DNA of 64,000 nt, from assembly GCF_000831385.1 (NCBI RefSeq), contig NZ_AP014548.1, forward strand, positions 1,541,779 through 1,605,778. The letters are read 5' to 3'. The notes beneath the pieces were generated by a model. The model ran no database searches. It had not been told where the DNA came from and saw only the letters and a list, made by a program, of their open reading frames with translations. The DNA comes from Nonlabens marinus S1-08. GTDB taxonomy: Bacteria > Bacteroidota > Bacteroidia > Flavobacteriales > Flavobacteriaceae. The translations under genes were made by a program, and so were the position numbers. Shown one piece after another: positions 1-64,000 of this stretch (positions within the stretch are counted from its first letter, which is position 1; the number at the start of each line of letters is the position of its first letter).

Positions 1-1
1 T

Positions 2-346
2 CCAGACGCTGCCGGATTCATTTTTGACGGCTTCCCAAGAACAGATGCTCAAGCTAAAGCTTTAGATGAACTGCTGGAAAGTATGAATACAGAAGTCAGC
101 GGAATGGTGGCACTTGAAGTGGATGATGAGGTTCTCGTACAACGTCTGTTGGAACGTGGGAAAAGCAGTGGACGTCCCGATGATGCTAATGAAGAAGTTA
201 TCCGTGATCGCATCAAAGTGTATTACGAGCAAACAGCGCCGCTGAAAAACTATTACCAGGCTCAAGATAAATACCATGGCGTAGATGGTGAAGGGTCGAT
301 TGACGAGATCACAGAACGCTTGAGTGCAGAGTTCGATAAGCTTTAG
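2..346 (+). CDS. adk: adenylate kinase, C-terminal part (gene starts before the window)
   Basis: The reading frame is open from base 2 and encodes the last ~114 residues of adenylate kinase, which converts ATP + AMP to 2 ADP in the cytoplasm. The motif GFIFDGFPRT at the window edge is the family's NMP-binding/DGFPR signature. After it come the CORE helices and RLLERGKSSGRPDDANEE, where the long LID with a zinc-type cysteine set is replaced by a short loop, as in short-type bacterial adenylate kinases. The 5' end is cut by the window boundary, so the start cannot be seen and an N-terminal fusion (hpt-adk fusions are known in this phylum) cannot be excluded. It lies 50 bp upstream of obgE on the same strand, an arrangement common in Flavobacteriia. 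Confidence 0.95.
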   Translation, partial: PDAAGFIFDGFPRTDAQAKALDELLESMNTEVSGMVALEVDDEVLVQRLLERGKSSGRPDDANEEVIRDRIKVYYEQTAPLKNYYQAQDKYHGVDGEGSIDEITERLSAEFDKL

Positions 347-396
347 AAGGATCTAAGAGGCTTAATTAAATTAATAGAGAACTAATAAGTAAAACC

Positions 397-1404
397 ATGA
401 CTGAAGGAAATTTTGTAGACTATACTAAGGTTCATATTGAATCCGGTCGTGGCGGTAAGGGGAGTACACACCTACACCGCGAAAAATATATTGACAAAGG
501 TGGTCCTGATGGGGGTGACGGTGGTCGTGGTGGTCATATCATCATAAAGGGGAATAAAAACCTCTGGACCTTGTATCACTTCAAATACCAGCGCCACTTT
601 AAAGCTGCACAAGGTGGTAACGGCGCAAAACAGCGCCGTACCGGTGAAGATGGTGATGATATATATCTAGAACTGCCCTTAGGAACGGTCATCAGAAATA
701 CGGAGACGGGTCAAATCATTCACGAAGTTTTAGAAGATGGTGATGAGTTCATCATTGCAGAAGGAGGAATGGGCGGTAAAGGAAACTGGCATTTCAAAAG
801 TTCGACTAGGCAAACGCCTAGATACGCACAACCTGGAACCGAAGGCGAGGCGCTAGAAGTTACTTTTGAGCTTAAAATACTAGCAGACGTAGGTCTGGTT
901 GGTTTTCCTAATGCGGGAAAATCCACATTATTGTCAGTGTTGACTGCTGCGAAACCTAAGATCGCTAACTACGAATTCACAACCCTAAAACCTAACCTAG
1001 GAATCGTAGAGTACCGCGATTTCCAAACTTTTGTTATAGCAGATATTCCTGGAATCATTGAAGGAGCTGCTGAAGGAAAGGGGATTGGTCACCGATTCCT
1101 ACGTCACATAGAGCGTAATTCAACACTGCTTTTCATGATACCAGCAGATGCTGACGATATCAATGAGCAGTATCAAATATTACTTCACGAGTTGCGTAAA
1201 TACAATCCTGAAATGTTAGATAAAGAGCGCTTTGTAGCGATATCTAAATCAGACATGCTGGATGAGGAACTCATGGGTGAGATCAAGGAACATTTGGACA
1301 ATGAAGGAGCTTTCGATGGCGCTCCTTATATGTTTATCAGTGCGATCACGCAACACAACATGCAACAGCTGAAAGATCGACTGTGGCAGATGTTGAATGA
1401 GTAA
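397..1404 (+). CDS. obgE: GTPase Obg/CgtA
   Basis: This encodes an Obg-family GTPase of 335 residues, which binds the 50S subunit and acts in ribosome assembly and stress control. Residues 1-160 form the glycine-rich Obg fold ([13 protein letters not shown] and [10 protein letters not shown] are visible). The G domain follows, with the P-loop GFPNAGKST at residues 169-177, the G3 motif DIPG near 217 and a G4-like SKSD near 283. It ends soon after the G domain without the extra C-terminal OCT domain found in some Firmicutes, which is usual for this phylum. No Shine-Dalgarno sequence precedes the ATG. It probably shares a transcript with adk. Confidence 0.97.
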
Positions 1405-1420
1405 TACTCTTTGCTACGTA

Positions 1421-1864
1421 TCAAACCCCAAACTGCCTAAAATGGTGGTCCAAGTGTTTCCACTGTAAGATTCCCCATTGGTCTTTGGTAAAGTGACCAA
1501 AAACTGGATGTGGACGACGCTTCTCATTGTCCCGGTCGTACCACAATTCTTGCATCCATTGGTCTAACTTTTCTTTTTCACTAGAGAAATCATAATCATC
1601 TACCATTCTAAACGCCTTTGCAGTAGGGGCATTTTTTTGAAATGGCTTCGGGCTGTACATCATCTTTTTAAAAAAAACTTTGATTAGCCAATTGGGCTTA
1701 ATGCTAAACTTTTCTTTTTCTAAAGCAACTTGAAGTGGGTATTGACAATGCTTAAACATTTGTGCGGCATTCATCTTGCCCCATAGTGGTTCGTTCTCTG
1801 GCTGGATAGTTCGCAACCGACCTCTTAATTCATTATAGGTAGTTTCGTTAAAAAAGGATTCCAT
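1421..1864 (-). CDS. DUF1569 family protein (DinB-like fold)
   Basis: A 147-residue soluble protein that looks like a DUF1569 family member. The family hallmarks are the early segment WGKMNAAQMFKHCQYPL, with a histidine suitable for metal binding, and the C-terminal WKHLDHHFRQFGV, which supplies more histidines; together they resemble the metal-binding helices of DinB/YfiT four-helix proteins. No signal peptide or membrane segment is seen. The gene converges on obgE with a 16-bp gap, and its start is 14 bp downstream of the NamZ-like gene's stop, so the two may be co-transcribed on the minus strand. The biochemical role is unknown. Confidence 0.8.
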   Translation of the reverse strand: MESFFNETTYNELRGRLRTIQPENEPLWGKMNAAQMFKHCQYPLQVALEKEKFSIKPNWLIKVFFKKMMYSPKPFQKNAPTAKAFRMVDDYDFSSEKEKLDQWMQELWYDRDNEKRRPHPVFGHFTKDQWGILQWKHLDHHFRQFGV

Positions 1865-1878
1865 AACACCGCTATTAA

Positions 1879-3168
1879 TTATTCATATAATAGATAAGCC
1901 TGTCTCATCTGGTCATAGGCTTTCAAGTCTGATTCCCAAGTCGCAGCAATTGCTTCAGCACTCATTGCTTTTTCGATTTGAGCTTGCAGCTTTTCTGTTC
2001 CTGCCAGGTTAGTAAAAAAGGAGTTGAAGAAGCTTTCTTTGTAGGGCGCTTTCGCGAAAGCGTCTACAACAAATTCCAACTGCAACTTATTTAATCGTGG
2101 GTATTCCCTCAAGTCCACACCAAAACATTTCTTGCCGTTAAAAGGCGGTCGTTTAGCTCCTGCGTTTGGAGTAGGTGTAAAGGAGAAGTTTCTGTACTTA
2201 GCTAGGGAAGGAGAGCCATACACTTGAAATTGCATGTCAGTACCTCGACCTACACTCACGTCAGTTCCTTCAAAAAAGCAAAGGCTGGGATATAAATTGA
2301 TGGACTGTGCATTGGGTAGATTAGGTGATGGGGGAATAGGCAAATGATAAGGAGTCGCATGGGTGTAATGTTGATTTTTGAATACCTTGATACTCGCTTG
2401 TTTGCCATAAGGTAACCACTTCTCGCCATTGATCATTTGAGCATATTCACCTATGGTCATCCCGTGTACCACCGGTACAGGATGCATGCCTACAAAACTT
2501 TTGTGTTGTGAATCCAGGATAGGCCCGTCGATATAGTGTCCATTAGGATTTGGGCGATCTAGGATGTAAACTGTTTTATTGCTATCAGCCGCGGCTTCCA
2601 TCACATAATGAAGCGTCGATATGTAGGTGTAAAATCGGGCGCCTACATCTTGAATATCAAATAAGATGATGTCTACATCAGCTAATTGAGCTTTGGTTGG
2701 TTTTTTATTGCTGCCGTATAAAGAGATGATAGGCAAACCGCTACGTTTGTCTATGCCATCTTCTACCACTGCACCAGCATCTGCCTCGCCTCTAAATCCA
2801 TGCTCAGGAGCAAATACTTTTTTGACATCAACCCCTAGGGAGATCAAGGTGTCTACTAGGTGTACGTATTTAATTTTTTCTGCTTGATCCCAGGTGCGTC
2901 GCTCTGCTTTAGTCAGCGTGTTCACAACACTGGTTTGATTGCCTACAACTGCCACTCGCTTTCCTTTTAACTGGCCTACCCAACTACCTATCTGATCTGC
3001 AGCGGTGACGGGCTCATTGTCTAAGGGCAGTATGTTTCTCGTACTGTCCAGATCTACCGCGCTAGGAAGTTCTACACCATTTTTGGTAGTAGTTTTGCTC
3101 TTTTGACCGATGCTCCCATTGCAGGAAGTCATTACTAAAGCCATAAGGATTATGGTATATTTGAACAT
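1879..3168 (-). CDS. exo-beta-N-acetylmuramidase NamZ family lipoprotein (DUF1343)
   Basis: A DUF1343/NamZ family protein of 429 residues. Characterised members remove terminal N-acetylmuramic acid from peptidoglycan fragments. The ATG at 3168 gives a compact lipoprotein signal peptide, MFKYTIILMALVMTSC, with the lipobox cysteine at 16; an in-frame ATG at 3201 would add 11 residues and overlap the divergent gene, so it is less likely. The core includes GNQTSV, APEHGFRGEADAG, ILFDIQDVGARFYTYI and the segment FEGTDVSVGRGTD, all typical of the family. One exact copy of the 16-bp palindrome (2047-2062) lies in the C-terminal part and encodes AFAKA. Probably located in the periplasm or anchored to the outer membrane. 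Confidence 0.85.
   Translation of the reverse strand: MFKYTIILMALVMTSCNGSIGQKSKTTTKNGVELPSAVDLDSTRNILPLDNEPVTAADQIGSWVGQLKGKRVAVVGNQTSVVNTLTKAERRTWDQAEKIKYVHLVDTLISLGVDVKKVFAPEHGFRGEADAGAVVEDGIDKRSGLPIISLYGSNKKPTKAQLADVDIILFDIQDVGARFYTYISTLHYVMEAAADSNKTVYILDRPNPNGHYIDGPILDSQHKSFVGMHPVPVVHGMTIGEYAQMINGEKWLPYGKQASIKVFKNQHYTHATPYHLPIPPSPNLPNAQSINLYPSLCFFEGTDVSVGRGTDMQFQVYGSPSLAKYRNFSFTPTPNAGAKRPPFNGKKCFGVDLREYPRLNKLQLEFVVDAFAKAPYKESFFNSFFTNLAGTEKLQAQIEKAMSAEAIAATWESDLKAYDQMRQAYLLYE
2047..2062. repeat. 16-bp palindrome, copy 1 (in NamZ-like CDS)
   Basis: Exact CGCTTTCGCGAAAGCG. Read on the minus strand within the NamZ-like gene as AFAKA (context DAFAKAPYK). Confidence 0.95.
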
Positions 3169-3181
3169 AGAAGAATAAGGA

Positions 3182-4414
3182 TTGAATCTAGAGTATTTCA
3201 TAGCGCAGCGCGTACAAAATAGTACGGCCTATAAAAATAGCGTAAGCGCACCGATTATAAAAATTGCTACTGCTGCAATTGCAATAGGCATGATCGTCAT
3301 GATCATTGCGGTTGCAACAGGTGTTGGCCTTCAAAAAAAGATTAGAGAAAAGGTCAGTGCTTTCAATGGTGATGTGACTATTTCGCTGTTTGATCGCAAT
3401 AACTCCATCACGACTGTGCGACCTATTTCCAAACAACAAGAGTTCTATCCTGATTTCAAATCAGTTCCAGAAGTGACTCATGTGCAAGCCGTAGCGACAA
3501 AAGGCGCCATGATACGTACCGAAACTGATTTTGAAGGGGTTATTCTTAAAGGTGTAGGAACCGATTACCGCTGGGAAAGTTTTGAGGACTTTTTGATCGA
3601 TGGCAAGTTGCCTGATGTTTCACAAGAGACTACTTCTAAAGACATCTTAATCTCAGACGATATTTCTCGCAGGTTGGGATTGAAAGTAGGTGATAAGGCG
3701 CCTACTTATTTCATGAAAGAAAATGAAGAGCCCTTAGGACGCTCTTTTACAGTAGTCGGCATTTATGACAGCGGTCTAGAAGAATATGATACTAAATTCA
3801 TCCTAGGTGACATACGCAACATTCAAAAAATCAATAAGTGGGAAGATGACGAGGTTGGTAAGTTTGAAGTTTTTATTACTGACTTTAATCAAATTGATGA
3901 AATAGGAAAAGATATATTTCTGAATGTTCCACAGACGCTGGATGCGCAAAGTATCAAGGATCAATATCCCACGATATTTCAATGGTTGGCATTGCTGGAC
4001 GGGAATATCTATGGAATTATTGGCGTCATTTTGATCGTTGGGATCATCAACATGATAACGGCATTGCTGGTTTTGATTTTAGATAGAACAAATATGATAG
4101 GCGTACTCAAATCTTTAGGCGCTACAGACTGGACGGTTCGCAAAGTATTTCTATACAATGCGATGAGTCTGATTTTGAAAGGTTTGATTTGGGGTAATTT
4201 GATAGGTCTAGGATTGGTCGCGCTTCAATACTTCTTTGCTCCGCTCACCTTGGATCCTGCTACCTATTATGTGAGCATGGCACCAGTATATATATCATGG
4301 TGGCACATACTTGCACTTAATCTAGGAACATTCACCATCTGTTTATTTGTGTTGATCATTCCCACATACATTGTTAGCCGTATTTCTCCAGTGAAGGCGA
4401 TGCGTTTTGAATAA
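3182..4414 (+). CDS. LolC/LolE-type ABC transporter permease (MacB core + FtsX domain)
   Basis: A 410-residue inner-membrane permease. It has an N-terminal transmembrane helix (~23-45), a large periplasmic MacB-like domain (~50-260) and three C-terminal helices with the FtsX-domain signature LILDRTNMIGVLKSLGATDW. This layout fits LolC/LolE-like lipoprotein-sorting permeases, although no LolD ATPase is adjacent. The start must be TTG at 3182: an in-frame TAA lies at 3176-3178, and the conserved N-terminal motif LEYFIAQR begins right after. The next ATG would remove the first membrane helix. Only 13 bp separate it from the divergent NamZ-like gene, so the two promoters must lie within the opposing coding regions or overlap. 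Confidence 0.88.
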   Translation: MNLEYFIAQRVQNSTAYKNSVSAPIIKIATAAIAIGMIVMIIAVATGVGLQKKIREKVSAFNGDVTISLFDRNNSITTVRPISKQQEFYPDFKSVPEVTHVQAVATKGAMIRTETDFEGVILKGVGTDYRWESFEDFLIDGKLPDVSQETTSKDILISDDISRRLGLKVGDKAPTYFMKENEEPLGRSFTVVGIYDSGLEEYDTKFILGDIRNIQKINKWEDDEVGKFEVFITDFNQIDEIGKDIFLNVPQTLDAQSIKDQYPTIFQWLALLDGNIYGIIGVILIVGIINMITALLVLILDRTNMIGVLKSLGATDWTVRKVFLYNAMSLILKGLIWGNLIGLGLVALQYFFAPLTLDPATYYVSMAPVYISWWHILALNLGTFTICLFVLIIPTYIVSRISPVKAMRFE

Positions 4415-4441
4415 TTTGTAGCAAGTACGCTGAAGTTTACA

Positions 4442-4456
4442 TTGAGCCTGTCGAAA
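4442..4456. repeat. TTGAGCCTGTCGAAA intergenic repeat remnant
   Basis: This short sequence in the gap after the permease gene matches a motif (complement of TTTCGACAGGCTCAA) that recurs between genes in many flavobacterial genomes. Only one copy is seen in this window, so its identity rests on memory of the motif. Confidence 0.4.
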
Positions 4457-4534
4457 TGCGAAAGCGTAATCACCCACAATTCCTATTAAAGAAAATAGCT
4501 ATAGCAATACCTTAAAAAGCTCTCTGCAAAATCC

Positions 4535-4542
4535 TAAATTTG
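4535..4542 (+). promoter_or_regulatory. Bacteroidota -7 promoter element TAAATTTG
   Basis: The sequence matches the flavobacterial TAnnTTTG consensus and lies 17 bp before the start codon of the cystathionine beta-synthase-like gene, implying a very short leader. No clear TTG -33 element is seen at the expected spacing. Confidence 0.5.
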
Positions 4543-4559
4543 CAGCGCAAAATAAGATC

Positions 4560-5549
4560 ATGGATTACGCAGAAAATATATTAGGGACCATTGGAAATAC
4601 ACCAATGGTGAAGATGAACAAGCTGGTAGAAGATTTACCTTGCTTGGTACTGGCTAAATACGAGACGTTCAATCCAGGCAATAGCGTTAAAGACCGCATG
4701 GGACTGATGATGATCGAGGATGCAGAGGCAGATGGTCGATTAAAACCTGGTGGAACCATTATAGAAGGAACCAGTGGAAACACGGGAATGGGACTTGCTC
4801 TAGCTGCGATTATTAAAGGCTATAAATTGATCTGTGTTTTAAGTGACAAACAGTCTAAGGAAAAAATGGACATTCTACGTGCTGTAGGTGCTGAAGTTCA
4901 CGTATGCCCAACAGATGTAGCTCCAGACGATCCACAATCCTATTATTCAACCAGTAAACGATTGAGCGAGGAAATACCTAACTCTTGGTATGTCAATCAA
5001 TATGATAATCCTTCCAATTGTAAAGCGCATTACATGAGTACTGGTCCAGAAATCTGGGAACAGACAGACGGTAAAGTGACTCATTTTGTGGTAGGTGTTG
5101 GCACTGGTGGTACCATATCTGGTGTTGGGACCTATCTAAAAGGTAAAAACCCTAATATCAAAATTTGGGGAATTGATACGTATGGATCTGTCTTCAAAAA
5201 ATATCACGAGACTGGCGAGTTTGATGAGAAAGAGATATATGCATACGTGACTGAAGGAATCGGTGAAGATATTCTACCTCTTAATGTACGTTTTGAAGTG
5301 ATCGACGGCTTTACTAAAGTAACCGATAAAGATGCTGCAATTTACACTCGCAGGTTAGCTAAAGAAGAGGGGATGTTCCTAGGTAATAGTGCTGGAGCAG
5401 CTATTAAAGGTCTGTTGCAAATCCATGAGGAAGTTGGGTTTACTAAAGATGACGTTGTAGTAATACTCTACCACGATCACGGCAGTCGTTACGTTGGGAA
5501 ATTTTTCAACGATGAATGGATGGCTCAAAAAGGTTGGTTGGAAGAGTAG
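4560..5549 (+). CDS. PLP-dependent cystathionine beta-synthase / cysteine synthase family enzyme
   Basis: A 329-residue fold-type II PLP enzyme of the cysteine synthase/cystathionine beta-synthase family, acting on serine or O-acetylserine with a sulfur nucleophile. K44 in NSVKDR is the Schiff-base lysine, TSGNTG binds the substrate carboxylate, and the glycine-rich GVGTGGTISG binds the PLP phosphate. The segment EGIGEDILP resembles cystathionine beta-synthase more than CysK. There is no C-terminal CBS-domain pair, so the SAM-regulatory module of eukaryotic enzymes is absent. It is monocistronic, with its own predicted promoter. The exact substrate cannot be decided from sequence alone. Confidence 0.88.
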   Translation: MDYAENILGTIGNTPMVKMNKLVEDLPCLVLAKYETFNPGNSVKDRMGLMMIEDAEADGRLKPGGTIIEGTSGNTGMGLALAAIIKGYKLICVLSDKQSKEKMDILRAVGAEVHVCPTDVAPDDPQSYYSTSKRLSEEIPNSWYVNQYDNPSNCKAHYMSTGPEIWEQTDGKVTHFVVGVGTGGTISGVGTYLKGKNPNIKIWGIDTYGSVFKKYHETGEFDEKEIYAYVTEGIGEDILPLNVRFEVIDGFTKVTDKDAAIYTRRLAKEEGMFLGNSAGAAIKGLLQIHEEVGFTKDDVVVILYHDHGSRYVGKFFNDEWMAQKGWLEE

Positions 5550-5853
5550 ATTTTTTACGATTTAGGGTAGAAATTACAATCAATGGACCTTTATATCTAT
5601 TGAGCGTTTAGTTAATGCCTTTAAGTAATTATGCTGGGCTTTATTTGCCAGAAGTGGTTCATTTTATAAAGCGGCACAGATTTAAAAGCTAAGTTGGGCT
5701 TCTTAAGTTTTCGTCTAGTGAACCTTTTGAACAGGCGTTAAGCTAGTGTTTTATATCTTAATAATTTTGTGATTTTTTCCAATTGTAGCTCCTTAATTTG
5801 AAATACTTTTCTTCCATGAATTGCGGATCACTTCACTCGCAAAACACTCACTA
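5550..5853. other. gene-free interval of 304 bp
   Basis: No convincing gene, RNA or terminator was found here. The sequence is AT-rich. A weak TTAATTTG near 5795 resembles but does not match the TAnnTTTG promoter element. Confidence 0.5.
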
Positions 5854-7128
5854 ATGACGGAAGATTTTCTCCATTACCTCTGGAAATTTAAAAAACTGAG
5901 TGGGCAAGAGTTGCGCTCTACAAATGGAGAGTCGATTATCATAAAGTCTCTAGGTCAACACAACTACCATTCAGGACCAGATTTTTTTAATTGTCGTCTG
6001 GAAATTGCCGGTCAATTGTGGGCAGGAAATGTTGAAATGCATTTGCGAGCCAGTGATTGGTACCGTCATGGTCATGATGATGATCCAGCTTATGACAATG
6101 TGATTTTACATGTGGTGTGGAAACACGATGCAGAAATCACGAGACGTAGTGAGGTCGACATCCCAGTATTAGAAGTTGCGGGATACGTTCCAGACAGCTT
6201 GGTTCTTGCTTACACGCGTTTGTTTGCCTATAAAAACAACCAATTTATTAATTGCGAAAAAATGATAGATCAAGTAGATTCTTTCATCGTAAATAGTTGG
6301 TTGGAAAAAATGTACTTGCAGCGTCTGGAACAGCGATATGAAAGAATCCAGCTAAGTTTGGGAAAAAATAATAACGACTGGGAAGCTACTTTTTTTCAAA
6401 TGCTGGCCCGTAGTTTTGGGACTAAGATAAATGCCGATGCGTTTGAACAGTTGGCGACAAGTATAGATCAGTCCGTTGTTCGCAAACTAGCAAGTGATGC
6501 ATTTCAGTTGGAGGCCGTGTTATTTGGTCAGTCAGGCCTGTTGGACAAGGAATTTGAAGACCGTTATTTTCATTTGCTTGTTAATGAGTTCGCTTTCGCG
6601 AAAGCGAAGTACCAATTAACACCTATTCACACCAGTTTGAAATTGTTCAGGTTGCGACCGGCCAATTATCCCACCGTACGATTATCACAACTAGCTATGC
6701 TTTACCACCAAAATCCATTGCTTTTTGCTGAAATTTTGCTTGCCCAAACTAAAACGGAAATAAAAACATTGTTTCAGGTAAAGGCAGCCACCTACTGGAA
6801 TGATCACCACCTGTTTGATAAAGCGACAGAGAGCAAGGAGAAAGTAATCACAAACGATTTTATAGATTTAGTGATAATTAATTGTGTTGTCCCTATGAAA
6901 TTTGCGTACGCAAAATACCATGGAAAGGAAAATCTGGAAGAACTACTATCCTTAATGAGAGAACTCAAAGCAGAAAAAAACACCATTACTGCAGGTTTCA
7001 ACAAATTGATTGCTATTGAAAACGCCTTAGAGACTCAGGCAGTTCTACAACTGAAACCTAATTACTGCGATCAAAATGTTTGCTTAAATTGTGATATAGG
7101 CATCCAGTTGATGCGCGCAGATTCTTAA
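5854..7128 (+). CDS. DUF2851 family protein
   Basis: A 424-residue member of DUF2851, a Bacteroidota-typical cytoplasmic family of unknown function. The start at the ATG at 5854 gives MTEDFLHYLWKFKKL, the usual family N-terminus; a TTG at 5821 would only add 11 residues. Recognisable family segments are HNYHSGPDFFNCRLEI, WAGNVEMHLRASDWYRH and DNVILHVVWKHD in the first 130 residues. Near the end a cysteine cluster CDQNVCLNCDIG could bind a metal. An exact palindrome copy (6591-6606) encodes AFAKA in the second half (context EFAFAKAKYQ). The next gene begins 34 bp downstream with its own promoter-like element. Confidence 0.82.
   Translation: MTEDFLHYLWKFKKLSGQELRSTNGESIIIKSLGQHNYHSGPDFFNCRLEIAGQLWAGNVEMHLRASDWYRHGHDDDPAYDNVILHVVWKHDAEITRRSEVDIPVLEVAGYVPDSLVLAYTRLFAYKNNQFINCEKMIDQVDSFIVNSWLEKMYLQRLEQRYERIQLSLGKNNNDWEATFFQMLARSFGTKINADAFEQLATSIDQSVVRKLASDAFQLEAVLFGQSGLLDKEFEDRYFHLLVNEFAFAKAKYQLTPIHTSLKLFRLRPANYPTVRLSQLAMLYHQNPLLFAEILLAQTKTEIKTLFQVKAATYWNDHHLFDKATESKEKVITNDFIDLVIINCVVPMKFAYAKYHGKENLEELLSLMRELKAEKNTITAGFNKLIAIENALETQAVLQLKPNYCDQNVCLNCDIGIQLMRADS
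6591..6606. repeat. 16-bp palindrome, copy 2 (in DUF2851 CDS)
   Basis: Exact copy, extended to 20 bp with TT/AA flanks; read in frame as AFAKA. Confidence 0.95.
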
Positions 7129-7150
7129 CCGTCCATCGCCTAAACTTGCT

Positions 7151-7158
7151 TAAATTTG
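7151..7158 (+). promoter_or_regulatory. -7 promoter element TAAATTTG before PspC-domain gene
   Basis: Perfect TAnnTTTG match only 4 bp before the ATG at 7163. If used, the message would be nearly leaderless, so an upstream start site is also possible. Confidence 0.4.
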
Positions 7159-7162
7159 AAAC

Positions 7163-7390
7163 ATGGGTTTAGTAACTGAACTGAGACACTACTTAGAGAA
7201 ATACGGTTTTTATGTATCAACACGTATGGCAGACCGTCTGGGAATGCGAGCCCGTAACGTGCGTATTACGTTTATCTATTTTACGTTTGCCACTTTAGGT
7301 GCTGGATTTGCCATATATCTGATAATGGCGTTTTGGTTGCGCATCAAGGATCTTGTCTATGTCAAACGAAGTTCTGTTTTTGATTTATAA
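7163..7390 (+). CDS. PspC-domain small membrane protein
   Basis: A 75-residue protein consisting of little more than a PspC domain. An N-terminal amphipathic part containing ADRLGMRARNVRITFIYFTF leads into a single transmembrane helix with the motif AIYLIMAFWLRIKD. Stand-alone PspC stubs like this are frequent in Bacteroidota, where they lack the rest of the phage-shock operon. It is followed 9 bp later by the potassium channel gene, so the two are probably co-expressed. Its function here is not known; a membrane-stress role would be an inference from the domain alone. Confidence 0.8.
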   Translation: MGLVTELRHYLEKYGFYVSTRMADRLGMRARNVRITFIYFTFATLGAGFAIYLIMAFWLRIKDLVYVKRSSVFDL

Positions 7391-7399
7391 CTAATACGT

Positions 7400-8401
7400 A
7401 TGCGTAACAAGATACCCATTGCTGTCGGAATGCTGACATCAGTTCTAATTATAGGTTGTATAGGCTATAAATACCTATTAGACGTGTCTTGGATTGATGC
7501 GCTGTATATGACAGTAATTACTATTACCACAGTTGGATATCGAGAGATGGGAGATCCTAGTCCAGAGGCAAAGATGTTTACTATATTCATCATTTTGACC
7601 AGCGTTGTGATTGTGGGGTATTCGGTATCGGTCATCTCTGAATTCTTATTAGCTAGAAACTCTAGAATGGCGCGTCGAGAGCGTGAAAAGAAAAAATACT
7701 TGAAATCTATGGAAAATCACATTATCGTCTGCGGCTATGGTCGTAATGGAAAGCAAGCCGTTGCAAAACTGCAAGATTACAAGCGCGACTTTGTAATAGT
7801 AGAAAAAAACCAACAAGTCATTGACGATTGCCATATTGAAAACAAGCATTTTATAAGAGGGAATGCAAATGAAGATGAGGTGCTTCATATGGCTGAAATT
7901 GAAAAAGCGAGTGTGCTTATTGCTGCCTTGCCAGATGATGCTGATAATTTGTTTATCGTGCTCAGCGCAAGACAGCTTAACAAAAACCTGAAGATAATTT
8001 CACGAGCAAGTGAAGAAACCAGTTATAAAAAATTGAAGCTTGCGGGAGCGAATAATGTCATTTTACCAGATCAGATAGGAGGGCAGCACATGGCCTCCTT
8101 GATCGTTAGTCCAGATCTTATTGAGTTTTGGGATAATTTAAGTTATGGCGGTGATGATGGGGTAAATCTAGAGCAAGTTTCTTTTGAGCAAATGTTTGAT
8201 CATAACAATACCTGTACGATCCTGGACTTGAACTTAAGGCAGAAAACAGGTTGTAACATCATAGGTTACAAATCTCCTGATGGAGAATATATAGTTAACC
8301 CAAGTCCTGACACGGCTATCAGTCCAGGCTCTAAGATTATTGTGGTAGGGAACGCAAAGCAGATTGCACAACTACAAAAATCTTACAGAATCCTAGAATA
8401 G
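7400..8401 (+). CDS. potassium channel with RCK (TrkA-N/TrkA-C) domains
   Basis: A 333-residue two-helix potassium channel of the MthK/KCh type. Helix M1 lies at ~8-28, followed by a pore loop with T44-V45-G46-Y47-R48-E49, and M2 at ~60-85. A Rossmann RCK (TrkA-N) domain follows, starting at HIIVCGYGRNGKQA, then a C-terminal TrkA-C domain. In the selectivity filter the glycine after GY is replaced by arginine (GYRE rather than GYGD), a variation that may be common in bacterial homologues but could affect conductance. It is probably transcribed with the PspC-domain gene. The RCK part suggests gating by nucleotides or ions. Confidence 0.9.
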   Translation: MRNKIPIAVGMLTSVLIIGCIGYKYLLDVSWIDALYMTVITITTVGYREMGDPSPEAKMFTIFIILTSVVIVGYSVSVISEFLLARNSRMARREREKKKYLKSMENHIIVCGYGRNGKQAVAKLQDYKRDFVIVEKNQQVIDDCHIENKHFIRGNANEDEVLHMAEIEKASVLIAALPDDADNLFIVLSARQLNKNLKIISRASEETSYKKLKLAGANNVILPDQIGGQHMASLIVSPDLIEFWDNLSYGGDDGVNLEQVSFEQMFDHNNTCTILDLNLRQKTGCNIIGYKSPDGEYIVNPSPDTAISPGSKIIVVGNAKQIAQLQKSYRILE

Positions 8402-8486
8402 TCGCTTTACAATTTCTTAACAAAACTTTTAAAAGGCAAGATTTTTGTGCATCTTGCTGGCTTAATCAAAAATCACTTTTTAATTG

Positions 8487-10463
8487 ATGAAAAATCTTAA
8501 CAGAATTGTCCTGTCCCTGATGGCTTTAATGCTTACAACGACAGTTTTTGCACAAGAGCAAAAAGAAGAGAAAGGAATTGACGAAAAGATAGACGATGCT
8601 TTCGGTTGGGCTACGGGAGATTACGTAGCAGGTGTTTTTTACCAAATCCCTTTTGGATCAGTTGAAGATGAAATGACAATTGAACTGGATGTTCTAGATG
8701 AACTGTCTCCAGATCCTTTGAATCCTAGAGCTCCACGAGAATATAATGCCCCTGACGGTGTAAGATATTCCTTAGTTCAAGATACGTTACAGGTAAATAG
8801 GATCTCCCTTTCTGGTGATCAAACTGCTGAAGAACTAGTTTTAAAAACTGATAATCCTAACATCATAATTGATGGTGGGACTTTAAAAATTGCTGCGGCA
8901 GATATAGCTCCAGGTGACAGCGTTGACCTTGTAGCTTCTGCACCATTCACGAAGGTCTATTGGGTTCTTTTCCCGCTGATATTAGGAGCGCTATTTTTTA
9001 CTATCTATTTCAAGTTCATCAATTTCTCCGGAATTTGGAGAGCGATTCAAGTAGTACGAGGTAAATATGAAGATATTGAGAAGCATGGAGCGGAAATGCT
9101 TTATGGTGAAGATGGTATTGCTAATGGAGTTGATATTAATAAAGTCGACAGCTTAGAGGATCATATTGATGAAGTAAGCAATGAAATTAAAATTGATGGA
9201 GATATCAAGGATACGATACGTGATGAAAGTACAGATGGTGAAGTGAGCCACTTTCAAGCGTTAACGGCTGCTCTTTCTGCGACTGTAGGTTTAGGGAATA
9301 TAGCAGGTGTTGCAATTGCAGTATCTGTAGGTGGTGCAGGTGCTACCTTCTGGATGATCGTTGCAGGATTCTTAGGAATGGCTTCCAAATTCGTTGAATG
9401 TACGCTGGGTGTAAAGTATCGCGACGTGGGTCCTGATGGTACCATTTATGGTGGCCCGATGTATTATTTAACTAAGGGATTAAGGTCTATGGGACTTGCT
9501 GGATTAGGAAAAGTCTTAGCTGTACTTTTTGCGATCATGTGTATTGGTGGGTCTTTTGGTGGTGGAAATATGTTTCAAGCCAATCAAGCCGCTCAGATGG
9601 TAGAAAACATTACCGGTGGGGCAGATTCATTTATGTTTGGTTACCGTTGGGTATTCGGATTGTTAATGGCGATTTTTGTAGGTATCGTTATTATTGGAGG
9701 TATCAAATCTATTGCCAAGGTGACTGACAAGATTGTACCGTTTATGGTAGTAATTTATGTAGGAGCATCCATCTGGGTAATCTTTGCTAATTACGATTTA
9801 ATTGGATTTGCATTTAATGAGATCATTGATGGCGCTTTTAGTCCAGAAGGTGTTGCTGGTGGTGCGATAGGAGTATTAGTGCAAGGGTTTAGACGAGCAG
9901 CATTCTCAAATGAAGCTGGTGTAGGGTCTGCATCCATAGCACACTCTGCAGTACGTACTAAATATCCAGCAAGTGAAGGTCTGGTAGCATTACTAGAACC
10001 TTTCATCGACACGGTGGTGGTTTGTACTATGACAGCGATAGTTTTGATAATTACTGGAAATGTCGATCCAGCAAATGCAGGTCTTGCAGATGCTGATGCA
10101 ATCCTATTAACTTCTGATGCGTTTGGATCAGTGATTAGTTGGTTCCCTTATGTATTGACGCTAGCAGTGGTAATGTTTGCTTTCTCAACTATGATTTCAT
10201 GGTCTTATTATGGGTACCAAGCCTGGGCTTATCTTTTTGGAAGAACAAATAGAACGGAGTACACTTACAAGATCTTGTTCTGTATTTTTGTGGTAGTAGG
10301 TTCTGCAGCAAGTCTAGGGAACGTTATAGGTTTCTCTGATGCGATGATTTTCTCCATGATGGTTCCTAATATGATCGGTATCGTATTATTAGCACCTAAG
10401 GTGAAGAAAGAAATGACACGTTACATGAAGGCGATCCGATTGAAGCGCGAGGCCGTTAGTTAA
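8487..10463 (+). CDS. sodium:alanine (AGCS) symporter with an N-terminal exported extension
   Basis: A 658-residue member of the alanine/glycine:cation symporter family. The symporter core starts around residue 153 (first helix [19 protein letters not shown]). It includes the signatures [19 protein letters not shown] and [18 protein letters not shown] and continues to the end. Two features differ from the usual ~450-550-residue protein: a cleavable-looking signal peptide ([20 protein letters not shown], then FAQ) with ~125 periplasmic residues before the first core helix, and an acidic insertion of ~50 residues after it. ATG 8487 is preferred over the TTG at 8484. The helix-hairpin-helix gene follows 8 bp later. 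Confidence 0.9.
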
Positions 10464-10471
10464 GCAGCTTT

Positions 10472-11332
10472 ATGAAAAATATTAAATCCCTCTTTTTGTT
10501 TGATAAACGTCAGCAAAGGGGGATTTTGCTTTTGATTATCTTAATAATGATCCTTTTAGGAGTTCGTTTTTATTTAACGACGCTTCCAACGGCTTCTTTG
10601 GAGCTGGCTGATGTTTCAGAGTATGAAAAGAAGGTCGATTCCCTCAAGAGAATAGCGGCTCGCAAAAAAGATACGATCTATCCGTTTAACCCTAATTACA
10701 TCAACGATTTCCGTGCTTATCAGATAGGATTAGATGAAGCACAGTTGTTGAGGTTATCTCGCTTTCGCGAAAGCGGAAAATTCATCAATTCCCCTGCACA
10801 ATTCCAGCAAGTGACTGAAGTGAGTGACCAGTGGCTGGATAGTATTGCTCCGTATTTCAAATTTCCAGATTGGGTGAATAATCCTAGACCCAGCTATTCC
10901 AAAAATTTAAGTTTTGCGGATAAGAAAATTACAGCAAGTAATTTGAACACAGCGTCTCAAGAGCAGCTCAAGGCAGTTTTCGGGATAGGCCCAGCGCTCT
11001 CTACCCGAATCATCGAACAACGACAAAAACTGAATGGTTTTGTCGATATGCAACAAGTACGGGAAATCTATGGACTTTCAGATTCAACAATGATCCAGCT
11101 GCGCAAGCATTTCTTTATAACGCCACCTGCAGGCTTCAAGAAAATAGTCTTAAACAAAGCGACCCGGGACGAACTGTCAAGCATTCCCTATTTCAACGAC
11201 TACCTTGTGGACAAGCTGATAGAGCAGCGTACTTTGAGAGATGGATTCAAGAGTTGGGACAACGTGATGCTCACTTCAAGGTTTCCACAAGAAAAATTGC
11301 CTTTAATTCAGCTATATTTGACACTGGACTAA
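10472..11332 (+). CDS. ComEA-type helix-hairpin-helix protein, membrane anchored
   Basis: A 286-residue protein with one N-terminal transmembrane helix (~19-36) and three helix-hairpin-helix-like modules. The clearest, around residues 155-215, reads SNLNTASQEQLKAVFGIGPALSTRIIEQR, the ComEA motif for non-specific DNA binding; a second follows as LNKATRDELSSIPYFNDYL. ComEA-like proteins bind incoming DNA during transformation, but similar proteins occur in non-competent Bacteroidota, so a DNA-uptake role is unproven. An exact palindrome copy (10760-10775) is read as RFRES. Its end lies 20 bp before the acyl-CoA dehydrogenase start. Confidence 0.82.
   Translation: MKNIKSLFLFDKRQQRGILLLIILIMILLGVRFYLTTLPTASLELADVSEYEKKVDSLKRIAARKKDTIYPFNPNYINDFRAYQIGLDEAQLLRLSRFRESGKFINSPAQFQQVTEVSDQWLDSIAPYFKFPDWVNNPRPSYSKNLSFADKKITASNLNTASQEQLKAVFGIGPALSTRIIEQRQKLNGFVDMQQVREIYGLSDSTMIQLRKHFFITPPAGFKKIVLNKATRDELSSIPYFNDYLVDKLIEQRTLRDGFKSWDNVMLTSRFPQEKLPLIQLYLTLD
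10760..10775. repeat. 16-bp palindrome, copy 3 (in HhH protein CDS)
   Basis: Exact copy; read in frame as RFRES (context RLSRFRESGKF), a different frame from copies 1 and 2. Confidence 0.95.
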
Positions 11333-11352
11333 AAACAGACCTAAAAACACTT

Positions 11353-12522
11353 ATGTATTCAAAATATTTTACCGAAGAACACAATGTATTTCGCGAGAGT
11401 TTTAGAGACTTTCTTAAAAAAGAAGTGGTGCCCCACGTCGATAAATGGGAAGAAACCGGTCATATAGATCGGGAGATTTTCAAGAAAATGGGCGATATGG
11501 GATATTTCGGATTGTATTACCCAGAGGAGTATGGAGGTTTAGACCTTGATTTCTTTTACACCGTAATCTTCCTGGAGGAAATGCAACGCATCAACTCTGG
11601 TGGATTTGCTGCAGCCATGTGGGTTCAAGCTTTTCTAGGTGCACAGCATTTGTTAAAGGAAGGTTATGAGAGGATCAAGCAAGACTATCTAGTACCAACT
11701 TTATCTGGTGATAAAATAGGGTGTTTGTGTATTACAGAGCCTTTCGGAGGTAGCGATGTTGCTGGAATGCGCACGACTGCGGTTAAAGAAGGAGATCATT
11801 ACATCATCAACGGTTCTAAAACCTTTATTACAAACGGTGTTTATTCTGATTATTTAGTCGTTGCGGCTAAAACAGATCCAGAAGCTAAAGGCCGCGGGAT
11901 CTCGATCTTCCTTATGGATAGAGAGACTCCAGGAATAAGTGCTACAAAATTGAACAAGTTAGGATGGAGAGCGAGTGATACAGGAGAGATAGGGTTTGAC
12001 AACGTAAAGATCCCTGCAGAAAACCTGATGGGAGAAGAGGGAAAAGGATTCCCTTACATTATGCAACATTTTGCATTAGAGCGATTGATCATGGCGATCA
12101 ATGCACATGCAAGAGCAGAATATGCTCTAGAGTACACCATTGGTTACATGAAAGACCGTACCGCATTTGGTAAGTCTCTAGACAAATTCCAAGCGTTACG
12201 TCACAAGCTGGCAGATATGATGAGTGAAACAGAAATGGCAAAGAATTTCAATTACTCCATCGCTGAGGAGCTTGACAAAGGATTGTACCCTGTGAAGGAA
12301 GCGAGTATGGCGAAATTGCTATCCACCAAAATATCTGATGAAGTCATCTATGGCTGTTTGCAGTTTCTAGGTGGTTATGGGTATATAGAGGAATACCCGC
12401 TAGCTAGAATGTCACGTGACAGTAGACTAGGCCCTATAGGTGGTGGAACTAGTGAAATCATGCGCGAGATCATTGCAAAAATGATGTTGGACGGTAAGGA
12501 TTATAAGCCGGCAGCTAAATAA
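11353..12522 (+). CDS. acyl-CoA dehydrogenase
   Basis: A 389-residue FAD-dependent acyl-CoA dehydrogenase, which introduces the alpha-beta double bond in fatty-acyl or branched-chain acyl-CoA degradation. Both family signatures are present: CITEPFGGSDVAGMRT in the first half and QFLGGYGYIEEYPLARMSRD near the C-terminus, with the GTSEIMREII end. The start at ATG 11353 gives the normal N-terminus MYSKYFTEEHNVFRESFRDF; a longer in-frame extension back to 11254 overlaps the preceding gene and is unlikely. Chain-length preference cannot be read from the sequence. An intergenic palindrome follows the stop. Confidence 0.92.
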   Translation: MYSKYFTEEHNVFRESFRDFLKKEVVPHVDKWEETGHIDREIFKKMGDMGYFGLYYPEEYGGLDLDFFYTVIFLEEMQRINSGGFAAAMWVQAFLGAQHLLKEGYERIKQDYLVPTLSGDKIGCLCITEPFGGSDVAGMRTTAVKEGDHYIINGSKTFITNGVYSDYLVVAAKTDPEAKGRGISIFLMDRETPGISATKLNKLGWRASDTGEIGFDNVKIPAENLMGEEGKGFPYIMQHFALERLIMAINAHARAEYALEYTIGYMKDRTAFGKSLDKFQALRHKLADMMSETEMAKNFNYSIAEELDKGLYPVKEASMAKLLSTKISDEVIYGCLQFLGGYGYIEEYPLARMSRDSRLGPIGGGTSEIMREIIAKMMLDGKDYKPAAK

Positions 12523-12533
12523 ATAGGTGATTT

Positions 12534-12549
12534 CGCTTTCGCGAAAGCG
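12534..12549. repeat. 16-bp palindrome, copy 4 (intergenic)
   Basis: Exact copy 11 bp after the acyl-CoA dehydrogenase stop, with symmetric TTT/AAA flanks extending the inverted repeat to 22 bp. Confidence 0.95.
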
Positions 12550-12587
12550 AAATATCAAAAATTAGTAGGTGGTTACAAATAATAATG

Positions 12588-12595
12588 TAATTTTG
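12588..12595 (+). promoter_or_regulatory. -7 promoter element TAATTTTG before rpsU
   Basis: TAnnTTTG match 29 bp before the rpsU start. It places the transcription start just ahead of the Shine-Dalgarno site. Confidence 0.5.
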
Positions 12596-12606
12596 CCATC
12601 CCAAAG

Positions 12607-12618
12607 AAAGGAGGTGAT
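12607..12618 (+). promoter_or_regulatory. 12-nt Shine-Dalgarno sequence AAAGGAGGTGAT of rpsU
   Basis: A full-length complement of the conserved 16S rRNA 3' end (ATCACCTCCTTT), ending 6 nt before the ATG. Other genes in the window lack such sites. In Flavobacterium ribosomes bS21, bS18 and bS6 sequester the anti-Shine-Dalgarno, so a strong site on the bS21 message itself fits autoregulation: only ribosomes lacking bS21 could use it. Confidence 0.85.
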
Positions 12619-12624
12619 GACACT

Positions 12625-12819
12625 ATGTTAATTATACCAGTTAAAGACGGAGAAAATATCGACAGAGCCCTGAAGCGCTTCAAACGCAAGTTTGACCGTA
12701 CAGGAAAGATGCGTGAGCTACGTAGAAGACAACAGTTCACAAAGCCATCTGTTGCTAAACGCGCACAAAGGATCAAAGCGGAATACATCCAGCATTTGAG
12801 AGATGAAGAGAACCTATAG
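12625..12819 (+). CDS. rpsU: 30S ribosomal protein bS21
   Basis: A 64-residue basic ribosomal protein bS21 (start MLIIPVKDGENIDRALKRFK) that sits near the 3' end of 16S rRNA on the 30S platform. Length and sequence are normal for Bacteroidota. It is preceded by the only strong Shine-Dalgarno sequence noticed in the window and followed by an intrinsic terminator at 12843-12883. Known work on Flavobacterium shows that bS21 helps to hide the anti-Shine-Dalgarno; the leader here is consistent with bS21 controlling its own translation. The terminator leads directly into xerC. Confidence 0.96.
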   Translation: MLIIPVKDGENIDRALKRFKRKFDRTGKMRELRRRQQFTKPSVAKRAQRIKAEYIQHLRDEENL

Positions 12820-12842
12820 TTCTTAACAGTAATCTAAATATG

Positions 12843-12883
12843 ACGATCCGATAAATGATTAAATTTATCGGATCGTTTTTTTT
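12843..12883 (+). terminator. intrinsic terminator/attenuator between rpsU and xerC
   Basis: A perfect 14-bp stem (12843-12856 with 12863-12876), a 6-nt loop and an 8-T tract. The T tract ends at 12883, the base before the xerC ATG, so xerC expression from the upstream promoter requires read-through. Confidence 0.9.
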
Positions 12884-13759
12884 ATGCATTTATCTGATTT
12901 CAAAAAATACCTGAGCCTAGAAAAGCATTATAGTGCTCACACTAGTGATTCTTATCTGCGAGATCTGGAACAGTTTCAAGAACTTTTGAAAACACATGAA
13001 GTGTCCCTAGATGAGGCCAATTATTCCATGGTGCGGCAATGGATGTCAGAACTTATGGATTCTGGGATTTCAAGTAGGTCGATCAATCGTAAAATGTCCT
13101 CGCTAAAAGCTTATTATAAATTTCTCAGAGCACAAGGTCACACAGAGAAAAATATAATGACCCTTCATAAAAGCTTGAAAACCTCGACCAAGGTTCAAGT
13201 ACCGTTTTCTCAAAAAGAAGTAGGAGAGTTGTTGAACCAGCCGTACGATAAGACTTCATTCGTCGCTGTAAGAGATCGAGCGATTATAGAGTTGTTATAT
13301 GTGACAGGCATGCGCCGTGCAGAATTAATAAGTCTAGACATCAATGCAGTAGAGGTAAGTCAAGGAAGAATTAAAGTGTTAGGAAAAAGAAATAAAGAGC
13401 GCATCATTCCATTGTTGGAACATACCCAGACTATTCTTTTAGATTACTTAAGTTTAAGAGATGAGCTATCTGGAGAGAGCAATCGTTTCTTTATCACTGA
13501 ATCGGGTAATTCTATTTACCCTTCACTAGTATACCGGACTGTTACCAGTTACTTAAAACAAGTCAGCTTAAAAGTAAAAGTAAGCCCGCATGTTTTGCGC
13601 CACACCTTCGCCACCCATCTATTAGATAAGGGGGCAGATTTAAATGCAGTTAAAGAGTTGCTAGGCCACTCCAGTCTTGCCAGTACTCAAGTATATACTC
13701 ATACCAGTATGCAGGCATTGAAAAACATTCATAGCAAGGCTCATCCACGCAATAAATAA
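12884..13759 (+). CDS. xerC: tyrosine recombinase XerC/XerD family
   Basis: A 291-residue tyrosine recombinase, probably the chromosome-dimer-resolving XerC. The N-terminal SAM-like core-binding domain covers ~1-85 (LSLEKHYSAHTSDSYLRDLE). The catalytic domain carries the first Arg in TGMRRAEL (~144), the Lys in LGKRNKERIIPL, HVLRHTFATHLL (His/Arg, ~236-240), LLGHSSLASTQVYTH with the second His and the nucleophile Tyr near 277. Its length and core position favour a housekeeping Xer protein over a mobile integrase. The start codon touches the U-tract of the rpsU terminator. In many Flavobacteriia a hibernation factor gene (hpf/raiA) follows; here tRNA genes follow directly. Confidence 0.9.
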   Translation: MHLSDFKKYLSLEKHYSAHTSDSYLRDLEQFQELLKTHEVSLDEANYSMVRQWMSELMDSGISSRSINRKMSSLKAYYKFLRAQGHTEKNIMTLHKSLKTSTKVQVPFSQKEVGELLNQPYDKTSFVAVRDRAIIELLYVTGMRRAELISLDINAVEVSQGRIKVLGKRNKERIIPLLEHTQTILLDYLSLRDELSGESNRFFITESGNSIYPSLVYRTVTSYLKQVSLKVKVSPHVLRHTFATHLLDKGADLNAVKELLGHSSLASTQVYTHTSMQALKNIHSKAHPRNK

Positions 13760-13864
13760 GTGTTAACAACGGCTCTGGATTGTTCCTTACGTCTAGGTGG
13801 AAAAAATTGTTGACTGACATGAATTATTTTCCTAAAATATTTTTTGCTAATTAAAAAATAGCCT

Positions 13865-13872
13865 TACATTTG
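13865..13872 (+). promoter_or_regulatory. promoter TACATTTG with TTG -33 element, upstream of the tRNA-tuf cluster
   Basis: TTG at 13844-13846, an 18-nt spacer, then TACATTTG. This is the best two-part flavobacterial promoter seen in the window. It lies ~50 bp before tRNA-Thr and would drive the tRNA-tuf transcript. Confidence 0.65.
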
Positions 13873-13921
13873 CAGTCCGTTAGAAATAACGAGAGCGTGA
13901 TGCGCTTAAAATCTATCATAA

Positions 13922-13995
13922 GCCGATGTAGCTCAGCTGGCTAGAGCAGCTGATTTGTAATCAGCAGGTCGTGGGTTCGAGTCCCTCCATCGGCT
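13922..13995 (+). tRNA. tRNA-Thr (TGT)
   Basis: A 74-nt cloverleaf: acceptor GCCGATG pairs with CATCGGC, the D-loop contains AGCTCAG, the anticodon TGT is flanked by a CTGAT/ATCAG stem, and the T-loop is GGTTCGAGTCC. CCA is not encoded. Confidence 0.95.
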
Positions 13996-14028
13996 CTTAG
14001 TTTTTTGAAAAATTGAAGTAATTAAATA

Positions 14029-14109
14029 GGGGAGATACTCAAGCGGCCAACGAGGACGGACTGTAACTCCGTTGGGAAACCTTCGCAGGTTCGAATCCTG
14101 CTCTCCCCA
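14029..14109 (+). tRNA. tRNA-Tyr (GTA)
   Basis: An 81-nt class II tRNA with a long variable arm; acceptor GGGGAGA pairs with TCTCCCC, the anticodon is GTA, and the T-arm is GCAGGTTCGAATCCTGC. CCA is not encoded. Confidence 0.95.
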
Positions 14110-14143
14110 CTATTTGATTACACCCATCATTTTGATGGTAATT

Positions 14144-14216
14144 GCGAGAGTAGCTCAGTTGGTAGAGCGTCAGCCTTCCAAGCTGAATGTCGCCGGTTCG
14201 AACCCGGTCTCTCGCT
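14144..14216 (+). tRNA. tRNA-Gly (TCC)
   Basis: A 73-nt cloverleaf: acceptor GCGAGAG pairs with CTCTCGC, anticodon loop CTTCCAA gives anticodon TCC, and the T-arm is CCGGTTCGAACCCGG. Confidence 0.95.
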
Positions 14217-14291
14217 CAAAATTTTCCGCTAGGGCGGGAATCTCACTTGAAAGCCGTAAGGTGATTGTGTGAAAAAAGCCCTTGGCTATTT

Positions 14292-14307
14292 CGCTTTCGC
14301 GAAAGCG
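14292..14307. repeat. 16-bp palindrome, copy 5 (between tRNA-Gly and tRNA-Thr)
   Basis: Exact copy in the spacer of the tRNA cluster, 12 bp upstream of the second tRNA-Thr gene. Confidence 0.95.
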
Positions 14308-14319
14308 TTAACAACATAA

Positions 14320-14391
14320 GCCGGTGTAGCTCAGGGGTAGAGCGTTTCCTTGGTAAGGAAGAGGTCATGAGTTCAAATCTCATCATTGGCT
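14320..14391 (+). tRNA. tRNA-Thr (GGT)
   Basis: A 72-nt cloverleaf: acceptor GCCGGTG pairs with CATTGGC (one G-T pair), anticodon loop TTGGTAA gives anticodon GGT, and the T-loop region is GAGTTCAAATCTC. It lies directly upstream of tuf. Confidence 0.93.
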
Positions 14392-14409
14392 CTGGAATAA
14401 AGAAAATAA

Positions 14410-14426
14410 GGTCTCTCCGTGAGACC
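14410..14426 (+). other. small hairpin between tRNA-Thr and tuf
   Basis: GGTCTC and GAGACC arms (6 bp) with a 5-nt loop and no U-tract. It could be a processing or stability element separating the tRNA from the tuf message; this is weak evidence. Confidence 0.35.
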
Positions 14427-14506
14427 CTAAATAGTATAAGCTGATTTGGTTTTGTATCCGTGTCAGTTTTTAAATTGAAACACTAATATAAACTAAGATT
14501 ATAATT

Positions 14507-15694
14507 ATGGCTAAAGAAACGTACGATCGTTCGAAACCGCACCTTAACGTAGGAACTATTGGTCACGTTGACCACGGTAAGACTACTCTTACTGCTGCAA
14601 TCACTAAAGTACTTGCAGATGCTGGTTACTCTAAGGCAACAAGTTTTGATCAAATTGACAATGCTCCTGAAGAAAAAGAACGTGGTATCACGATTAACTC
14701 TTCACACGTTGAGTATCAAACGCTTAACAGACACTACGCTCACGTAGACTGTCCTGGTCACGCGGATTATGTAAAGAACATGGTAACTGGTGCTGCCCAG
14801 ATGGACGGTGCTATCCTTGTAGTTGCTGCAACTGATGGTCCAATGCCACAGACTCGCGAGCACATCCTATTAGGACGTCAGGTAGGTATTCCACGTATCG
14901 TTGTTTTCCTTAATAAGGTTGACATGGTAGATGATGAGGAGCTTCTTGAATTAGTAGACATGGAAGTTCGTGATCTATTGAATTTCTATGAATATGACGG
15001 TGACAATGGTCCTGTAATTTCTGGATCTGCTCTAGGTGCATTGAATGGTGAAGAAAAATGGGTAAATACAGTTCTTGAATTGATGGAAGCTGTTGATACT
15101 TGGATTGAAGAGCCTACACGTGAAGTAGACAAGCCTTTCTTGATGCCTATCGAGGATGTGTTCTCTATTACAGGTCGTGGTACTGTAGCAACTGGTCGTA
15201 TTGAGACTGGTGTTGCAAACACTGGTGATCCAGTAGAAATCATCGGTATGGGTGCTCAAAAATTGACATCTACTATTACTGGTATTGAAATGTTCCGTCA
15301 GATCCTTGATAGAGGTGAGGCTGGAGATAATGCAGGTATCCTTTTGAGAGGTATTGAGAAGTCTCAAATCTCTCGTGGTATGGTAATCACTAAGCCAGGA
15401 TCTGTAACTCCACACGCTAAATTCAAAGCTGAGGTTTATATCCTTAAGAAAGAAGAAGGTGGACGTCACACTCCATTCCATAACAACTACCGTCCGCAGT
15501 TTTACGTTCGTACAACTGACGTGACTGGAAACATCATGCTTCCAGAAGGTGTTGAAATGGTAATGCCAGGAGATAACTTGACAATTACTGTTGATCTTAT
15601 CCAGCCTATCGCATTGAACTTGGGTCTTCGTTTTGCAATCCGTGAGGGTGGTAGAACTGTAGGTGCAGGTCAGGTAACTGAGATTTTAGATTAA
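14507..15694 (+). CDS. tuf: translation elongation factor Tu
   Basis: A 395-residue EF-Tu, the GTPase that delivers aminoacyl-tRNA to the ribosome. The N-terminal motifs GHVDHGKTT (residues ~19-27), DCPGH (~80) and NKVD (~136) are the G1, G3 and G4 elements. The two beta-barrel domains follow, ending [13 protein letters not shown]. The codon use is that of a highly expressed gene and the CDS contains no palindrome copy. It stands between tRNA-Thr and tRNA-Trp, the usual tRNA-tuf-tRNA block of Bacteroidota, and is the only tuf copy in the window. Confidence 0.98.
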
Positions 15695-15711
15695 TAATTC
15701 TAAATAAATTA

Positions 15712-15750
15712 AGTATCCTATCTAATGAATATTAGGTAGGGTACTTTCCC
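15712..15750 (+). terminator. hairpin after tuf (likely terminator or processing site)
   Basis: A 15-bp stem (15712-15726 with 15731-15745, two G-U pairs) with a GAAT loop, followed by a broken T tract (TTCCCTTTATT). It may partially terminate tuf transcription ahead of tRNA-Trp. Confidence 0.6.
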
Positions 15751-15772
15751 TTTATTAGATGGTGTAGTTTTT

Positions 15773-15786
15773 GCTTTCGCGAAAGC
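15773..15786. repeat. palindrome, one-mismatch copy (between tuf and tRNA-Trp)
   Basis: GCTTTCGCGAAAGC is intact, but the first base of the 16-mer is T instead of C. Intergenic. Confidence 0.85.
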
Positions 15787-15822
15787 GAACTATCCAGCAG
15801 TTTAAAACTGTTTAAAAGGTTT

Positions 15823-15895
15823 GCGGACTTAGTTCAGTTGGTAGAGCACTGGTTTCCAAAACCAGGGGTCGGGAGTTCGAGCCTCTCAGTCCGCG
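15823..15895 (+). tRNA. tRNA-Trp (CCA)
   Basis: A 73-nt cloverleaf: acceptor GCGGACT pairs with AGTCCGC, anticodon loop TTCCAAA gives anticodon CCA, and the T-arm is GGGAGTTCGAGCCTCTC. It precedes secE by 109 bp. Confidence 0.94.
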
Positions 15896-16004
15896 CAAAA
15901 GGATTGTTTGTTTTCAAATGATCTTGAAATAAGATGTTGAGAAATCCGTAATAGATTGCTCAGAAATAATTAAGTGAAGCGATTCACAAAAGATCGTTCA
16001 AATT

Positions 16005-16202
16005 ATGGGATTAGTATCATATGTAAAGGAGTCGTATAACGAGTTGACTAACCACGTAACATGGCCTACATGGGCTGAGGCTCAAAAAATGACCGTTACT
16101 GTCGCTGTCTTTTCTGTAGTTTTTGCATTGATTATTTATGGAATAGATACTGTTTTCAGTACGGCTATTACTAATTACTTTGAATGGGTTAAACAAGCAT
16201 AA
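16005..16202 (+). CDS. secE: preprotein translocase subunit SecE
   Basis: A 65-residue single-span SecE, the clamp subunit of the SecYEG channel. The conserved amphipathic segment SYNELTNHVTWPTWAEAQKM precedes the transmembrane helix at ~32-55. This short form is normal outside the Gammaproteobacteria. It lies between tRNA-Trp and nusG, with a 9-bp gap to nusG, in the classical secE-nusG-rplKAJL-rpoBC order. Confidence 0.95.
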   Translation: MGLVSYVKESYNELTNHVTWPTWAEAQKMTVTVAVFSVVFALIIYGIDTVFSTAITNYFEWVKQA

Positions 16203-16211
16203 TACTACAAC

Positions 16212-16766
16212 ATGAGTGAGGAAAAAGATGTAATGAAGTGGTATGTAGTGCGATCTGTCAGCGGTCAAGAAAACAAGATCAAAGAGTATATTGAGTCTGA
16301 GATCAACCACCATAATCTAGGTGATTATTTACAGCAGATATTAGTGCCTACTGAAAAGGTGGTACAAATACGCAATGGTAAGAAGATCAATAAGGAAAAA
16401 GTTTATTTTCCTGGATATATCATGGTTCAAGCTCGTCTTGAAGGTGAGGTTCCTCACATTATCAAATCTGTCAATGGTGTCATCGGTTTCCTAGGGGAAA
16501 CTAAAGGTGGTGATCCTGTACCCTTGAGAAGATCTGAGGTGAACAGAATGTTAGGTAAGGTGGATGAGCTTGCTGAGCAGACGGATAATATCGCCATTCC
16601 ATTTAAGAGTGGTGAAACGATCAAAGTGGTTGATGGTCCATTTAATGGTTTCAACGGTGTGATCGAAAAAGTTAATGAAGAGAAGCGTAAGCTCGAGGTT
16701 ATGGTTAAGATTTTTGGCCGTAAGACTCCATTGGAGTTGAGTTATATGCAAGTAGAAAAAGTATAA
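16212..16766 (+). CDS. nusG: transcription termination/antitermination protein NusG
   Basis: A 184-residue NusG, which binds the RNA polymerase clamp and links it to Rho or ribosomal protein S10. The NGN domain covers ~8-120 (KWYVVRSVSGQENKIKEYIE, then VYFPGYIMVQ). The KOW domain occupies the C-terminus (GETIKVVDGPFNGFNGVIEK). Length and domain order are typical. It follows secE by 9 bp and is separated by 69 bp from rplK. Confidence 0.97.
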   Translation: MSEEKDVMKWYVVRSVSGQENKIKEYIESEINHHNLGDYLQQILVPTEKVVQIRNGKKINKEKVYFPGYIMVQARLEGEVPHIIKSVNGVIGFLGETKGGDPVPLRRSEVNRMLGKVDELAEQTDNIAIPFKSGETIKVVDGPFNGFNGVIEKVNEEKRKLEVMVKIFGRKTPLELSYMQVEKV

Positions 16767-16835
16767 ATGTTACAATTTATAGGCAGTGTATAAGGCTTCC
16801 ACTTTATATCTGTCAAACATTGAAATAAATTAGAA

Positions 16836-17276
16836 ATGGCTAAAGAAGTATCTAAGGTTGTAAAATTACAAGTTAGAGGTGGCGCAGCAAACCCATCTCC
16901 ACCTGTAGGACCTGCATTAGGTGCAGCTGGTGTAAATATCATGGAGTTCTGTAAGCAGTTTAATGCTAGAACCCAGGATAAAGCTGGTAAAGTGTTACCA
17001 GTTGCAATTACAGTTTTTAAAGACAAGTCTTTTGACTTTGTGATTAAAACTCCTCCAGCAGCAGTACAAATCCTAGAAGCAGTGAAATTAAAAGGTGGTA
17101 GTGGTGAGCCTAACCGTAAGAAAGTTGGAACCATAAGCTGGGATCAAGTAAAATTGATCGCAGAAGACAAAATGCCTGACCTAAATGCTTTTACAGTAGA
17201 GAGCGCCATGAGAATGGTAGCTGGTACTGCAAGATCAATGGGTATTAATGTAAAGGGCGGTAACGCACCTGCTTAA
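16836..17276 (+). CDS. rplK: 50S ribosomal protein uL11
   Basis: A 146-residue uL11, a component of the ribosomal stalk base and GTPase-associated centre. The N-terminal proline-rich domain shows [20 protein letters not shown]. The C-terminal RNA-binding domain ends with [13 protein letters not shown]. The gene starts the L11 operon part, 11 bp before rplA. Confidence 0.98.
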
Positions 17277-17287
17277 AACTTGTAACA

Positions 17288-17989
17288 ATGGCAAAATTGA
17301 CAAAAAAACAGAAGGATACCAATGCAAAGATCGATAAGTCGAACACTTATACGGTTGCAGAGGCTTCTCAGTTAGTAAAAGAAGTATCGACGGTAAATTT
17401 CGATGCCTCAGTAGACCTAGCGGTTCGTCTTAACGTGGATCCACGTAAAGCAAACCAGATGGTTAGAGGTGTTGTGACACTTCCACACGGTACGGGTAAA
17501 GATGTGAAAGTTCTTGCATTAGTTACTCCAGACAAAGCAGCGGAAGCTGAAGCAGCTGGAGCTGATTATGTAGGACTTGATGAATATCTTGAAAAGATCA
17601 AGAATGGTTGGACTGACGTTGATGTAATCATCACGATGCCAAGTGTGATGGGTAAGTTAGGGCCTTTAGGACGCGTTTTGGGTCCTCGTGGTTTGATGCC
17701 TAACCCTAAGACTGGTACAGTGACTATGGATGTTGCTAAGGCAGTATCTGACGTGAAAGCCGGTAAAATCGACTTTAAAGTTGACAAGACTGGTATCATT
17801 CACGCATCAGTTGGAAAAGCATCTTTCGATGCAGAGAAGATTGCAGGAAATGCAAGAGAATTAATCAACACGTTAGTTAAGTTAAAACCTACAACGTCGA
17901 AAGGTGTATACATCAAGAGTATATATATGTCTAGTACTATGAGTCCTAGCATCCAGATCGATACGAAGCGTTTTGCATCAGACGACTAA
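17288..17989 (+). CDS. rplA: 50S ribosomal protein uL1
   Basis: A 233-residue uL1, the mobile L1 stalk protein that guides the deacylated tRNA. The signature [20 protein letters not shown] lies in the middle domain. In other bacteria uL1 represses the rplKA operon through its leader; no L1-binding mimic was confidently identified here. It is closely followed by rplJ (12 bp). Confidence 0.98.
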
Positions 17990-18001
17990 AAAATCTAGAT
18001 C

Positions 18002-18517
18002 ATGACAAGAGAAGAAAAAGCAACTGTTATAAAGGATTTGACTGCTACGTTGGGTGATAACACAACTATCTATCTAGCAGATATCTCTGGACTTAACGCA
18101 ACAGATACATCAAACTTACGTAGAGCTTGTTTCAAAGCAAACGTTAGTCTTTCAGTAGTAAAGAACACATTGCTTGCAAAGGCAATGGAAGCTTCTGACA
18201 AAGATTTTGGAGAACTTCCAGAATTGTTGAAAGGCAATACTTCAATTATGTTATCTGAGGTGGCAAATGCGCCAGCTAAGGTAATTCAGAACTTCCGTAA
18301 GAAATCGCAAAAGCCGGTTTTGAAAGGAGCTTATATTGAAGAAGCAATTTATGTAGGGGATGATAAGATCGACGCATTAAGCGACATCAAATCTAAAGAA
18401 GAAATGGTCGGTGAAATCATCGGTCTTCTTCAAAGCCCAGCTAAAAATGTTATTTCTGCACTTAAATCAAGTGGAGGCAAATTGGCTGGAATTCTTAAGA
18501 CCCTTTCTGAAAAGTAG
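18002..18517 (+). CDS. rplJ: 50S ribosomal protein uL10
   Basis: A 171-residue uL10, which anchors bL12 dimers to the stalk base. It begins MTREEKATVIKDLTATLGDN, contains the conserved SVVKNTLLAKAM segment (part of the 23S-binding domain), and ends in the helix to which bL12 binds. Order and spacing relative to rplL (54 bp) are standard. Confidence 0.97.
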   Translation: MTREEKATVIKDLTATLGDNTTIYLADISGLNATDTSNLRRACFKANVSLSVVKNTLLAKAMEASDKDFGELPELLKGNTSIMLSEVANAPAKVIQNFRKKSQKPVLKGAYIEEAIYVGDDKIDALSDIKSKEEMVGEIIGLLQSPAKNVISALKSSGGKLAGILKTLSEK

Positions 18518-18571
18518 GGCAACAAACAAGTACGCAATTAATTATTTATAAATTTTATTAAAACGATAGAA

Positions 18572-18946
18572 ATGGCAGATTTAAAAGATTTCGCAGAACA
18601 GTTAGTAAACCTTACTGTGAAAGAAGTAAACGAATTAGCGACTATACTTAAAGACGAGTATGGAATCGAACCAGCAGCAGCGGCAGTTGCTATGGCTGGA
18701 CCAGCTGCAGGTGGCGGAGAAGCTGCTGAAGAGCAGTCTGAATTTGATGTAATCCTTAAGGCTCCAGGTGGTGCTAAACTAGCGGTAGTTAAGTTAGTTA
18801 AAGAACTTACTGGTGCAGGATTGAAAGAAGCTAAAGAACTTGTAGATAGCGCTCCATCCCCAATCAAGGAAGGTGTGTCTAAAGATGAGGCAGAAGCTCT
18901 TAAAGCTCAGCTAGAAGAAGCTGGTGCTGAGGTTGAGTTGAAGTAA
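18572..18946 (+). CDS. rplL: 50S ribosomal protein bL12 (L7/L12)
   Basis: A 124-residue bL12 stalk protein that recruits translational GTPases. It has an N-terminal dimerisation domain (1-30), an alanine-rich hinge around residues 35-52 ([20 protein letters not shown]), and the conserved C-terminal domain with [21 protein letters not shown] hairpin-containing spacer of ~120 bp separates it from rpoB. Confidence 0.97.
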
Positions 18947-18969
18947 TTCTTCACAGCTAATACATTAAG

Positions 18970-19004
18970 GTTTAGACCTGTGGGCATCGCCCACAGGACT
19001 AGAC
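18970..19004 (+). other. rplL-rpoB intercistronic hairpin
   Basis: The arms GTTTAGACCTGTGGGC and GCCCACAGGACTAGAC pair with two mismatches across an ATC loop. There is no immediate U-tract, although a 7-T run occurs ~40 bp downstream. It resembles, in position, the attenuator/RNase III region between rplL and rpoB of other bacteria. Confidence 0.6.
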
Positions 19005-19067
19005 CATTTTGCGTATAAAGATGAGACGTCGTCGATAACGCTTTTTTTAACTTAATACCGTGCATTG

Positions 19068-22000
19068 ATGCTAGCAACAAACACAGAAAGAATTAATTTT
19101 TCAACGGTAACTTCTAAGGCAGAGTATCCTGATCTGCTGGATATACAAATCAAATCGTTTCAGGATTTCTTTCAATTAGAAACTAAATCAGATAGGAGAG
19201 AAGTAGAGGGTCTATACAACACCTTCATGGAAAACTTCCCTATTACCGATACACGCAACCAGTTTGTATTGGAGTTTCTTGACTATTTCGTAGACCCACC
19301 ACGATACTCTATTCAAGAATGTATTGAACGTGGCCTTACCTATAGCGTGCCACTTAAGTCACGCCTTAAACTTTATTGTACTGACCCAGAACATGAGGAC
19401 TTTGAGACTATCGTTCAAGATGTTTACTTAGGTACAATACCATACATGACCTCTTCAGGTACTTTTGTAATCAATGGTGCTGAACGAGTTGTAGTTTCAC
19501 AACTACATAGATCTCCAGGTGTATTCTTCGGACAATCTTTTCATGCTAATGGAACCAAATTATACTCCGCAAGAGTAATTCCTTTTAAAGGATCTTGGAT
19601 TGAATTTGCAACGGATATCAATAGCGTTATGTACGCTTACATTGACCGTAAGAAAAAATTACCTGTAACTACCCTTTTCCGTGCTATCGGTTTTGAAAGA
19701 GATAAGGATATCCTTGGAATTTTTGACCTTGCAGAAGAAGTGAAGGCAAGTAAGACAGGACTTAAAAAATACTTGGGACGTAAACTTGCTGCTCGTGTTT
19801 TGAAAACATGGCATGAGGATTTCGTTGATGAAGATACTGGCGAAGTTGTTTCTATCGAGCGTAACGAGATCGTATTGGATCGCGATACCATTTTAGAAAA
19901 ACAACACATTGATGAGATTATGGAATCTCAGACTAAAACCATCCTTTTGCACAAGGAGGATAATCAGTCTGCAGATTACGCAATTATTCATAACACACTT
20001 CAAAAGGACCCTACTAACTCTGAAAAAGAAGCAGTAGAACATATTTATAGACAATTACGTAACGCTGAGCCGCCAGATGAAGAAACTGCGCGTGGTATCA
20101 TCGATAAGTTGTTCTTCTCTGATCAGAGATACAACCTTGGTGAGGTAGGTCGTTACCGTATGAATAAAAAATTGAACCTTGATATTGCCATGGATAAGCA
20201 AGTGCTTACTAAGGAAGATATCATAACCATCATCAAGCACTTGATCATGTTGATCAACTCTAAAGCAGAGATTGATGATATTGATCACTTATCTAACCGT
20301 CGTGTACGTACAGTGGGTGAGCAATTAAGTTCTCAATTTGGTGTTGGTCTTGCTCGTATGGCAAGAACCATACGTGAGAGAATGAACGTGAGAGATAACG
20401 AGGTATTTACACCTATTGACTTGATTAATGCAAAGACATTGTCTTCTGTAATTAATTCATTCTTTGGTACCAACCAGTTGTCTCAGTTTATGGATCAAAC
20501 AAATCCACTAGCAGAGATCACTCACAAGCGCCGTCTATCGGCACTTGGACCTGGAGGTCTTTCTCGTGAAAGAGCAGGTTTTGAGGTTCGTGACGTTCAC
20601 TACACACACTACGGACGTTTATGTCCAATTGAAACTCCTGAAGGACCGAATATTGGTTTGATTTCTTCGCTAGCAGTTTTCGCGAAAGTGAACAGCATGG
20701 GATTCATTGAAACTCCTTACCGTAAGGTGAAAGACGGAGTTGTGAATTTGAAAGAAGAGCCGATTTACTTGAGTGCTGAGGAAGAAGAAGGAATGCACAT
20801 TGCACAAGCTAACTTGCCATTAGAGAATGGTAAAATTATGTCTGACAATGTAATTGCACGTATGGAAGGTGACTTCCCAGTAGTAGACCCAAGTGAGGTT
20901 GTTTATGCTGACGTTGCACCTAACCAGATCGCATCCATCTCTGCATCTTTGATTCCATTCTTGGAGCATGATGATGCGAACAGAGCCCTGATGGGATCTA
21001 ACATGATGCGCCAGGCAGTTCCATTGTTGCGTGTTGATGCTCCTATTGTAGGTACTGGTCTTGAAAGACAAGTAGCACAAGATTCAAGAGTATTGATCAA
21101 TGCAGAAGGTGACGGTACTGTTGCTTATGTTGATGCACAGAAAGTGGTGATCGAGTACGATCGCACGGACCGTGAGAAACTGATCAGTTTTGAGCCGGAT
21201 GAGACCAGTTACAACTTGATCAAATTCCGTAAGACGAATCAAGGTACTTCCATCACATTGAAGCCTATCGTGCAAAAAGGTGACCGCGTGAAGAAAGGAC
21301 AAGTTCTTTGTCAAGGTTATGCAACTGAGGCTGGAGAACTAGCATTAGGTCGTAACATGAAAGTGGCATTTATGCCATGGAAAGGTTACAACTTTGAGGA
21401 TGCGATCGTAATTTCTGAAAAAGTTGTTCGTGAGGACATCTTTACATCTATCCATGTTGATGAGTACTCTCTTGAAGTAAGAGATACCAAACTTGGTAAT
21501 GAAGAATTGACGCCAGACATACCTAACGTATCAGAGGAAGCTACGGCTGATCTTGATGAGAATGGTATGATACGCATCGGTGCTGAAGTAGAGCCAGGAG
21601 ATATCCTTATAGGTAAGATTACACCTAAAGGAGAGTCTGACCCAACTCCAGAAGAAAAACTTCTTAGAGCCATTTTCGGTGATAAAGCAGGTGATGTGAA
21701 AGATGCTTCTTTGAAAGCTTCTCCATCGTTACGTGGTGTAGTTATCGATAAGAAATTGTTCTCTCGTGCTGTTAAGGACAAGAAGAAAAGAGCACAAGAC
21801 AAAGAAGATATCGCAAGATTGGAACAAGAATATCAAGCTAAGTTTGATGATCTTAAAACCAGACTTGTCGACAAGCTTTTTGAAATAGTGAGCGGTAAAA
21901 CATCTCAAGGTGTATTCAATGACTTAGGAGAAGAAGTTCTTCCTAAAGGAAAGAAATACACATTGAAAATGTTGAACTCTGTTGACGACTTTACCCACTT

Positions 22001-22877
22001 AGTTTCTGGAACGTGGACTACCACTAAAGAAACTAATGATACGGTTGCTGACTTGCTTCACAATTATAAGATTAAGGAAAATGACCTTCAAGGTTCCTTG
22101 AGACGTGAGAAGTTTACCATCTCAGTAGGTGATGAGCTTCCAGCTGGAATTATCAAACTTGCTAAAGTTTATGTTGCTAAAAAACGTAAACTGAAAGTAG
22201 GAGATAAGATGGCGGGACGTCACGGTAACAAAGGTATCGTTGCGCGTATCGTACGTGCTGAAGATATGCCGTTCCTTGAGGATGGAACACCAGTAGATAT
22301 CGTATTGAATCCACTGGGGGTACCTTCTCGTATGAACATCGGGCAGATTTATGAAACCGTTCTAGGATGGGCAGGTGAGAAACTAGGTAAGAACTTTGCA
22401 ACGCCAATTTTTGATGGTGCAACTCTTGACCAGATCAACGCCTATACTGATGAAGCAGGAATCCCAAGATTCGGTCATACCTATTTGTATGATGGTGGAA
22501 CAGGAGAGCGCTTTGACCAGCCAGCAACTGTAGGTATCATCTACATGTTGAAACTAGGTCACATGGTAGACGACAAGATGCACGCACGTTCAATCGGGCC
22601 ATACTCATTGATTACCCAGCAGCCACTAGGTGGTAAAGCACAATTTGGTGGTCAGCGATTTGGTGAGATGGAGGTTTGGGCACTTGAGGCCTACGGTGCA
22701 TCCAGCACACTTAGAGAGATCTTGACAGTTAAGTCTGATGACGTTGTAGGACGTGCTAAGACTTACGAGTCGATCGTGAAAGGTGAGCCAATGCCAGAGC
22801 CAGGATTACCTGAGTCATTCAATGTATTAATGCACGAATTGAAAGGTCTAGGATTAGACTTGAGACTCGAGGATTAA
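19068..22877 (+). CDS. rpoB: DNA-directed RNA polymerase subunit beta
   Basis: A 1269-residue beta subunit. ATG 19068 gives [14 protein letters not shown]; a TTG one codon upstream is an alternative. Conserved elements include the rifampicin-pocket region ([25 protein letters not shown], given here in two runs as [13 protein letters not shown] and [12 protein letters not shown]), GPNIGLI, the [12 protein letters not shown] catalytic region, and the C-terminal [17 protein letters not shown]. No intein or split is present. One partial palindrome-like core (TTTCGCGAAA near 20678-20687) occurs at the conserved AVFAKVN segment. It is followed by an exact palindrome copy and rpoC. Confidence 0.98.
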
Positions 22878-22904
22878 TTTTTCCAGTGAGGACTGTGGAG
22901 AGTC

Positions 22905-22920
22905 CGCTTTCGCGAAAGCG
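22905..22920. repeat. 16-bp palindrome, copy 6 (rpoB-rpoC spacer)
   Basis: Exact copy 27 bp after the rpoB stop and 49 bp before the rpoC start. Confidence 0.95.
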
Positions 22921-22969
22921 TAACAACCTACAATCCTCACTACTTCTAACTTAAAATAGTACCATAAAT

Positions 22970-25900
22970 ATGGCTAGATATAACGACAACCCAGCACAGA
23001 AGAAGTTTTCAAAAATTTCCATCGGTTTGGCTTCTCCAGAATCTATTTTGGCAGAATCCAGAGGTGAGGTTTTGAAACCTGAAACAATCAATTACCGTAC
23101 GCACAAGCCAGAGAGAGATGGTCTCTTTTGTGAGCGCATCTTTGGTCCGGTAAAAGATTATGAGTGTGCCTGTGGTAAATACAAACGCATCCGTTACAAA
23201 GGGATTGTTTGTGATCGATGTGGTGTAGAGGTAACTGAAAAGAAGGTAAGACGTGACCGTATAGGGCACATCAACCTTGTAGTTCCTGTTGCACACATCT
23301 GGTATTTCCGTAGCTTACCTAACAAGATTGGGTACCTACTAGGATTGCCATCAAAGAAACTGGACATGATCATTTACTACGAGAGATACGTAGTGATCCA
23401 ACCAGGTATTGCTAAAAATGAAGATGGTGAGGAGTTAAATAGACTTGACTTCCTTACTGAAGAGGAGTACTTAAACATTCTTGATACTATTCCACAAGAG
23501 AATATGTATCTAGAAGATTCTGACCCTAATAAGTTTATCGCTAAGATGGGTGCAGAGTGTCTGATCGACCTTTTACAGCGTATAGATCTTGAAACTTTGT
23601 CTTATGACTTACGTCACAAAGCAAATAACGAGACTTCTAAGCAACGTAAAATGGAGGCGTTGAAACGACTTCAAGTAGTTCAAGCACTTAAGGAATCTAA
23701 CGAGAATCGTGAGAACAACCCAGAGTGGATGATCATGAAAGTCGTACCAGTTATTCCACCAGAATTGCGTCCATTAGTACCACTTGATGGTGGTCGTTTT
23801 GCAACATCTGACTTAAATGACTTGTACCGTCGCGTTATCATACGTAACAACCGTTTGAAGCGATTGATGGAAATCAAAGCTCCAGAGGTAATCTTGCGTA
23901 ATGAGAAGCGAATGCTTCAAGAGGCTGTGGATTCTTTACTTGACAACACGAGAAAATCAAGTGCTGTCAAAACAGATTCTAACAGACCGTTGAAATCACT
24001 TTCTGACTCCTTAAAAGGTAAGCAGGGACGTTTCCGTCAAAACTTACTTGGTAAGCGTGTAGATTATTCGGCTCGTTCGGTAATCGTCGTTGGACCAGAA
24101 TTGAAATTGTACGAGTGTGGATTGCCTAAAGACATGGCTGCGGAATTGTATAAGCCTTTCGTTATTAGAAAGCTTATCGAGCGCGGTATTGTGAAGACGG
24201 TTAAATCTGCAAAGAAAATTATAGATAAGAAGGAACCTGTAGTATGGGACATTCTGGAGAACGTTCTTAAAGGACACCCAGTAATGTTGAACCGCGCTCC
24301 TACGTTGCACAGACTAGGTATTCAGGCGTTCCAACCTAAATTGATTGAAGGTAAAGCAATCCAGTTGCACCCATTAGTATGTACTGCATTTAATGCGGAT
24401 TTTGATGGGGATCAAATGGCAGTTCACCTTCCATTAGGACCAGAAGCAATTCTAGAATGTCAGCTGTTGATGTTGGCTTCTCACAATATTTTGAATCCTG
24501 CAAACGGTAGCCCAATCGCTGTACCATCACAGGATATGGTATTGGGTCTGTACTACATGACCAAATTGAGAAGATCAGAAGGTGACCACATCGTTAAAGG
24601 TGAAGATTTAACTTTCTACGGTCCTGAAGAGTTGGTAATCGCGTTTAATGAAAAGCGTGTTGATATTAATGCTCCAGTAAAATGTAGAATCAACCTTCTT
24701 CAAGAAGATGGGTCTTACAAAACAGAGATCATTGAGACTACCGCTGGACGTGTCATCTTTAATGAGAAGGTGCCGGATGAAGCAGGTTATATCAATGAAG
24801 TATTGACTAAGAAAGCACTTCGTGATATTATCGGTGATATTCTTAAGGTAACTGATGTTCCTAGAACAGCGGCTTTCCTTGATGAGATTAAAGATCTAGG
24901 TTATGGATTTGCATTCCGTGGTGGATTATCATTCTCTCTTGGAGATATTATGATTCCACAAGAGAAGCAATCAATGATTGACGCTGCTAACAAGAAAGTA
25001 GATACCATCCGTGGTAACTATGGTATGGGTCTTATTACTCAGAATGAGCGATACAATCAGGTAATTGATGTATGGACTGCTACGAATGCACAGCTTACGG
25101 AGCTTTCCATGAAAAACATTAGAGAGGATCAGCAAGGATTCAACTCGGTGTACATGATGCTTGACTCTGGAGCTCGTGGATCTAAAGAACAGATTCGTCA
25201 GCTTACAGGAATGCGTGGATTGATGGCTAAGCCTAAAAAATCCAACTCCGGTGGTGGTGAGATTATTGAAAACCCGATTCTTTCCAACTTTAAGGAAGGT
25301 CTATCGATTTTGGAATACTTTATCTCTACTCACGGTGCACGTAAAGGACTTGCAGATACGGCCTTGAAAACGGCAGATGCTGGTTACCTGACAAGACGTC
25401 TTCATGATGTTGCACAAGATGTTATCGTTAACACGGTAGATTGTGAAACTCTAAGAGGTATCGATGTAAGTGCATTGAAGAAGAATGAAGAAGTAATGGA
25501 AAAATTAGGTGCACGTGTCGTAGGACGTACGGCACTTAATGATGTGATTGACCCTGCATCACAAGATGTTCTTGTTGCAGCAGGTGATCTTATCACAAAC
25601 AAAATTGCTGATGCTATTGATGAGTCTGGATTAGAATCAGTAGAAGTTCGATCTCCATTAACTTGTGAGGCAGAGAAAGGTGTGTGTGCAAAATGTTACG
25701 GTCGTAACCTAGCTACCAATAGAATGGTAATGAGAGGTGAGGCTGTAGGTGTTATTGCTGCACAATCTATTGGTGAACCAGGAACACAGTTGACGCTTCG
25801 TACATTCCACGTGGGTGGTGTTGCAGGTAACGTTTCTGAAGAAAATACGATTATAGCTAAAAATGATGGTATCCTGGAAATTGAGGACATCAAAACGGTT

Positions 25901-27277
25901 AAAGGAGAATCCAGTGATGGTAATGCTGTAGAGGTAGTCATATCTCGAACTGCAGAATCTAAATTGATGCATCATAAAACTGGAATTCTACTAAACTCTA
26001 ACAATATTCCTTACGGTGCTGAGCTTTACGCTAAAGTAGGTTCTGCAGTGAAGAAAGGTGATTTGATTGCGAAGTGGGATGCATTTAACGGTGTTATTAT
26101 CTCTGAATTTGCTGGTAAGATCAAGTTTGAAAACATCATTCAAGGAACAACTTTCCAAGTAGAAACAGATGAGCAAACTGGATACGAAGAGAAAGTAATT
26201 TCTGATTCAAGAGATAAGAAATTGATCCCTACGCTACACATTGTAGATAGTAAAGGAGAAACTCAAATCAGTTACAACTTACCAGTAGGTGCACACCTTA
26301 TGGTGAATGATGACGAGAAGATCAAGGTAGGTAAGGTACTAGTTAAGATCCCACGTAAATCTGCTAAGGCAGGTGATATCACAGGAGGTCTTCCACGTGT
26401 TACTGAACTGTTTGAAGCTCGTAATCCTTCCAACCCAGCGGTTGTTAGTGAGATTGATGGTGTTGTATCCTTCGGTAAAATCAAACGTGGTAATCGTGAG
26501 ATCGTAGTGACTTCTAAAACTGATGAAGTGAAGAAGTACCTAGTGAAATTGTCCAATCAAATATTGGTACAAGAGAACGATTACGTTCGTGCAGGTATGC
26601 CGTTGTCTGATGGTTCTATTACTCCTAAAGATATTCTTGCAATCAAAGGACCAAGTGCTGTACAGCAGTATCTTGTGAATGAGGTGCAAGAAGTATACAG
26701 ACTTCAAGGGGTGAAGATCAATGATAAGCACTTTGAAGTAGTTGTTCGTCAGATGTTGCGTAAAGTGAAAATTGTAGATCCAGGTGATGGTATCTTCCTA
26801 GAGAACCAATTGGTTCATAAAGAAGACTTCATCCTTGAAAACGATAAGCTTTACGGAATGAAGGTCGTGGAGACTGCAGGAGATTCTGCAACCTTGAAAG
26901 AAGGACAAATCATATCTCCACGCCAGTTGAGAGATGAGAACTCCTTATTGAAACGTGAGGATAAAGTTTTAGTTGAAGCTAGAGATGTAGAGCCTGCAAC
27001 AGCAGAGCCTGTACTTCAAGGTATCACTAGAGCTTCCCTACAGACTAAATCATTTATTAGTGCTGCTTCCTTCCAGGAAACTACTAAAGTATTGAACGAG
27101 GCTGCGGTAAGCGGTAAGGTAGATACTCTAGAAGGATTGAAAGAGAATGTAATTGTTGGACATAGAATTCCAGCAGGTACAGGAATGCGAAACTATGATG
27201 ACATCATCGTAGGATCTAAGGAGGAGTTTGAAAAACTACTTCAACGCAAGGAAGAGCCACAAGTGAACTATAACTAA
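22970..27277 (+). CDS. rpoC: DNA-directed RNA polymerase subunit beta'
   Basis: A 1435-residue beta' subunit. The N-terminal zinc-binding element reads [13 protein letters not shown] followed by CDRCGVEV (residues ~66-88). The catalytic Mg-binding motif NADFDGDQM is at residues 475-483. A second cysteine cluster, [15 protein letters not shown], lies in the C-terminal half, and [17 protein letters not shown] marks the switch/bridge region. The stop TAA (27275-27277) shares its last A with the ATG of the DUF3467 gene, so the two are translationally coupled. The CDS contains no palindrome copy. Confidence 0.98.
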
Positions 27278-27582
27278 TGTCAAATAATCAAGATCACAAA
27301 ATCAACATAGAAGTTGATCCAGAAGTTGCAGAAGGTCAGTACAGTAATCTGGCAATCATCAACCATTCGGTTTCAGAATTTGTTGTTGATTTTGTGAATA
27401 TTATGCCGGGAAACCCTAAGTCAAAGGTAAAGTCACGGATTATTTTAACTCCTCAACATGCCAAAAGATTGGCACAAGCACTTGCAGATAATGTGAGAAA
27501 GTTTGAAGCCTCTCATGGTGAGATTAAGGATTATGATAAACCTCCTATACCCTTAAATTTTGGTCCTACTGGACAAGCCTAA
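27277..27582 (+). CDS. DUF3467 family protein
   Basis: A 101-residue soluble protein of the DUF3467 family (INIEVDPEVAEGQYSNLAII, then HSVSEFVVDFVNIMPG and HAKRLAQALADNVRKFE). The family is found next to RNA polymerase genes in many Bacteroidota; its biochemical function is unknown. The ATG overlaps the rpoC stop codon by one base, so its synthesis is tied to that of beta'. It is followed immediately by a strong intrinsic terminator, marking it as the last gene of the rpoBC transcription unit. A role in polymerase assembly or regulation is inferred from position only. Confidence 0.85.
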   Translation: MSNNQDHKINIEVDPEVAEGQYSNLAIINHSVSEFVVDFVNIMPGNPKSKVKSRIILTPQHAKRLAQALADNVRKFEASHGEIKDYDKPPIPLNFGPTGQA

Positions 27583-27585
27583 GTA

Positions 27586-27614
27586 AAAGCCCGATAGAAA
27601 TATCGGGCTTTTTT
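27586..27614 (+). terminator. intrinsic terminator of the rpoBC operon
   Basis: An 11-bp stem AAAGCCCGATA/TATCGGGCTTT with a GAAA tetraloop and a T-run to 27614, right after the DUF3467 stop. Confidence 0.93.
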
Positions 27615-27799
27615 ATGTTAATTATTTTAGGTTTTTAGCTGAGAACTGAATCGATAGGTTCAATTTCTGTAGATAAATCGGCCTTTAACGTCATTGGTCG
27701 ATAATTATTATTCTAATTGTCTATTTTTTCTTAAAATAGTTCGAGTAAACTCTACCTTAGCCTACTGATCCAATGCATCATTGGCTAAATCTAGGTTTT

Positions 27800-30700
27800 A
27801 TGAATAAAATTACTCTGCCTAACGCTGCTATTAATTTACTAAGCAGTAAAGCAATAGTGCCCTTATCTATTTTTCTGTTTTGTTTCGCTTTCGCGAAAGC
27901 GAACAGATTTGAAGGACCCCACTCAACTATCAACTATAATGCTTTCAGTGTTGTTTTCATGGATCGCGATGGTGACGGTGTTCTTGATGTAGACGATATT
28001 GATGATGATAATGATGGAATCATAGATACCGTAGAAGGGACTTCTGATTTGGACAACGATGGAATCATTGATTCTCTAGATCAAGATGCGGATGATGATG
28101 GCGTTCCAGACAATGTAGAAGGACAATCCACCGCCGGGTACATTTCACCATCAGGAACGGATAGTGATGGAAACGGATTAGATGATGCATATGAGTCTAC
28201 TCCTGGAGCAGGGGAGGGCATCATACCTGTAGACACTGATGGAGATCTTACACCAGATTATAAAGATTTAGACAGCGATGGCGATGGAGTAGTAGACGCT
28301 ACGGAAGCATTTGACTTTGATGCTGATGGTCTTCCAGAGGTTATACCGTCTGGAGGTGACATGGATCAAGATGGAATAGATGACTCTTATGATGGTTCCA
28401 ACGGCGGCTATGCAGATCCCAATGGGGCTCAAGTGGTATTCGGTCCTTTGTTTGATCTTGTTAATACAGATCGAGCAGATGATCTAGACTTTAGAGATAC
28501 GGACGATGATAACGATGGATTATTATCTAGCGATGAATTTAACGACCCGAACGGCGACGGTCTAGCAAACGATGCTAATGATGCTGATGGAGATCGCATA
28601 CCAGATTATTTAGATTTAGATAATGCTGATAACGATGGAGACACGGTTCCAAACAATTTAGATATTGACGACGATAATGATGGTATCCTAGATACTCTCG
28701 AAGGAATCGCAGATTTTGATGGTGATGGGGTCAGGAATTCCTACGACCAGGATACAGACAATGACGGTATACCAGATAACGTGGAGGGCCAATCCACAAC
28801 GGGCTACATACCGCCATCAGGTGTAGATTCAGATCGTAATGGACTGGATGACGCTTATGAAAGCAGCCCTGGAGCAGGGGAAGGGATTACGCCTCAAAAT
28901 ACGGATGGCGATGGTAATCCAGATTATGTGGACATAGATTCAGATAATGATAATGTGGACGACTTTATTGAAGGATTTGATTTTGATAATGATGGTTTCC
29001 CTGATATCGTTTTATCAAACTCAGATGCTGACAATGATGGTTTGGATGATGCATTCGATTCCAATACATCAGGATATGGTGATCCTAATGGTTCTGTAGT
29101 TACGGTAAGGCCATCTGCCGATCTTAATAATACAGACGGCCTTGATGATCTAGATTATAGAGACACTGATGATGATAATGATGGGATACTTACCGTAAAT
29201 GAAAATCCAGATGTTGATGGTGATCCACTAACCATTGACCCTAGAGACCAAGACAACAACAACGTGCCAGATTATCTGCAGTTTGACGACAATGACGAGG
29301 ATGGTGTAGGTGACGGTACAGATATTGACGACGATAACGACGGGATCCTAGATACCGTTGAAGGCAATGGAGATTTTGATGGAGATGGAATCATCGATCA
29401 ATACGACCAAGATACCGATAATGACGGCATTCCAGATAATGTAGAAGCCCAAAGCACAACAGGCTACATTGCACCTACAGGAGTGGATAGTGATGGCAAC
29501 GGGTTAGATGATGCTTACGAATCTGCGCCGGGTAATGGAGAAGGGATAACCCCTAATAATGAAGATGGCGAAGGCGACCCTGATTACATAGACATCGACT
29601 CAGACAATGATGGTGTTTTTGATGCCACTGAAGGCTTTGATTTTGATAATGACGGGATAGCTGATATCGCTTTCGCGAATGTTGACTCAGACCAAGACGG
29701 TTTGGACGATTCATTTGACGGTGATACGACCGGTTATGGGGACCCTAATGGCTTGCAAGTAACTAGCAATCCGATTAACGATCTAAATGACACCGATGGT
29801 GACGCTGCTACAGGTGGAACCTTAAACAATTTAGATTTTAGAGACATCGATGATGACAATGATGGCTTATTAACCATTGATGAAGACACAGATAATGATG
29901 GAAATTATATCAATGATGATGCTGATGGGGATGGGATACCTAATTACCTAGACCTTCCAGATAATGATAGGGATGGAGTTCCAGACGTTGATGATGTTGA
30001 TGACGATAATGATGGAATACTTGACACAGTAGAAGGAACTGTAGATTCAGATGCTGATGGACTTATCGATGCATTCGATCTAGATAGCGATGCTGATGGT
30101 ATTCCAGATAATGTAGAGGCACAGGAAACGGATAATTATATAGCGCCATCGGGAATTGATAGTGACGGTAATGGATTAGATGATGCTTATGAAGTAACTC
30201 CGGGAAGTGGAGAAGGTTTAACACCACAAAATTCAGATGCACTAGATACTCCTGATTATATAGATACGGACTCAGATAATGATGGTGTATCTGACAATAC
30301 AGAGGCTTTTGATGCAGTAACCTCAGTAGGAGACTCTAATACTAATGGAATCGATGATTTCTACGAGACTCCAATTGCAAATGACCCTTATGGAGATCCT
30401 AATGGCAATTTAGACAACGGTGCACTAGATACCAATAACAATGAATTCCCTGCTACCGTAGAGGTAGATTTTAGAGAAGCAATAGGAACTCTTGCCGGCT
30501 TTGTATATGAAGATGTTGATGGAAATCAAGTCTATGACATGGCCATCGATAATTTATTTCCAGTTGGAATTGAAGTTGATTTGACAGACAGCGACGGAGT
30601 AACAACTGTAGCTCTTGTAGATGCTGATGGCAACTGGACTGCAGATGTGCCAGTAGGAAACTATACAGTCAATGTGGATGAAACAACGCTTCCTAATGCA

Positions 30701-33700
30701 GGTGTTGGATATGTATTGAGCACTGTTGGTTCAGACCCTGAAACAGCAACATCCGTTTTCGGTGTCATCACAAATACTCAAGCTGATGGATATCAGGCTA
30801 TAGGAACAGTTACTGGCTTTTTATTCGAAGACCTTGACGGTGATGGGAACTATGACCCAGCAATCGATTCGCTTTTCCCAGCAGGGACTATTGTTGAATT
30901 AACTGATGATTTTGGTAACCTGACTACGGCTACTGTAGATGCCACAGGAAATTGGACTGTAGATGTTCCGGCAGGAAACTATATTGTAGATGTTGATGAG
31001 GACACATTGCCAAACGGCGGGAATGGTTACCTACTTACAACTGGAGTTTCTGACCCAGAGTCAGTAACTGTAGTGGTCGCAGAAACAGTTGATACTGCGC
31101 CAGATGGTTACAGGGCAACTGGAACTATCGAGGGGTTTGTATTTGAAGATATAGATGGAGATGGGATCTACAATGCTACAAACGATAACTTATTTCCAGC
31201 AGGCACTCTGGTAAACATTACAAATAGCAACGGTGCTACTGTACAAGCTACATTGGATGCTACAGGAAACTGGGTTGCTATTGTACCAACTGGAACTTAT
31301 GTGGTGGATGTTGATGAGAATTCGTTACCTAATAATGGTACAGGTTACCTGCTGACCACAATAGGCTCAGATCCTGAAAACATTACGGTAACAGTAGGAA
31401 CGACTTCAACGACTATTGCAGATGGATATCAACCAACGGGAACGATCACAGGCTTTGTTTTCCAAGATATTGATGGGGATGGAGCTTATGATGCAACCGT
31501 GGATAATTTATTTGTAGCAGGTATCCTAGTTGAATTAACAAACTCCACTGGGGTAATTACTACTGCGACCGTTGGTGCAGATGGAAATTGGTTAGCAACT
31601 GTAGCAGCAGGAACTTACACGGTAGATGTGGATGAGACTACATTACCTAATTCAGGAGTTGGCTATAACTTGACTACTCTAGGTTCAGACCCTGAGACTG
31701 CAGTGGTTACTCTAGCTACACAAACAGAAACTACAACAGATGGATACCAGGCTATAGGTACAATTACAGGATTCGTATTTGAAGATTTAGATGGCAATGG
31801 AGTTTATGATCCAGCGTTAGACAATTTGTTCCCAGCAGGAACATTAGTAGACATGACAAATGATTTGGGAGCTGTGTTCACGGCTACTACAGATGCAACT
31901 GGAAACTGGACGATAGATGTTCCAGCTGGAGATTACACAGTAGACGTTGATGAAACTAGTTTACCTAATGGAGGAGTTGGTTACTTATTGACTACGGCTG
32001 TTTCTGACCCAGAAAATGTTACGGTGGGGGCTAATGAAGTTGTTGCAACGGCGGCGGACGGATACCAAGCAACCGGCACCATAGAAGGTTTTGTTTTCGA
32101 GGATATTAATGGAGACGGCGTATACGATGCTGCGATTGATAATTTATTCCCTGCAGGTACAGTTGTTGAAATAACCGACAATGGTGGATTTACCATTCAA
32201 GCAAATGTAAACGCTTCAGGAAACTGGACTGCAATAGTAGCGGTAGGTGATTATACAGTAGATGTGGACGAGAATACTCTTCCTAATAATGGTGTAGGAT
32301 ATACATTGACAACAGCAGGTTCTGATCCAGAATCAGTTACGGTTAGTTTAGGGACTACTACCACAAGTACACCTGATGGTTATCAAGCAAACGGAACAAT
32401 AACAGGCTTTGTTTATGAAGACGTCAATAATGATGGAAACTACAACGCTGCAATTGACGCTTTATTTCCAGTAGGTGTTATCGTAAACCTGACTGATGAA
32501 TTTGGAACTACTACTCCAGTCAATGTTGGAGCAGATGGGAATTGGAGTGCAACAGTGCCGGTGAGCGACTATACGGTGGATGTAGATGAGACTACCTTAC
32601 CCAATAATGGTGCTAATTACATATTAAGCACTACTGGTTCTGATCCAGAAACCATAACTGTTGTTGTTGATTCTACAGTGGGCACCACAGCAGATGGTTA
32701 TGCCGCAACTGGAAGTATCTCAGGTTTCATTTTTGAAGATGTGGATGAGAACCAATTGTATGATGCAGCAGTAGACCGATTGTTTGCAGCGGGCACCATT
32801 GTAAACCTTATAGATAGCAATAATGTTGTGACGCCTGTGACCGTAGACGCTACTGGGAACTGGGTGGCAACGGTCGCTACTGGTTCTTACTTAGTTGATG
32901 TGGACGAGACCAGTTTGCCATTTAACGGTGCAGGAATTGTTTTAACAACTACAGGTTCTGATCCAGAATCAGGTGTTGTAGTCAGTCAAGGAAACAATAC
33001 GACGACTTTGGCAGATGGTTATCTGCTGCCAGAGGACAGCGATGGTGACGGTGTTCCAGACCTTGTAGATATAGACGATGATAACGATGGGATCATAGAC
33101 GCACTGGAAGGTGCTGTAGATACAGATGCGGATGGAATCATCGATGCGCTGGACTTGGACAGTGATAATGATGGGATACCAGATAATGTAGAAGGTCAAT
33201 CTACCACTGGTTATATAGCACCTTCTGGAGTGGATTCAGACAGCAATGGACTGGATGATGCTTATGAAAATACACCTGGCGACGGCAGAGGTATCGATCC
33301 GCTGGATTTTGATAATGATGGGTTACCAGATTATTTAGATCTAGATACTGACGATGATGGAGTGCCAGATGCGATTGAAGGCTTTGACTACGACAACAAT
33401 GGGATTGCGGATATTACCCCATCTGGGAATGATGTGGATAATGATGGGTTAGACGATGCGTTTGATGCAGATCTTAGTGGTTACGTTGACCCTAGTGGTC
33501 GAATAGTTACGAACAGCCCAGCAGACGAACTGAATAATACGGATGGTGATGATGAGCCAGATTATCGAGATGAAGATGATGACAATGATGGCATCAGTAC
33601 AAGTGTTGAAGATGCTAATGGGAATGGTGTTTTCACAGATGATGATGACGATCTAGATGGTGTTCCAGACTACTTAGACGCTGATGAGCGCGTTATTGAG

Positions 33701-33991
33701 ATTTTTAATGTGGTGACGCCTAATGACGATGGTGATAACGACTTCTTATTTATAAGAGGAATCGAGAATTTCGAAAATTCGGTTAAAATATTTAATCGTT
33801 GGGGCGTAGAGGTATTCAATATGGACAACTATGACAATCAAAACAACGTCTTCCGCGGCGTGTCTGATGGTCGAGTTACCATGGCATCCGGTGAGGAGCT
33901 GCCTGTCGGAACCTATTATTACGCCATTAGCTACATCAATGACGCTGGCAGAGCTATTCAATTGGCCGGATACTTTTACATCAATAGATAA
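27800..33991 (+). CDS. giant T9SS-exported surface protein with TSP3 and SdrD-B/Cna-B-like repeats, type B C-terminal domain
   Basis: A very acidic protein of ~2063 residues. ATG 27800 is preferred; ATG 27773 would add nine residues. A signal peptide (~1-34, core [14 protein letters not shown]) precedes four large modules of thrombospondin type 3 calcium-binding repeats (DxDxDGxxD), each ~220 residues, from residue ~66. Residues 896-1743 hold eight beta-rich SdrD-B/Cna-B-like repeats of exactly 106 residues. A fifth TSP3 module follows, then a ~95-residue gliding-motility/CHU_C type B sorting domain ([24 protein letters not shown]). Such proteins are exported by the type IX secretion system and attached outside the cell. 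The neighbours porP/sprF and OmpA fit this. A palindrome copy lies in the signal peptide. Confidence 0.88.
27886..27901. repeat. 16-bp palindrome, copy 7 (in signal peptide of the giant protein)
   Basis: Exact copy; encodes AFAKA at the end of the signal peptide (context [10 protein letters not shown]). Confidence 0.95.
27995..30484 (+). repeat. four TSP3 (thrombospondin type 3) modules
   Basis: The landmark DIDDDNDGI(I/L)DT starts at 27995, 28661, 29321 and 29993, giving module lengths of 222, 220 and 224 residues. The fourth is cut short (164 residues) by the SdrD-B-like block. Each has the same inner order: [26 protein letters not shown]. Codons for the repeated residues differ between copies. 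A partial palindrome, CGCTTTCGCGAA, occurs at 29668-29679 in the third module. Confidence 0.9.
30485..33028 (+). repeat. eight tandem 318-bp repeats (SdrD-B/Cna-B-like domains)
   Basis: Repeat units begin with G(T/S)-x-x-GF at 30485, 30803, 31121, 31439, 31757, 32075, 32393 and 32711, spaced by exactly 318 bp each. Each unit carries FEDxDGDGxYD, NLFPAGT, ATGNW, VDVDE-TLPN and GSDPE segments. There is no length variation despite clear nucleotide divergence. Confidence 0.95.
33068..33690 (+). repeat. fifth TSP3 module, after the 318-bp repeat block
   Basis: Starts with [11 protein letters not shown] at 33068 and repeats the module order ([20 protein letters not shown]), separated from the first four by the 2.5-kb repeat array. 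Confidence 0.88.
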
Positions 33992-34042
33992 AAAAATTGA
34001 GCTCGCTTTCGACCGGGCTTGATTCCTAATAATATACAGAAT

Positions 34043-34975
34043 ATGAAGAAATTAGTAATAGCTCTGATAGTGTTCGCTTTCGCGAAAGCGGCAACAGCAC
34101 AGCAAGATCCACAATACAGCCAGTACATGTACAATCCAGTGGTGATCAATCCCGCCTATGCAGGAAATCGTGGAGTGGCAAGTATTGTAGGTTTACATCG
34201 AAGCCAATGGGTAGGCCTAGAAGGTGCCCCACGTACACAAACTTTGTCCTTCCATACACCTATATTGAATAGCAGAGTAGGACTAGGAGTAAGTATTGTC
34301 AACGACGCATTAGGACCTACTGATGAGACCTATGCAACGGCAGATTTTAGTTACACATTACCCATGAGCTACAACAGCAATCTTAGTTTTGGAATCAAGG
34401 GTGGTGTTAGAACTTTAAATATTGATTTTGATCAATTAAATGCAAGAGATCAAAATGATGACTTATTGAGAAATCTTGATAATGACATAGCTCCTCAAGT
34501 AGGAGTAGGAGCTTATTATCATACTGATAAATTCTATGTAGGTTTAAGCACACCTAATTTGCTTCAAACAGATCATTATGATCCTGAGAACCGGAATGGT
34601 ACTACAACCTTTATAGCTAGAGAGCGTATTCATTATTTTGCCGCTGCTGGGTACGTTTTTGATCTAAATGATAATGTAAAATTCAAACCTTCTACTTTAA
34701 TAAAGGCTGTTGCAGGAACACCATTGCAGGTAGATGTAACAGCAAATTTTTTGTTCTCTGAGAGACTGACTTTAGGTGCAGCTTATAGAGTTAGTGCAGC
34801 GGTCACAGGCTTAGTAGGGTTTCAAGTAAATGATCAAATGCTTATAGGATTTGCCTACGATCGAGAAACAACTGAATTAGGTAATTCAGTTTATAACGAT
34901 GGGAGTTATGAACTTTTCTTAAGGTTCGAGCTGTTTAAAAGTTACGATAAGGTGGTTACTCCACGATTCTTCTAA
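34043..34975 (+). CDS. PorP/SprF family type IX secretion system membrane protein
   Basis: A 310-residue outer-membrane beta-barrel of the PorP/SprF family. ATG 34043 gives the signal peptide MKKLVIALIVFAFAKAATAQ. The family hallmark QDPQYSQYMYNPVVINPAYAG follows directly (here split as QDPQYSQYMYN and PVVINPAYAG). Characterised SprF is needed for export of type B sorting-domain proteins such as SprB, and homologues commonly sit downstream of such substrates, exactly as here, suggesting this copy serves the giant protein. The signal peptide contains an exact palindrome (34075-34090) that places a lysine in the hydrophobic-to-cleavage region. The next gene starts 20 bp downstream. Confidence 0.9.
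   Translation: MKKLVIALIVFAFAKAATAQQDPQYSQYMYNPVVINPAYAGNRGVASIVGLHRSQWVGLEGAPRTQTLSFHTPILNSRVGLGVSIVNDALGPTDETYATADFSYTLPMSYNSNLSFGIKGGVRTLNIDFDQLNARDQNDDLLRNLDNDIAPQVGVGAYYHTDKFYVGLSTPNLLQTDHYDPENRNGTTTFIARERIHYFAAAGYVFDLNDNVKFKPSTLIKAVAGTPLQVDVTANFLFSERLTLGAAYRVSAAVTGLVGFQVNDQMLIGFAYDRETTELGNSVYNDGSYELFLRFELFKSYDKVVTPRFF
34075..34090. repeat. 16-bp palindrome, copy 8 (in PorP/SprF signal peptide)
   Basis: Exact copy; encodes AFAKA within the signal peptide (context VFAFAKAATA). Confidence 0.95.
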
Positions 34976-34995
34976 TCTTACTATTCTATCCAGTC

Positions 34996-36987
34996 ATGAT
35001 AAAAAAAATACTATTAATAGGTTGCATCATTATCTCTTCTATCGCTCATGCGCAGCAAGGGAAGATAGATAGGGCTAGTAAAGATTTCAAGAACCTGGCG
35101 TTCATAGATGCACAGGAATTATATCTGAAAATCGCTAGCAATGGATTTACAAATCAGGAGCTTCTAGCAAAATTGGGAGACACTTATTATTTCAATGATG
35201 ATTTACAAGAGTCTTACAATTGGTATAAGAAAATGTTTGACCAGTATACTGGTACTATACAACCAGAGTATTACTTCAGATATGCTCAAGCGCTTAAATC
35301 TGTAGGGAAATATGAAGAGTCAGATGAGTATCTGGAAAAATTTAACTCTATAAAAGGATACGCTAGTATTACGGAAGATTCTACAGATGAGCCTACCTAT
35401 TTACAGCTTATCGAATTTCAATCCGGTCGTTTTACAGTTGAGAACGCAAGAGAAATCAATTCGAACGCTGCAGACTTTGGACCAGCATTTTTAGATACTA
35501 AAAATCAGATTGTATTTACCACATCACGAGATACTGGTTTTATCACTAAGCGATTACATCAATGGAATGAACAAGCATTTTTAGACTTGTATACCTCAGA
35601 CGTTGAAATGGATGGCAGACTCAGCGACGCCAGAAGATTTAGTAACGTGCTGAATACGCGATGGCATGAGAGCACGCCTAATTTTACTCCTGATGGGAAA
35701 ACGGTGTATTTTACAAGAAATAATTCTACAGAAGGAAAACTTGTTGAAGATGCCAATGGGTTGACAAAGCTAAAGATTTATAAGTCTGAATTAGTTGGCA
35801 ACGAGTGGTCTGAACCTGTAGAGTTAAGTATTAATAGTATAGGCTTCAACACGGCACACCCGGCACTGACACCAGATGGTAAGAGTATGTTTTTTGTAAG
35901 TGACAGACCAGGAAGTGAAGGTTTTGATGCTCAAGAAGCTTTTGCTACTTCAGATATTTGGGTAGTATCTATTAATGCAGATGGTTCCTTAGGAGAGCCT
36001 AGTAATGTCAAAGGCATCAACACCATAGGTCGTGAAACATTTCCTTTCGTGAGTCAGGATTACATACTTTATTTTGCTAGTAATGGACATTCAGGCCTGG
36101 GTGGTTTAGATGTGTTTGCGAGTACAATTTACAATGATGGAACTATGGGTGCTGTTGTTAATGTGGGCAAGCCTATCAATACGCCCTTTGATGATTTTGG
36201 ATTTATTGTCAATGACGAGACTAGAGTCGGCTACTTCAGTTCTAATAGACCTGGTGGAAGAGGTGATGTCGATATCTATCAATTCGTTCAACTAGAAGAT
36301 TTAAGAGATGATTGCGAAATCCTAGTTTCAGGAACAGTAACAGATACTGAAGCTAAAACAACAATTGAAAATGCCGCCGTTGTAATCACTGATGCTGAAA
36401 ATAATGTAATCGATCAGACACTTAGTGATAGTGATGGGAAATATGCTTTCAAAGTAAAGTGTAAGTCAAGATACTTTATTAAGGCCTCTAAGGAACATTA
36501 TACAGCTGACGAGCAGTTATTCTCGACCCCTAGAATCAGTGAGTTTATTAATATTCCTTTAAAACTCACAAATACTAAAATTGAAGTAGCTGAGTGTGAT
36601 GATCTCGCTGAAATCCTTGACATAGGTGAGATTTATTTTGACTTCAATAAAGCTTCTATCAGGCCTGACGCAGCAAGCGAACTGTCCAAGATATTGGCGT
36701 TCTTAGAATTATATCCAGAGACTAAAATCGACGTTAGGTCTCATTCGGATAGTCGTGGTGATGATACCTACAATAAAATGCTTTCTGAAGAGCGTGCGCA
36801 AAGCACTAGGCAATGGTTTATTGATCAAGGAATAGATTCAAGTCGAGTAACAGCTAAAGGATACGGAGAAAGCCAGCTCGTAAATAACTGTTCTAATGGG
36901 GTTGCCTGTTCAGAGGAAGAGCACCAAATGAATCGTAGATCTGAATTTATTGTCTCAGGATTGGATCAATATTCAAACTGCGATTGA
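34996..36987 (+). CDS. OmpA-family protein with TPR-like and PD40 repeats
   Basis: A 663-residue periplasmic/outer-membrane protein. A signal peptide (MIKKILLIGCIIISSIAHAQ) is followed by a TPR-like region (~20-110), PD40/WD40-like beta-propeller strands (~180-400; for example TPDGKTVYFTRN and TPDGKSMFFVSDRPG), a carboxypeptidase-regulatory-like beta domain (~440-520) and a C-terminal OmpA peptidoglycan-binding domain (IYFDFNKASIRPDA, then VTAKGYGES and NRRSEFIV). This gene typically completes the type B substrate-PorP/SprF-OmpA cassettes and probably anchors the assembly to peptidoglycan. A strong terminator follows. Confidence 0.92.
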   Translation: MIKKILLIGCIIISSIAHAQQGKIDRASKDFKNLAFIDAQELYLKIASNGFTNQELLAKLGDTYYFNDDLQESYNWYKKMFDQYTGTIQPEYYFRYAQALKSVGKYEESDEYLEKFNSIKGYASITEDSTDEPTYLQLIEFQSGRFTVENAREINSNAADFGPAFLDTKNQIVFTTSRDTGFITKRLHQWNEQAFLDLYTSDVEMDGRLSDARRFSNVLNTRWHESTPNFTPDGKTVYFTRNNSTEGKLVEDANGLTKLKIYKSELVGNEWSEPVELSINSIGFNTAHPALTPDGKSMFFVSDRPGSEGFDAQEAFATSDIWVVSINADGSLGEPSNVKGINTIGRETFPFVSQDYILYFASNGHSGLGGLDVFASTIYNDGTMGAVVNVGKPINTPFDDFGFIVNDETRVGYFSSNRPGGRGDVDIYQFVQLEDLRDDCEILVSGTVTDTEAKTTIENAAVVITDAENNVIDQTLSDSDGKYAFKVKCKSRYFIKASKEHYTADEQLFSTPRISEFINIPLKLTNTKIEVAECDDLAEILDIGEIYFDFNKASIRPDAASELSKILAFLELYPETKIDVRSHSDSRGDDTYNKMLSEERAQSTRQWFIDQGIDSSRVTAKGYGESQLVNNCSNGVACSEEEHQMNRRSEFIVSGLDQYSNCD

Positions 36988-37010
36988 TAAATAGAGATGA
37001 AATAACTTAA

Positions 37011-37038
37011 AAGGCTTCCCTCGGGAAGCCTTTTTTTT
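37011..37038 (+). terminator. terminator after the T9SS locus
   Basis: A 9-bp stem AAGGCTTCC/GGAAGCCTT with a CTCG loop and 8 T, located between this operon and convergent prfC. Confidence 0.92.
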
Positions 37039-37056
37039 ATGATGTAGAATTAATTT

Positions 37057-38661
37057 TTAATTTTCATTGATTCTGTCAAACTCAGATACAAAATGAAATT
37101 TGATACTAGGATATTTTTGCTGAGTCATCTGTAACGAGAAGGCGGAATCGGCAAAAAACACCAATTGCCCTCTTTTGTCGTGCGCTAAAAACTTTGCTTT
37201 TACTCTCTTGAAATCTAAAAACTCTGCTGAGTTTTCATCTGCGGTGTCCACCCAGCATGCTTTGTGGACGTTGAGGTTTTCATAAGCGCAAGTTGCACCA
37301 TATTCATGCTCTAAACGGTACTGAATAACCTCAAACTGTAAAGCTCCTACGGTTCCTATAACCTTACGGCCGTTTAATTCTAATGTAAATAGCTGTGCTA
37401 CCCCTTCGTCCATCAGTTGATCGACACCTTTTGCCAATTGCTTGGATTTCATAGGGTCGGCATTATTGATGTATCTAAAGTGCTCTGGAGAAAACGATGG
37501 GATTCCTTTATAATGCAATTCTTCTCCAGAGGTCAATGTATCACCAATTTTGAAGTTTCCTGTATCATGCAGGCCTACAATGTCACCAGGGAAAGACTCA
37601 TCAACAATTTCTTTCTTCTCGGCAAAAAATGCATTAGGACTAGAAAACTTTAAATTTTTGTCTAGTCGTACGTGTTTGTAGGCTGTATTGCGCTCAAATA
37701 CACCACTAACTACTTTGACAAAAGCAAGTCGATCACGGTGTCTAGGATCCATATTTGCATGGATTTTAAATACAAATCCGCTGAAATCTTTTTCATCAGG
37801 TTGCACCAGGCGTTCTTCCGCTTTTTTAGATCGAGGGGCTGGAGCAATTTCTATAAAGCCATCTAACAATTCTTTCACTCCAAAATTATGCAAGGCGCTC
37901 CCAAAAAATACCGGCTGCAATTCGCCATCCAGATATTCTTGCCTGTTGAAATCTGGATAAATTCCTTCAACCAGTTCTATTTCCTCTCTTAAAGTATCTG
38001 CTGCTTTAGTACCAACTAATTCATCTAGCTTAGGGTCAGACAGATCATTGATAGAAGTAACATTTTTATGTTGCTTTACAGAATCGCCAGTAAATATATT
38101 GACGTTTTTACGTTGAAGATTATAGATTCCCTTTAAGTCATATCCCATACCTATGGGAAAACTCAGTGGCACCACTCTTAAGCTGAGCTTTTGCTCAATT
38201 TCATCCATCAAATCAAAAGCATCTTTTCCCTCACGGTCCATCTTATTAATAAATACGATGATGGGGATTTTACGCATGCGACAAACCTCTACTAGCTTTT
38301 CAGTCTGTTCTTCCACACCTTTAGCAACGTCGATAACCACAATAACGCTATCCACAGCTGTTAGAGTCCTAAATGTATCTTCAGCAAAATCCTTGTGTCC
38401 CGGTGTATCTAGAATATTGATTTTCTTATTATCATATTCAAATGCCAGAACAGAGGTAGCAACTGAAATCCCACGTTGACGTTCAATTTCCATAAAGTCA
38501 CTGGCAGCTCCTTTTTTGATTTTATTTGATTTTACAGCGCCTGCTTCTTGAATAGCTCCTCCGTAGAGTAGTAGTTTTTCAGTGAGCGTTGTTTTACCAG
38601 CATCCGGGTGAGAAATGATGCCAAACGTGCGTCTGCGAGCGATTTGATCCTTAAACTTCAT
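37057..38661 (-). CDS. prfC: peptide chain release factor 3
   Basis: A 534-residue RF3, the GTPase that removes RF1/RF2 from the ribosome after termination. GTPase motifs are SHPDAGKTTLTEK (~17-29), DTPGHKDF (~86) and NKMDR (~140). The segment ASDFMEIERQRGISVATSV is the RF3 switch I signature, distinct from EF-G. No truncation is seen. It converges on the T9SS locus and has a CAAAAATA (TATTTTTG on the minus strand) promoter element 20 bp upstream of its start. Confidence 0.96.
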   Translation of the reverse strand: MKFKDQIARRRTFGIISHPDAGKTTLTEKLLLYGGAIQEAGAVKSNKIKKGAASDFMEIERQRGISVATSVLAFEYDNKKINILDTPGHKDFAEDTFRTLTAVDSVIVVIDVAKGVEEQTEKLVEVCRMRKIPIIVFINKMDREGKDAFDLMDEIEQKLSLRVVPLSFPIGMGYDLKGIYNLQRKNVNIFTGDSVKQHKNVTSINDLSDPKLDELVGTKAADTLREEIELVEGIYPDFNRQEYLDGELQPVFFGSALHNFGVKELLDGFIEIAPAPRSKKAEERLVQPDEKDFSGFVFKIHANMDPRHRDRLAFVKVVSGVFERNTAYKHVRLDKNLKFSSPNAFFAEKKEIVDESFPGDIVGLHDTGNFKIGDTLTSGEELHYKGIPSFSPEHFRYINNADPMKSKQLAKGVDQLMDEGVAQLFTLELNGRKVIGTVGALQFEVIQYRLEHEYGATCAYENLNVHKACWVDTADENSAEFLDFKRVKAKFLAHDKRGQLVFFADSAFSLQMTQQKYPSIKFHFVSEFDRINEN

Positions 38662-38680
38662 AGGTACATTTAATGGAGTG

Positions 38681-38688
38681 CAAAAATA
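38681..38688 (-). promoter_or_regulatory. -7 promoter element TATTTTTG for prfC
   Basis: Minus-strand TAnnTTTG match ~20 bp before the prfC start codon; no obvious -33 TTG. Confidence 0.45.
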
Positions 38689-38777
38689 CGTTTTAGCCTT
38701 GGTTTAGCTCCGTAACTTCTCATATTTTGAATTGCTCAGTTCCATGCGTTCTGGTTTTTTCCTAAGACTTCCTGTCG

Positions 38778-38785
38778 TACTTTTG
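38778..38785 (+). promoter_or_regulatory. -7 promoter element TACTTTTG for idi
   Basis: TAnnTTTG match 18 bp before the GTG start of the idi-queD-manA operon. Confidence 0.5.
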
Positions 38786-38803
38786 AATTTGATAGATAAT
38801 TAA

Positions 38804-39316
38804 GTGGAAGAGAAAGTAATTTTAGTAAACGAGAAAGACGAGCAAATAGGACTCATGGAAAAAATAGAAGCCCATAGAAAGGCTTTATTGCACCGGGCAT
38901 TTTCTGTATTTGTAGTCAACGATAAAAATCAAATCATGCTCCAACAGCGCGCTCTTGAGAAATACCATTCTCCAGGTTTGTGGACGAATACCTGTTGCAG
39001 TCACCAGCGGGAAGGAGAAACTAATATTCAAGCAGGCAAGCGACGATTGATGGAAGAAATGGGATTCACCACTGATTTGAATGAACTATTCAACTTTATT
39101 TACATCGCACCATTTGATAATGGTTTGACGGAGCATGAGTTCGATCACGTGATGGTTGGATCTTACAATGGGGAGCCTAATTTGAATCCTCATGAGGTAG
39201 CAGACTGGAAGTGGATGACCGCACAAGAAATTAAAACTGATATGGAAGCACAACCTGAAATTTATACAGAGTGGTTCAAGATCATTTTTGATAAGTACTA
39301 TACACACATTTCATGA
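38804..39316 (+). CDS. idi: isopentenyl-diphosphate delta-isomerase type I
   Basis: A 170-residue Nudix-fold type I IPP isomerase, which interconverts IPP and DMAPP for isoprenoid (carotenoid, quinone) synthesis. Key features are the catalytic cysteine in WTNTCCSHQR and the Nudix-like AGKRRLMEEMGF with the catalytic glutamate region later (EHEFDHVMVG). The start is GTG at 38804: an in-frame TAA immediately precedes it (38801-38803), and the conserved opening EEKVILVNEKDEQIG requires it. It overlaps the next gene by 4 bp (ATGA), so the two are translationally coupled. Confidence 0.93.
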   Translation: MEEKVILVNEKDEQIGLMEKIEAHRKALLHRAFSVFVVNDKNQIMLQQRALEKYHSPGLWTNTCCSHQREGETNIQAGKRRLMEEMGFTTDLNELFNFIYIAPFDNGLTEHEFDHVMVGSYNGEPNLNPHEVADWKWMTAQEIKTDMEAQPEIYTEWFKIIFDKYYTHIS

Positions 39317-39723
39317 GAATAACAGCCTACAGGAAAGCACATTTCAACGCTGCACACCGTTTGTACAGGAAAGATTGGAGTGATTATAAAAATGCTCAGA
39401 TATTCGGCAAATGCAGTAACCCGCATTATCATGGCCATAACTATGAGCTAGAGGTAGGCGTTACTGGTGAGGTAGATCCAGAAACAGGTTTTTTAATCGA
39501 TTTGAAAATTCTCAAAGACATCATTAAAGAACATGTGGAAGATGTGTTAGACCACAAAAACCTTAATGAGGAGGTAGAAGAATTCAAAGATTTGAATCCT
39601 ACAGCAGAGCATATTGCTTTTGTGATTTATCAAAAAATAAAAAAACATCTAGATCCTAAATACGACCTAGAAATCAAACTTTACGAGACTCCGCGTAATT
39701 TTGTTGTATATACTGGAAGCTAA
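39313..39723 (+). CDS. 6-pyruvoyltetrahydropterin/6-carboxytetrahydropterin synthase family (QueD-like)
   Basis: A 136-residue T-fold enzyme. The zinc-binding histidines lie in HFNAAHRLY and in the motif CSNPHYHGHNYELEV, whose cysteine is the catalytic residue. A C-terminal ETPRNFVVYTG segment completes the fold. It could be QueD (queuosine precursor) or a PTPS acting in pterin synthesis; other queuosine genes are not in view, so the exact role is open. It overlaps idi by 4 bp and manA by 1 bp, an unusual operon partner for both. Confidence 0.88.
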   Translation: MRITAYRKAHFNAAHRLYRKDWSDYKNAQIFGKCSNPHYHGHNYELEVGVTGEVDPETGFLIDLKILKDIIKEHVEDVLDHKNLNEEVEEFKDLNPTAEHIAFVIYQKIKKHLDPKYDLEIKLYETPRNFVVYTGS

Positions 39724-40694
39724 TGAACTGGTACCCGCTCACATTTCAACCTTTCTACAAGGAAAAAATATGGGGAGGTACGCAACTCAATAGCTTGAAA
39801 CAAATTCATCCACCTTTGTCGAACATCGGCGAGAGTTGGGAGATCAGCGATGTGGGTGATGATATTTCCAAGGTCCTGCAAGGACCTCTAGAAAACAAAT
39901 CTTTACGCTGGATTCTTGAGAATTATGGTGAAGAAGTTATGGGAACCCGAGTATCACAGCGCTTCGGTACTCAGTTCCCTATTTTGATAAAATATATTAA
40001 CACCGCTCAGGATTTATCCATTCAGTTGCATCCAGATGATAAAATGGCCATGGCAAAGCACAACAGCTTCGGTAAGACGGAGATGTGGTATGTCATGAAT
40101 AGTAATCCAGAAGCAGGATTGACCTTAGGTTTTAAAGAGGCTACGGATGAGTTCGCTTTCGCGAAAGCGATACAAAATAACAGCCTTCCTGCATTATTGA
40201 ACTTTCAAGAAGCGCAGAGAGGTGATAGTTTTTTAATAAAGCCTGGATTTGTACATGCCATAGGAGCAGGTATCACCCTGGCTGAAATTCAGCAAAGCAG
40301 TGACTTGACTTATAGAGTTCATGATTACAATCGGTTAGACGATGCTGGAAACCCTAGAGAATTGCATGTGGAAGAAGCAATTGCAGCAGCTGACTATTCA
40401 CAAGCGACAGATCATCAAATCCATTACGACCGTGAATTGTCAGGTCGTCAAAATCTTGCAGAAACCGACTATTTTGAAACTGATATTCTTCAATTTTCTG
40501 GAACTACTGATGTTAAATTAGTTCCAGAAGAAAGTTTCACCATTTTAATGAATGTGGGGGATTCCTGTAAGATAAAGCATGAGGGAACAAGTTATTCCTT
40601 TAAGCATGCGCAAACGTATTTGATTCCTGCAGCAATAAAAGAACTTGATGTTACCTGCGATGGTAGCGGGAAATTATTGTTGGTGCATTTGTAG
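39723..40694 (+). CDS. manA: mannose-6-phosphate isomerase, class I
   Basis: A 323-residue type I phosphomannose isomerase (cupin fold, zinc enzyme) linking fructose-6-phosphate and mannose-6-phosphate, relevant for glycan synthesis. The zinc site motif SIQLHPDD is at ~101-108, followed by GKTEMWYVM; a glutamate and histidine later (FVHAIGAG, RVHDYNR) complete the site. An exact palindrome (40154-40169) encodes AFAKA (context EFAFAKAIQ) in a helical insertion region. Its ATG overlaps the previous stop (TAATG). Confidence 0.93.
   Translation: MNWYPLTFQPFYKEKIWGGTQLNSLKQIHPPLSNIGESWEISDVGDDISKVLQGPLENKSLRWILENYGEEVMGTRVSQRFGTQFPILIKYINTAQDLSIQLHPDDKMAMAKHNSFGKTEMWYVMNSNPEAGLTLGFKEATDEFAFAKAIQNNSLPALLNFQEAQRGDSFLIKPGFVHAIGAGITLAEIQQSSDLTYRVHDYNRLDDAGNPRELHVEEAIAAADYSQATDHQIHYDRELSGRQNLAETDYFETDILQFSGTTDVKLVPEESFTILMNVGDSCKIKHEGTSYSFKHAQTYLIPAAIKELDVTCDGSGKLLLVHL
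40154..40169. repeat. 16-bp palindrome, copy 9 (in manA)
   Basis: Exact copy; encodes AFAKA. Confidence 0.95.
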
Positions 40695-40707
40695 CAGTAA
40701 TATTCAC

Positions 40708-40715
40708 TATTTTTG
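40708..40715 (+). promoter_or_regulatory. promoter TATTTTTG with TTG upstream
   Basis: TAnnTTTG 17 bp before the small gene at 40733; a TTG at 40689-40691 (16-nt spacer) could be the -33 element. Confidence 0.55.
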
Positions 40716-40732
40716 CAACCTAAAATTAAATC

Positions 40733-40996
40733 ATGGCAAGTATTAGAGATCTTAAGCAAGACATTAATTATGTTCTTGGAGATATCATAGAAGCAGCGTT
40801 GATCTCGCAAGCAGCTCAACCTGAAAAGGAAGCGGAAGCAGAAAAGATTATTGACGATAGTATCGCAACTTTTGACGACTTGATCGCAAGAGTAAACGAC
40901 AAAAAAGTAGAAAATCGCTCTGCACACTTAAAGCAAGTACGTGCAGATTTAGAGACAAAAGGTGCTGCTCTTATTGAGCGTGTCAACAACCTCTAG
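40733..40996 (+). CDS. conserved small protein of unknown function
   Basis: An 87-residue, mostly helical, charged protein (MASIRDLKQDINYVLGDIIE, then KKVENRSAHLKQVRADLETK). It has no signal peptide or membrane segment. I recall similar short proteins in other Flavobacteriaceae annotated only as hypothetical. It has its own promoter-like element and overlaps the 3' end of the convergent DUF4369 gene by 4 bp. No function can be assigned. Confidence 0.75.
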   Translation: MASIRDLKQDINYVLGDIIEAALISQAAQPEKEAEAEKIIDDSIATFDDLIARVNDKKVENRSAHLKQVRADLETKGAALIERVNNL

Positions 40997-41703
40997 ATTT
41001 CTTTCAAATCTTTTATCAATTCAGACAACTCTTTTCCATAAAGACTTGTCTGAATTTTTTTTGGCATTTGTTGATAGACACTGTCTAGAAATACCGGGTT
41101 TGCATCAAAGCCTTCTTCCAGCAAGATAAACGGCGCTACTTCATACTCCTTGTGAACGGTAGCATAGCTCAATGCATACTTCACTTTTTTATTCAAGTAG
41201 GTTTCATAATCAGCGTTCAATGCATCAATCGCTGCTTGAGAAGCATTTTCTTGACGGTCCAATGCCATACTGCGCTTCACAAGCTCTGTATAGGTTTTAT
41301 TGAGAGAGGCCATGTTTCTTCTAAATTCAGTCAACAATTCATTGTTCTTAGATCCTGTGATTACGGCATCTTTTTCAAAATCTTGCAAACTACTTTTTAC
41401 CGTCATGATGGTATCCTGGGCGAAGAAAGACAATCGATCATCGTACGCCGTTCCATCCTTGACATCTAAATACAAATAGAGTAATTGGGGCTCTTCTATA
41501 CTAGTGGAAAGAGTAAATTTACTAGTTCCATCAAGTGCTATGCTGTCTAGAGTCACTAAGGTTGTATCCTGAATTTTTTGAAGTTTGACAGTACCTACAC
41601 GCAACCCATCTATGTCTCCGTTTATAATGAGATTATTTGGATTTTCTTCTGTACAAGAAATCAGGCACGCAAAGATTAAGAAAGTAAAAAATGTAGACTT
41701 CAT
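40993..41703 (-). CDS. DUF4369-domain lipoprotein
   Basis: A 236-residue lipoprotein. ATG 41703 gives MKSTFFTFLIFACLISC, with the lipobox cysteine at 17; the ATG at 41733 is further from a sensible signal peptide. The N-terminal half has the DUF4369 pattern (LIINGDIDGLRVGTVKLQKI, then LDGTSKFTLSTSIEEPQLLYL), a beta domain often found in front of thioredoxin-like domains. No CxxC thioredoxin motif is present, so this is a stand-alone form. Probably periplasmic or outer-membrane; the role is unknown. It ends in a convergent overlap with the small gene at 40733. Confidence 0.8.
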   Translation of the reverse strand: MKSTFFTFLIFACLISCTEENPNNLIINGDIDGLRVGTVKLQKIQDTTLVTLDSIALDGTSKFTLSTSIEEPQLLYLYLDVKDGTAYDDRLSFFAQDTIMTVKSSLQDFEKDAVITGSKNNELLTEFRRNMASLNKTYTELVKRSMALDRQENASQAAIDALNADYETYLNKKVKYALSYATVHKEYEVAPFILLEEGFDANPVFLDSVYQQMPKKIQTSLYGKELSELIKDLKEI

Positions 41704-41749
41704 AGTTATTTTTAATGGGCTGCAAATATGCATGGAATCTTTTTAATTT

Positions 41750-43066
41750 TTAAGAGGTGGCGACAATTTGCATCAAAATCGTACACCCTATCGCTCCTAT
41801 CGTTCCAACAACATACCCGAAAACAGCAAGCAGCACGCCTACAGTCGTCAAAGAAGGGTGAAATTCAGCTGCCACAACAGGTGCGCTTGCGGCACCGCCT
41901 ACATTAGCCTGACTGCCTACCGCCATAAAGAAATAAGGGGCTTTAATTAGTTTTGCCATAAGGATCAGCAACCCGGCGTGAATTGACATCCAGACCAATC
42001 CTACCAAGATCAATAAAGGATTTTCAACTACTTGTCTCAAATCCATTTTGACACCTATGGTTGCCACTAGAATGTAAATGAAAATACTCCCGATTCTTGA
42101 TGCGCCTGCACCTTCATATTTCTTAATAGGCGTGTAAGAAAGTGAAATACCAATTAAAGTTGCGATCGATATCAACCAGAAAAACTGGCTGCTCAAGAAG
42201 CTGAGATAAATGTTTTTTGCAATGTCAGGATCAGCACTGATCCAGTCTGATATGTAGTTAGCTGCAAAATGAGCAATGCCCACGGTCCCAAACCCTATAC
42301 CTAGCATCACCATAATATCAGTGAGTGTAGCTTCCCGCTTTACGCTCAAGGAATAGTCTGTAATTTTCTTTTTCAATCGTTCAATAGAGCCTACATCAGC
42401 ACCCGTCCATTTGTCAAATTTTGCCGCATAACCTATTCCCAAAAGTAAAACCGCCATCCATAAATTAGCGACTACAATATCGACGAGAACCATGCCGCCA
42501 TACAATTCCTGATTAAAACCGTACACCTCAAGCATGGCTGTTTGATTCGCGCCGCCACCTATCCAGCTTCCAGCAATAGTACTCAAACCTCTCCATACGG
42601 CATCAGCTCCTGTAGCGTCAAAGGATTCAGGGCTTATGCTCATAAAGATGAGCAGTGCGATAGGTCCACCTATTATAATACCCACACTACCGGTAAGAAA
42701 CATGATTAAAGCTTTAGGTCCTAGATTGAAGACCGCTTTTAAATCAATACTTAAAGTCATAAGTACCAATGCAGCTGGCAACAGATATCTGGAGGCCATA
42801 AAATAGAGCGAAGAAGATTTCTCAACTAGGGCTCCATTTTCCAATTCTTTCCATTCAGAGCCTATGATTCCAGTAGAGCTCAAAATGGATGGTATGAGGT
42901 AGCACATCAAAAGCGCCGGGACGAATTTGTAGAATTTGGCCCAAAACCCTTCTTTCTTTGAGGAGGTATAAAAGACAAAGCCTAAGGCCATCATCAATAA
43001 TCCAAAAGTGATGGTGTCTTGAGTAATTAGGGGTTTAGTCTCTAATAATAAGTCTTGTAAAATCAT
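41750..43066 (-). CDS. DUF819 family integral membrane protein
   Basis: A polytopic membrane protein of ~438 residues with about ten hydrophobic segments, matching the DUF819 (YjcL-like) family. Recognisable pieces are ALVLMTLSIDLKAVFNLGPK, GSWIGGGANQTAML, ATIGVKMDLRQV and GSQANVGGAASAPVVA; the glycine-rich motifs repeat in both halves, suggesting an inverted-repeat transporter fold. ATG 43066 is chosen over 43090. Substrate unknown; the family is thought to be transport-related. An intergenic palindrome separates it from the hydrolase gene upstream. Confidence 0.85.
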   Translation of the reverse strand: MILQDLLLETKPLITQDTITFGLLMMALGFVFYTSSKKEGFWAKFYKFVPALLMCYLIPSILSSTGIIGSEWKELENGALVEKSSSLYFMASRYLLPAALVLMTLSIDLKAVFNLGPKALIMFLTGSVGIIIGGPIALLIFMSISPESFDATGADAVWRGLSTIAGSWIGGGANQTAMLEVYGFNQELYGGMVLVDIVVANLWMAVLLLGIGYAAKFDKWTGADVGSIERLKKKITDYSLSVKREATLTDIMVMLGIGFGTVGIAHFAANYISDWISADPDIAKNIYLSFLSSQFFWLISIATLIGISLSYTPIKKYEGAGASRIGSIFIYILVATIGVKMDLRQVVENPLLILVGLVWMSIHAGLLILMAKLIKAPYFFMAVGSQANVGGAASAPVVAAEFHPSLTTVGVLLAVFGYVVGTIGAIGCTILMQIVATS

Positions 43067-43129
43067 AAAAGTCGTATTCTGCAACGGCAAAATACGACTT
43101 TAAGTGATTTGATGAGGTTGGAATGATTT

Positions 43130-43145
43130 CGCTTTCGCGAAAGCG
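43130..43145. repeat. 16-bp palindrome, copy 10 (intergenic)
   Basis: Exact copy with symmetric TTT/AAA flanks, in the 94-bp gap between the hydrolase stop and the DUF819 start. Confidence 0.95.
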
Positions 43146-43160
43146 AAATCACAAACTCCT

Positions 43161-44111
43161 TTACTGCTTCACAAATGCAATGATAGAAGTTACAAGTTCT
43201 GGGTGCAATGGGAAATTAGGGTTCGTATAGCTTTTTGCGGCCTCGATGTCATCAGTACCTACTTTTTTAAACAAGTGATCCATACCCTCAATAATGACCA
43301 GTTTAGACGTAGGTAAAGCGGCGTGAAGTTTTTCTGCTTGATCGGTTCCCACTTGGCGATCGCGAGTTCCATTTAAGATCAATACGGGAATTTTGACATC
43401 TTTGATGAGTTCTTTTGGGTTGTAGACCATCCATGATTCCATGAAAGGTTGGATTTCAGGACCTACAATGGATACTAGAAAAGGATTGACTTTAGTGACT
43501 AATGAATCTTGCGCACGCATTTGCTTGAAAACTTTGGTAGCCTCCTTGTCCAACCCTGGAGCTTGAGCGGCAATTTGCTGAATCACAATGGAGTCAATTT
43601 CATCTGCAGCACCAGCGATAGAAATGAATCCATCTACGTTTTCATCAAGTGCTAACAAGGCTACTAATGAACCTTGACTGTGACCGGCAAGGTAAATGCT
43701 GGAAAATCGCCTGTCCTGCGAGAAATGTGCTACTATCGCCTTGGCATCAATTACAAAATCGTCAAACATCACATCATCTTTCATGCGCTGTTCCTTGAGC
43801 ATGGTAAAGGTGCGTTTGTCAAATCTATAGGTAGCAATGCCAGCGGAATCTAAAGCAACTGCTAATTGTTTGTGGCTATCGTTTCTAGTCATCATGCTGT
43901 TCCCATTGCGATCATTTGGGCCGCTACCGGTAAATAAAATTACCAATGGAATAGGAGCATCGGTTTCAGGAAGCAGGAGCGTTCCATTAATGTTTTTGTT
44001 GATGTTAAGTTCTATAGTTCCCGCAGCTTGAGCCGCAGGTTTATTCATTTTGAAAGCATTTTGAGAAAATGCCAAAGCAGGCAATAATAAAAGGAGAACG
44101 AACTTATTCAT
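43161..44111 (-). CDS. secreted alpha/beta hydrolase
   Basis: A 316-residue alpha/beta hydrolase with a signal peptide (MNKFVLLLLLPALAFSQ), so probably periplasmic. The nucleophile serine is in GHSQGS, the acid is likely the aspartate in LNGTRDRQV, and the histidine is in EGMDHLF. The oxyanion segment LFTGSGPNDRNGN precedes the core. This domain layout resembles esterases/acyl-peptidase-like dienelactone hydrolases; the natural substrate cannot be named. It stands alone on the minus strand. Confidence 0.85.
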   Translation of the reverse strand: MNKFVLLLLLPALAFSQNAFKMNKPAAQAAGTIELNINKNINGTLLLPETDAPIPLVILFTGSGPNDRNGNSMMTRNDSHKQLAVALDSAGIATYRFDKRTFTMLKEQRMKDDVMFDDFVIDAKAIVAHFSQDRRFSSIYLAGHSQGSLVALLALDENVDGFISIAGAADEIDSIVIQQIAAQAPGLDKEATKVFKQMRAQDSLVTKVNPFLVSIVGPEIQPFMESWMVYNPKELIKDVKIPVLILNGTRDRQVGTDQAEKLHAALPTSKLVIIEGMDHLFKKVGTDDIEAAKSYTNPNFPLHPELVTSIIAFVKQ

Positions 44112-44256
44112 TAGGATAATTTCTATATGTAAAATTGAACTGTAAAAGTGCTGAAATCTAGTTCAATTGCCGTGCCATGAACTTAAAATTTGAACAAGAA
44201 AAACAACCCGCTCATCGATGAAAGGCAGATCCTTATAGTTTTAGAAAACTTCTTAA

Positions 44257-44553
44257 TTACCTTTTTGAAATCTTATTGTGAGTAATGGCGCGCTGGCGGT
44301 TGCATTTAAAGCGGTCCATTTCAGGATCACGCAATGCACTATGCTTTGTAGGTCTGTCTTGAACTCTTGCTCGCCACATTCTAAAGCTGCTCGCTTTCAT
44401 CTGATCGCGCATGATTTTAATGACTTCACTTTCACTAACACCGAATTGGAATTCTATAGCACTAAAAGGGGTGCGGTCTTCCCATGCCATCTCGATAATA
44501 CGGTCGATGGAGCGTTCGTCTAAATCTGCGATAAGTTCTTTTGCTTTTGCCAT
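44257..44553 (-). CDS. TIGR03643 family small protein
   Basis: A 98-residue basic protein matching TIGR03643 (motifs DRIIEMAWEDRTPFSAIEFQ, FGVSESEVIKIMR and FRMWRARVQDRPTKH). The family is widespread in marine bacteria; its function is unknown, although the helix-turn-helix-like middle part suggests nucleic-acid binding. ATG 44553 (MAKAKELIADLDE) is preferred to the upstream ATG at 44583. It starts 44 bp downstream of the AlkB-like gene stop and may be co-transcribed with it. Confidence 0.82.
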   Translation of the reverse strand: MAKAKELIADLDERSIDRIIEMAWEDRTPFSAIEFQFGVSESEVIKIMRDQMKASSFRMWRARVQDRPTKHSALRDPEMDRFKCNRQRAITHNKISKR

Positions 44554-44597
44554 AATTTTATAGTCGGTATAGTTGCGCGTCAATTACAACATCAAAG

Positions 44598-45209
44598 TTA
44601 GGAACTGGGGCTCACAACCTTTCTAAAGGTCAGGTTAATGCGTGGCAGGATTTTACGTTTGGTCTTTGCAATTTGATGTTTGTAGGTATGCTGTGTCTCA
44701 CCAGCCATTAACAGCAGGCTACCATTTTCTAGTGGAAATTTGTAGCGCCATTCTTTATGCTCATTATGTCGCAAATGGAAAAATCGCTCTTGCCCTAAAC
44801 TTATGGAGGCAATTACAGGATTTATCCCTAATTCTTTCTCGTTATCAGCATGCCAGCCGTTAGAATCATTGCCATCACGATAATAGTTGGCCAGGCATAT
44901 ATTAAATTTATATCCTGTCGCTTTCTCGACATCTTCCTTGATGGACTGCATCACCGGCGACCATTCTAGTGCGTTAAACGTGATACCACTATAACTGTAT
45001 TTCATCCCGTTATCACCGTACAATTGCGTAAGCCGCGGCTCATCATAGGTCTTTCCAAAAACGGTAATCTCGTTTTGTCGCCATGGAATCGTTTGAAGCA
45101 GTGTTTTATAGAGTTGTTCCGCTTTCGCGAAAGCGTAAAAATCACTAGCATACTGCACCCTAGCGTCAGGTATTTCAATAGAGGGAAGTTGGGGTAACTT
45201 ATTATGCAT
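44598..45209 (-). CDS. AlkB-like 2-oxoglutarate/Fe(II) dioxygenase
   Basis: A 203-residue AlkB-family dioxygenase, predicted to repair alkylated DNA or RNA bases by oxidative demethylation. The iron ligands are the His and Asp of GWHADNE and the distal His in QHTYKH; the 2-oxoglutarate-binding arginine lies in PRINLTFRKV. The substrate loop NYYRDGNDSNGWHAD is typical of AlkB homologues of the ALKBH2/3 type. The start is uncertain: ATG 45209 is chosen, but ATG 45272 is possible. An exact palindrome copy (45120-45135) near the N-terminus encodes AFAKA. Confidence 0.88.
   Translation of the reverse strand: MHNKLPQLPSIEIPDARVQYASDFYAFAKAEQLYKTLLQTIPWRQNEITVFGKTYDEPRLTQLYGDNGMKYSYSGITFNALEWSPVMQSIKEDVEKATGYKFNICLANYYRDGNDSNGWHADNEKELGINPVIASISLGQERFFHLRHNEHKEWRYKFPLENGSLLLMAGETQHTYKHQIAKTKRKILPRINLTFRKVVSPSS
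45120..45135. repeat. 16-bp palindrome, copy 11 (in AlkB-like CDS)
   Basis: Exact copy; minus-strand reading gives AFAKA (context FYAFAKAEQL). Confidence 0.95.
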
Positions 45210-45285
45210 GCATACTAAAACTGTAAGGTTCTCTAGTGTTGGTGGTAGCCTAGGGCGTATCTTGCCACACATTCAAAAATAAGAT

Positions 45286-46296
45286 ATGTATACTTCTCGG
45301 ATAGCTGGAATGGGAAAATATGTTCCAGAAAATATAGTGACTAATGATGATCTTGCAGAGATCATGGATACGAATGACGCTTGGATTCAAGAGCGTACGG
45401 GTATTCAGGAACGCCGTCATATTAAAAAAGATGATGACAATACCACCGCGACTATGGGGGTCAAGGCAGCTAAAATAGCTTTGGAACGCGCTCAGGTTGA
45501 TAAAGATGATATCGACCTTATTGTTTTTGCTACTTTATCACCTGACTACTATTTTCCTGGTTGTGGTGTTCAAGTTCAGGAGATGTTAGACATTAAAACG
45601 TGTCCTGCCTTAGACGTGAGAAATCAATGTAGTGGTTTTATTTACGGTTTATCTGTAGCAGATCAATTTATCAAAACAGGAATGTATAAAAACATTCTGG
45701 TGATAGGATCTGAAAACCATAGTGGAGGACTGGATTTTAGTACGCGAGGACGTAGTGTGAGTGTCATTTTTGGTGATGGAGCAGGAGCGGCAGTTTTAAC
45801 CAGGTCAGATAAAGATGGACATGGAATTCTTTCCACGCACCTGCATAGTGAAGGGCAACATGCATTAGAGCTTTCGCTGCGCGGCCCGTCTACAGATTAT
45901 TGGGTTCCTGAAATTATCGAGGAAAACCCTCAAGGTGATGATATTCCTTATTATCCTTACATGAATGGACAGTTCGTATTTAAAAATGCGGTAGTGCGTT
46001 TTAGTGAGGTGATCATGGAAGGATTACAGGCCAACAATCTTCAAGTATCAGACATAGATATGTTGATCCCGCATCAAGCAAACTTGCGAATCTCTCAGTT
46101 CATTCAGAAGAAGTTCCAACTGTCTGACGATAAGGTGTACAATAACATTCAAAAATATGGAAACACGACCGCAGCGTCTATACCTATCGCATTGACGGAA
46201 GCCTGGGAAGAAGGTAAGATTAAGGAAGGTGATACGGTGGTGTTAGCAGCCTTCGGTAGTGGATTCACCTGGGGAAGTGCAGTGATCAATTGGTAG
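45286..46296 (+). CDS. fabH: 3-oxoacyl-ACP synthase III
   Basis: A 336-residue KAS III, which condenses acetyl- or branched acyl-CoA with malonyl-ACP to start fatty acid synthesis. The catalytic triad is visible: C115 in NQCSGF, H263 in IPHQAN and N293 in YGNTTAAS. The C-terminal glycine motif FGSGFTWGSAVI is present. The gene is divergent from the AlkB-like gene. It may be a second FabH, since Bacteroidota often have several and the main one sits with plsX/rpmF; none of those are in view. Confidence 0.9.
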   Translation: MYTSRIAGMGKYVPENIVTNDDLAEIMDTNDAWIQERTGIQERRHIKKDDDNTTATMGVKAAKIALERAQVDKDDIDLIVFATLSPDYYFPGCGVQVQEMLDIKTCPALDVRNQCSGFIYGLSVADQFIKTGMYKNILVIGSENHSGGLDFSTRGRSVSVIFGDGAGAAVLTRSDKDGHGILSTHLHSEGQHALELSLRGPSTDYWVPEIIEENPQGDDIPYYPYMNGQFVFKNAVVRFSEVIMEGLQANNLQVSDIDMLIPHQANLRISQFIQKKFQLSDDKVYNNIQKYGNTTAASIPIALTEAWEEGKIKEGDTVVLAAFGSGFTWGSAVINW

Positions 46297-46631
46297 TATT
46301 TAAATCTCAAATTCTAAATTCCAAACAAGGATCGAGCATTTAGAAAAAGTCTGAATTTGAAATTTAGTAAAAGGTATCGTCTTCCCTTCAGGGAAGATAA
46401 GAGATGGGTGTTAATTTGTGTTTCCGATTTCAAAAAACAAAATCCCGAGCCTGCAAGCTCGGGATTTCTAGTAACCAAATAATAACACTAACCATTAATT
46501 ATGAGTTATTTGGCTATTGAGTTGCGGTTTTAAAAACCGGCTTTTTATCAAATAAATCAATGAAGGTTCATCACTTCCTTCATTGAATAGACGAGCTAAT
46601 TGTCGTATTGTTACAGTAAGAATGTCAAATT
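46297..46631. other. 335-bp hairpin-rich gap between fabH and the CoA-binding protein gene
   Basis: No protein gene longer than 10 codons fits. The gap holds an AT-rich stretch (46303-46325) resembling degenerate flavobacterial intergenic repeats, a small hairpin (TCTTCCC/GGGAAGA, 46380-46397), a strong 11-bp hairpin (46440-46467), a CGGTTTT/AAAACCG hairpin (46525-46539) followed by CTTTTT, and a perfect 10-bp inverted repeat (46557-46586). Together these could be a terminator region or a structured RNA. Confidence 0.6.
46440..46467. terminator. strong hairpin, possible terminator (stem AAATCCCGAGC)
   Basis: An 11-bp perfect stem with a CTGCAA loop. It is flanked by an A-rich run upstream but no long T run downstream, so as a terminator it would act better on the minus strand; it could instead be part of a structured RNA. 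Confidence 0.5.
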
Positions 46632-46994
46632 ATGTCTAAAAAAACTTTAGTTCTAGGCGCTTCTTTAAAGGAGCAACGCTATTCCAACATTGCGATTTAC
46701 CGTTTGAGGAAGTTCAATATAGAAACAGTCGCTATAGGCCTGCGCGCTGGAATGGTGGATGATGTAAAGATACATACTGACCTTGTGCCTTTTACCGATA
46801 TTGATACGGTGACTCTGTATTTGAATCCGCAACGGCAAGTGGAATACTACGATTACATTTTGAGTTTAAAACCTAACCGAGTCATATTCAATCCTGGAAC
46901 AGAAAACCCAGAATTTTATAAAATGTTACGAGATCAGAGCGTGGAGGTTGAGGTTGCCTGTACGTTGGTAATGCTGGGGACGAATCAGTATTAG
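46632..46994 (+). CDS. CoA-binding domain protein
   Basis: A 120-residue Rossmann-like CoA-binding protein (SKKTLVLGASLKEQRYSNIA at the start; FNPGTENPEFYKMLRDQ and a final VACTLVML). This matches the stand-alone CoA-binding family (YccU-like), which lacks the catalytic parts of succinyl-CoA synthetase. Its role is unknown. It is preceded by a long, hairpin-rich leader. Confidence 0.82.
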   Translation: MSKKTLVLGASLKEQRYSNIAIYRLRKFNIETVAIGLRAGMVDDVKIHTDLVPFTDIDTVTLYLNPQRQVEYYDYILSLKPNRVIFNPGTENPEFYKMLRDQSVEVEVACTLVMLGTNQY

Positions 46995-47061
46995 AAGTTG
47001 GCAATTCATAATTATTGATTTTCTAAGAAAATCTCCATTGCCTATTTACTTTTTTAAATTT

Positions 47062-47116
47062 GCCTCATGCCTCATGCCTCATGCCTCATGCCTCATGCCT
47101 CATGCCTCATGCCTCA
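47062..47116. repeat. 7-bp tandem repeat (GCCTCAT), seven full copies plus a partial
   Basis: GCCTCAT units run from 47062 to 47110, followed by GCCTCA. The minus-strand symporter gene ends inside the array: its last codons and TGA stop (47100-47102) are made of repeat units. Confidence 0.97.
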
Positions 47117-48581
47117 AAATATGAGCTTGCTCTTGATTAGAAAATAAACTCCCAACAAACATTCCCAAAAAGGTGATTGCGCCATTCAATAACAGTACAA
47201 AAAATCCAAATTCGAATCCGCTGTAGGTGAAAGATAGGTAACTGATCAAATAAGTTAGGAATGGTGAAGCTATCGCAATAAAAGGCACGAATTTATGATT
47301 GACATGAAGCTTAGTCAAAATTCCGAAGGCAAACATTCCCAGTAAAGGCCCGTAGGTATATCCCGCAAAAACGAATAACTTATTGATGACACTGGCATCT
47401 TTGATCACGTATTCAAAACTCACGATCACCAGGATCAAGACTAGAGAAAATCCTATGTGAAACAGCTTTCGCAGCTGTTGCTGTTTTTTCTCAACAAATC
47501 GGTTTTCAATTTTGACAATGTCCACAGAGAAGGATGTGGTCAAGGAAGTCAGCGCACTATCGGCACTGGAATAAGCTGCGGCGACCAGTCCTAAGATAAA
47601 TACCAATCCAATCCCCATTCCTAAACCACCGTCCATCGCAACTGTGGGGAACAAGGCGTCCTTAGAAGCTTGTAGGTTTTCCGCTTTCGCGAAAGCGGTA
47701 AGCAACACCCCCAATACCAAAAACACAAAATTCACAGCGGTCAGCACAATCGTAAACCAAAAAATATTCTTTTGAGCGTCACCAAGATTGCGACATGTCA
47801 AGTTCTTTTGCATCATGTCCTGATCCAGTCCAGTCATTACGATAGCGATAAAAGCACCGGCTAGAAACTGTTTCACAAAAAACTGATCACTTTTCCAATC
47901 GTCCAAGAAAAAGATTTGTGATAAATCACTGTCAGTTATAAAAGAGGTAATCTCGCTAATGCCATTGAGGTCAAGACTGTTTGATATGTAATATATGGCA
48001 ACGCCTACCGCAATGAGCATAAACAAAGTTTGCAAGGTATCCGTCCATACAATTGTTTTGATACCAGATTTAAAGGTGTATAACCATATAAGTAGTACTG
48101 TAAAGGTCACGGTTTGCCAAAACGAGATGCCCATAGCATCAAACACAAACGTTTGCAATACTCCCGCGACCAAGTATAATCTAAAGCTAGCCCCTACAAT
48201 CCTGGATAATAAGAAAAAGCTACTACCCGTATATTGCGCCGCACTACCAAATCGATCGCCCAGATAACTGTAAATGGAGGTCAAATTCATTCGATAATAC
48301 AAAGGCATCAATACCAACCCTATTACTGCATACCCAGCGATATAGCCTAGAACTACTTGAAAATAATTCATAGCACCAGCCTCTACCGCTCCAGGAACTG
48401 AAATAAAAGTCACACCGCTCAACGACGCTCCTATCATCCCAAAAGCCACGATGTACCATGGCGAACTGCGATTGCCTCTAAAGAAAGTAGCGCTATCTCC
48501 TTTTCTACCTACAATGAATGAAATGGCGACCAAAACGGTAAAATAAATGGCAATCGTCAATAAGATGTCAAAAGAATCCAA
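47100..48581 (-). CDS. sodium:solute symporter (SSS family)
   Basis: A 493-residue SSS-family transporter with about 13 transmembrane segments, importing an unidentified solute with sodium. Typical features are the N-terminal FRGNRSSPWYIVAFGMIGASLSG (given as FRGNRSSPWYIV and GMIGASLSGVTF) and the internal DQDMMQKNLTCRN segment. An exact palindrome (47682-47697) encodes AFAKA in a loop (context TAFAKAENLQ). The last residues (HILRHEA) and the stop lie inside the 7-bp tandem repeat. The gene is divergent from recR. Substrate cannot be decided from sequence. Confidence 0.9.
   Translation of the reverse strand: MDSFDILLTIAIYFTVLVAISFIVGRKGDSATFFRGNRSSPWYIVAFGMIGASLSGVTFISVPGAVEAGAMNYFQVVLGYIAGYAVIGLVLMPLYYRMNLTSIYSYLGDRFGSAAQYTGSSFFLLSRIVGASFRLYLVAGVLQTFVFDAMGISFWQTVTFTVLLIWLYTFKSGIKTIVWTDTLQTLFMLIAVGVAIYYISNSLDLNGISEITSFITDSDLSQIFFLDDWKSDQFFVKQFLAGAFIAIVMTGLDQDMMQKNLTCRNLGDAQKNIFWFTIVLTAVNFVFLVLGVLLTAFAKAENLQASKDALFPTVAMDGGLGMGIGLVFILGLVAAAYSSADSALTSLTTSFSVDIVKIENRFVEKKQQQLRKLFHIGFSLVLILVIVSFEYVIKDASVINKLFVFAGYTYGPLLGMFAFGILTKLHVNHKFVPFIAIASPFLTYLISYLSFTYSGFEFGFFVLLLNGAITFLGMFVGSLFSNQEQAHILRHEA
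47682..47697. repeat. 16-bp palindrome, copy 12 (in symporter CDS)
   Basis: Exact copy; minus-strand reading AFAKA in a loop between membrane helices. Confidence 0.95.
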
Positions 48582-48663
48582 GAGCTTTAAATTTGTGCTA
48601 AAATACCAATTCTAGATCAGCTTTTGAAAACAACAATAGGTACTAGAAACCGCTTACTGTCCT

Positions 48664-48671
48664 TATATTTG
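48664..48671 (+). promoter_or_regulatory. -7 promoter element TATATTTG for recR
   Basis: TAnnTTTG match 6 bp before the recR ATG, implying a very short leader. Confidence 0.4.
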
Positions 48672-48677
48672 TGACTC

Positions 48678-49295
48678 ATGAATTTTTCCTCAAAAATCTT
48701 AGAAGAAGCCGTCAGTCAAGTTTCTCAGTTGCCAGGCATTGGTAAGCGAACTGCCTTGCGTTTGGTCTTACACCTCATGCGCCAGCCAGAACAAAACACA
48801 GATCTACTGACAGATGCGCTTTTAAAAATGAGACACGACTTGCAGTTTTGTAAGCAGTGTCATAATGTAAGCGATACGGACTTATGTGAGATTTGCGCGA
48901 GTCACAATAGAGATGAAACGATCGTTTGTGTGGTAGAAGACATACGCGATGTGATGGCTATTGAAAACACTAGTCAGTACCGTGGATTGTATCACGTACT
49001 AGGTGGAAAAATTAGCCCTATGGATGGAGTAGGTCCACAGGATCTGAAAGTTGCTTCTTTAGTAACTAGAGTAAAAGAACAAGGCGTCAAAGAAATTATT
49101 TTTGCGTTAAGTCCTACAATTGAAGGTGATACGACTAACTTTTACATATTCAAACAGCTGGGCGATCTAGAAGTAAATACTTCCACCATTGCGAGAGGTA
49201 TTGCCGTGGGCGACGAGCTCGAGTTTGCAGATGAGGTGACTTTAGGGCGCAGCATCTTGCACCGTGTTCCTTATGAGAATTCTGTAAAGAACTAG
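48678..49295 (+). CDS. recR: recombination protein RecR
   Basis: A 205-residue RecR, which with RecF/RecO loads RecA on gapped DNA. An N-terminal helix-hairpin-helix ([17 protein letters not shown]), a C4 zinc finger ([18 protein letters not shown]), a Toprim domain ([14 protein letters not shown]) and the C-terminal Walker-B-like region are in the usual order. It is followed almost immediately (1 bp) by a glycosyltransferase gene. Confidence 0.95.
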
Positions 49296-49296
49296 C

Positions 49297-50400
49297 ATGA
49301 AGTTGAGCGTCATTATTCTGAATTATAACGCTTCAGTCTTTTTAGAACTGTGTGTGGAAAGTGTGACGCGGGCGTTATCGTCAATAAATTCAGAAATCAT
49401 CGTCATTGATAATGACTCTACAGATGATAGTATGGATCGATTAATGTCTCGATATAAAAACATCAAAACGATTCGGTTAGATGATAATTATGGCTTTTCA
49501 AAAGCTAACAATATTGCTGTAGAACAGTCGAAGGGTGAATTCATATGCCTAGTCAATCCAGATGTGATTGTGGGTGAAGAGGTTTTTGAAAAAAGCATCG
49601 CTTTTTATGAAAACAATGAATTGAACACAGATATCGGATTTTGTGGGATACAATTAGTTGATGGTTCTGGTACTTTTCTTCCTGAGAGCAAGCGACGTAT
49701 TCCTAAACCTTTGAGCGCTCTAGGAAAACTATTAGGATATTCTGGTGCTTATTACGATAACCGAATCCTTAAGGATCAAGATGCTCCCACTGAAGTTTTG
49801 GTAGGTGCCTTTATGCTTGCCAAAAAATCAGTCTATCAAGAATGTGGTGGTCTGGATGAACGTTATTTCATGTATGGCGAGGATATCGATTTAAGCTACA
49901 CAGCCTTGAAAGCCGGCTATCAAAATTATTATTTGGGATCACTCTCCGCTATACATTTTAAGGGTGAAAGCACTGTCAAGGACAAGGCTTCGCAACAGTT
50001 ATTTTACAGCGCAATGATCTTGTTTTTCAAAAAGCATTATCCTCGAGCTAAATTCTTATCTCAGTTTTTAAGTTATATGCTGCCTAGAATTACGCTTTCG
50101 CGAAAGCGAACTTACCTTGAAGACTCTGCTACAAATCCTTCATTGATCTGTGTTACGGAAGATTCGAGCTTCGAACCCAGTTGGGCCGAAGAAAAAGTGC
50201 CTCTAGGTGTCCTGAAGACTAACGAGAAGGCAAAAGCTAGATTTATCGTGGATTGTGCCTCCCTATCCTTCAAGGAGGTCATACAGACCATAAAGGAATC
50301 AGCGGGTGCCTTTAAAACTTACCGATTCTTAACTCAAGATCGATCTGCTTATGCAGGTAGTGATACCAGTGAAAACAAAGGTGAAGTCAAGAAATTTTAA
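49297..50400 (+). CDS. glycosyltransferase family 2
   Basis: A 367-residue GT-A-fold glycosyltransferase similar to rhamnosyltransferase-like GT2 enzymes. The N-terminal nucleotide-sugar site is SVIILNYNASVFL, the acidic motif is CLVNPDVIV, and the acceptor-side segment MYGEDIDLSY carries the ED(V/I)D signature. An exact palindrome (50093-50108) is read as LSRKR. The last ~100 residues form an extra domain of unknown function. Directly coupled to recR (1-bp gap), suggesting co-transcription rather than shared function. Confidence 0.87.
   Translation: MKLSVIILNYNASVFLELCVESVTRALSSINSEIIVIDNDSTDDSMDRLMSRYKNIKTIRLDDNYGFSKANNIAVEQSKGEFICLVNPDVIVGEEVFEKSIAFYENNELNTDIGFCGIQLVDGSGTFLPESKRRIPKPLSALGKLLGYSGAYYDNRILKDQDAPTEVLVGAFMLAKKSVYQECGGLDERYFMYGEDIDLSYTALKAGYQNYYLGSLSAIHFKGESTVKDKASQQLFYSAMILFFKKHYPRAKFLSQFLSYMLPRITLSRKRTYLEDSATNPSLICVTEDSSFEPSWAEEKVPLGVLKTNEKAKARFIVDCASLSFKEVIQTIKESAGAFKTYRFLTQDRSAYAGSDTSENKGEVKKF
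50093..50108. repeat. 16-bp palindrome, copy 13 (in GT2 CDS)
   Basis: Exact copy; here read as LSRKR (context TLSRKRTYL), the third possible frame. Confidence 0.95.
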
Positions 50401-50491
50401 AGAAAACAGTGCTCAAAATTGATATTTTCAAGCATATGCTAAATAATTCCTATTCTAATACTATATCCGTAATCAGCAAACGGATAATTAT

Positions 50492-50499
50492 TACTTTTG
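50492..50499 (+). promoter_or_regulatory. -7 promoter element TACTTTTG for the E2 gene
   Basis: TAnnTTTG match 35 bp before the ATG at 50535. Confidence 0.5.
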
Positions 50500-50534
50500 C
50501 AACTCTTAAGAAAACGATATAGTTACATACAATT

Positions 50535-51890
50535 ATGGCTCGATTTGAATTGAAATTACCTAAGATGGGAGAATCTGTAGCAGAAGCTACTATAACCTCA
50601 TGGCTTAAAAATGTAGGCGATACAATCGAGATGGATGAGCCGGTACTTGAAATCGCTACTGATAAAGTAGATAGTGAAGTGCCTAGTGAGGTTGATGGAA
50701 AGTTGGTTGAGGTGCTATTTGAAGTAGATGATGTTGTTCAAGTAGGTCAAACCATAGCTATTATTGAAACAGATGGTGGAAGCTCTGAAGAAACAGCATC
50801 TAATGACGTTGATACTATAGAAGTTGCAGATGAAGCTCCAAGTGGCTATGCTGAGGCTGCCACTAAAACTGCTGAAGAGCAGATGGAGAAAGGAAAGGAA
50901 ACTGCGGGTAAAAATGATTATTCAGCCAGCGATTCTTTTTATTCTCCTTTAGTTAAGAATATTGCCAAGCAAGAAAACATTTCTTTGTCAGAACTTGAAT
51001 CCATTAAGGGTACGGGTATGGATGGCAGAGTAACTAAAAATGATATTTTACAATTTGTAGAAGATAAAAAAATTGGGAAGGTGGTTACAAGCTCTACCCA
51101 ACCTTCTTCACCAGCAGCACCTCCAAGTCATAGTGCCGCACCTAAACAAGCACCAAAAGCAACACCAGTATCTGTTAACGGTGAAGATGAGATTATTGAA
51201 ATGTCCCGCATGGGTAAATTGATCTCTCACCACATGGTAGCATCTGTTCAAACTAGTGCTCACGTTCAAAGTTTTATTGAATGTGATGTGACGAACATCT
51301 GGAATTGGAGAAAGAAAAATAAAGAAGCATTCCAAAAAAGAGAAGGAGAAAACCTCACATTTACACCTATTTTCATGGAGGCAGTGGCACAAGCCATTAA
51401 GGATTTCCCGATGATTAATATTGCTGTAGATGGTGATAAAATTATCAAACGTAAAAACATCAATTTAGGAATGGCAGCTGCCTTACCAGACGGTAACCTT
51501 ATTGTTCCCGTAATCAAGAATGCTGATCAACTGAATTTAGTAGGAATGGCAAAAGCTGTAAATGATCTTGCTGGACGTGCTCGAGATGGGAAACTAAAAC
51601 CAGACGATACACAAGGAGGAACTTACACCGTTACTAATGTAGGAACCTTTGGATCTATCATGGGAACACCTATCATTAATCAGCCTCAAGTAGGTATTCT
51701 AGCGTTAGGAGCTATTAGAAAAGTTCCAGCGGTAGTAGATACACCTCAAGGCGATTTTATAGGAATCCGCATGAAGATGTTCCTTTCTCACAGTTATGAC
51801 CATAGAGTGGTTAATGGAGCGTTAGGTGGACAGTTTGTTCAGCGAGTGGCGCAGTTGTTAGAAGGGTTTGATCCCAATCGATCGATTTAA
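50535..51890 (+). CDS. 2-oxoacid dehydrogenase E2 component (dihydrolipoamide acyltransferase)
   Basis: A 451-residue E2 enzyme. The lipoyl domain (1-76) carries K44 in TDKVDSE for lipoate attachment. A peripheral subunit-binding domain follows (~134-170; SPLVKNIAKQENISLSELES). The catalytic acyltransferase domain occupies ~215-451. In the active-site motif SHSYDHRVVNGALGG the His is at 423 but the usual aspartate of HxxxDG is asparagine (N427). The E1/E3 genes are not in view, so it may be a branched-chain or general 2-oxoacid complex. It is monocistronic. Confidence 0.9.
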   Translation: MARFELKLPKMGESVAEATITSWLKNVGDTIEMDEPVLEIATDKVDSEVPSEVDGKLVEVLFEVDDVVQVGQTIAIIETDGGSSEETASNDVDTIEVADEAPSGYAEAATKTAEEQMEKGKETAGKNDYSASDSFYSPLVKNIAKQENISLSELESIKGTGMDGRVTKNDILQFVEDKKIGKVVTSSTQPSSPAAPPSHSAAPKQAPKATPVSVNGEDEIIEMSRMGKLISHHMVASVQTSAHVQSFIECDVTNIWNWRKKNKEAFQKREGENLTFTPIFMEAVAQAIKDFPMINIAVDGDKIIKRKNINLGMAAALPDGNLIVPVIKNADQLNLVGMAKAVNDLAGRARDGKLKPDDTQGGTYTVTNVGTFGSIMGTPIINQPQVGILALGAIRKVPAVVDTPQGDFIGIRMKMFLSHSYDHRVVNGALGGQFVQRVAQLLEGFDPNRSI

Positions 51891-51907
51891 TACACATCAC
51901 ATGAAGC

Positions 51908-51938
51908 AAAGCCAGTCCAACCGACTGGCTTTCTTTTA
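51908..51938 (+). terminator. intrinsic terminator after the E2 gene
   Basis: A 10-bp stem AAAGCCAGTC/GACTGGCTTT with a CAACC loop, followed by a TTTCTTTT tract. Confidence 0.88.
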
Positions 51939-51945
51939 AACTACC

Positions 51946-51953
51946 TATTTTTG
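51946..51953 (+). promoter_or_regulatory. -7 promoter element TATTTTTG
   Basis: TAnnTTTG match 4 bp before the ATG of the small gene at 51958, just after the E2 terminator. Confidence 0.45.
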
Positions 51954-51957
51954 CATC

Positions 51958-52242
51958 ATGGCAGATCAAATACATCTAGAAGATTTCAATTATTTTAAAG
52001 GCGCACGAGTATTGCATTACTTTGAATTTAATGACCCCCAAAGTGTTCAAGATGATTACTTCAATTCTCATGAGGTACATGCAGTGACAGTTTGTGATTA
52101 TGAAGGGGAAGAAACCATGCTGTTCTATTTTGATGAAGATCTAGAGATCGTTCTAGAATACGAATTCATGATTCCTAAACAAGCTAAAGAAAAAGCAGCC
52201 GAAGACTTTCAGGGGATTGATATCCAGTGGAAGAATAAATAG
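51958..52242 (+). CDS. small acidic protein of unknown function
   Basis: A 94-residue acidic, probably beta-rich soluble protein (MADQIHLEDFNYFKGARVLH, then CDYEGEETMLFYFDEDLE). It is not recognised. It sits between a terminator and an AT-rich variable interval and has its own promoter-like element. No signal peptide. Confidence 0.7.
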   Translation: MADQIHLEDFNYFKGARVLHYFEFNDPQSVQDDYFNSHEVHAVTVCDYEGEETMLFYFDEDLEIVLEYEFMIPKQAKEKAAEDFQGIDIQWKNK

Positions 52243-52384
52243 CGAACAGCTAATACATATCAAAATTCCGCGATTTTATTAGTGAAGATGTATGTCCGAC
52301 TTGCTGGAGACTCATAAACAAACCTATAAGCCATAATTAGGCTTAAGATTAAATTTAATATTCAGGTAATCTGGGCAACGCATC

Positions 52385-52969
52385 TCATTTCGTTTGTATT
52401 TCAATTATTGAATCCGATTTTATAAACCGTTTTGTTGCTTCATCGTATTTACTAAGCGGGAATTTCAACTGAATAATTTTTTTTGTAGATGTAACCGAGA
52501 CATTTGTAAAATCAATTTCTTGTTCTAGGTTTATTTCTGTTTTTTTCTCTTCCAAAAACCAATACTTCTTTTCAGTCACTTCATAACAACAACAGGCGCC
52601 CATAAAACCCTGATATTTTGAATAAATCACATTTTTTTCGTTTTCAGCCTTTATTTCATTCGGATAAATTGGGTAAAGAGTTATCGATGTCAAAAGACCA
52701 AAAAACACTCCGCCGAACAACCAAAAACATAGAGTCAATACCGGTGTGATAATATAATAACTATAATATATGATCACTTTATTCATTGGTTTGATACTCC
52801 AGAAAAAGAGAAATGTGCCGCTTATATAAACTAACAATACTATGAAATATGTCAACTCATAGTTCAAGCCCACACCAATCATAGTTTTAGCTATGAAATT
52901 CAATAGAACAAACACTAAAAGTAATAAATGAACCTTAGAGGATAATTCTCTAATTTTTGTTTGCTTCAT
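52385..52969 (-). CDS. unrecognised membrane protein, AT-rich
   Basis: A 194-residue protein with three to four hydrophobic segments in its first 120 residues (LLLLVFVLLNFIAK, FIVLLVYISGTFLFFW, TLCFWLFGGVFFGLL) and a soluble C-terminal part. Its base composition and isoleucine/lysine-rich codon use are more AT-rich than the neighbours, consistent with recent acquisition. A CCCY cluster lies in the middle. No family could be named. It lies directly downstream (11 bp) of a glycosyltransferase gene on the same strand. Confidence 0.7.
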   Translation of the reverse strand: MKQTKIRELSSKVHLLLLVFVLLNFIAKTMIGVGLNYELTYFIVLLVYISGTFLFFWSIKPMNKVIIYYSYYIITPVLTLCFWLFGGVFFGLLTSITLYPIYPNEIKAENEKNVIYSKYQGFMGACCCYEVTEKKYWFLEEKKTEINLEQEIDFTNVSVTSTKKIIQLKFPLSKYDEATKRFIKSDSIIEIQTK

Positions 52970-52980
52970 AATCTGAATAA

Positions 52981-54120
52981 TTAGCTTTTAAAAAGCACTT
53001 CATATTTGCCTGCTATCTTCCTTGAATCGTGAAGGTTGATGACATGAGCTCGAGCCTTTTTGCCTATCTCAAGTATGGATTGAGGTTCTTCAATAAATCT
53101 CGATAGCTCATCTACTAAATATGAAATGTCAGGCTTAGCATCGACAGCAGGCACTTCTGACAACCCATGCGCATTTAGATAGGCGTCTCCAGCTCCTGCA
53201 AAAACAACCTTGCCACGCAGCATCGCTTCTAGTGCATTATAACCTTGATCATAACTCAATACTTGATCCAGTAAAATGTGAGCATCCTGAAATTGCTTCA
53301 TATACTCTTTATAGGGTAAATTTTCAGCTACCGTGATTTTTACTTTAGCACCATATTTTGCCTTGATAAATTCGAGTGCTTCTTCAAAGTAATTAATACC
53401 CTTTTTCCAGTAATTGGGTCGATTGATTCCTAGAAAGATCTGGATGACTGATAGGTTTTCGTTTTGCTCCAGGTCGTATTTTGAAGTGTCAATGGCGGCA
53501 GGAATAATTTCTGTTGCCTTCGGTTGCTGGGTCAAGGACATGGCGTAGTCTGTATTGCTAGGAATAATGGCCTCACATCGATCTAATAACCACTGATAGT
53601 TAGCTTGATATCCATCACCTAAATATTTGTAGGTATGCCCTAAAAAAGGTTGGAGTGCAGGGTCGCTCTTTACAGCATCTAAAATGCTGTACCCATCATG
53701 CCGGGTCGTCAAGTAATCTGCATAATGGTAATCATCGCCGCAAGCTGCAAGAAAACAGAGACCATTATTTTGTACTAAATATTTCAGCATTTTCCGCTCC
53801 ACGGGAGGTTCGCAGCCAAATGGATTTGAATTGATAAATTGTACGATGTCAAAATCTTTGAGAAGGTGTTCGCTTTCGCGAAAGCGTGCTAACCTCAAAT
53901 TATCTTCAAGATTGCGGCCAGTTACTTTCCACCAGCCTACTTTGAATTTTTCGCGAAACCAATTGCGCCTGTAGTAATTACTGGCGACCAAAACGTCCAC
54001 CGGGAGATCTTTGAATCCATCACCATCGCCCACGAGAGTCACCTCGTGACCTAATAGTTGCAGACCATGTTTGAGCGAATTGTGGAAATTACTGTATTCG
54101 CCTACCAGCAGAATGCGCAT
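52981..54120 (-). CDS. glycosyltransferase (GT4-like)
   Basis: A 379-residue GT-B-fold protein resembling GT4 glycosyltransferases. It begins MRILLVGEYSNFHNSLKHG; the C-terminal donor-binding region has ILLDQVLSYDQGYNALEAML, where the conserved glutamate binds the sugar nucleotide. An exact palindrome (53871-53886) is read as RFRES. It is divergent from the GT2 gene at 54151. It belongs to a glycan-synthesis region, but neither substrate nor acceptor can be named. Confidence 0.85.
   Translation of the reverse strand: MRILLVGEYSNFHNSLKHGLQLLGHEVTLVGDGDGFKDLPVDVLVASNYYRRNWFREKFKVGWWKVTGRNLEDNLRLARFRESEHLLKDFDIVQFINSNPFGCEPPVERKMLKYLVQNNGLCFLAACGDDYHYADYLTTRHDGYSILDAVKSDPALQPFLGHTYKYLGDGYQANYQWLLDRCEAIIPSNTDYAMSLTQQPKATEIIPAAIDTSKYDLEQNENLSVIQIFLGINRPNYWKKGINYFEEALEFIKAKYGAKVKITVAENLPYKEYMKQFQDAHILLDQVLSYDQGYNALEAMLRGKVVFAGAGDAYLNAHGLSEVPAVDAKPDISYLVDELSRFIEEPQSILEIGKKARAHVINLHDSRKIAGKYEVLFKS
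53871..53886. repeat. 16-bp palindrome, copy 14 (in GT4-like CDS)
   Basis: Exact copy; read on the minus strand as RFRES (context ARFRESEHLL). Confidence 0.95.
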
Positions 54121-54150
54121 AAAAAGTACCTTTGGGATAAAGATAAGCCC

Positions 54151-54996
54151 TTGCGCAATTACACCACAGACGATCTTGAAATTCTCATCGCGACCATGGA
54201 TCGGGAGGATTTATTGTTTTTGGAGGCTATTTTTTTGAAGCCTTTGCATGAGATTCCCGCGCACATTGTGGTTGTCAATCAAGGTAAAACAAAGCGATTA
54301 GCGTCTGATATCTCGACTATCAGAGTTATTAACGATCCTAATTATGGTTTGAGCCGCAGTAGAAACCTAGGGCTACAACACTCTCAAAAAGACCTGCTCT
54401 GGATACTGGACGACGATTGCGTGATCATGCCAGGCTCGCTTCAGAAAATTGCCGAAGCACATTCCTTATCAGATGCCGCTATACTTACATTTCAAACGGT
54501 TGATCCTAATGGGGAATTAGTTCGTAATTATGAGAAGGTGGAAAGTTCGCTTTCGCGAAAGCGAATTGAAAAAGTCCTCTCTCCTGAAATTACTCTAAAA
54601 CGGTCCTCTATTTTAGAAAATGGATTAAGTTACAATCCCAGATTTGGATTAGGAGCGCAATTTCAAGACAGCGAGAATCATATTTTTTTAATGGACGCGC
54701 TTGATAAAAATGTTCAAATTCAATTTATTCCAAATACTATAGTGTCGCACGAGCGCTCGACCAGTAGCGACGATGCTGATAGCAATAGGGTTATTTATGC
54801 CAGAGGGGCACTTGCTGGCAGGCGCAACTATTACACCGCTGGTTGGTTTCAATTGAAATATGCACTGTTCCTGTGGCGTAAGGGTTATGTAAGGAATTTG
54901 AAAGAATTAATTGGGAAGACTCGTGTTTTTGGTCACGGCGTTGAGGATTACCTATGGGGTTTTGAGAGCCATCGCAATCACCATCTGGATCTATAG
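54151..54996 (+). CDS. glycosyltransferase family 2
   Basis: A GT-A-fold glycosyltransferase of ~281 residues (VVNQGKTKRL, NYGLSRSRNLGLQ and the metal-binding LLWILDDDCVIMPG). The start is uncertain: TTG 54151 gives LRNYTTDDLEILIATM, a plausible beginning that avoids overlap with the divergent gene; ATG 54067 would overlap it by 54 bp, and ATG 54196 is too short at the N-terminal beta strand. An exact palindrome (54548-54563) is read as LSRKR. The next gene, a cupin, follows 12 bp later. Confidence 0.82.
   Translation: MRNYTTDDLEILIATMDREDLLFLEAIFLKPLHEIPAHIVVVNQGKTKRLASDISTIRVINDPNYGLSRSRNLGLQHSQKDLLWILDDDCVIMPGSLQKIAEAHSLSDAAILTFQTVDPNGELVRNYEKVESSLSRKRIEKVLSPEITLKRSSILENGLSYNPRFGLGAQFQDSENHIFLMDALDKNVQIQFIPNTIVSHERSTSSDDADSNRVIYARGALAGRRNYYTAGWFQLKYALFLWRKGYVRNLKELIGKTRVFGHGVEDYLWGFESHRNHHLDL
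54548..54563. repeat. 16-bp palindrome, copy 15 (in GT2 CDS)
   Basis: Exact copy; read as LSRKR (context SSLSRKRIEK). Only 661 bp from copy 14. Confidence 0.95.
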
Positions 54997-55008
54997 TATA
55001 TTTGAGAA

Positions 55009-55404
55009 ATGAAGCATCAGTTAATTGACATTCCTAAAATTACAGATCCACGAGGTAATCTTGCTGTGATAGAAGGCGGCACGATACCTTTTAAGGCATG
55101 CCGAGTCTATTATTTATATGATGTGCCTAGTGATAGTCATAGAGGTGGTCATGCGCACAAGCAATGCGAATCTTTATTGATCGCCTTGAGCGGTAGTTTT
55201 ACCGTCAGGCTATATGATGGGAAATCATGGCAAAATATTTTGCTCAATAAACCCGACAAAGGATTATTAATTCCTACGATGCTTTGGCGAGAATTAGAGG
55301 ATTTTTCTAGCGGCGCGGTTTGTTTATCAATTGCCTCACACGATTTTGATGAGGAAGATTACATTAGAGAATTGAGCGAATTTGAATTACTCGCCAGCTC
55401 TTAA
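55009..55404 (+). CDS. FdtA/QdtA-family cupin (WxcM-like, sugar 3,4-ketoisomerase)
   Basis: A 131-residue cupin. The family opening IDIPKITDPRGNLAVIEGG and the motif YYLYDVPSDSHRGGHAHKQC, with several histidines, match the FdtA/QdtA/WxcM group, which isomerises dTDP-4-keto-6-deoxyglucose in making dTDP-Fuc3N/Qui3N-type sugars. No partner aminotransferase or acetyltransferase gene is nearby, so the assignment is to the family only. It overlaps the convergent GT2 gene by 18 bp. Confidence 0.82.
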   Translation: MKHQLIDIPKITDPRGNLAVIEGGTIPFKACRVYYLYDVPSDSHRGGHAHKQCESLLIALSGSFTVRLYDGKSWQNILLNKPDKGLLIPTMLWRELEDFSSGAVCLSIASHDFDEEDYIRELSEFELLASS

Positions 55405-56328
55405 ATGAAAACCTAAATTTCCTAAAACGCGTTGTGTTTTTTTGAGCGATTTAAGCTGTAATCGACTCATATTGATCAATTTTGTTTGCTTTCCGTTCAA
55501 ATGTTCCATTTCGATCGCTTGCTTGTATTGAGTGGCATTTTTAATGTCGTTCTCCATGCGGTAGGCAAGGGCAATGGCATACCTGTTTAAACTCAAGTAT
55601 TTGCCCAACCCTTCATGATTCTCAACGTTCCCATCGTAGGTCTTAAAGTCAGGAAAACGTCGCAACTTCATATCCACACGATCAGATCTATTCATAGCGG
55701 TCTCGTCAATAGATACCGTGACTTTTTTAGTAAAGGCTACCGGGACATTCATACCAATGCGAATGAACCAGTCGATATCTTCAAAATGAGTGTAAGACTT
55801 GTTGAATAAACCTATGGTTTCTAACGCCTTAGTTTCTACCATCACGGTAGAGCAACGCAGTACAGGATTCAAAAAGTTATTAGTGAAAAAGAATTCTAGC
55901 TGTTGCTGCTCATTTTCTAGCAGATTAGAGAATTTAGTTTTGTAGGTTTTGCGTGGGCGTTTTAAAATATAGTTCGTAGCAAAAGCTCGAGCATTAGGGA
56001 AACTTTGAGTCAGCTTGATCAACGTATCCAAATGTGTGGGCTGCCAGTAGTCGTCTGCATCCAGTAGCGCTACATAGGTGTAATTGTTTTCTTGGGCGTA
56101 GTTTAATCCTATATTTCTAGCAGCACTCACTCCTTGATTGGTTTTTTGAACGAGTACTTCAACAGCATCAGACTTCAGGTCTTGCGCAATGCTCGCACTG
56201 GCATCAGTAGATCCATCATCGACAATCAAAATTTTATAATCAGTATAGGTTTGCTGTAAAACAGAGTTTACTGCTCGAGAAAGGGTGGCGGCTTTATTAT
56301 AAACCGGAAGGATTACTAAAATATTCAT
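55387..56328 (-). CDS. glycosyltransferase family 2
   Basis: A 313-residue GT2 enzyme with the standard N-terminal motif VILPVYNKAATLSRAVNSVL, LIVDDGSTDAS and the metal-binding VALLDADDYW. The acceptor-side motif THFEDIDWFIR follows. It overlaps the next gene upstream by 4 bp (56325-56328), so translation is coupled with the glycosyltransferase at 56325-57449 and with ftsE beyond it. Confidence 0.88.
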   Translation of the reverse strand: MNILVILPVYNKAATLSRAVNSVLQQTYTDYKILIVDDGSTDASASIAQDLKSDAVEVLVQKTNQGVSAARNIGLNYAQENNYTYVALLDADDYWQPTHLDTLIKLTQSFPNARAFATNYILKRPRKTYKTKFSNLLENEQQQLEFFFTNNFLNPVLRCSTVMVETKALETIGLFNKSYTHFEDIDWFIRIGMNVPVAFTKKVTVSIDETAMNRSDRVDMKLRRFPDFKTYDGNVENHEGLGKYLSLNRYAIALAYRMENDIKNATQYKQAIEMEHLNGKQTKLINMSRLQLKSLKKTQRVLGNLGFHLRAGE

Positions 56329-57449
56329 GTCCCTAAATTAAGCGTTTTCATTAACTTTAAAATAGAGCATTCATCAGTAAAATCTTTTAAGCTATTAGCT
56401 CTATGGTCTTGGTCTTCTTTATCAAATATTTTCACAGATAAACTTTGGATGGCTTCTTGCCATTCTCTCGGTGAACTAGCAATACTTACCAATGGCTCTA
56501 ATTGCTTTTCAGTCATCATTTTATGATTAGCGATCACATGCCTTCCGTTGAATAGCGAAGTAAGCAATTTCAATTTAAGCCCGCTGGCTTGCGTGGCCAT
56601 CATCAAATGAATTTGTGCGTGGGAAATTAATTGTTGTAGTTGCGCAACGTCAGGATTAGCTATCAATGTCGTGTTCGAATTCATTTCAGCTGCTTTAATC
56701 AATTTTTGGGTTGGATTTTTTCCTGCAATGATCAAAGGGTAATCGAACTTTAGAAAAACCTCGTTTATCAAAAACAGCGCTGCTTTTTCGTTCTCAATTA
56801 CATCTAGACTCCCATGAAAAAGGCTGTAGGATCCTAACGCAGGTTTTAATTCTTGAAGTTTATTCCCGTGAAAGGCAGTGATTTTAGTAACTAATGGTGT
56901 TTTAAACTGATCCTGAAAGTGCTTATGGTCGTGGCTACTTATAGAAAGCAAATGTTGTGCGTGTTTCAACACAGGCTCAAAACGTTTCAATCGTTTCGCT
57001 TCTTCTTTGAAAAAAAGTTTGCTAGGTAAAGAAGCCTGACTAGAAAGCATTTTATAATACTCATGCTCAATATTCATACATCGAACTACTTTGGTTTTAT
57101 CCTTTAGCGATGGATGATTTAAATAATAACAACAATGAATACCTTCAAAAATAATTGGGCCATCTGCCCGGGTTAATCTATCTAGTAATAAGGAGTCACG
57201 CCTGGAGTAAACGATATAGGGCAATGAAGTGGATATTCCAGCAACTCCTATTTTCCTTTTGTAGTAATAGACTTTGGAGCACAATTCTTCTAGATGAGGC
57301 TGGCGCTTTTTACCCGCATATTGAAAACAATGCAGCGTAATTTGAACACCTTTTTCTGAAAGACATTTAATCTGATGGTACACATCGATAATTCCTCCGT
57401 AATTAGCTGGATAAGGAATATCAAAACTAACGATGTGTAACTGTGACAT
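56325..57449 (-). CDS. glycosyltransferase (GT4-like)
   Basis: A 374-residue GT-B-type protein (opening SQLHIVSFDIPYPANYGGII, with the glycine-rich acceptor loop typical of GT4). The C-terminal half (LIIAGKNPTQKLIK, LMMATQASGLKLKLLTSLF) corresponds to the donor-binding domain. Its start overlaps the last base of ftsE (57449) and its end overlaps the GT2 gene by 4 bp, giving a tight ftsE-GT4-GT2 operon on the minus strand. Specificity unknown. Confidence 0.82.
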   Translation of the reverse strand: MSQLHIVSFDIPYPANYGGIIDVYHQIKCLSEKGVQITLHCFQYAGKKRQPHLEELCSKVYYYKRKIGVAGISTSLPYIVYSRRDSLLLDRLTRADGPIIFEGIHCCYYLNHPSLKDKTKVVRCMNIEHEYYKMLSSQASLPSKLFFKEEAKRLKRFEPVLKHAQHLLSISSHDHKHFQDQFKTPLVTKITAFHGNKLQELKPALGSYSLFHGSLDVIENEKAALFLINEVFLKFDYPLIIAGKNPTQKLIKAAEMNSNTTLIANPDVAQLQQLISHAQIHLMMATQASGLKLKLLTSLFNGRHVIANHKMMTEKQLEPLVSIASSPREWQEAIQSLSVKIFDKEDQDHRANSLKDFTDECSILKLMKTLNLGT

Positions 57450-58132
57450 TACACAGTCTTTTGAACTACTTCAAAGACTTCGCCGTCATCACATTTAAGG
57501 GTTTTAGAAGGGTATTTTAAAATGAGCGCGTAGTCATGAGTGGCCATCAAAATAGTATTTCCATTTTTATTGATGGTTTGTAAAACTTCCATAATCTCAA
57601 CACTGGTTTGTGGGTCTAGGTTACCGGTAGGCTCATCTGCAATAATTAATTCGGGATCATTGAGTAATGCCCTAGCGATGGCAACCCGTTGTTGTTCCCC
57701 ACCGGAAAGTTCGTGTGGGTATTTAAAGCCTTTAGTTTTCATTCCGACTTTGTCTAAAACGGTATCGATGCGATCTTGCATTTCGGTTTTATTCTTCCAA
57801 CCAGTAGCTTTTAAAACGAACTTTAAATTATCTTGAATGGTACGATCTGTAAGCAACTTGAAATCTTGAAAGACGACTCCTAGTTTGCGACGCAGGTAGG
57901 GTATTTCGCTTTCGCGTAAGCGGGCTAAATCAAAATCTACAATGCTACCTTTACCTTTTTTCAAGGGAATGTCGCCGTAAAGCGTTTTCATCAAGGAACT
58001 CTTTCCACTTCCTGTTTTACCAATTAGGTACACAAACTCGCCTTTATCAATGTTAAGGTTCACATCTTTAAGGATTAGGTTGTCCATTTGAAAGATATCA
58101 ACATCAGATAGCGATAGCACATGGTTTGACAT
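57449..58132 (-). CDS. ftsE: cell division ABC transporter ATPase FtsE
   Basis: A 227-residue ATP-binding protein. Walker [10 protein letters not shown], signature [15 protein letters not shown] and Walker [13 protein letters not shown] are all intact. Sequence and length match FtsE, which with FtsX drives septal peptidoglycan hydrolase activation. The FtsX gene is not adjacent, as is common in Bacteroidota. ATG 58132 ([13 protein letters not shown]) is preferred to ATG 58159. A near-exact palindrome (57907-57922) is read as RLRES at a position where homologues carry other residues of the same number. Confidence 0.9.
57907..57922. repeat. palindrome, one-mismatch copy (in ftsE)
   Basis: CGCTTTCGCGTAAGCG (one mismatch, T for A at 57917); read on the minus strand as RLRES, so the mismatch converts the F of RFRES to L. 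Confidence 0.85.
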
Positions 58133-58254
58133 AAAGTAGATTTTAAGGTAAAAATACATAAAGCTGTGGATAACCTAGCGTATAATTAATTGGTAAATCT
58201 GCCGTTAGTGAGATGTTGGAATTTAAATTTACCTACTGACAAACTAAAGTTCAC

Positions 58255-61200
58255 ATGAGGAAATTGGCATTTACCGCGGCACTTCTTTTAAGCGCCGTTT
58301 CTACAGGTCTGGCTCAACAGTCTAAGATATTTACAGATCATCTGCGCAACTACAACACTGCAGTGGATTTATACCAGGAAGATCAATACATCGCTGCGCA
58401 ACGTCTATTTGAAAAAGTAGTGGAGCAAGCAGAGGATGAGACCATCAAAGGAAATGCTGCTTACTATGCGGCAAACTGTGCCGTGCGTCTGAGCCAGCGC
58501 AATGCAGATCAAATGGTAGAAGATTTTGTAGAGCAATACCCTACCTCTACAAAACGCAACAGCGCTTTTATTGATGTGGCCGATTATTATTTTGAGAGCG
58601 GGAATTACCGCAAGGCATCCCAATGGTATGAAAAGGTGGATGAGAAAAACCTATCTAGAGAACAAAAGACTCGGTACTATTTCAATACAGGATATACCCT
58701 AGTGCAAAGTAACAAGTTTGACGAGGCAAAGCCTTTTTTGAATCGAGTGAGCGATGATCCAGAATACGGATCTAAAGCAAAATATTACTTAGGATACATC
58801 GCCTATGAGGGTGACGATCTGGAAACGGCAGATGAACTTTTTAGCGAGGTAGAAGAAGCCCCAGAAACAGATGCTAAGCTCTCCTATTATCAAGCAGATT
58901 TGAATTACAAACTTGGTAGGTTTGAGGAAGCCATAGCACTTGCTGAAAAGCAAATGCCTACCTCTAATCGCCAAGAACAATCAGAACTCAATCGTATTAT
59001 TGGTCAATCGCTCTTCAATCAAGGCAAGTATCAAGAAGCATTACCATACCTGCAAAAATATCAAGGAACTCGTGGTAAGTGGAATAATAACGACTACTAT
59101 CAGTTGGGTTATACTTATTACAAGTTGGGAGATTTTGAAAATGCGGTAGAGACTTTTAATAAAATTATCGACGGCGAGAATACTACAGCTCAAAATGCCT
59201 ATTATCATTTAGGTCAAAGCTACATCAAGCTCAATCGTGGGGAGGATGCACTCAATGCTTTCAAAAAAGCGAGTGAAATTGCATTGGATGAGCAAATTAC
59301 TCAAGATGCGATGTACAATTATGCAAAGCTGAGTTATGAAAATGGGAATCCTTATGAAAGTGTCCCTGCAGTAATCCTTAATTACATAGAGACCTATCCA
59401 AAAGCAGATAATAAGGATGAGATGAACAAATTGCTCATCGATTCTTATTTCACTTCTAAAAATTACGGAGAAGCCATAGCCTTGTTAGAGGATGGTAGGA
59501 TACGTGGCAACGAAAACGTGTATGGTAAAGTCACTCTTTACCATGGTTTAAATTTATTTACTAGTGGTGATTATCAAGGAGCCAAAGAAAATTTAGACAA
59601 AGCCATCAAAAATCTAGAAGAAAAAAACCTGGAGAAGAAAGCGAGGTTTTGGAAAGCAGAAACTTTATACCAGCTCAATGATTTCAATGGTGCGTTAGCA
59701 GAGTTTGAACGTGTCAAAAATATTTCGGCGTCAATTGAAGAGGATGATTTACTGGATTATGATATGGGGTACACCTACTTCAAACTTAAAAATTACACTT
59801 CCAGTATCAATGCTATGGAACGTTTTGTAGCTCAGAAATCCAGCGACAGAGTTCGTACTAATGATGCCTATATGAGAATAGGTGATGCCAACTTTGTCTC
59901 AAAAAAATACTGGCCAGCGATTGAATCCTATAACCAGTCTATCAAAATGGGTGGCGCCAGTGCAGATTATGCTACGTTCCAGAAGGCGATGTCTTATGGA
60001 TTTATAGATCGAGTGGATAGCAAGATTCAGGAATTAAACACTTTTCTAGACAATTTCAAATCATCCCAATATCGGGACGATGTGTTGTATGAATTAGGAA
60101 ATACCTACATCAATACTAATAAGGTATCTAGCGGTATCCAGACTTATGACCGCTTGATTAGGGAGTTTCCAGACAGCCGTTATACTGCTCCGGCAATGAT
60201 GCGTAAAGGTTTACAGTTTTACAATGACAATCGACTTGATGAAGCTTTGACTGTTTTCAAACAGGTAGCTTCTAAATATGCGGGAACGCCCCAAGCCGTG
60301 GAAGCGGTGAGCAGTGCTCGATTGGTATATATTGATCAAGGAAAAACAGCTGATTATGCCCAGTGGGTGCGAGGTTTAGATTTTGTTGATGTAACAGATT
60401 CTGAGCTGGATGATACGGCCTATGAAAGTGCAGAACGTCCTTTTCTACAAGGGAACATGAGCAGCGCGACTCGAGAACTGGAGAAGTATTTAAAGCAATT
60501 TCCTAACGGGAAGTATGCGTTGCAGGCACATTTCAATCTGGCACAAGCCTATTTTTCTGAAGGCAATAAGAGTGCGAGCATCCCGCATTATCAATATGTG
60601 GCAGACCGCGAGCGCAGTGAGTATTCAGAGCAGGCTTTGGCAAGACTGGGCGAGATATTACTCAATGATGCGGTGAGCGATGGTGGGGATAGAAAGTCCG
60701 CTTTCGCGAAAGCGATACCCATACTAATCAAACTGGAAGCAACGGCAGATTTTCCACAAAACAGAGCTTATGCACAATCCAACTTGATGAAAGCTTACTA
60801 TGAAACCGAACAGTTTGACAAGGCGGTCAATTATGCCAATAAGGTGTTAGGGGATAGCAATACAGATGATACGGTTCGTGCTGATGCTCAAGTGATCATT
60901 GCACGCAGCTCTTTTAAGCGCAATGACATGGCAGCTGCAAAAAAAGCCTATGCAGACGTGTTGAAAAACTCTAGCGGTGCCATAGCTGCGGAAGCTACTT
61001 TTTACAAAGCCTATTTTGAAAACCAAGAAGGCAAGCACGATCAGGCTATCGCAACAGTTCAAAACTTGTCAAAAAACTATGGAAGTTACAAACTATGGAG
61101 CGCGAGAGGGCTTGTGGTCATGGCAAAAAGTTATGATGCCACTAAGCAGACCTTGAATGCCGTAACTCTATTGCAGGGTGTAATTGACAATTTCTCGCAA

Positions 61201-61296
61201 TACCCTGAAATTGTTGAACAAGCTAAAACAGAACTGGCACGCATTAAAAGCGTACAAGCTAAAACCAACTCATCCATAGTACCATCAAACAATTAA
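58255..61296 (+). CDS. large tetratricopeptide-repeat protein, exported
   Basis: A 1013-residue protein with a signal peptide (MRKLAFTAALLLSAVSTGLA) and about twenty TPR units through almost its whole length (for example YYQLGYTYYKLGDFENAVET and QAHFNLAQAYFSEGNKSASI). It is probably periplasmic or bound to the outer membrane, acting as a protein-interaction scaffold. Two genes later, with a 2-bp gap, comes an outer-membrane barrel protein, so a joint outer-membrane complex is likely. An exact palindrome (60699-60714) encodes AFAKA between TPRs. Promoter region is AT-rich without a clear TAnnTTTG. Confidence 0.88.
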   Translation: MRKLAFTAALLLSAVSTGLAQQSKIFTDHLRNYNTAVDLYQEDQYIAAQRLFEKVVEQAEDETIKGNAAYYAANCAVRLSQRNADQMVEDFVEQYPTSTKRNSAFIDVADYYFESGNYRKASQWYEKVDEKNLSREQKTRYYFNTGYTLVQSNKFDEAKPFLNRVSDDPEYGSKAKYYLGYIAYEGDDLETADELFSEVEEAPETDAKLSYYQADLNYKLGRFEEAIALAEKQMPTSNRQEQSELNRIIGQSLFNQGKYQEALPYLQKYQGTRGKWNNNDYYQLGYTYYKLGDFENAVETFNKIIDGENTTAQNAYYHLGQSYIKLNRGEDALNAFKKASEIALDEQITQDAMYNYAKLSYENGNPYESVPAVILNYIETYPKADNKDEMNKLLIDSYFTSKNYGEAIALLEDGRIRGNENVYGKVTLYHGLNLFTSGDYQGAKENLDKAIKNLEEKNLEKKARFWKAETLYQLNDFNGALAEFERVKNISASIEEDDLLDYDMGYTYFKLKNYTSSINAMERFVAQKSSDRVRTNDAYMRIGDANFVSKKYWPAIESYNQSIKMGGASADYATFQKAMSYGFIDRVDSKIQELNTFLDNFKSSQYRDDVLYELGNTYINTNKVSSGIQTYDRLIREFPDSRYTAPAMMRKGLQFYNDNRLDEALTVFKQVASKYAGTPQAVEAVSSARLVYIDQGKTADYAQWVRGLDFVDVTDSELDDTAYESAERPFLQGNMSSATRELEKYLKQFPNGKYALQAHFNLAQAYFSEGNKSASIPHYQYVADRERSEYSEQALARLGEILLNDAVSDGGDRKSAFAKAIPILIKLEATADFPQNRAYAQSNLMKAYYETEQFDKAVNYANKVLGDSNTDDTVRADAQVIIARSSFKRNDMAAAKKAYADVLKNSSGAIAAEATFYKAYFENQEGKHDQAIATVQNLSKNYGSYKLWSARGLVVMAKSYDATKQTLNAVTLLQGVIDNFSQYPEIVEQAKTELARIKSVQAKTNSSIVPSNN
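60699..60714. repeat. 16-bp palindrome, copy 16 (in TPR protein CDS)
   Basis: Exact copy; encodes AFAKA (context SAFAKAIPI). Confidence 0.95.
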
Positions 61297-61298
61297 GA

Positions 61299-63035
61299 AT
61301 GTATATGAACTCTAGATATATAACGACAGCAGTTGCCTTGCTATTTACTGGCGCGGTACTTTTTGCTCAAACTAAGGAAGAGGAAGATCGATTGAATGGC
61401 GGTACCATCACGGTAGTGAAAGCTTACGACCCTTCAGTGGCAGACGCGTTTAAAGTAAAGAGCCTGCCTCAATTAAACGATACCACAAAGATTCAGAAGA
61501 AAGCGGTCACTTACAGCATCTTTTCAGTACCTGTGGCGTCAACATTTACTCCAGCAAAAGGGAAGCTTTCTCGATTGAAGCCTAGACAACGCCCACAGTA
61601 CTATGACAATTATGCTCGATTAGGATTTGGTAATTATGGAAACATAGTTGCTGAATTTGCTGGTAATATTGAAGTAGATCGTGATAGCGATTTTGGGATC
61701 TTCTTAAATCACAACTCTTCATTAGGCGGTATTGATGAGGTTATGTTAGACGATTCTTACCTGGATACAGCACTCGATCTTTCTTATGGACATCGTTCTA
61801 AAAATGCAAGTTTTGGAATCACAGGTGGCGCACGCTATCAAAAAGCGAATTGGTACGGTATTTATGAGCCCTTGAATGCGCAATTAGTAATGACTAATCC
61901 GCAAGATACAGACGTTGATATCAGCTATTTATCTTACGGTTTAGGAGGGAATGTGGATTTCTTTGATTCTGTTTTTAAAGAATTAGAATTAAAGTTGACT
62001 GGAACTTCAACTAGTGAAGACGCAAGCGAATACAGAGCCAGATTACTCCCTAAATTAGGATTTGACATAGAAGGAACGGAAGTTAGTCTAGGTCTTGAGG
62101 TCGATTATCTGGCTGGGACTTTTGATACTCAAGGCTTGCGTCCAGCACAGACAGATTATTCATATGTTAGCACAGGACTAAACCCTAAAATCAATTTATA
62201 CGACGACAATTATAAATTAGAATTAGGTGTCCATGTAAATTATCTAACTGATCTCGAATCCAATGAGGGAGATTTTAAGTTTTATCCAGATATCAACGCG
62301 AGTTACAGGTTGTTAGAAGATCAGGTAATTGCATACACTCAAATCTTAGGAGGAAGAGATATGAACAGCTTACAACAGTTTGCAGATGAAAATGTGTTCT
62401 TAGCTCCTGCAATCGATATCCAGCCTACCAATAGAACTATTGACGCCCAGTTAGGATTGAAAGGTAAAATTTCTAATAATTTCGGATATAAAGTATTCGG
62501 TGGGTACAAAAAGGAGAACGATCGTTACTTCTATACAAAAGATGTGGGTAGAGTTTTGATTGTAAATGAAGGCGCCACTTTAGGGAATGTCTTTTATACG
62601 CAATATGGTGATTTAGAAACCACCTTCTTTGGTGGGTCTTTAAGTGTGGATGTCAGTTCTAAGTTCAATTTAACAGTCACTGGAAGAAGCATGACTTACG
62701 AGGTGACTAATGGGCCTAATTTTGAGAACACGGCCTCGCAACTTCCTGAATTTACAGCAGATATCGTCGGGACTTATCAAATCAACGATAAAATTGATGT
62801 AGGAACCACAGTTTACTTGGTGGGGGAGCGCGATGTGTATCGCAACGGTTTCGGTGTAGAGTCTCTCGATTCCTTTATTGATTTAAATCTAGATGTGAAT
62901 TATAAAATCAATTCAAAGCTTACTGCTTTTTTACGAGGTAATAATTTGACTGGCGGTAATTATCAGTACTACTTGGATTATCCAGTTCAGGATCTACAAG
63001 TTATGGCTGGTGCTGTTTATAAATTTGATTTTTAA
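61299..63035 (+). CDS. TonB-dependent receptor-like outer-membrane beta-barrel
   Basis: A 578-residue outer-membrane protein with a signal peptide (MNSRYITTAVALLFTGAVLF, then AQ) and a long series of alternating beta-strands resembling the barrel of TonB-dependent receptors, ending in the aromatic strand LQVMAGAVYKFDF. There is no clear plug domain, so it may be a barrel-only relative. It starts 2 bp after the TPR gene stop; ATG 61299 or 61305 are both possible. It is probably the membrane partner of the TPR protein. Followed by a palindrome and a terminator. Confidence 0.82.
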   Translation: MYMNSRYITTAVALLFTGAVLFAQTKEEEDRLNGGTITVVKAYDPSVADAFKVKSLPQLNDTTKIQKKAVTYSIFSVPVASTFTPAKGKLSRLKPRQRPQYYDNYARLGFGNYGNIVAEFAGNIEVDRDSDFGIFLNHNSSLGGIDEVMLDDSYLDTALDLSYGHRSKNASFGITGGARYQKANWYGIYEPLNAQLVMTNPQDTDVDISYLSYGLGGNVDFFDSVFKELELKLTGTSTSEDASEYRARLLPKLGFDIEGTEVSLGLEVDYLAGTFDTQGLRPAQTDYSYVSTGLNPKINLYDDNYKLELGVHVNYLTDLESNEGDFKFYPDINASYRLLEDQVIAYTQILGGRDMNSLQQFADENVFLAPAIDIQPTNRTIDAQLGLKGKISNNFGYKVFGGYKKENDRYFYTKDVGRVLIVNEGATLGNVFYTQYGDLETTFFGGSLSVDVSSKFNLTVTGRSMTYEVTNGPNFENTASQLPEFTADIVGTYQINDKIDVGTTVYLVGERDVYRNGFGVESLDSFIDLNLDVNYKINSKLTAFLRGNNLTGGNYQYYLDYPVQDLQVMAGAVYKFDF

Positions 63036-63043
63036 TAGCATTT

Positions 63044-63059
63044 CGCTTTCGCGAAAGCG
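63044..63059. repeat. 16-bp palindrome, copy 17 (intergenic)
   Basis: Exact copy 8 bp after the barrel-protein stop, with symmetric TTT/AA flanks, ahead of the terminator. Confidence 0.95.
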
Positions 63060-63082
63060 AACCTAACACGATTTCTCACATT

Positions 63083-63110
63083 AAAAAGACCACGAATTGT
63101 GGTCTTTTTT
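63083..63110. terminator. bidirectional intrinsic terminator
   Basis: An 11-bp stem AAAAAGACCAC/GTGGTCTTTTT with a GAATT loop; A-run on the left and T-run on the right, so it can serve both strands, placed between two convergent genes. Confidence 0.9.
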
Positions 63111-63259
63111 AGTTTGTAAGAAGTTGAAACGTTCCTTGTACGCCAAACCCAATTGAGATAAGGAGAGGCACTCATTATAAGCTAAACAAGTGGAGTCTCG
63201 ATAGCCATTTGAAAAGTGATTTTAGAAAGCGAACAGCATGAGACTTTTACACCTCAAAC

Positions 63260-63862
63260 TTAAAATCTATAGCCAAAATTAACTCCAAATCTAGGCTCTA
63301 CAGCACCTAGATCGCCGTATTTGTCTTCTGGAACATTCCCCAAAGCTCTGAAAATTTCACCATTTAGACTTAAAGAGAATTTATCTGCAAAAAGCCATTT
63401 GTGACCTAATCCAAAACCGGCTGAAAAACCTCCAATATCGTACTTATATGTATTATCTCTAGAGATCAAATCTCCATTATTATCATAAGAATAAAATCCA
63501 TCATCAACAGTCACATCTCCTGTTCGTGCTTTTAACGCTGGGTAGAAATAGAAACCATAATGATCCTTTACTTTAGAAAAGTAAATTAGATATGCAGCGC
63601 GCAAACTTATAGCACTGCTTTCCTCTAGGTAGCCTGCATCATAATAACCATAGGTGTCAAAGGCGGTAACACCTACAAGTATGGATTGATTACTGGGCAA
63701 TAGCCGCTCATAGTTGACATTAAATGACCCAGCAATGACAAGATCAAGAAGGTTAGTGGTAATCTCATTTGTTCTTTTGAGATCTTCATTTTCTGTAACC
63801 GTATCCTGAGCGACAGTAATTGCGGTGAACAGCAATAGAGAGAGAATTAATATTTTTTTCAT
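63260..63862 (-). CDS. small outer-membrane beta-barrel protein
   Basis: A 200-residue protein with a signal peptide (MKKILILSLLLFTAITVAQ) followed by alternating beta-strands ending in the aromatic PRFGVNFGYRF, typical of eight-stranded outer-membrane barrels (DUF3575/OmpX-like). The exact family was not identified. It is separated from the preceding barrel gene by a bidirectional terminator. The bases after its start up to the window end (63863-64000) hold no recognisable gene. Confidence 0.75.
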   Translation of the reverse strand: MKKILILSLLLFTAITVAQDTVTENEDLKRTNEITTNLLDLVIAGSFNVNYERLLPSNQSILVGVTAFDTYGYYDAGYLEESSAISLRAAYLIYFSKVKDHYGFYFYPALKARTGDVTVDDGFYSYDNNGDLISRDNTYKYDIGGFSAGFGLGHKWLFADKFSLSLNGEIFRALGNVPEDKYGDLGAVEPRFGVNFGYRF

Positions 63863-64000
63863 TTTTTAATTAAAAAGTTAGCTGACCGAAAAGTAATACA
63901 AAACCAAATGCAATCGTATTTACTGAAATATTAAATTTCCCTTCCCCATCTTCAATGTAAATTGGACAAATTCAATTGAAAATATCTTTAGGTTCTACCG

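Follow-up and report, generated by a model that had tools for sequence, protein, structure and literature searches.

A long, evenly spaced palindromic DNA word in Nonlabens, probably a signal for recognising self-DNA or organising the chromosome

Introduction

To our knowledge, strict and evenly spaced DNA words that extend across a whole clade are known from only a few groups, namely those with the uptake sequences USS and DUS and those with HIP1. Long strict palindromes read by dimeric proteins are also found as parS, the Noc-binding site (NBS) and matS, which are few in number and placed at the origin or terminus of replication, while REP/BIME elements supply many palindromic copies outside genes. 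The sections of PMC1939737 that deal with uptake sequences describe those named DUES as non-palindromic and report for USS and DUS an excess of copies that declines with mismatch load; in a portion of PMC7811141 uptake sequences are given as under-represented in new segments and constrained genes, and according to an excerpt of PMC7965970 transformation of Riemerella columbina favours DNA of its own kind. HIP1 (GCGATCGC) is commoner, with 5,648 occurrences of GGCGATCGCC in Synechocystis in the same part of PMC1939737, and it contains the targets of two orphan methyltransferases, as stated in an excerpt of PMC4390886.

Here we describe a palindrome of the marine Flavobacteriaceae that shares features with each of these systems. 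Like USS and DUS of Pasteurellaceae and Neisseriaceae, as far as the excerpts above characterise them, it occurs in hundreds of strict copies with even spacing and a mismatch-declining excess, and it may avoid new and constrained segments. The intergenic excess alongside many genic copies is likewise common to both, as is the presence in phages, the temperate Haemophilus phages HP1 and HP2 each holding 17 uptake 9-mers versus 3 of the reversed word. The palindrome differs in being symmetric, longer (14-16 bp) and sparser (653 in 2.92 Mb), and in a host without the pilus platform protein PF00482. Like HIP1, it is a perfect palindrome that is repeated very many times and conserved throughout a clade, but HIP1 is 8 bp long and holds orphan methyltransferase targets, whereas the palindrome spans 14-16 bp and lacks GATC. 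It has the long strict symmetry of parS, the Noc-binding site and matS, in contrast to which it forms 653 sites with no gradient, and it departs from REP/BIME in that several palindrome-rich genomes have no RAYT and about half of the copies are genic.

Results

Copies in the window and excess over chance

We found 17 exact copies of CGCTTTCGCGAAAGCG in the window, by which we mean the whole 64-kb stretch of DNA analysed, all at the positions given in the preliminary description, as are the two one-mismatch copies at 15772 and 57907; no further site with up to two mismatches occurs in the window. Two sites previously called partial copies (20675 and 29668) have three mismatches each and are near-misses, the former retaining TTTCGCGAAA and the latter one half only. 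The copies are listed below; no strand is assigned to the palindrome, and signs in brackets are those of the genes.

2047..2062, exact copy, inside a NamZ-like gene 1879-3144 (-), AFAKA frame
6591..6606, exact copy, inside a DUF2851 gene 5854-7128 (+), AFAKA frame
10760..10775, exact copy, in ORF 10472-11332 (+), which encodes a helix-hairpin-helix protein (the label ComEA-like is our own)
12534..12549, exact copy, 11 nt past the stop of gene 11254-12522
14292..14307, exact copy, in the spacer from tRNA-Gly (14144-14217) to tRNA-Thr (14320-14392)
15772..15787, one-mismatch copy, outermost base different and 14-mer core unaltered, in the gap from the EF-Tu gene 14507-15694 to tRNA-Trp
22905..22920, exact copy, rpoB-rpoC spacer
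27886..27901, exact copy, 5' part of a large gene 27800-33991 (+), AFAKA frame, in a signal-peptide-like context by eye
34075..34090, exact copy, N-terminal signal-peptide-like part (..VFAFAKA..) of a PorP/SprF-family gene 34043-34975 (+)
40154..40169, exact copy, phosphomannose-isomerase-like gene 39723-40694 (+), AFAKA frame
43130..43145, exact copy, between two (-) genes, 15 nt past the stop of the upstream gene, within a 28-bp perfect palindrome
45120..45135, exact copy, near or between divergent genes; the gene start is uncertain, and ORF 44598-45272 would contain the copy
47682..47697, exact copy, sodium:solute symporter gene 47100-48581 (-), AFAKA frame
50093..50108, exact copy, glycosyltransferase gene 49297-50400 (+), LSRK frame
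53871..53886, exact copy, gene 52981-54120 (-), RFRES frame
54548..54563, exact copy, glycosyltransferase gene 54067-54996 (+), LSRK frame
57907..57922, one-mismatch copy, mismatch within the core, ABC-transporter gene 57449-58087 (-)
60699..60714, exact copy, TPR gene 58255-61296 (+), AFAKA frame
63044..63059, exact copy, in the gap of a convergent gene pair, 8 nt past a stop codon

The earlier observation is correct, and understated. The 2.92-Mb genome of Nonlabens marinus S1-08 holds 653 exact copies of CGCTTTCGCGAAAGCG, a mean density of about one per 4.5 kb of chromosome, and none of the reversed control word, so that the word extends well beyond the 64-kb segment. Dinucleotide shuffles of the window (n = 100) contain no copies, and an 844-kb sample (29% of the genome) yields 185 exact copies where Markov models of orders 1-5 predict 0.07 at most, the order-5 model having been trained on sequence that included the copies themselves; the judgement that the palindrome is too frequent for chance holds. 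Sites with 0, 1, 2, 3 and 4 mismatches number 212, 22, 13, 31 and 235, versus means of 0, 0.07, 1.2, 15.8 and 173 for shuffled palindromes. Literature searches for the 16-mer and for four shorter forms of the motif returned no paper, and no work on this motif appeared among the titles and beginnings of abstracts that broader searches brought up.

At the centre of the motif is a strict 14-mer core, GCTTTCGCGAAAGC, whose information content is 29 bits where 12 would suffice, and the motif contains neither GATC nor CGATCG. Around the core we observe symmetric arms, C-poor and G/T-rich on the 5' side and A/C-rich on the 3' side, the G/T-rich 5' arms being present on both strands. What had been called T/A flanks is better described as this extended symmetric motif. 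The rpoB-rpoC spacer suggested an extended hairpin at every copy, a reading that is rejected: in a set of 96 copies, arm pairing was no stronger than for swapped arms (z from -1.1 to -0.4 for all copies), the best subset being the intergenic ones when arms of 20 nt were used (z = -1.6). By eye, several copies have separate terminator-like hairpins next to them.

Spacing and genomic placement

Along the genome the copies are spaced more evenly than by chance. The first 99 gaps, from the first 100 listed sites, have a coefficient of variation of 0.61, lower than in any of 20,000 uniform simulations, whose mean was 0.99, and only 2 of the 99 are shorter than 1 kb (21% expected). On one contig of a second Nonlabens genome (G001; 94 listed sites, 93 gaps), 2 gaps are below 1 kb where 17% are expected, with a coefficient of variation of 0.87 that is not significant (P = 0.11). 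The preliminary description had proposed looking for a replication-axis bias, and no ori-ter gradient of density appears over 42 stretches (Spearman 0.14, P = 0.38), which leaves an ori-ter signal unsupported. When these first 99 gaps are ranked by length, the top five comprise one with a type I restriction-modification island, inside which there is no palindrome, one with the ribosomal-protein superoperon and one with a TonB-receptor cluster; another contains nothing decisive, and the remaining one (L291) is not truly empty, as it has two one-mismatch copies.

Copy density in the 844-kb sample rises from 0.15 per kb in genes to 0.97 in tandem gaps, 1.17 in divergent gaps and 1.83 in convergent gaps, and 113 of the 212 sampled copies lie in predicted genes. 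These genic and intergenic counts are approximate, because the simple custom gene finder used missed ORF 10472-11332, whose copy at 10760 was counted as intergenic. Tandem-gap copies lie at a median of 29 nt from the upstream stop and 76 nt from the next start, with 39 of 51 nearer the stop. The AFAKA frame is taken by 43 of 84 deep genic copies, which is not above expectation since codon usage alone predicts 48%, and by 22 of 29 near-start copies, which is above that prediction.

Conservation, and distribution across genomes, phages and plasmids

The copy at 14292 is exact at the corresponding place in five of six relatives (L191-L196), and the 14-mer core is retained in all 20 Nonlabens rpoB-rpoC spacers examined (the window plus 19); the rpoB-rpoC copy tops a longer hairpin. 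The glycosyltransferase gene 49297-50400 has its copy at nt 797 in the window, whereas 11 of 21 aligned orthologues have one at nt 303-333 and the other 10 carry no copy. The alignment covered 21 of 22 relatives, the G012 orthologue being left out as its locus fell outside the range given.

The palindrome occurs in all 23 Nonlabens genomes searched, in 15 of 15 genomes of genus g206 and in one genome of a third genus, and is rare or absent in the remaining genomes sampled from the family and the order. L105, a Nonlabens contig of 8.7 kb whose end lies within rpoB, has no copy, which counts against a Nonlabens-wide rule. In a quick rpoB tree one genome each of the genera g206 and g190 group together (support 99), in an unresolved fork with Nonlabens. 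No copies were found in a 29-kb plasmid-like contig or in two Nonlabens phages, both of which we take to be lytic, while in one phage lineage the copies are separated by about 4.5-5.1 kb, and a contig sharing genes with that lineage has an integrase. A BLAST search with a 40-nt consensus gave no match in phages and, in plasmids, three matches at chance level; it is uninformative, as a match of the bare 16 nt would probably fall below the reporting limit. Metal-resistance islands in other genera also contain these palindromes, which suggests donors in the Nonlabens clade.

Discussion

The genome-wide, genus-wide and evenly spaced distribution supports placing the palindrome among genome-wide signals of the HIP1 and DUS kind, as was first proposed, and it is probably a signal for recognising own DNA or for organising the chromosome. 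Within this class we favour self-DNA recognition, with a chromosome-organising site as the main rival. Taken without choosing between the two, we give nearly even credence to a new chromosome-scale system of Bacteroidota in which a putative dimeric protein reads about 650 evenly spaced 14-bp palindromes with their symmetric G/T-rich arms, either to organise the chromosome in steps of about 4.5 kb or as a self-DNA transfer signal without a type IV pilus, phages of these hosts, including at least one lineage with an integrase, having adopted the signal near host density.

Our best explanation, offered tentatively and with somewhat less than even confidence, is a self-DNA signal maintained by sequence-biased uptake and recombination. 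To the distribution, core with arms, spacing and intergenic excess that we observe, it adds a receptor, an uptake bias and a drive, which we infer. A dimeric receptor of a DNA-transfer machinery would read, on double-stranded DNA, the 14-bp core and some 13-17 bp of G/T-rich arm on each side; DNA bearing the site would preferentially be taken up or recombined; and as homologous DNA with sites replaced segments of the chromosome again and again, sites would accumulate wherever protein and regulatory function tolerate them, until they were evenly distributed at about one per 4.5 kb. In favour of this reading we count the even spacing, the excess that declines with mismatch load, the intergenic excess, the island and superoperon among the long gaps, the distribution over phages and the plasmid-like contig, the transformation preference of R. 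columbina and the helix-hairpin-helix protein of ComEA-like make-up (our label) encoded in the window. The ComEC family is present in 16 of 16 genomes tested, support that is weakened by its being widespread in controls (10 of 14). A type IV pilus association is not borne out in the S1-08 genome: PF00482, the platform protein family, has no match in this single-contig genome or in G016, and of 299 family genomes the 61 that match it do not include G211 and G227, whose sampling is deduced from the same draw. Two Nonlabens genomes, G022 and G001, do carry a PF00482-type gene, and G001 holds a T2SSF/T2SSE/secretin cluster. Speaking against uptake, the word is a palindrome, the core is long and strict, the AFAKA share of deep genic copies is near that given by codon usage, and no receptor was found.

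The main rival, possible but on balance doubtful, holds that the roughly 650 symmetric sites load or anchor a putative dimeric DNA-binding protein that compacts, segregates or marks the chromosome, and that selection rather than transfer bias maintains the sites and their spacing. The site has the long, sharp, palindromic shape with symmetric arms to be expected of this, a shape that parS, NBS and matS share, and even spacing fits a chromosome-organising site as well as it fits an uptake signal. The retention of the core in all 20 rpoB-rpoC spacers, the differing copy positions in the glycosyltransferase gene and the copy-free plasmid-like contig and two phages also agree with it, other phages carrying copies. 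The sites of Noc and MatP are placed by the origin or terminus, however, and here there is no such gradient; moreover, the search yielded no candidate binding protein. Across 40 genomes, with or without the palindrome, the ParB-type domain has one strong match each, the few extra weak matches being present in both groups, and an exact parS lies separately at 853,236 (in the sampled stretches). A Noc/ParB-type system is not supported, for want of a dedicated paralogue in those 40 genomes and with parS separate.

A recombination or repair signal appears improbable. On that reading the palindrome would mark self-DNA in the manner of Chi, halting a nuclease and stimulating RecA, for which arms rich in G and T would be favourable. 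The density of one per 4.5 kb, the presence on both strands of 5' arms rich in G/T, the copies in phages and the lack of any inside the type I restriction island would suit it, but known Chi sites are 5-8 nt and asymmetric, and a strict 14-bp palindrome better suits a dimer on double-stranded DNA. We consider a HIP1-like signal linked to DNA methylation very unlikely: over-representation in both genes and spacers would suit it, but usual methyltransferase targets are much shorter than 14 bp, far exceeded by this core, and GATC and CGATCG, the targets named for HIP1 in the excerpt of PMC4390886, are missing from the motif.

There is least to be said for a repeat that is mobile or acts at the level of RNA, whether a REP element dispersed by a RAYT transposase, a MITE, or a terminator or mRNA hairpin. 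The clustering of tandem-gap copies near the upstream stop and the hairpin at rpoB-rpoC might recall such a repeat, but against it stand the many genic copies and those in divergent gaps, arms that pair no better than swapped ones, the separate terminator-like hairpins and the lack of any T-tract after the window copies; a terminator, rejected in the preliminary description too, fits poorly. The Y1_Tnp (RAYT) search agrees with the earlier view that this is not a mobile element and contradicts REP/RAYT, as there is no match in 6 of 16 genomes tested (G000, G001, G006, G008, G015, G211), including that of S1-08 with its 653 copies, and matches in the other 10.

Returning to the uptake reading that we favour, the palindrome would, if this is true, be the first palindromic self-DNA signal working without a type IV pilus. 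A long palindromic word in marine Flavobacteriaceae, in a genome that lacks the usual platform protein of the uptake pilus, would point either to a new form of self-DNA recognition or to a new chromosome-organising site; it provides a defined bait for finding the binding protein, and it may serve as a tracer of islands transferred from donors in the Nonlabens clade.

Copy number and conservation of the palindrome

The preliminary description counted 17 exact copies of the palindrome CGCTTTCGCGAAAGCG and two one-mismatch copies in the window; we recovered all of them in place and none in shuffled sequences, while its two further partial copies are present as near-misses with three mismatches. 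Its claim that the word is too frequent for chance extends to the genome, where the single 2,915,920-bp contig, of which the window spans 1,541,779–1,605,778, carries 653 exact 16-mers and zero copies of the reversed control word, and where an 844-kb sample (29% of the genome) holds 185 exact 16-mers against at most 0.07 expected under Markov models of orders 1–5. The strict inner 14-mer GCTTTCGCGAAAGC, the core, occurs 212 times in this sample and 22, 13, 31 and 235 times at one to four mismatches, compared with means of 0, 0.07, 1.2, 15.8 and 173 for shuffled palindromes at zero to four. An excess that declines with mismatches is shared with uptake sequences, as described in PMC1939737. Among 22 one-mismatch 16-mers in the first 464 kb, 18 differ at the outermost base alone. 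Assuming neutral decay of lost sites, we estimate from the 22 one-mismatch sites of the core that its rate of loss is at most roughly one-tenth of the neutral rate.

The core alone contains 29 bits of information, when 12 bits are enough to locate 653 sites. Its arms are C-poor and G/T-rich over approximately 17 nt on the 5' side, with an intergenic consensus close to TTKTGGTWATTTC that is mirrored 3' of the core. In G227, a family genome from another genus, the arm profile is similar, with A favoured where Nonlabens favours T, beside the outermost C. We also observe that each strand of every exact copy contains GCGAAAGC (e.g. window 2047–2062), which we take to be a DNA mini-hairpin of unusual stability.

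Spacing and placement relative to genes

Across the first 99 gaps the copies are evenly spaced (CV 0.61 versus a simulated mean of 0.99; 0 of 20,000 simulations as low), with only two gaps below 1 kb where 21% are expected. Copies per 20 kb are likewise underdispersed in 42 stretches (variance/mean 0.50; P = 0.004 versus Poisson). In G001, another Nonlabens, two of 93 gaps are below 1 kb against 17% expected. Its CV of 0.87, however, falls short of significance (P = 0.11), for which the long copy-free stretches of this genome are the probable reason.

Based on approximate gene calls, core density rises from 0.15 per kb in predicted genes to 0.97 in tandem, 1.17 in divergent and 1.83 in convergent gaps, and in tandem gaps the upstream stop codon is the nearer one for 39 of 51 copies. 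The 113 genic copies encode AFAKA (65), LSRK (25) or RFRES (23); codon usage alone predicts about 48% AFAKA, 51% RFRES and 1% LSRK. Many AFAKA copies near gene starts resemble, by eye, signal-peptide ends, such as MKKLVIALIVFAFAKAATAQ at 34075; in the gene at 34043–34975 and at other near-start copies, the DNA signal (..FAFAKA..) may thus supply a putative usable signal-peptidase site. At 13922–15896 an EF-Tu gene is flanked by five tRNA genes, with one palindrome between tRNA-Gly and tRNA-Thr and another directly before tRNA-Trp. Separately, the 7-mer TGCCTCA forms eight perfect tandem copies at 47061–47116, at the end of a symporter gene (47100–48581), a possible phase-variable tract.

Palindrome-poor stretches

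We inspected the five longest of the first 99 gaps between exact 16-mers (L287–L291). L287 contains a type I restriction-modification island of low GC content (HsdM, HsdS, AAA protein) with zero copies at up to two mismatches in 1954–11226 and two one-mismatch copies in the remainder of the gap. L288, copy-free over 15.9 kb, covers the ribosomal-protein superoperon, rpoA included; L289 holds a TonB-receptor gene next to a SusD-like gene (the latter by eye); L290 is copy-free, its content not decisive; and the L291 gap is only apparent, containing two one-mismatch copies and one two-mismatch copy. Five stretches of G001 were inspected by eye, with some genes assigned by Pfam. Among their contents are the ribosomal superoperon already seen in L288, a pilus-like cluster, what by eye resembles a relaxase island and, in a low-GC stretch (L292:5390–14843), an SMC/SbcC-like ATPase operon. 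An AAA gene set apart from that operon in the same stretch shows weak Mrr-like similarity; both are possibly defence islands. A 29-kb plasmid-like contig of the compared genome G008 (Mob_Pre) has no copy.

Taxonomic range and turnover

The proposed comparison with related genomes revealed a signal shared by all 23 Nonlabens genomes, own included (180–737 copies, with the minimum coming from a genome that is 78% complete). Of 299 genomes in the family sample, 38 carry one copy or more; counts above 13 are confined to Nonlabens, G227 (630) and G211 (153). In the genus of G227 all 15 sampled genomes carry 369–905 core copies. At the order level 17 of 395 genomes are positive, and outside the family there are three genomes with single copies. 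A quick rpoB tree joins G211 and G227 (support 99) and leaves their fork with Nonlabens and others open. Where other genera have few copies, these are in some cases clustered, suggesting transferred islands; by Pfam, L210 encodes an AcrB-family efflux pump, an outer-membrane efflux protein and a multicopper oxidase, and L211, L213 and L219 resemble it by eye. Within these metal-resistance-type islands (L210–L219, other Flavobacteriaceae genera), inter-copy distances are identical across genomes (933 in G099, G108 and G122; 3460 in G122 and G305).

All 19 Nonlabens relatives keep the site in the rpoB–rpoC spacer, 18 of them as the exact 16-mer and one as the exact 14-mer. The 14-mer is found in none of 80 named rpoB loci, mostly Flavobacteriaceae, two of which have a lone TTTCGCGAAA and another a match at up to two mismatches. 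The highest-identity locus among them (L105, 93%), an 8.7-kb Nonlabens MAG contig without a copy, stops within rpoB and so does not reach the spacer. Twelve spacers examined from other genera have different sequences, often hairpins by eye. Outside this spacer, sites come and go: further sites near rpoB are retained in some relatives and missing from others, and in the glycosyltransferase gene 49297–50400 the window copy lies at nt 797, whereas 11 of 21 orthologues carry one at nt 303–333 and 10 none, with no palindrome insertion at the window's site in the protein alignment.

Phages

The 16-mer occurs in 41 stretches of viral contigs. Several of these matches, GC-rich singletons, look like chance, and genuine phages are also present, with major head, portal, tape-measure and integrase families among the matches (eight proteins scanned). 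In phage locus L313 the sites lie 4.5–5.1 kb apart (2760; 7814, one mismatch; 12294; 17226, two mismatches), and L243, which by eye has genes in common with it, encodes an integrase. Copies occur in all five loci of the L313 lineage (head-protein identity 99–100%) and in 0 of 30 more distant head-protein relatives (20–58% identity), many of them short. The Nonlabens phages P12024S and P12024L, presumably lytic and with no integrase annotated, have no copy in 71 kb. As a yardstick, the temperate Haemophilus phages HP1 and HP2 each contain 17 uptake 9-mers versus 3 of the reversed word; uptake sequences, too, therefore enter temperate phages.

Uptake machinery and possible function

ComEC-family proteins are found in 16 of 16 genomes and in 10 of 14 control genomes. 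The helix-hairpin-helix protein at 10472–11332, whose gene contains one palindrome copy, reads as a putative ComEA-like product. Two other Nonlabens have a PF00482 (T2SSF) protein. In G001, a pilus/T2SS-like cluster with T2SSF, T2SSE and secretin (L293:13801–19999 and L294:1–1699; G001:C4 ~330,800–338,700) lies in a palindrome-poor stretch, yet has one exact copy inside (L293:15469), and one pilin-like protein gives a weak match to Pfam ComP_DUS, the family of the uptake-sequence receptor, whose cut-off it misses (E = 0.0004). According to PMC7965970, Riemerella columbina prefers its own DNA with no established word, and Flavobacterium johnsoniae was not competent under the conditions used for R. 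columbina.

REP/RAYT elements, a general extended hairpin, a ParB/Noc paralogue (an exact parS is separate, at 853,236) and an ori–ter signal (with ori set near 0.85 Mb from skew and parS, copy number has no trend with distance from it) were not supported. Neither the 16-mer nor any of four shorter forms appears in the papers searched, and judged by title and the opening of the abstract none of them deals with a motif of this sort in the group. We class the palindrome as a highly iterated genomic signal that belongs neither to USS/DUS nor to HIP1, with which it had been compared, because defining features of these, when tested, were not found. Even spacing, intergenic excess and presence in phages are shared with uptake sequences; the latter are also scarce in new and constrained DNA (PMC7811141), which for the palindrome is seen in part of the gaps only. 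Weighed against this uptake-like distribution are the palindromic word, in which it differs from uptake sequences, and the lack of a PF00482 match in its own genome; on that balance, a chromosome-organising site is the main rival and only somewhat less likely, and we lean, tentatively, towards uptake with molecular drive, by which the palindrome would have spread and been kept as a signal for the uptake of self-DNA.
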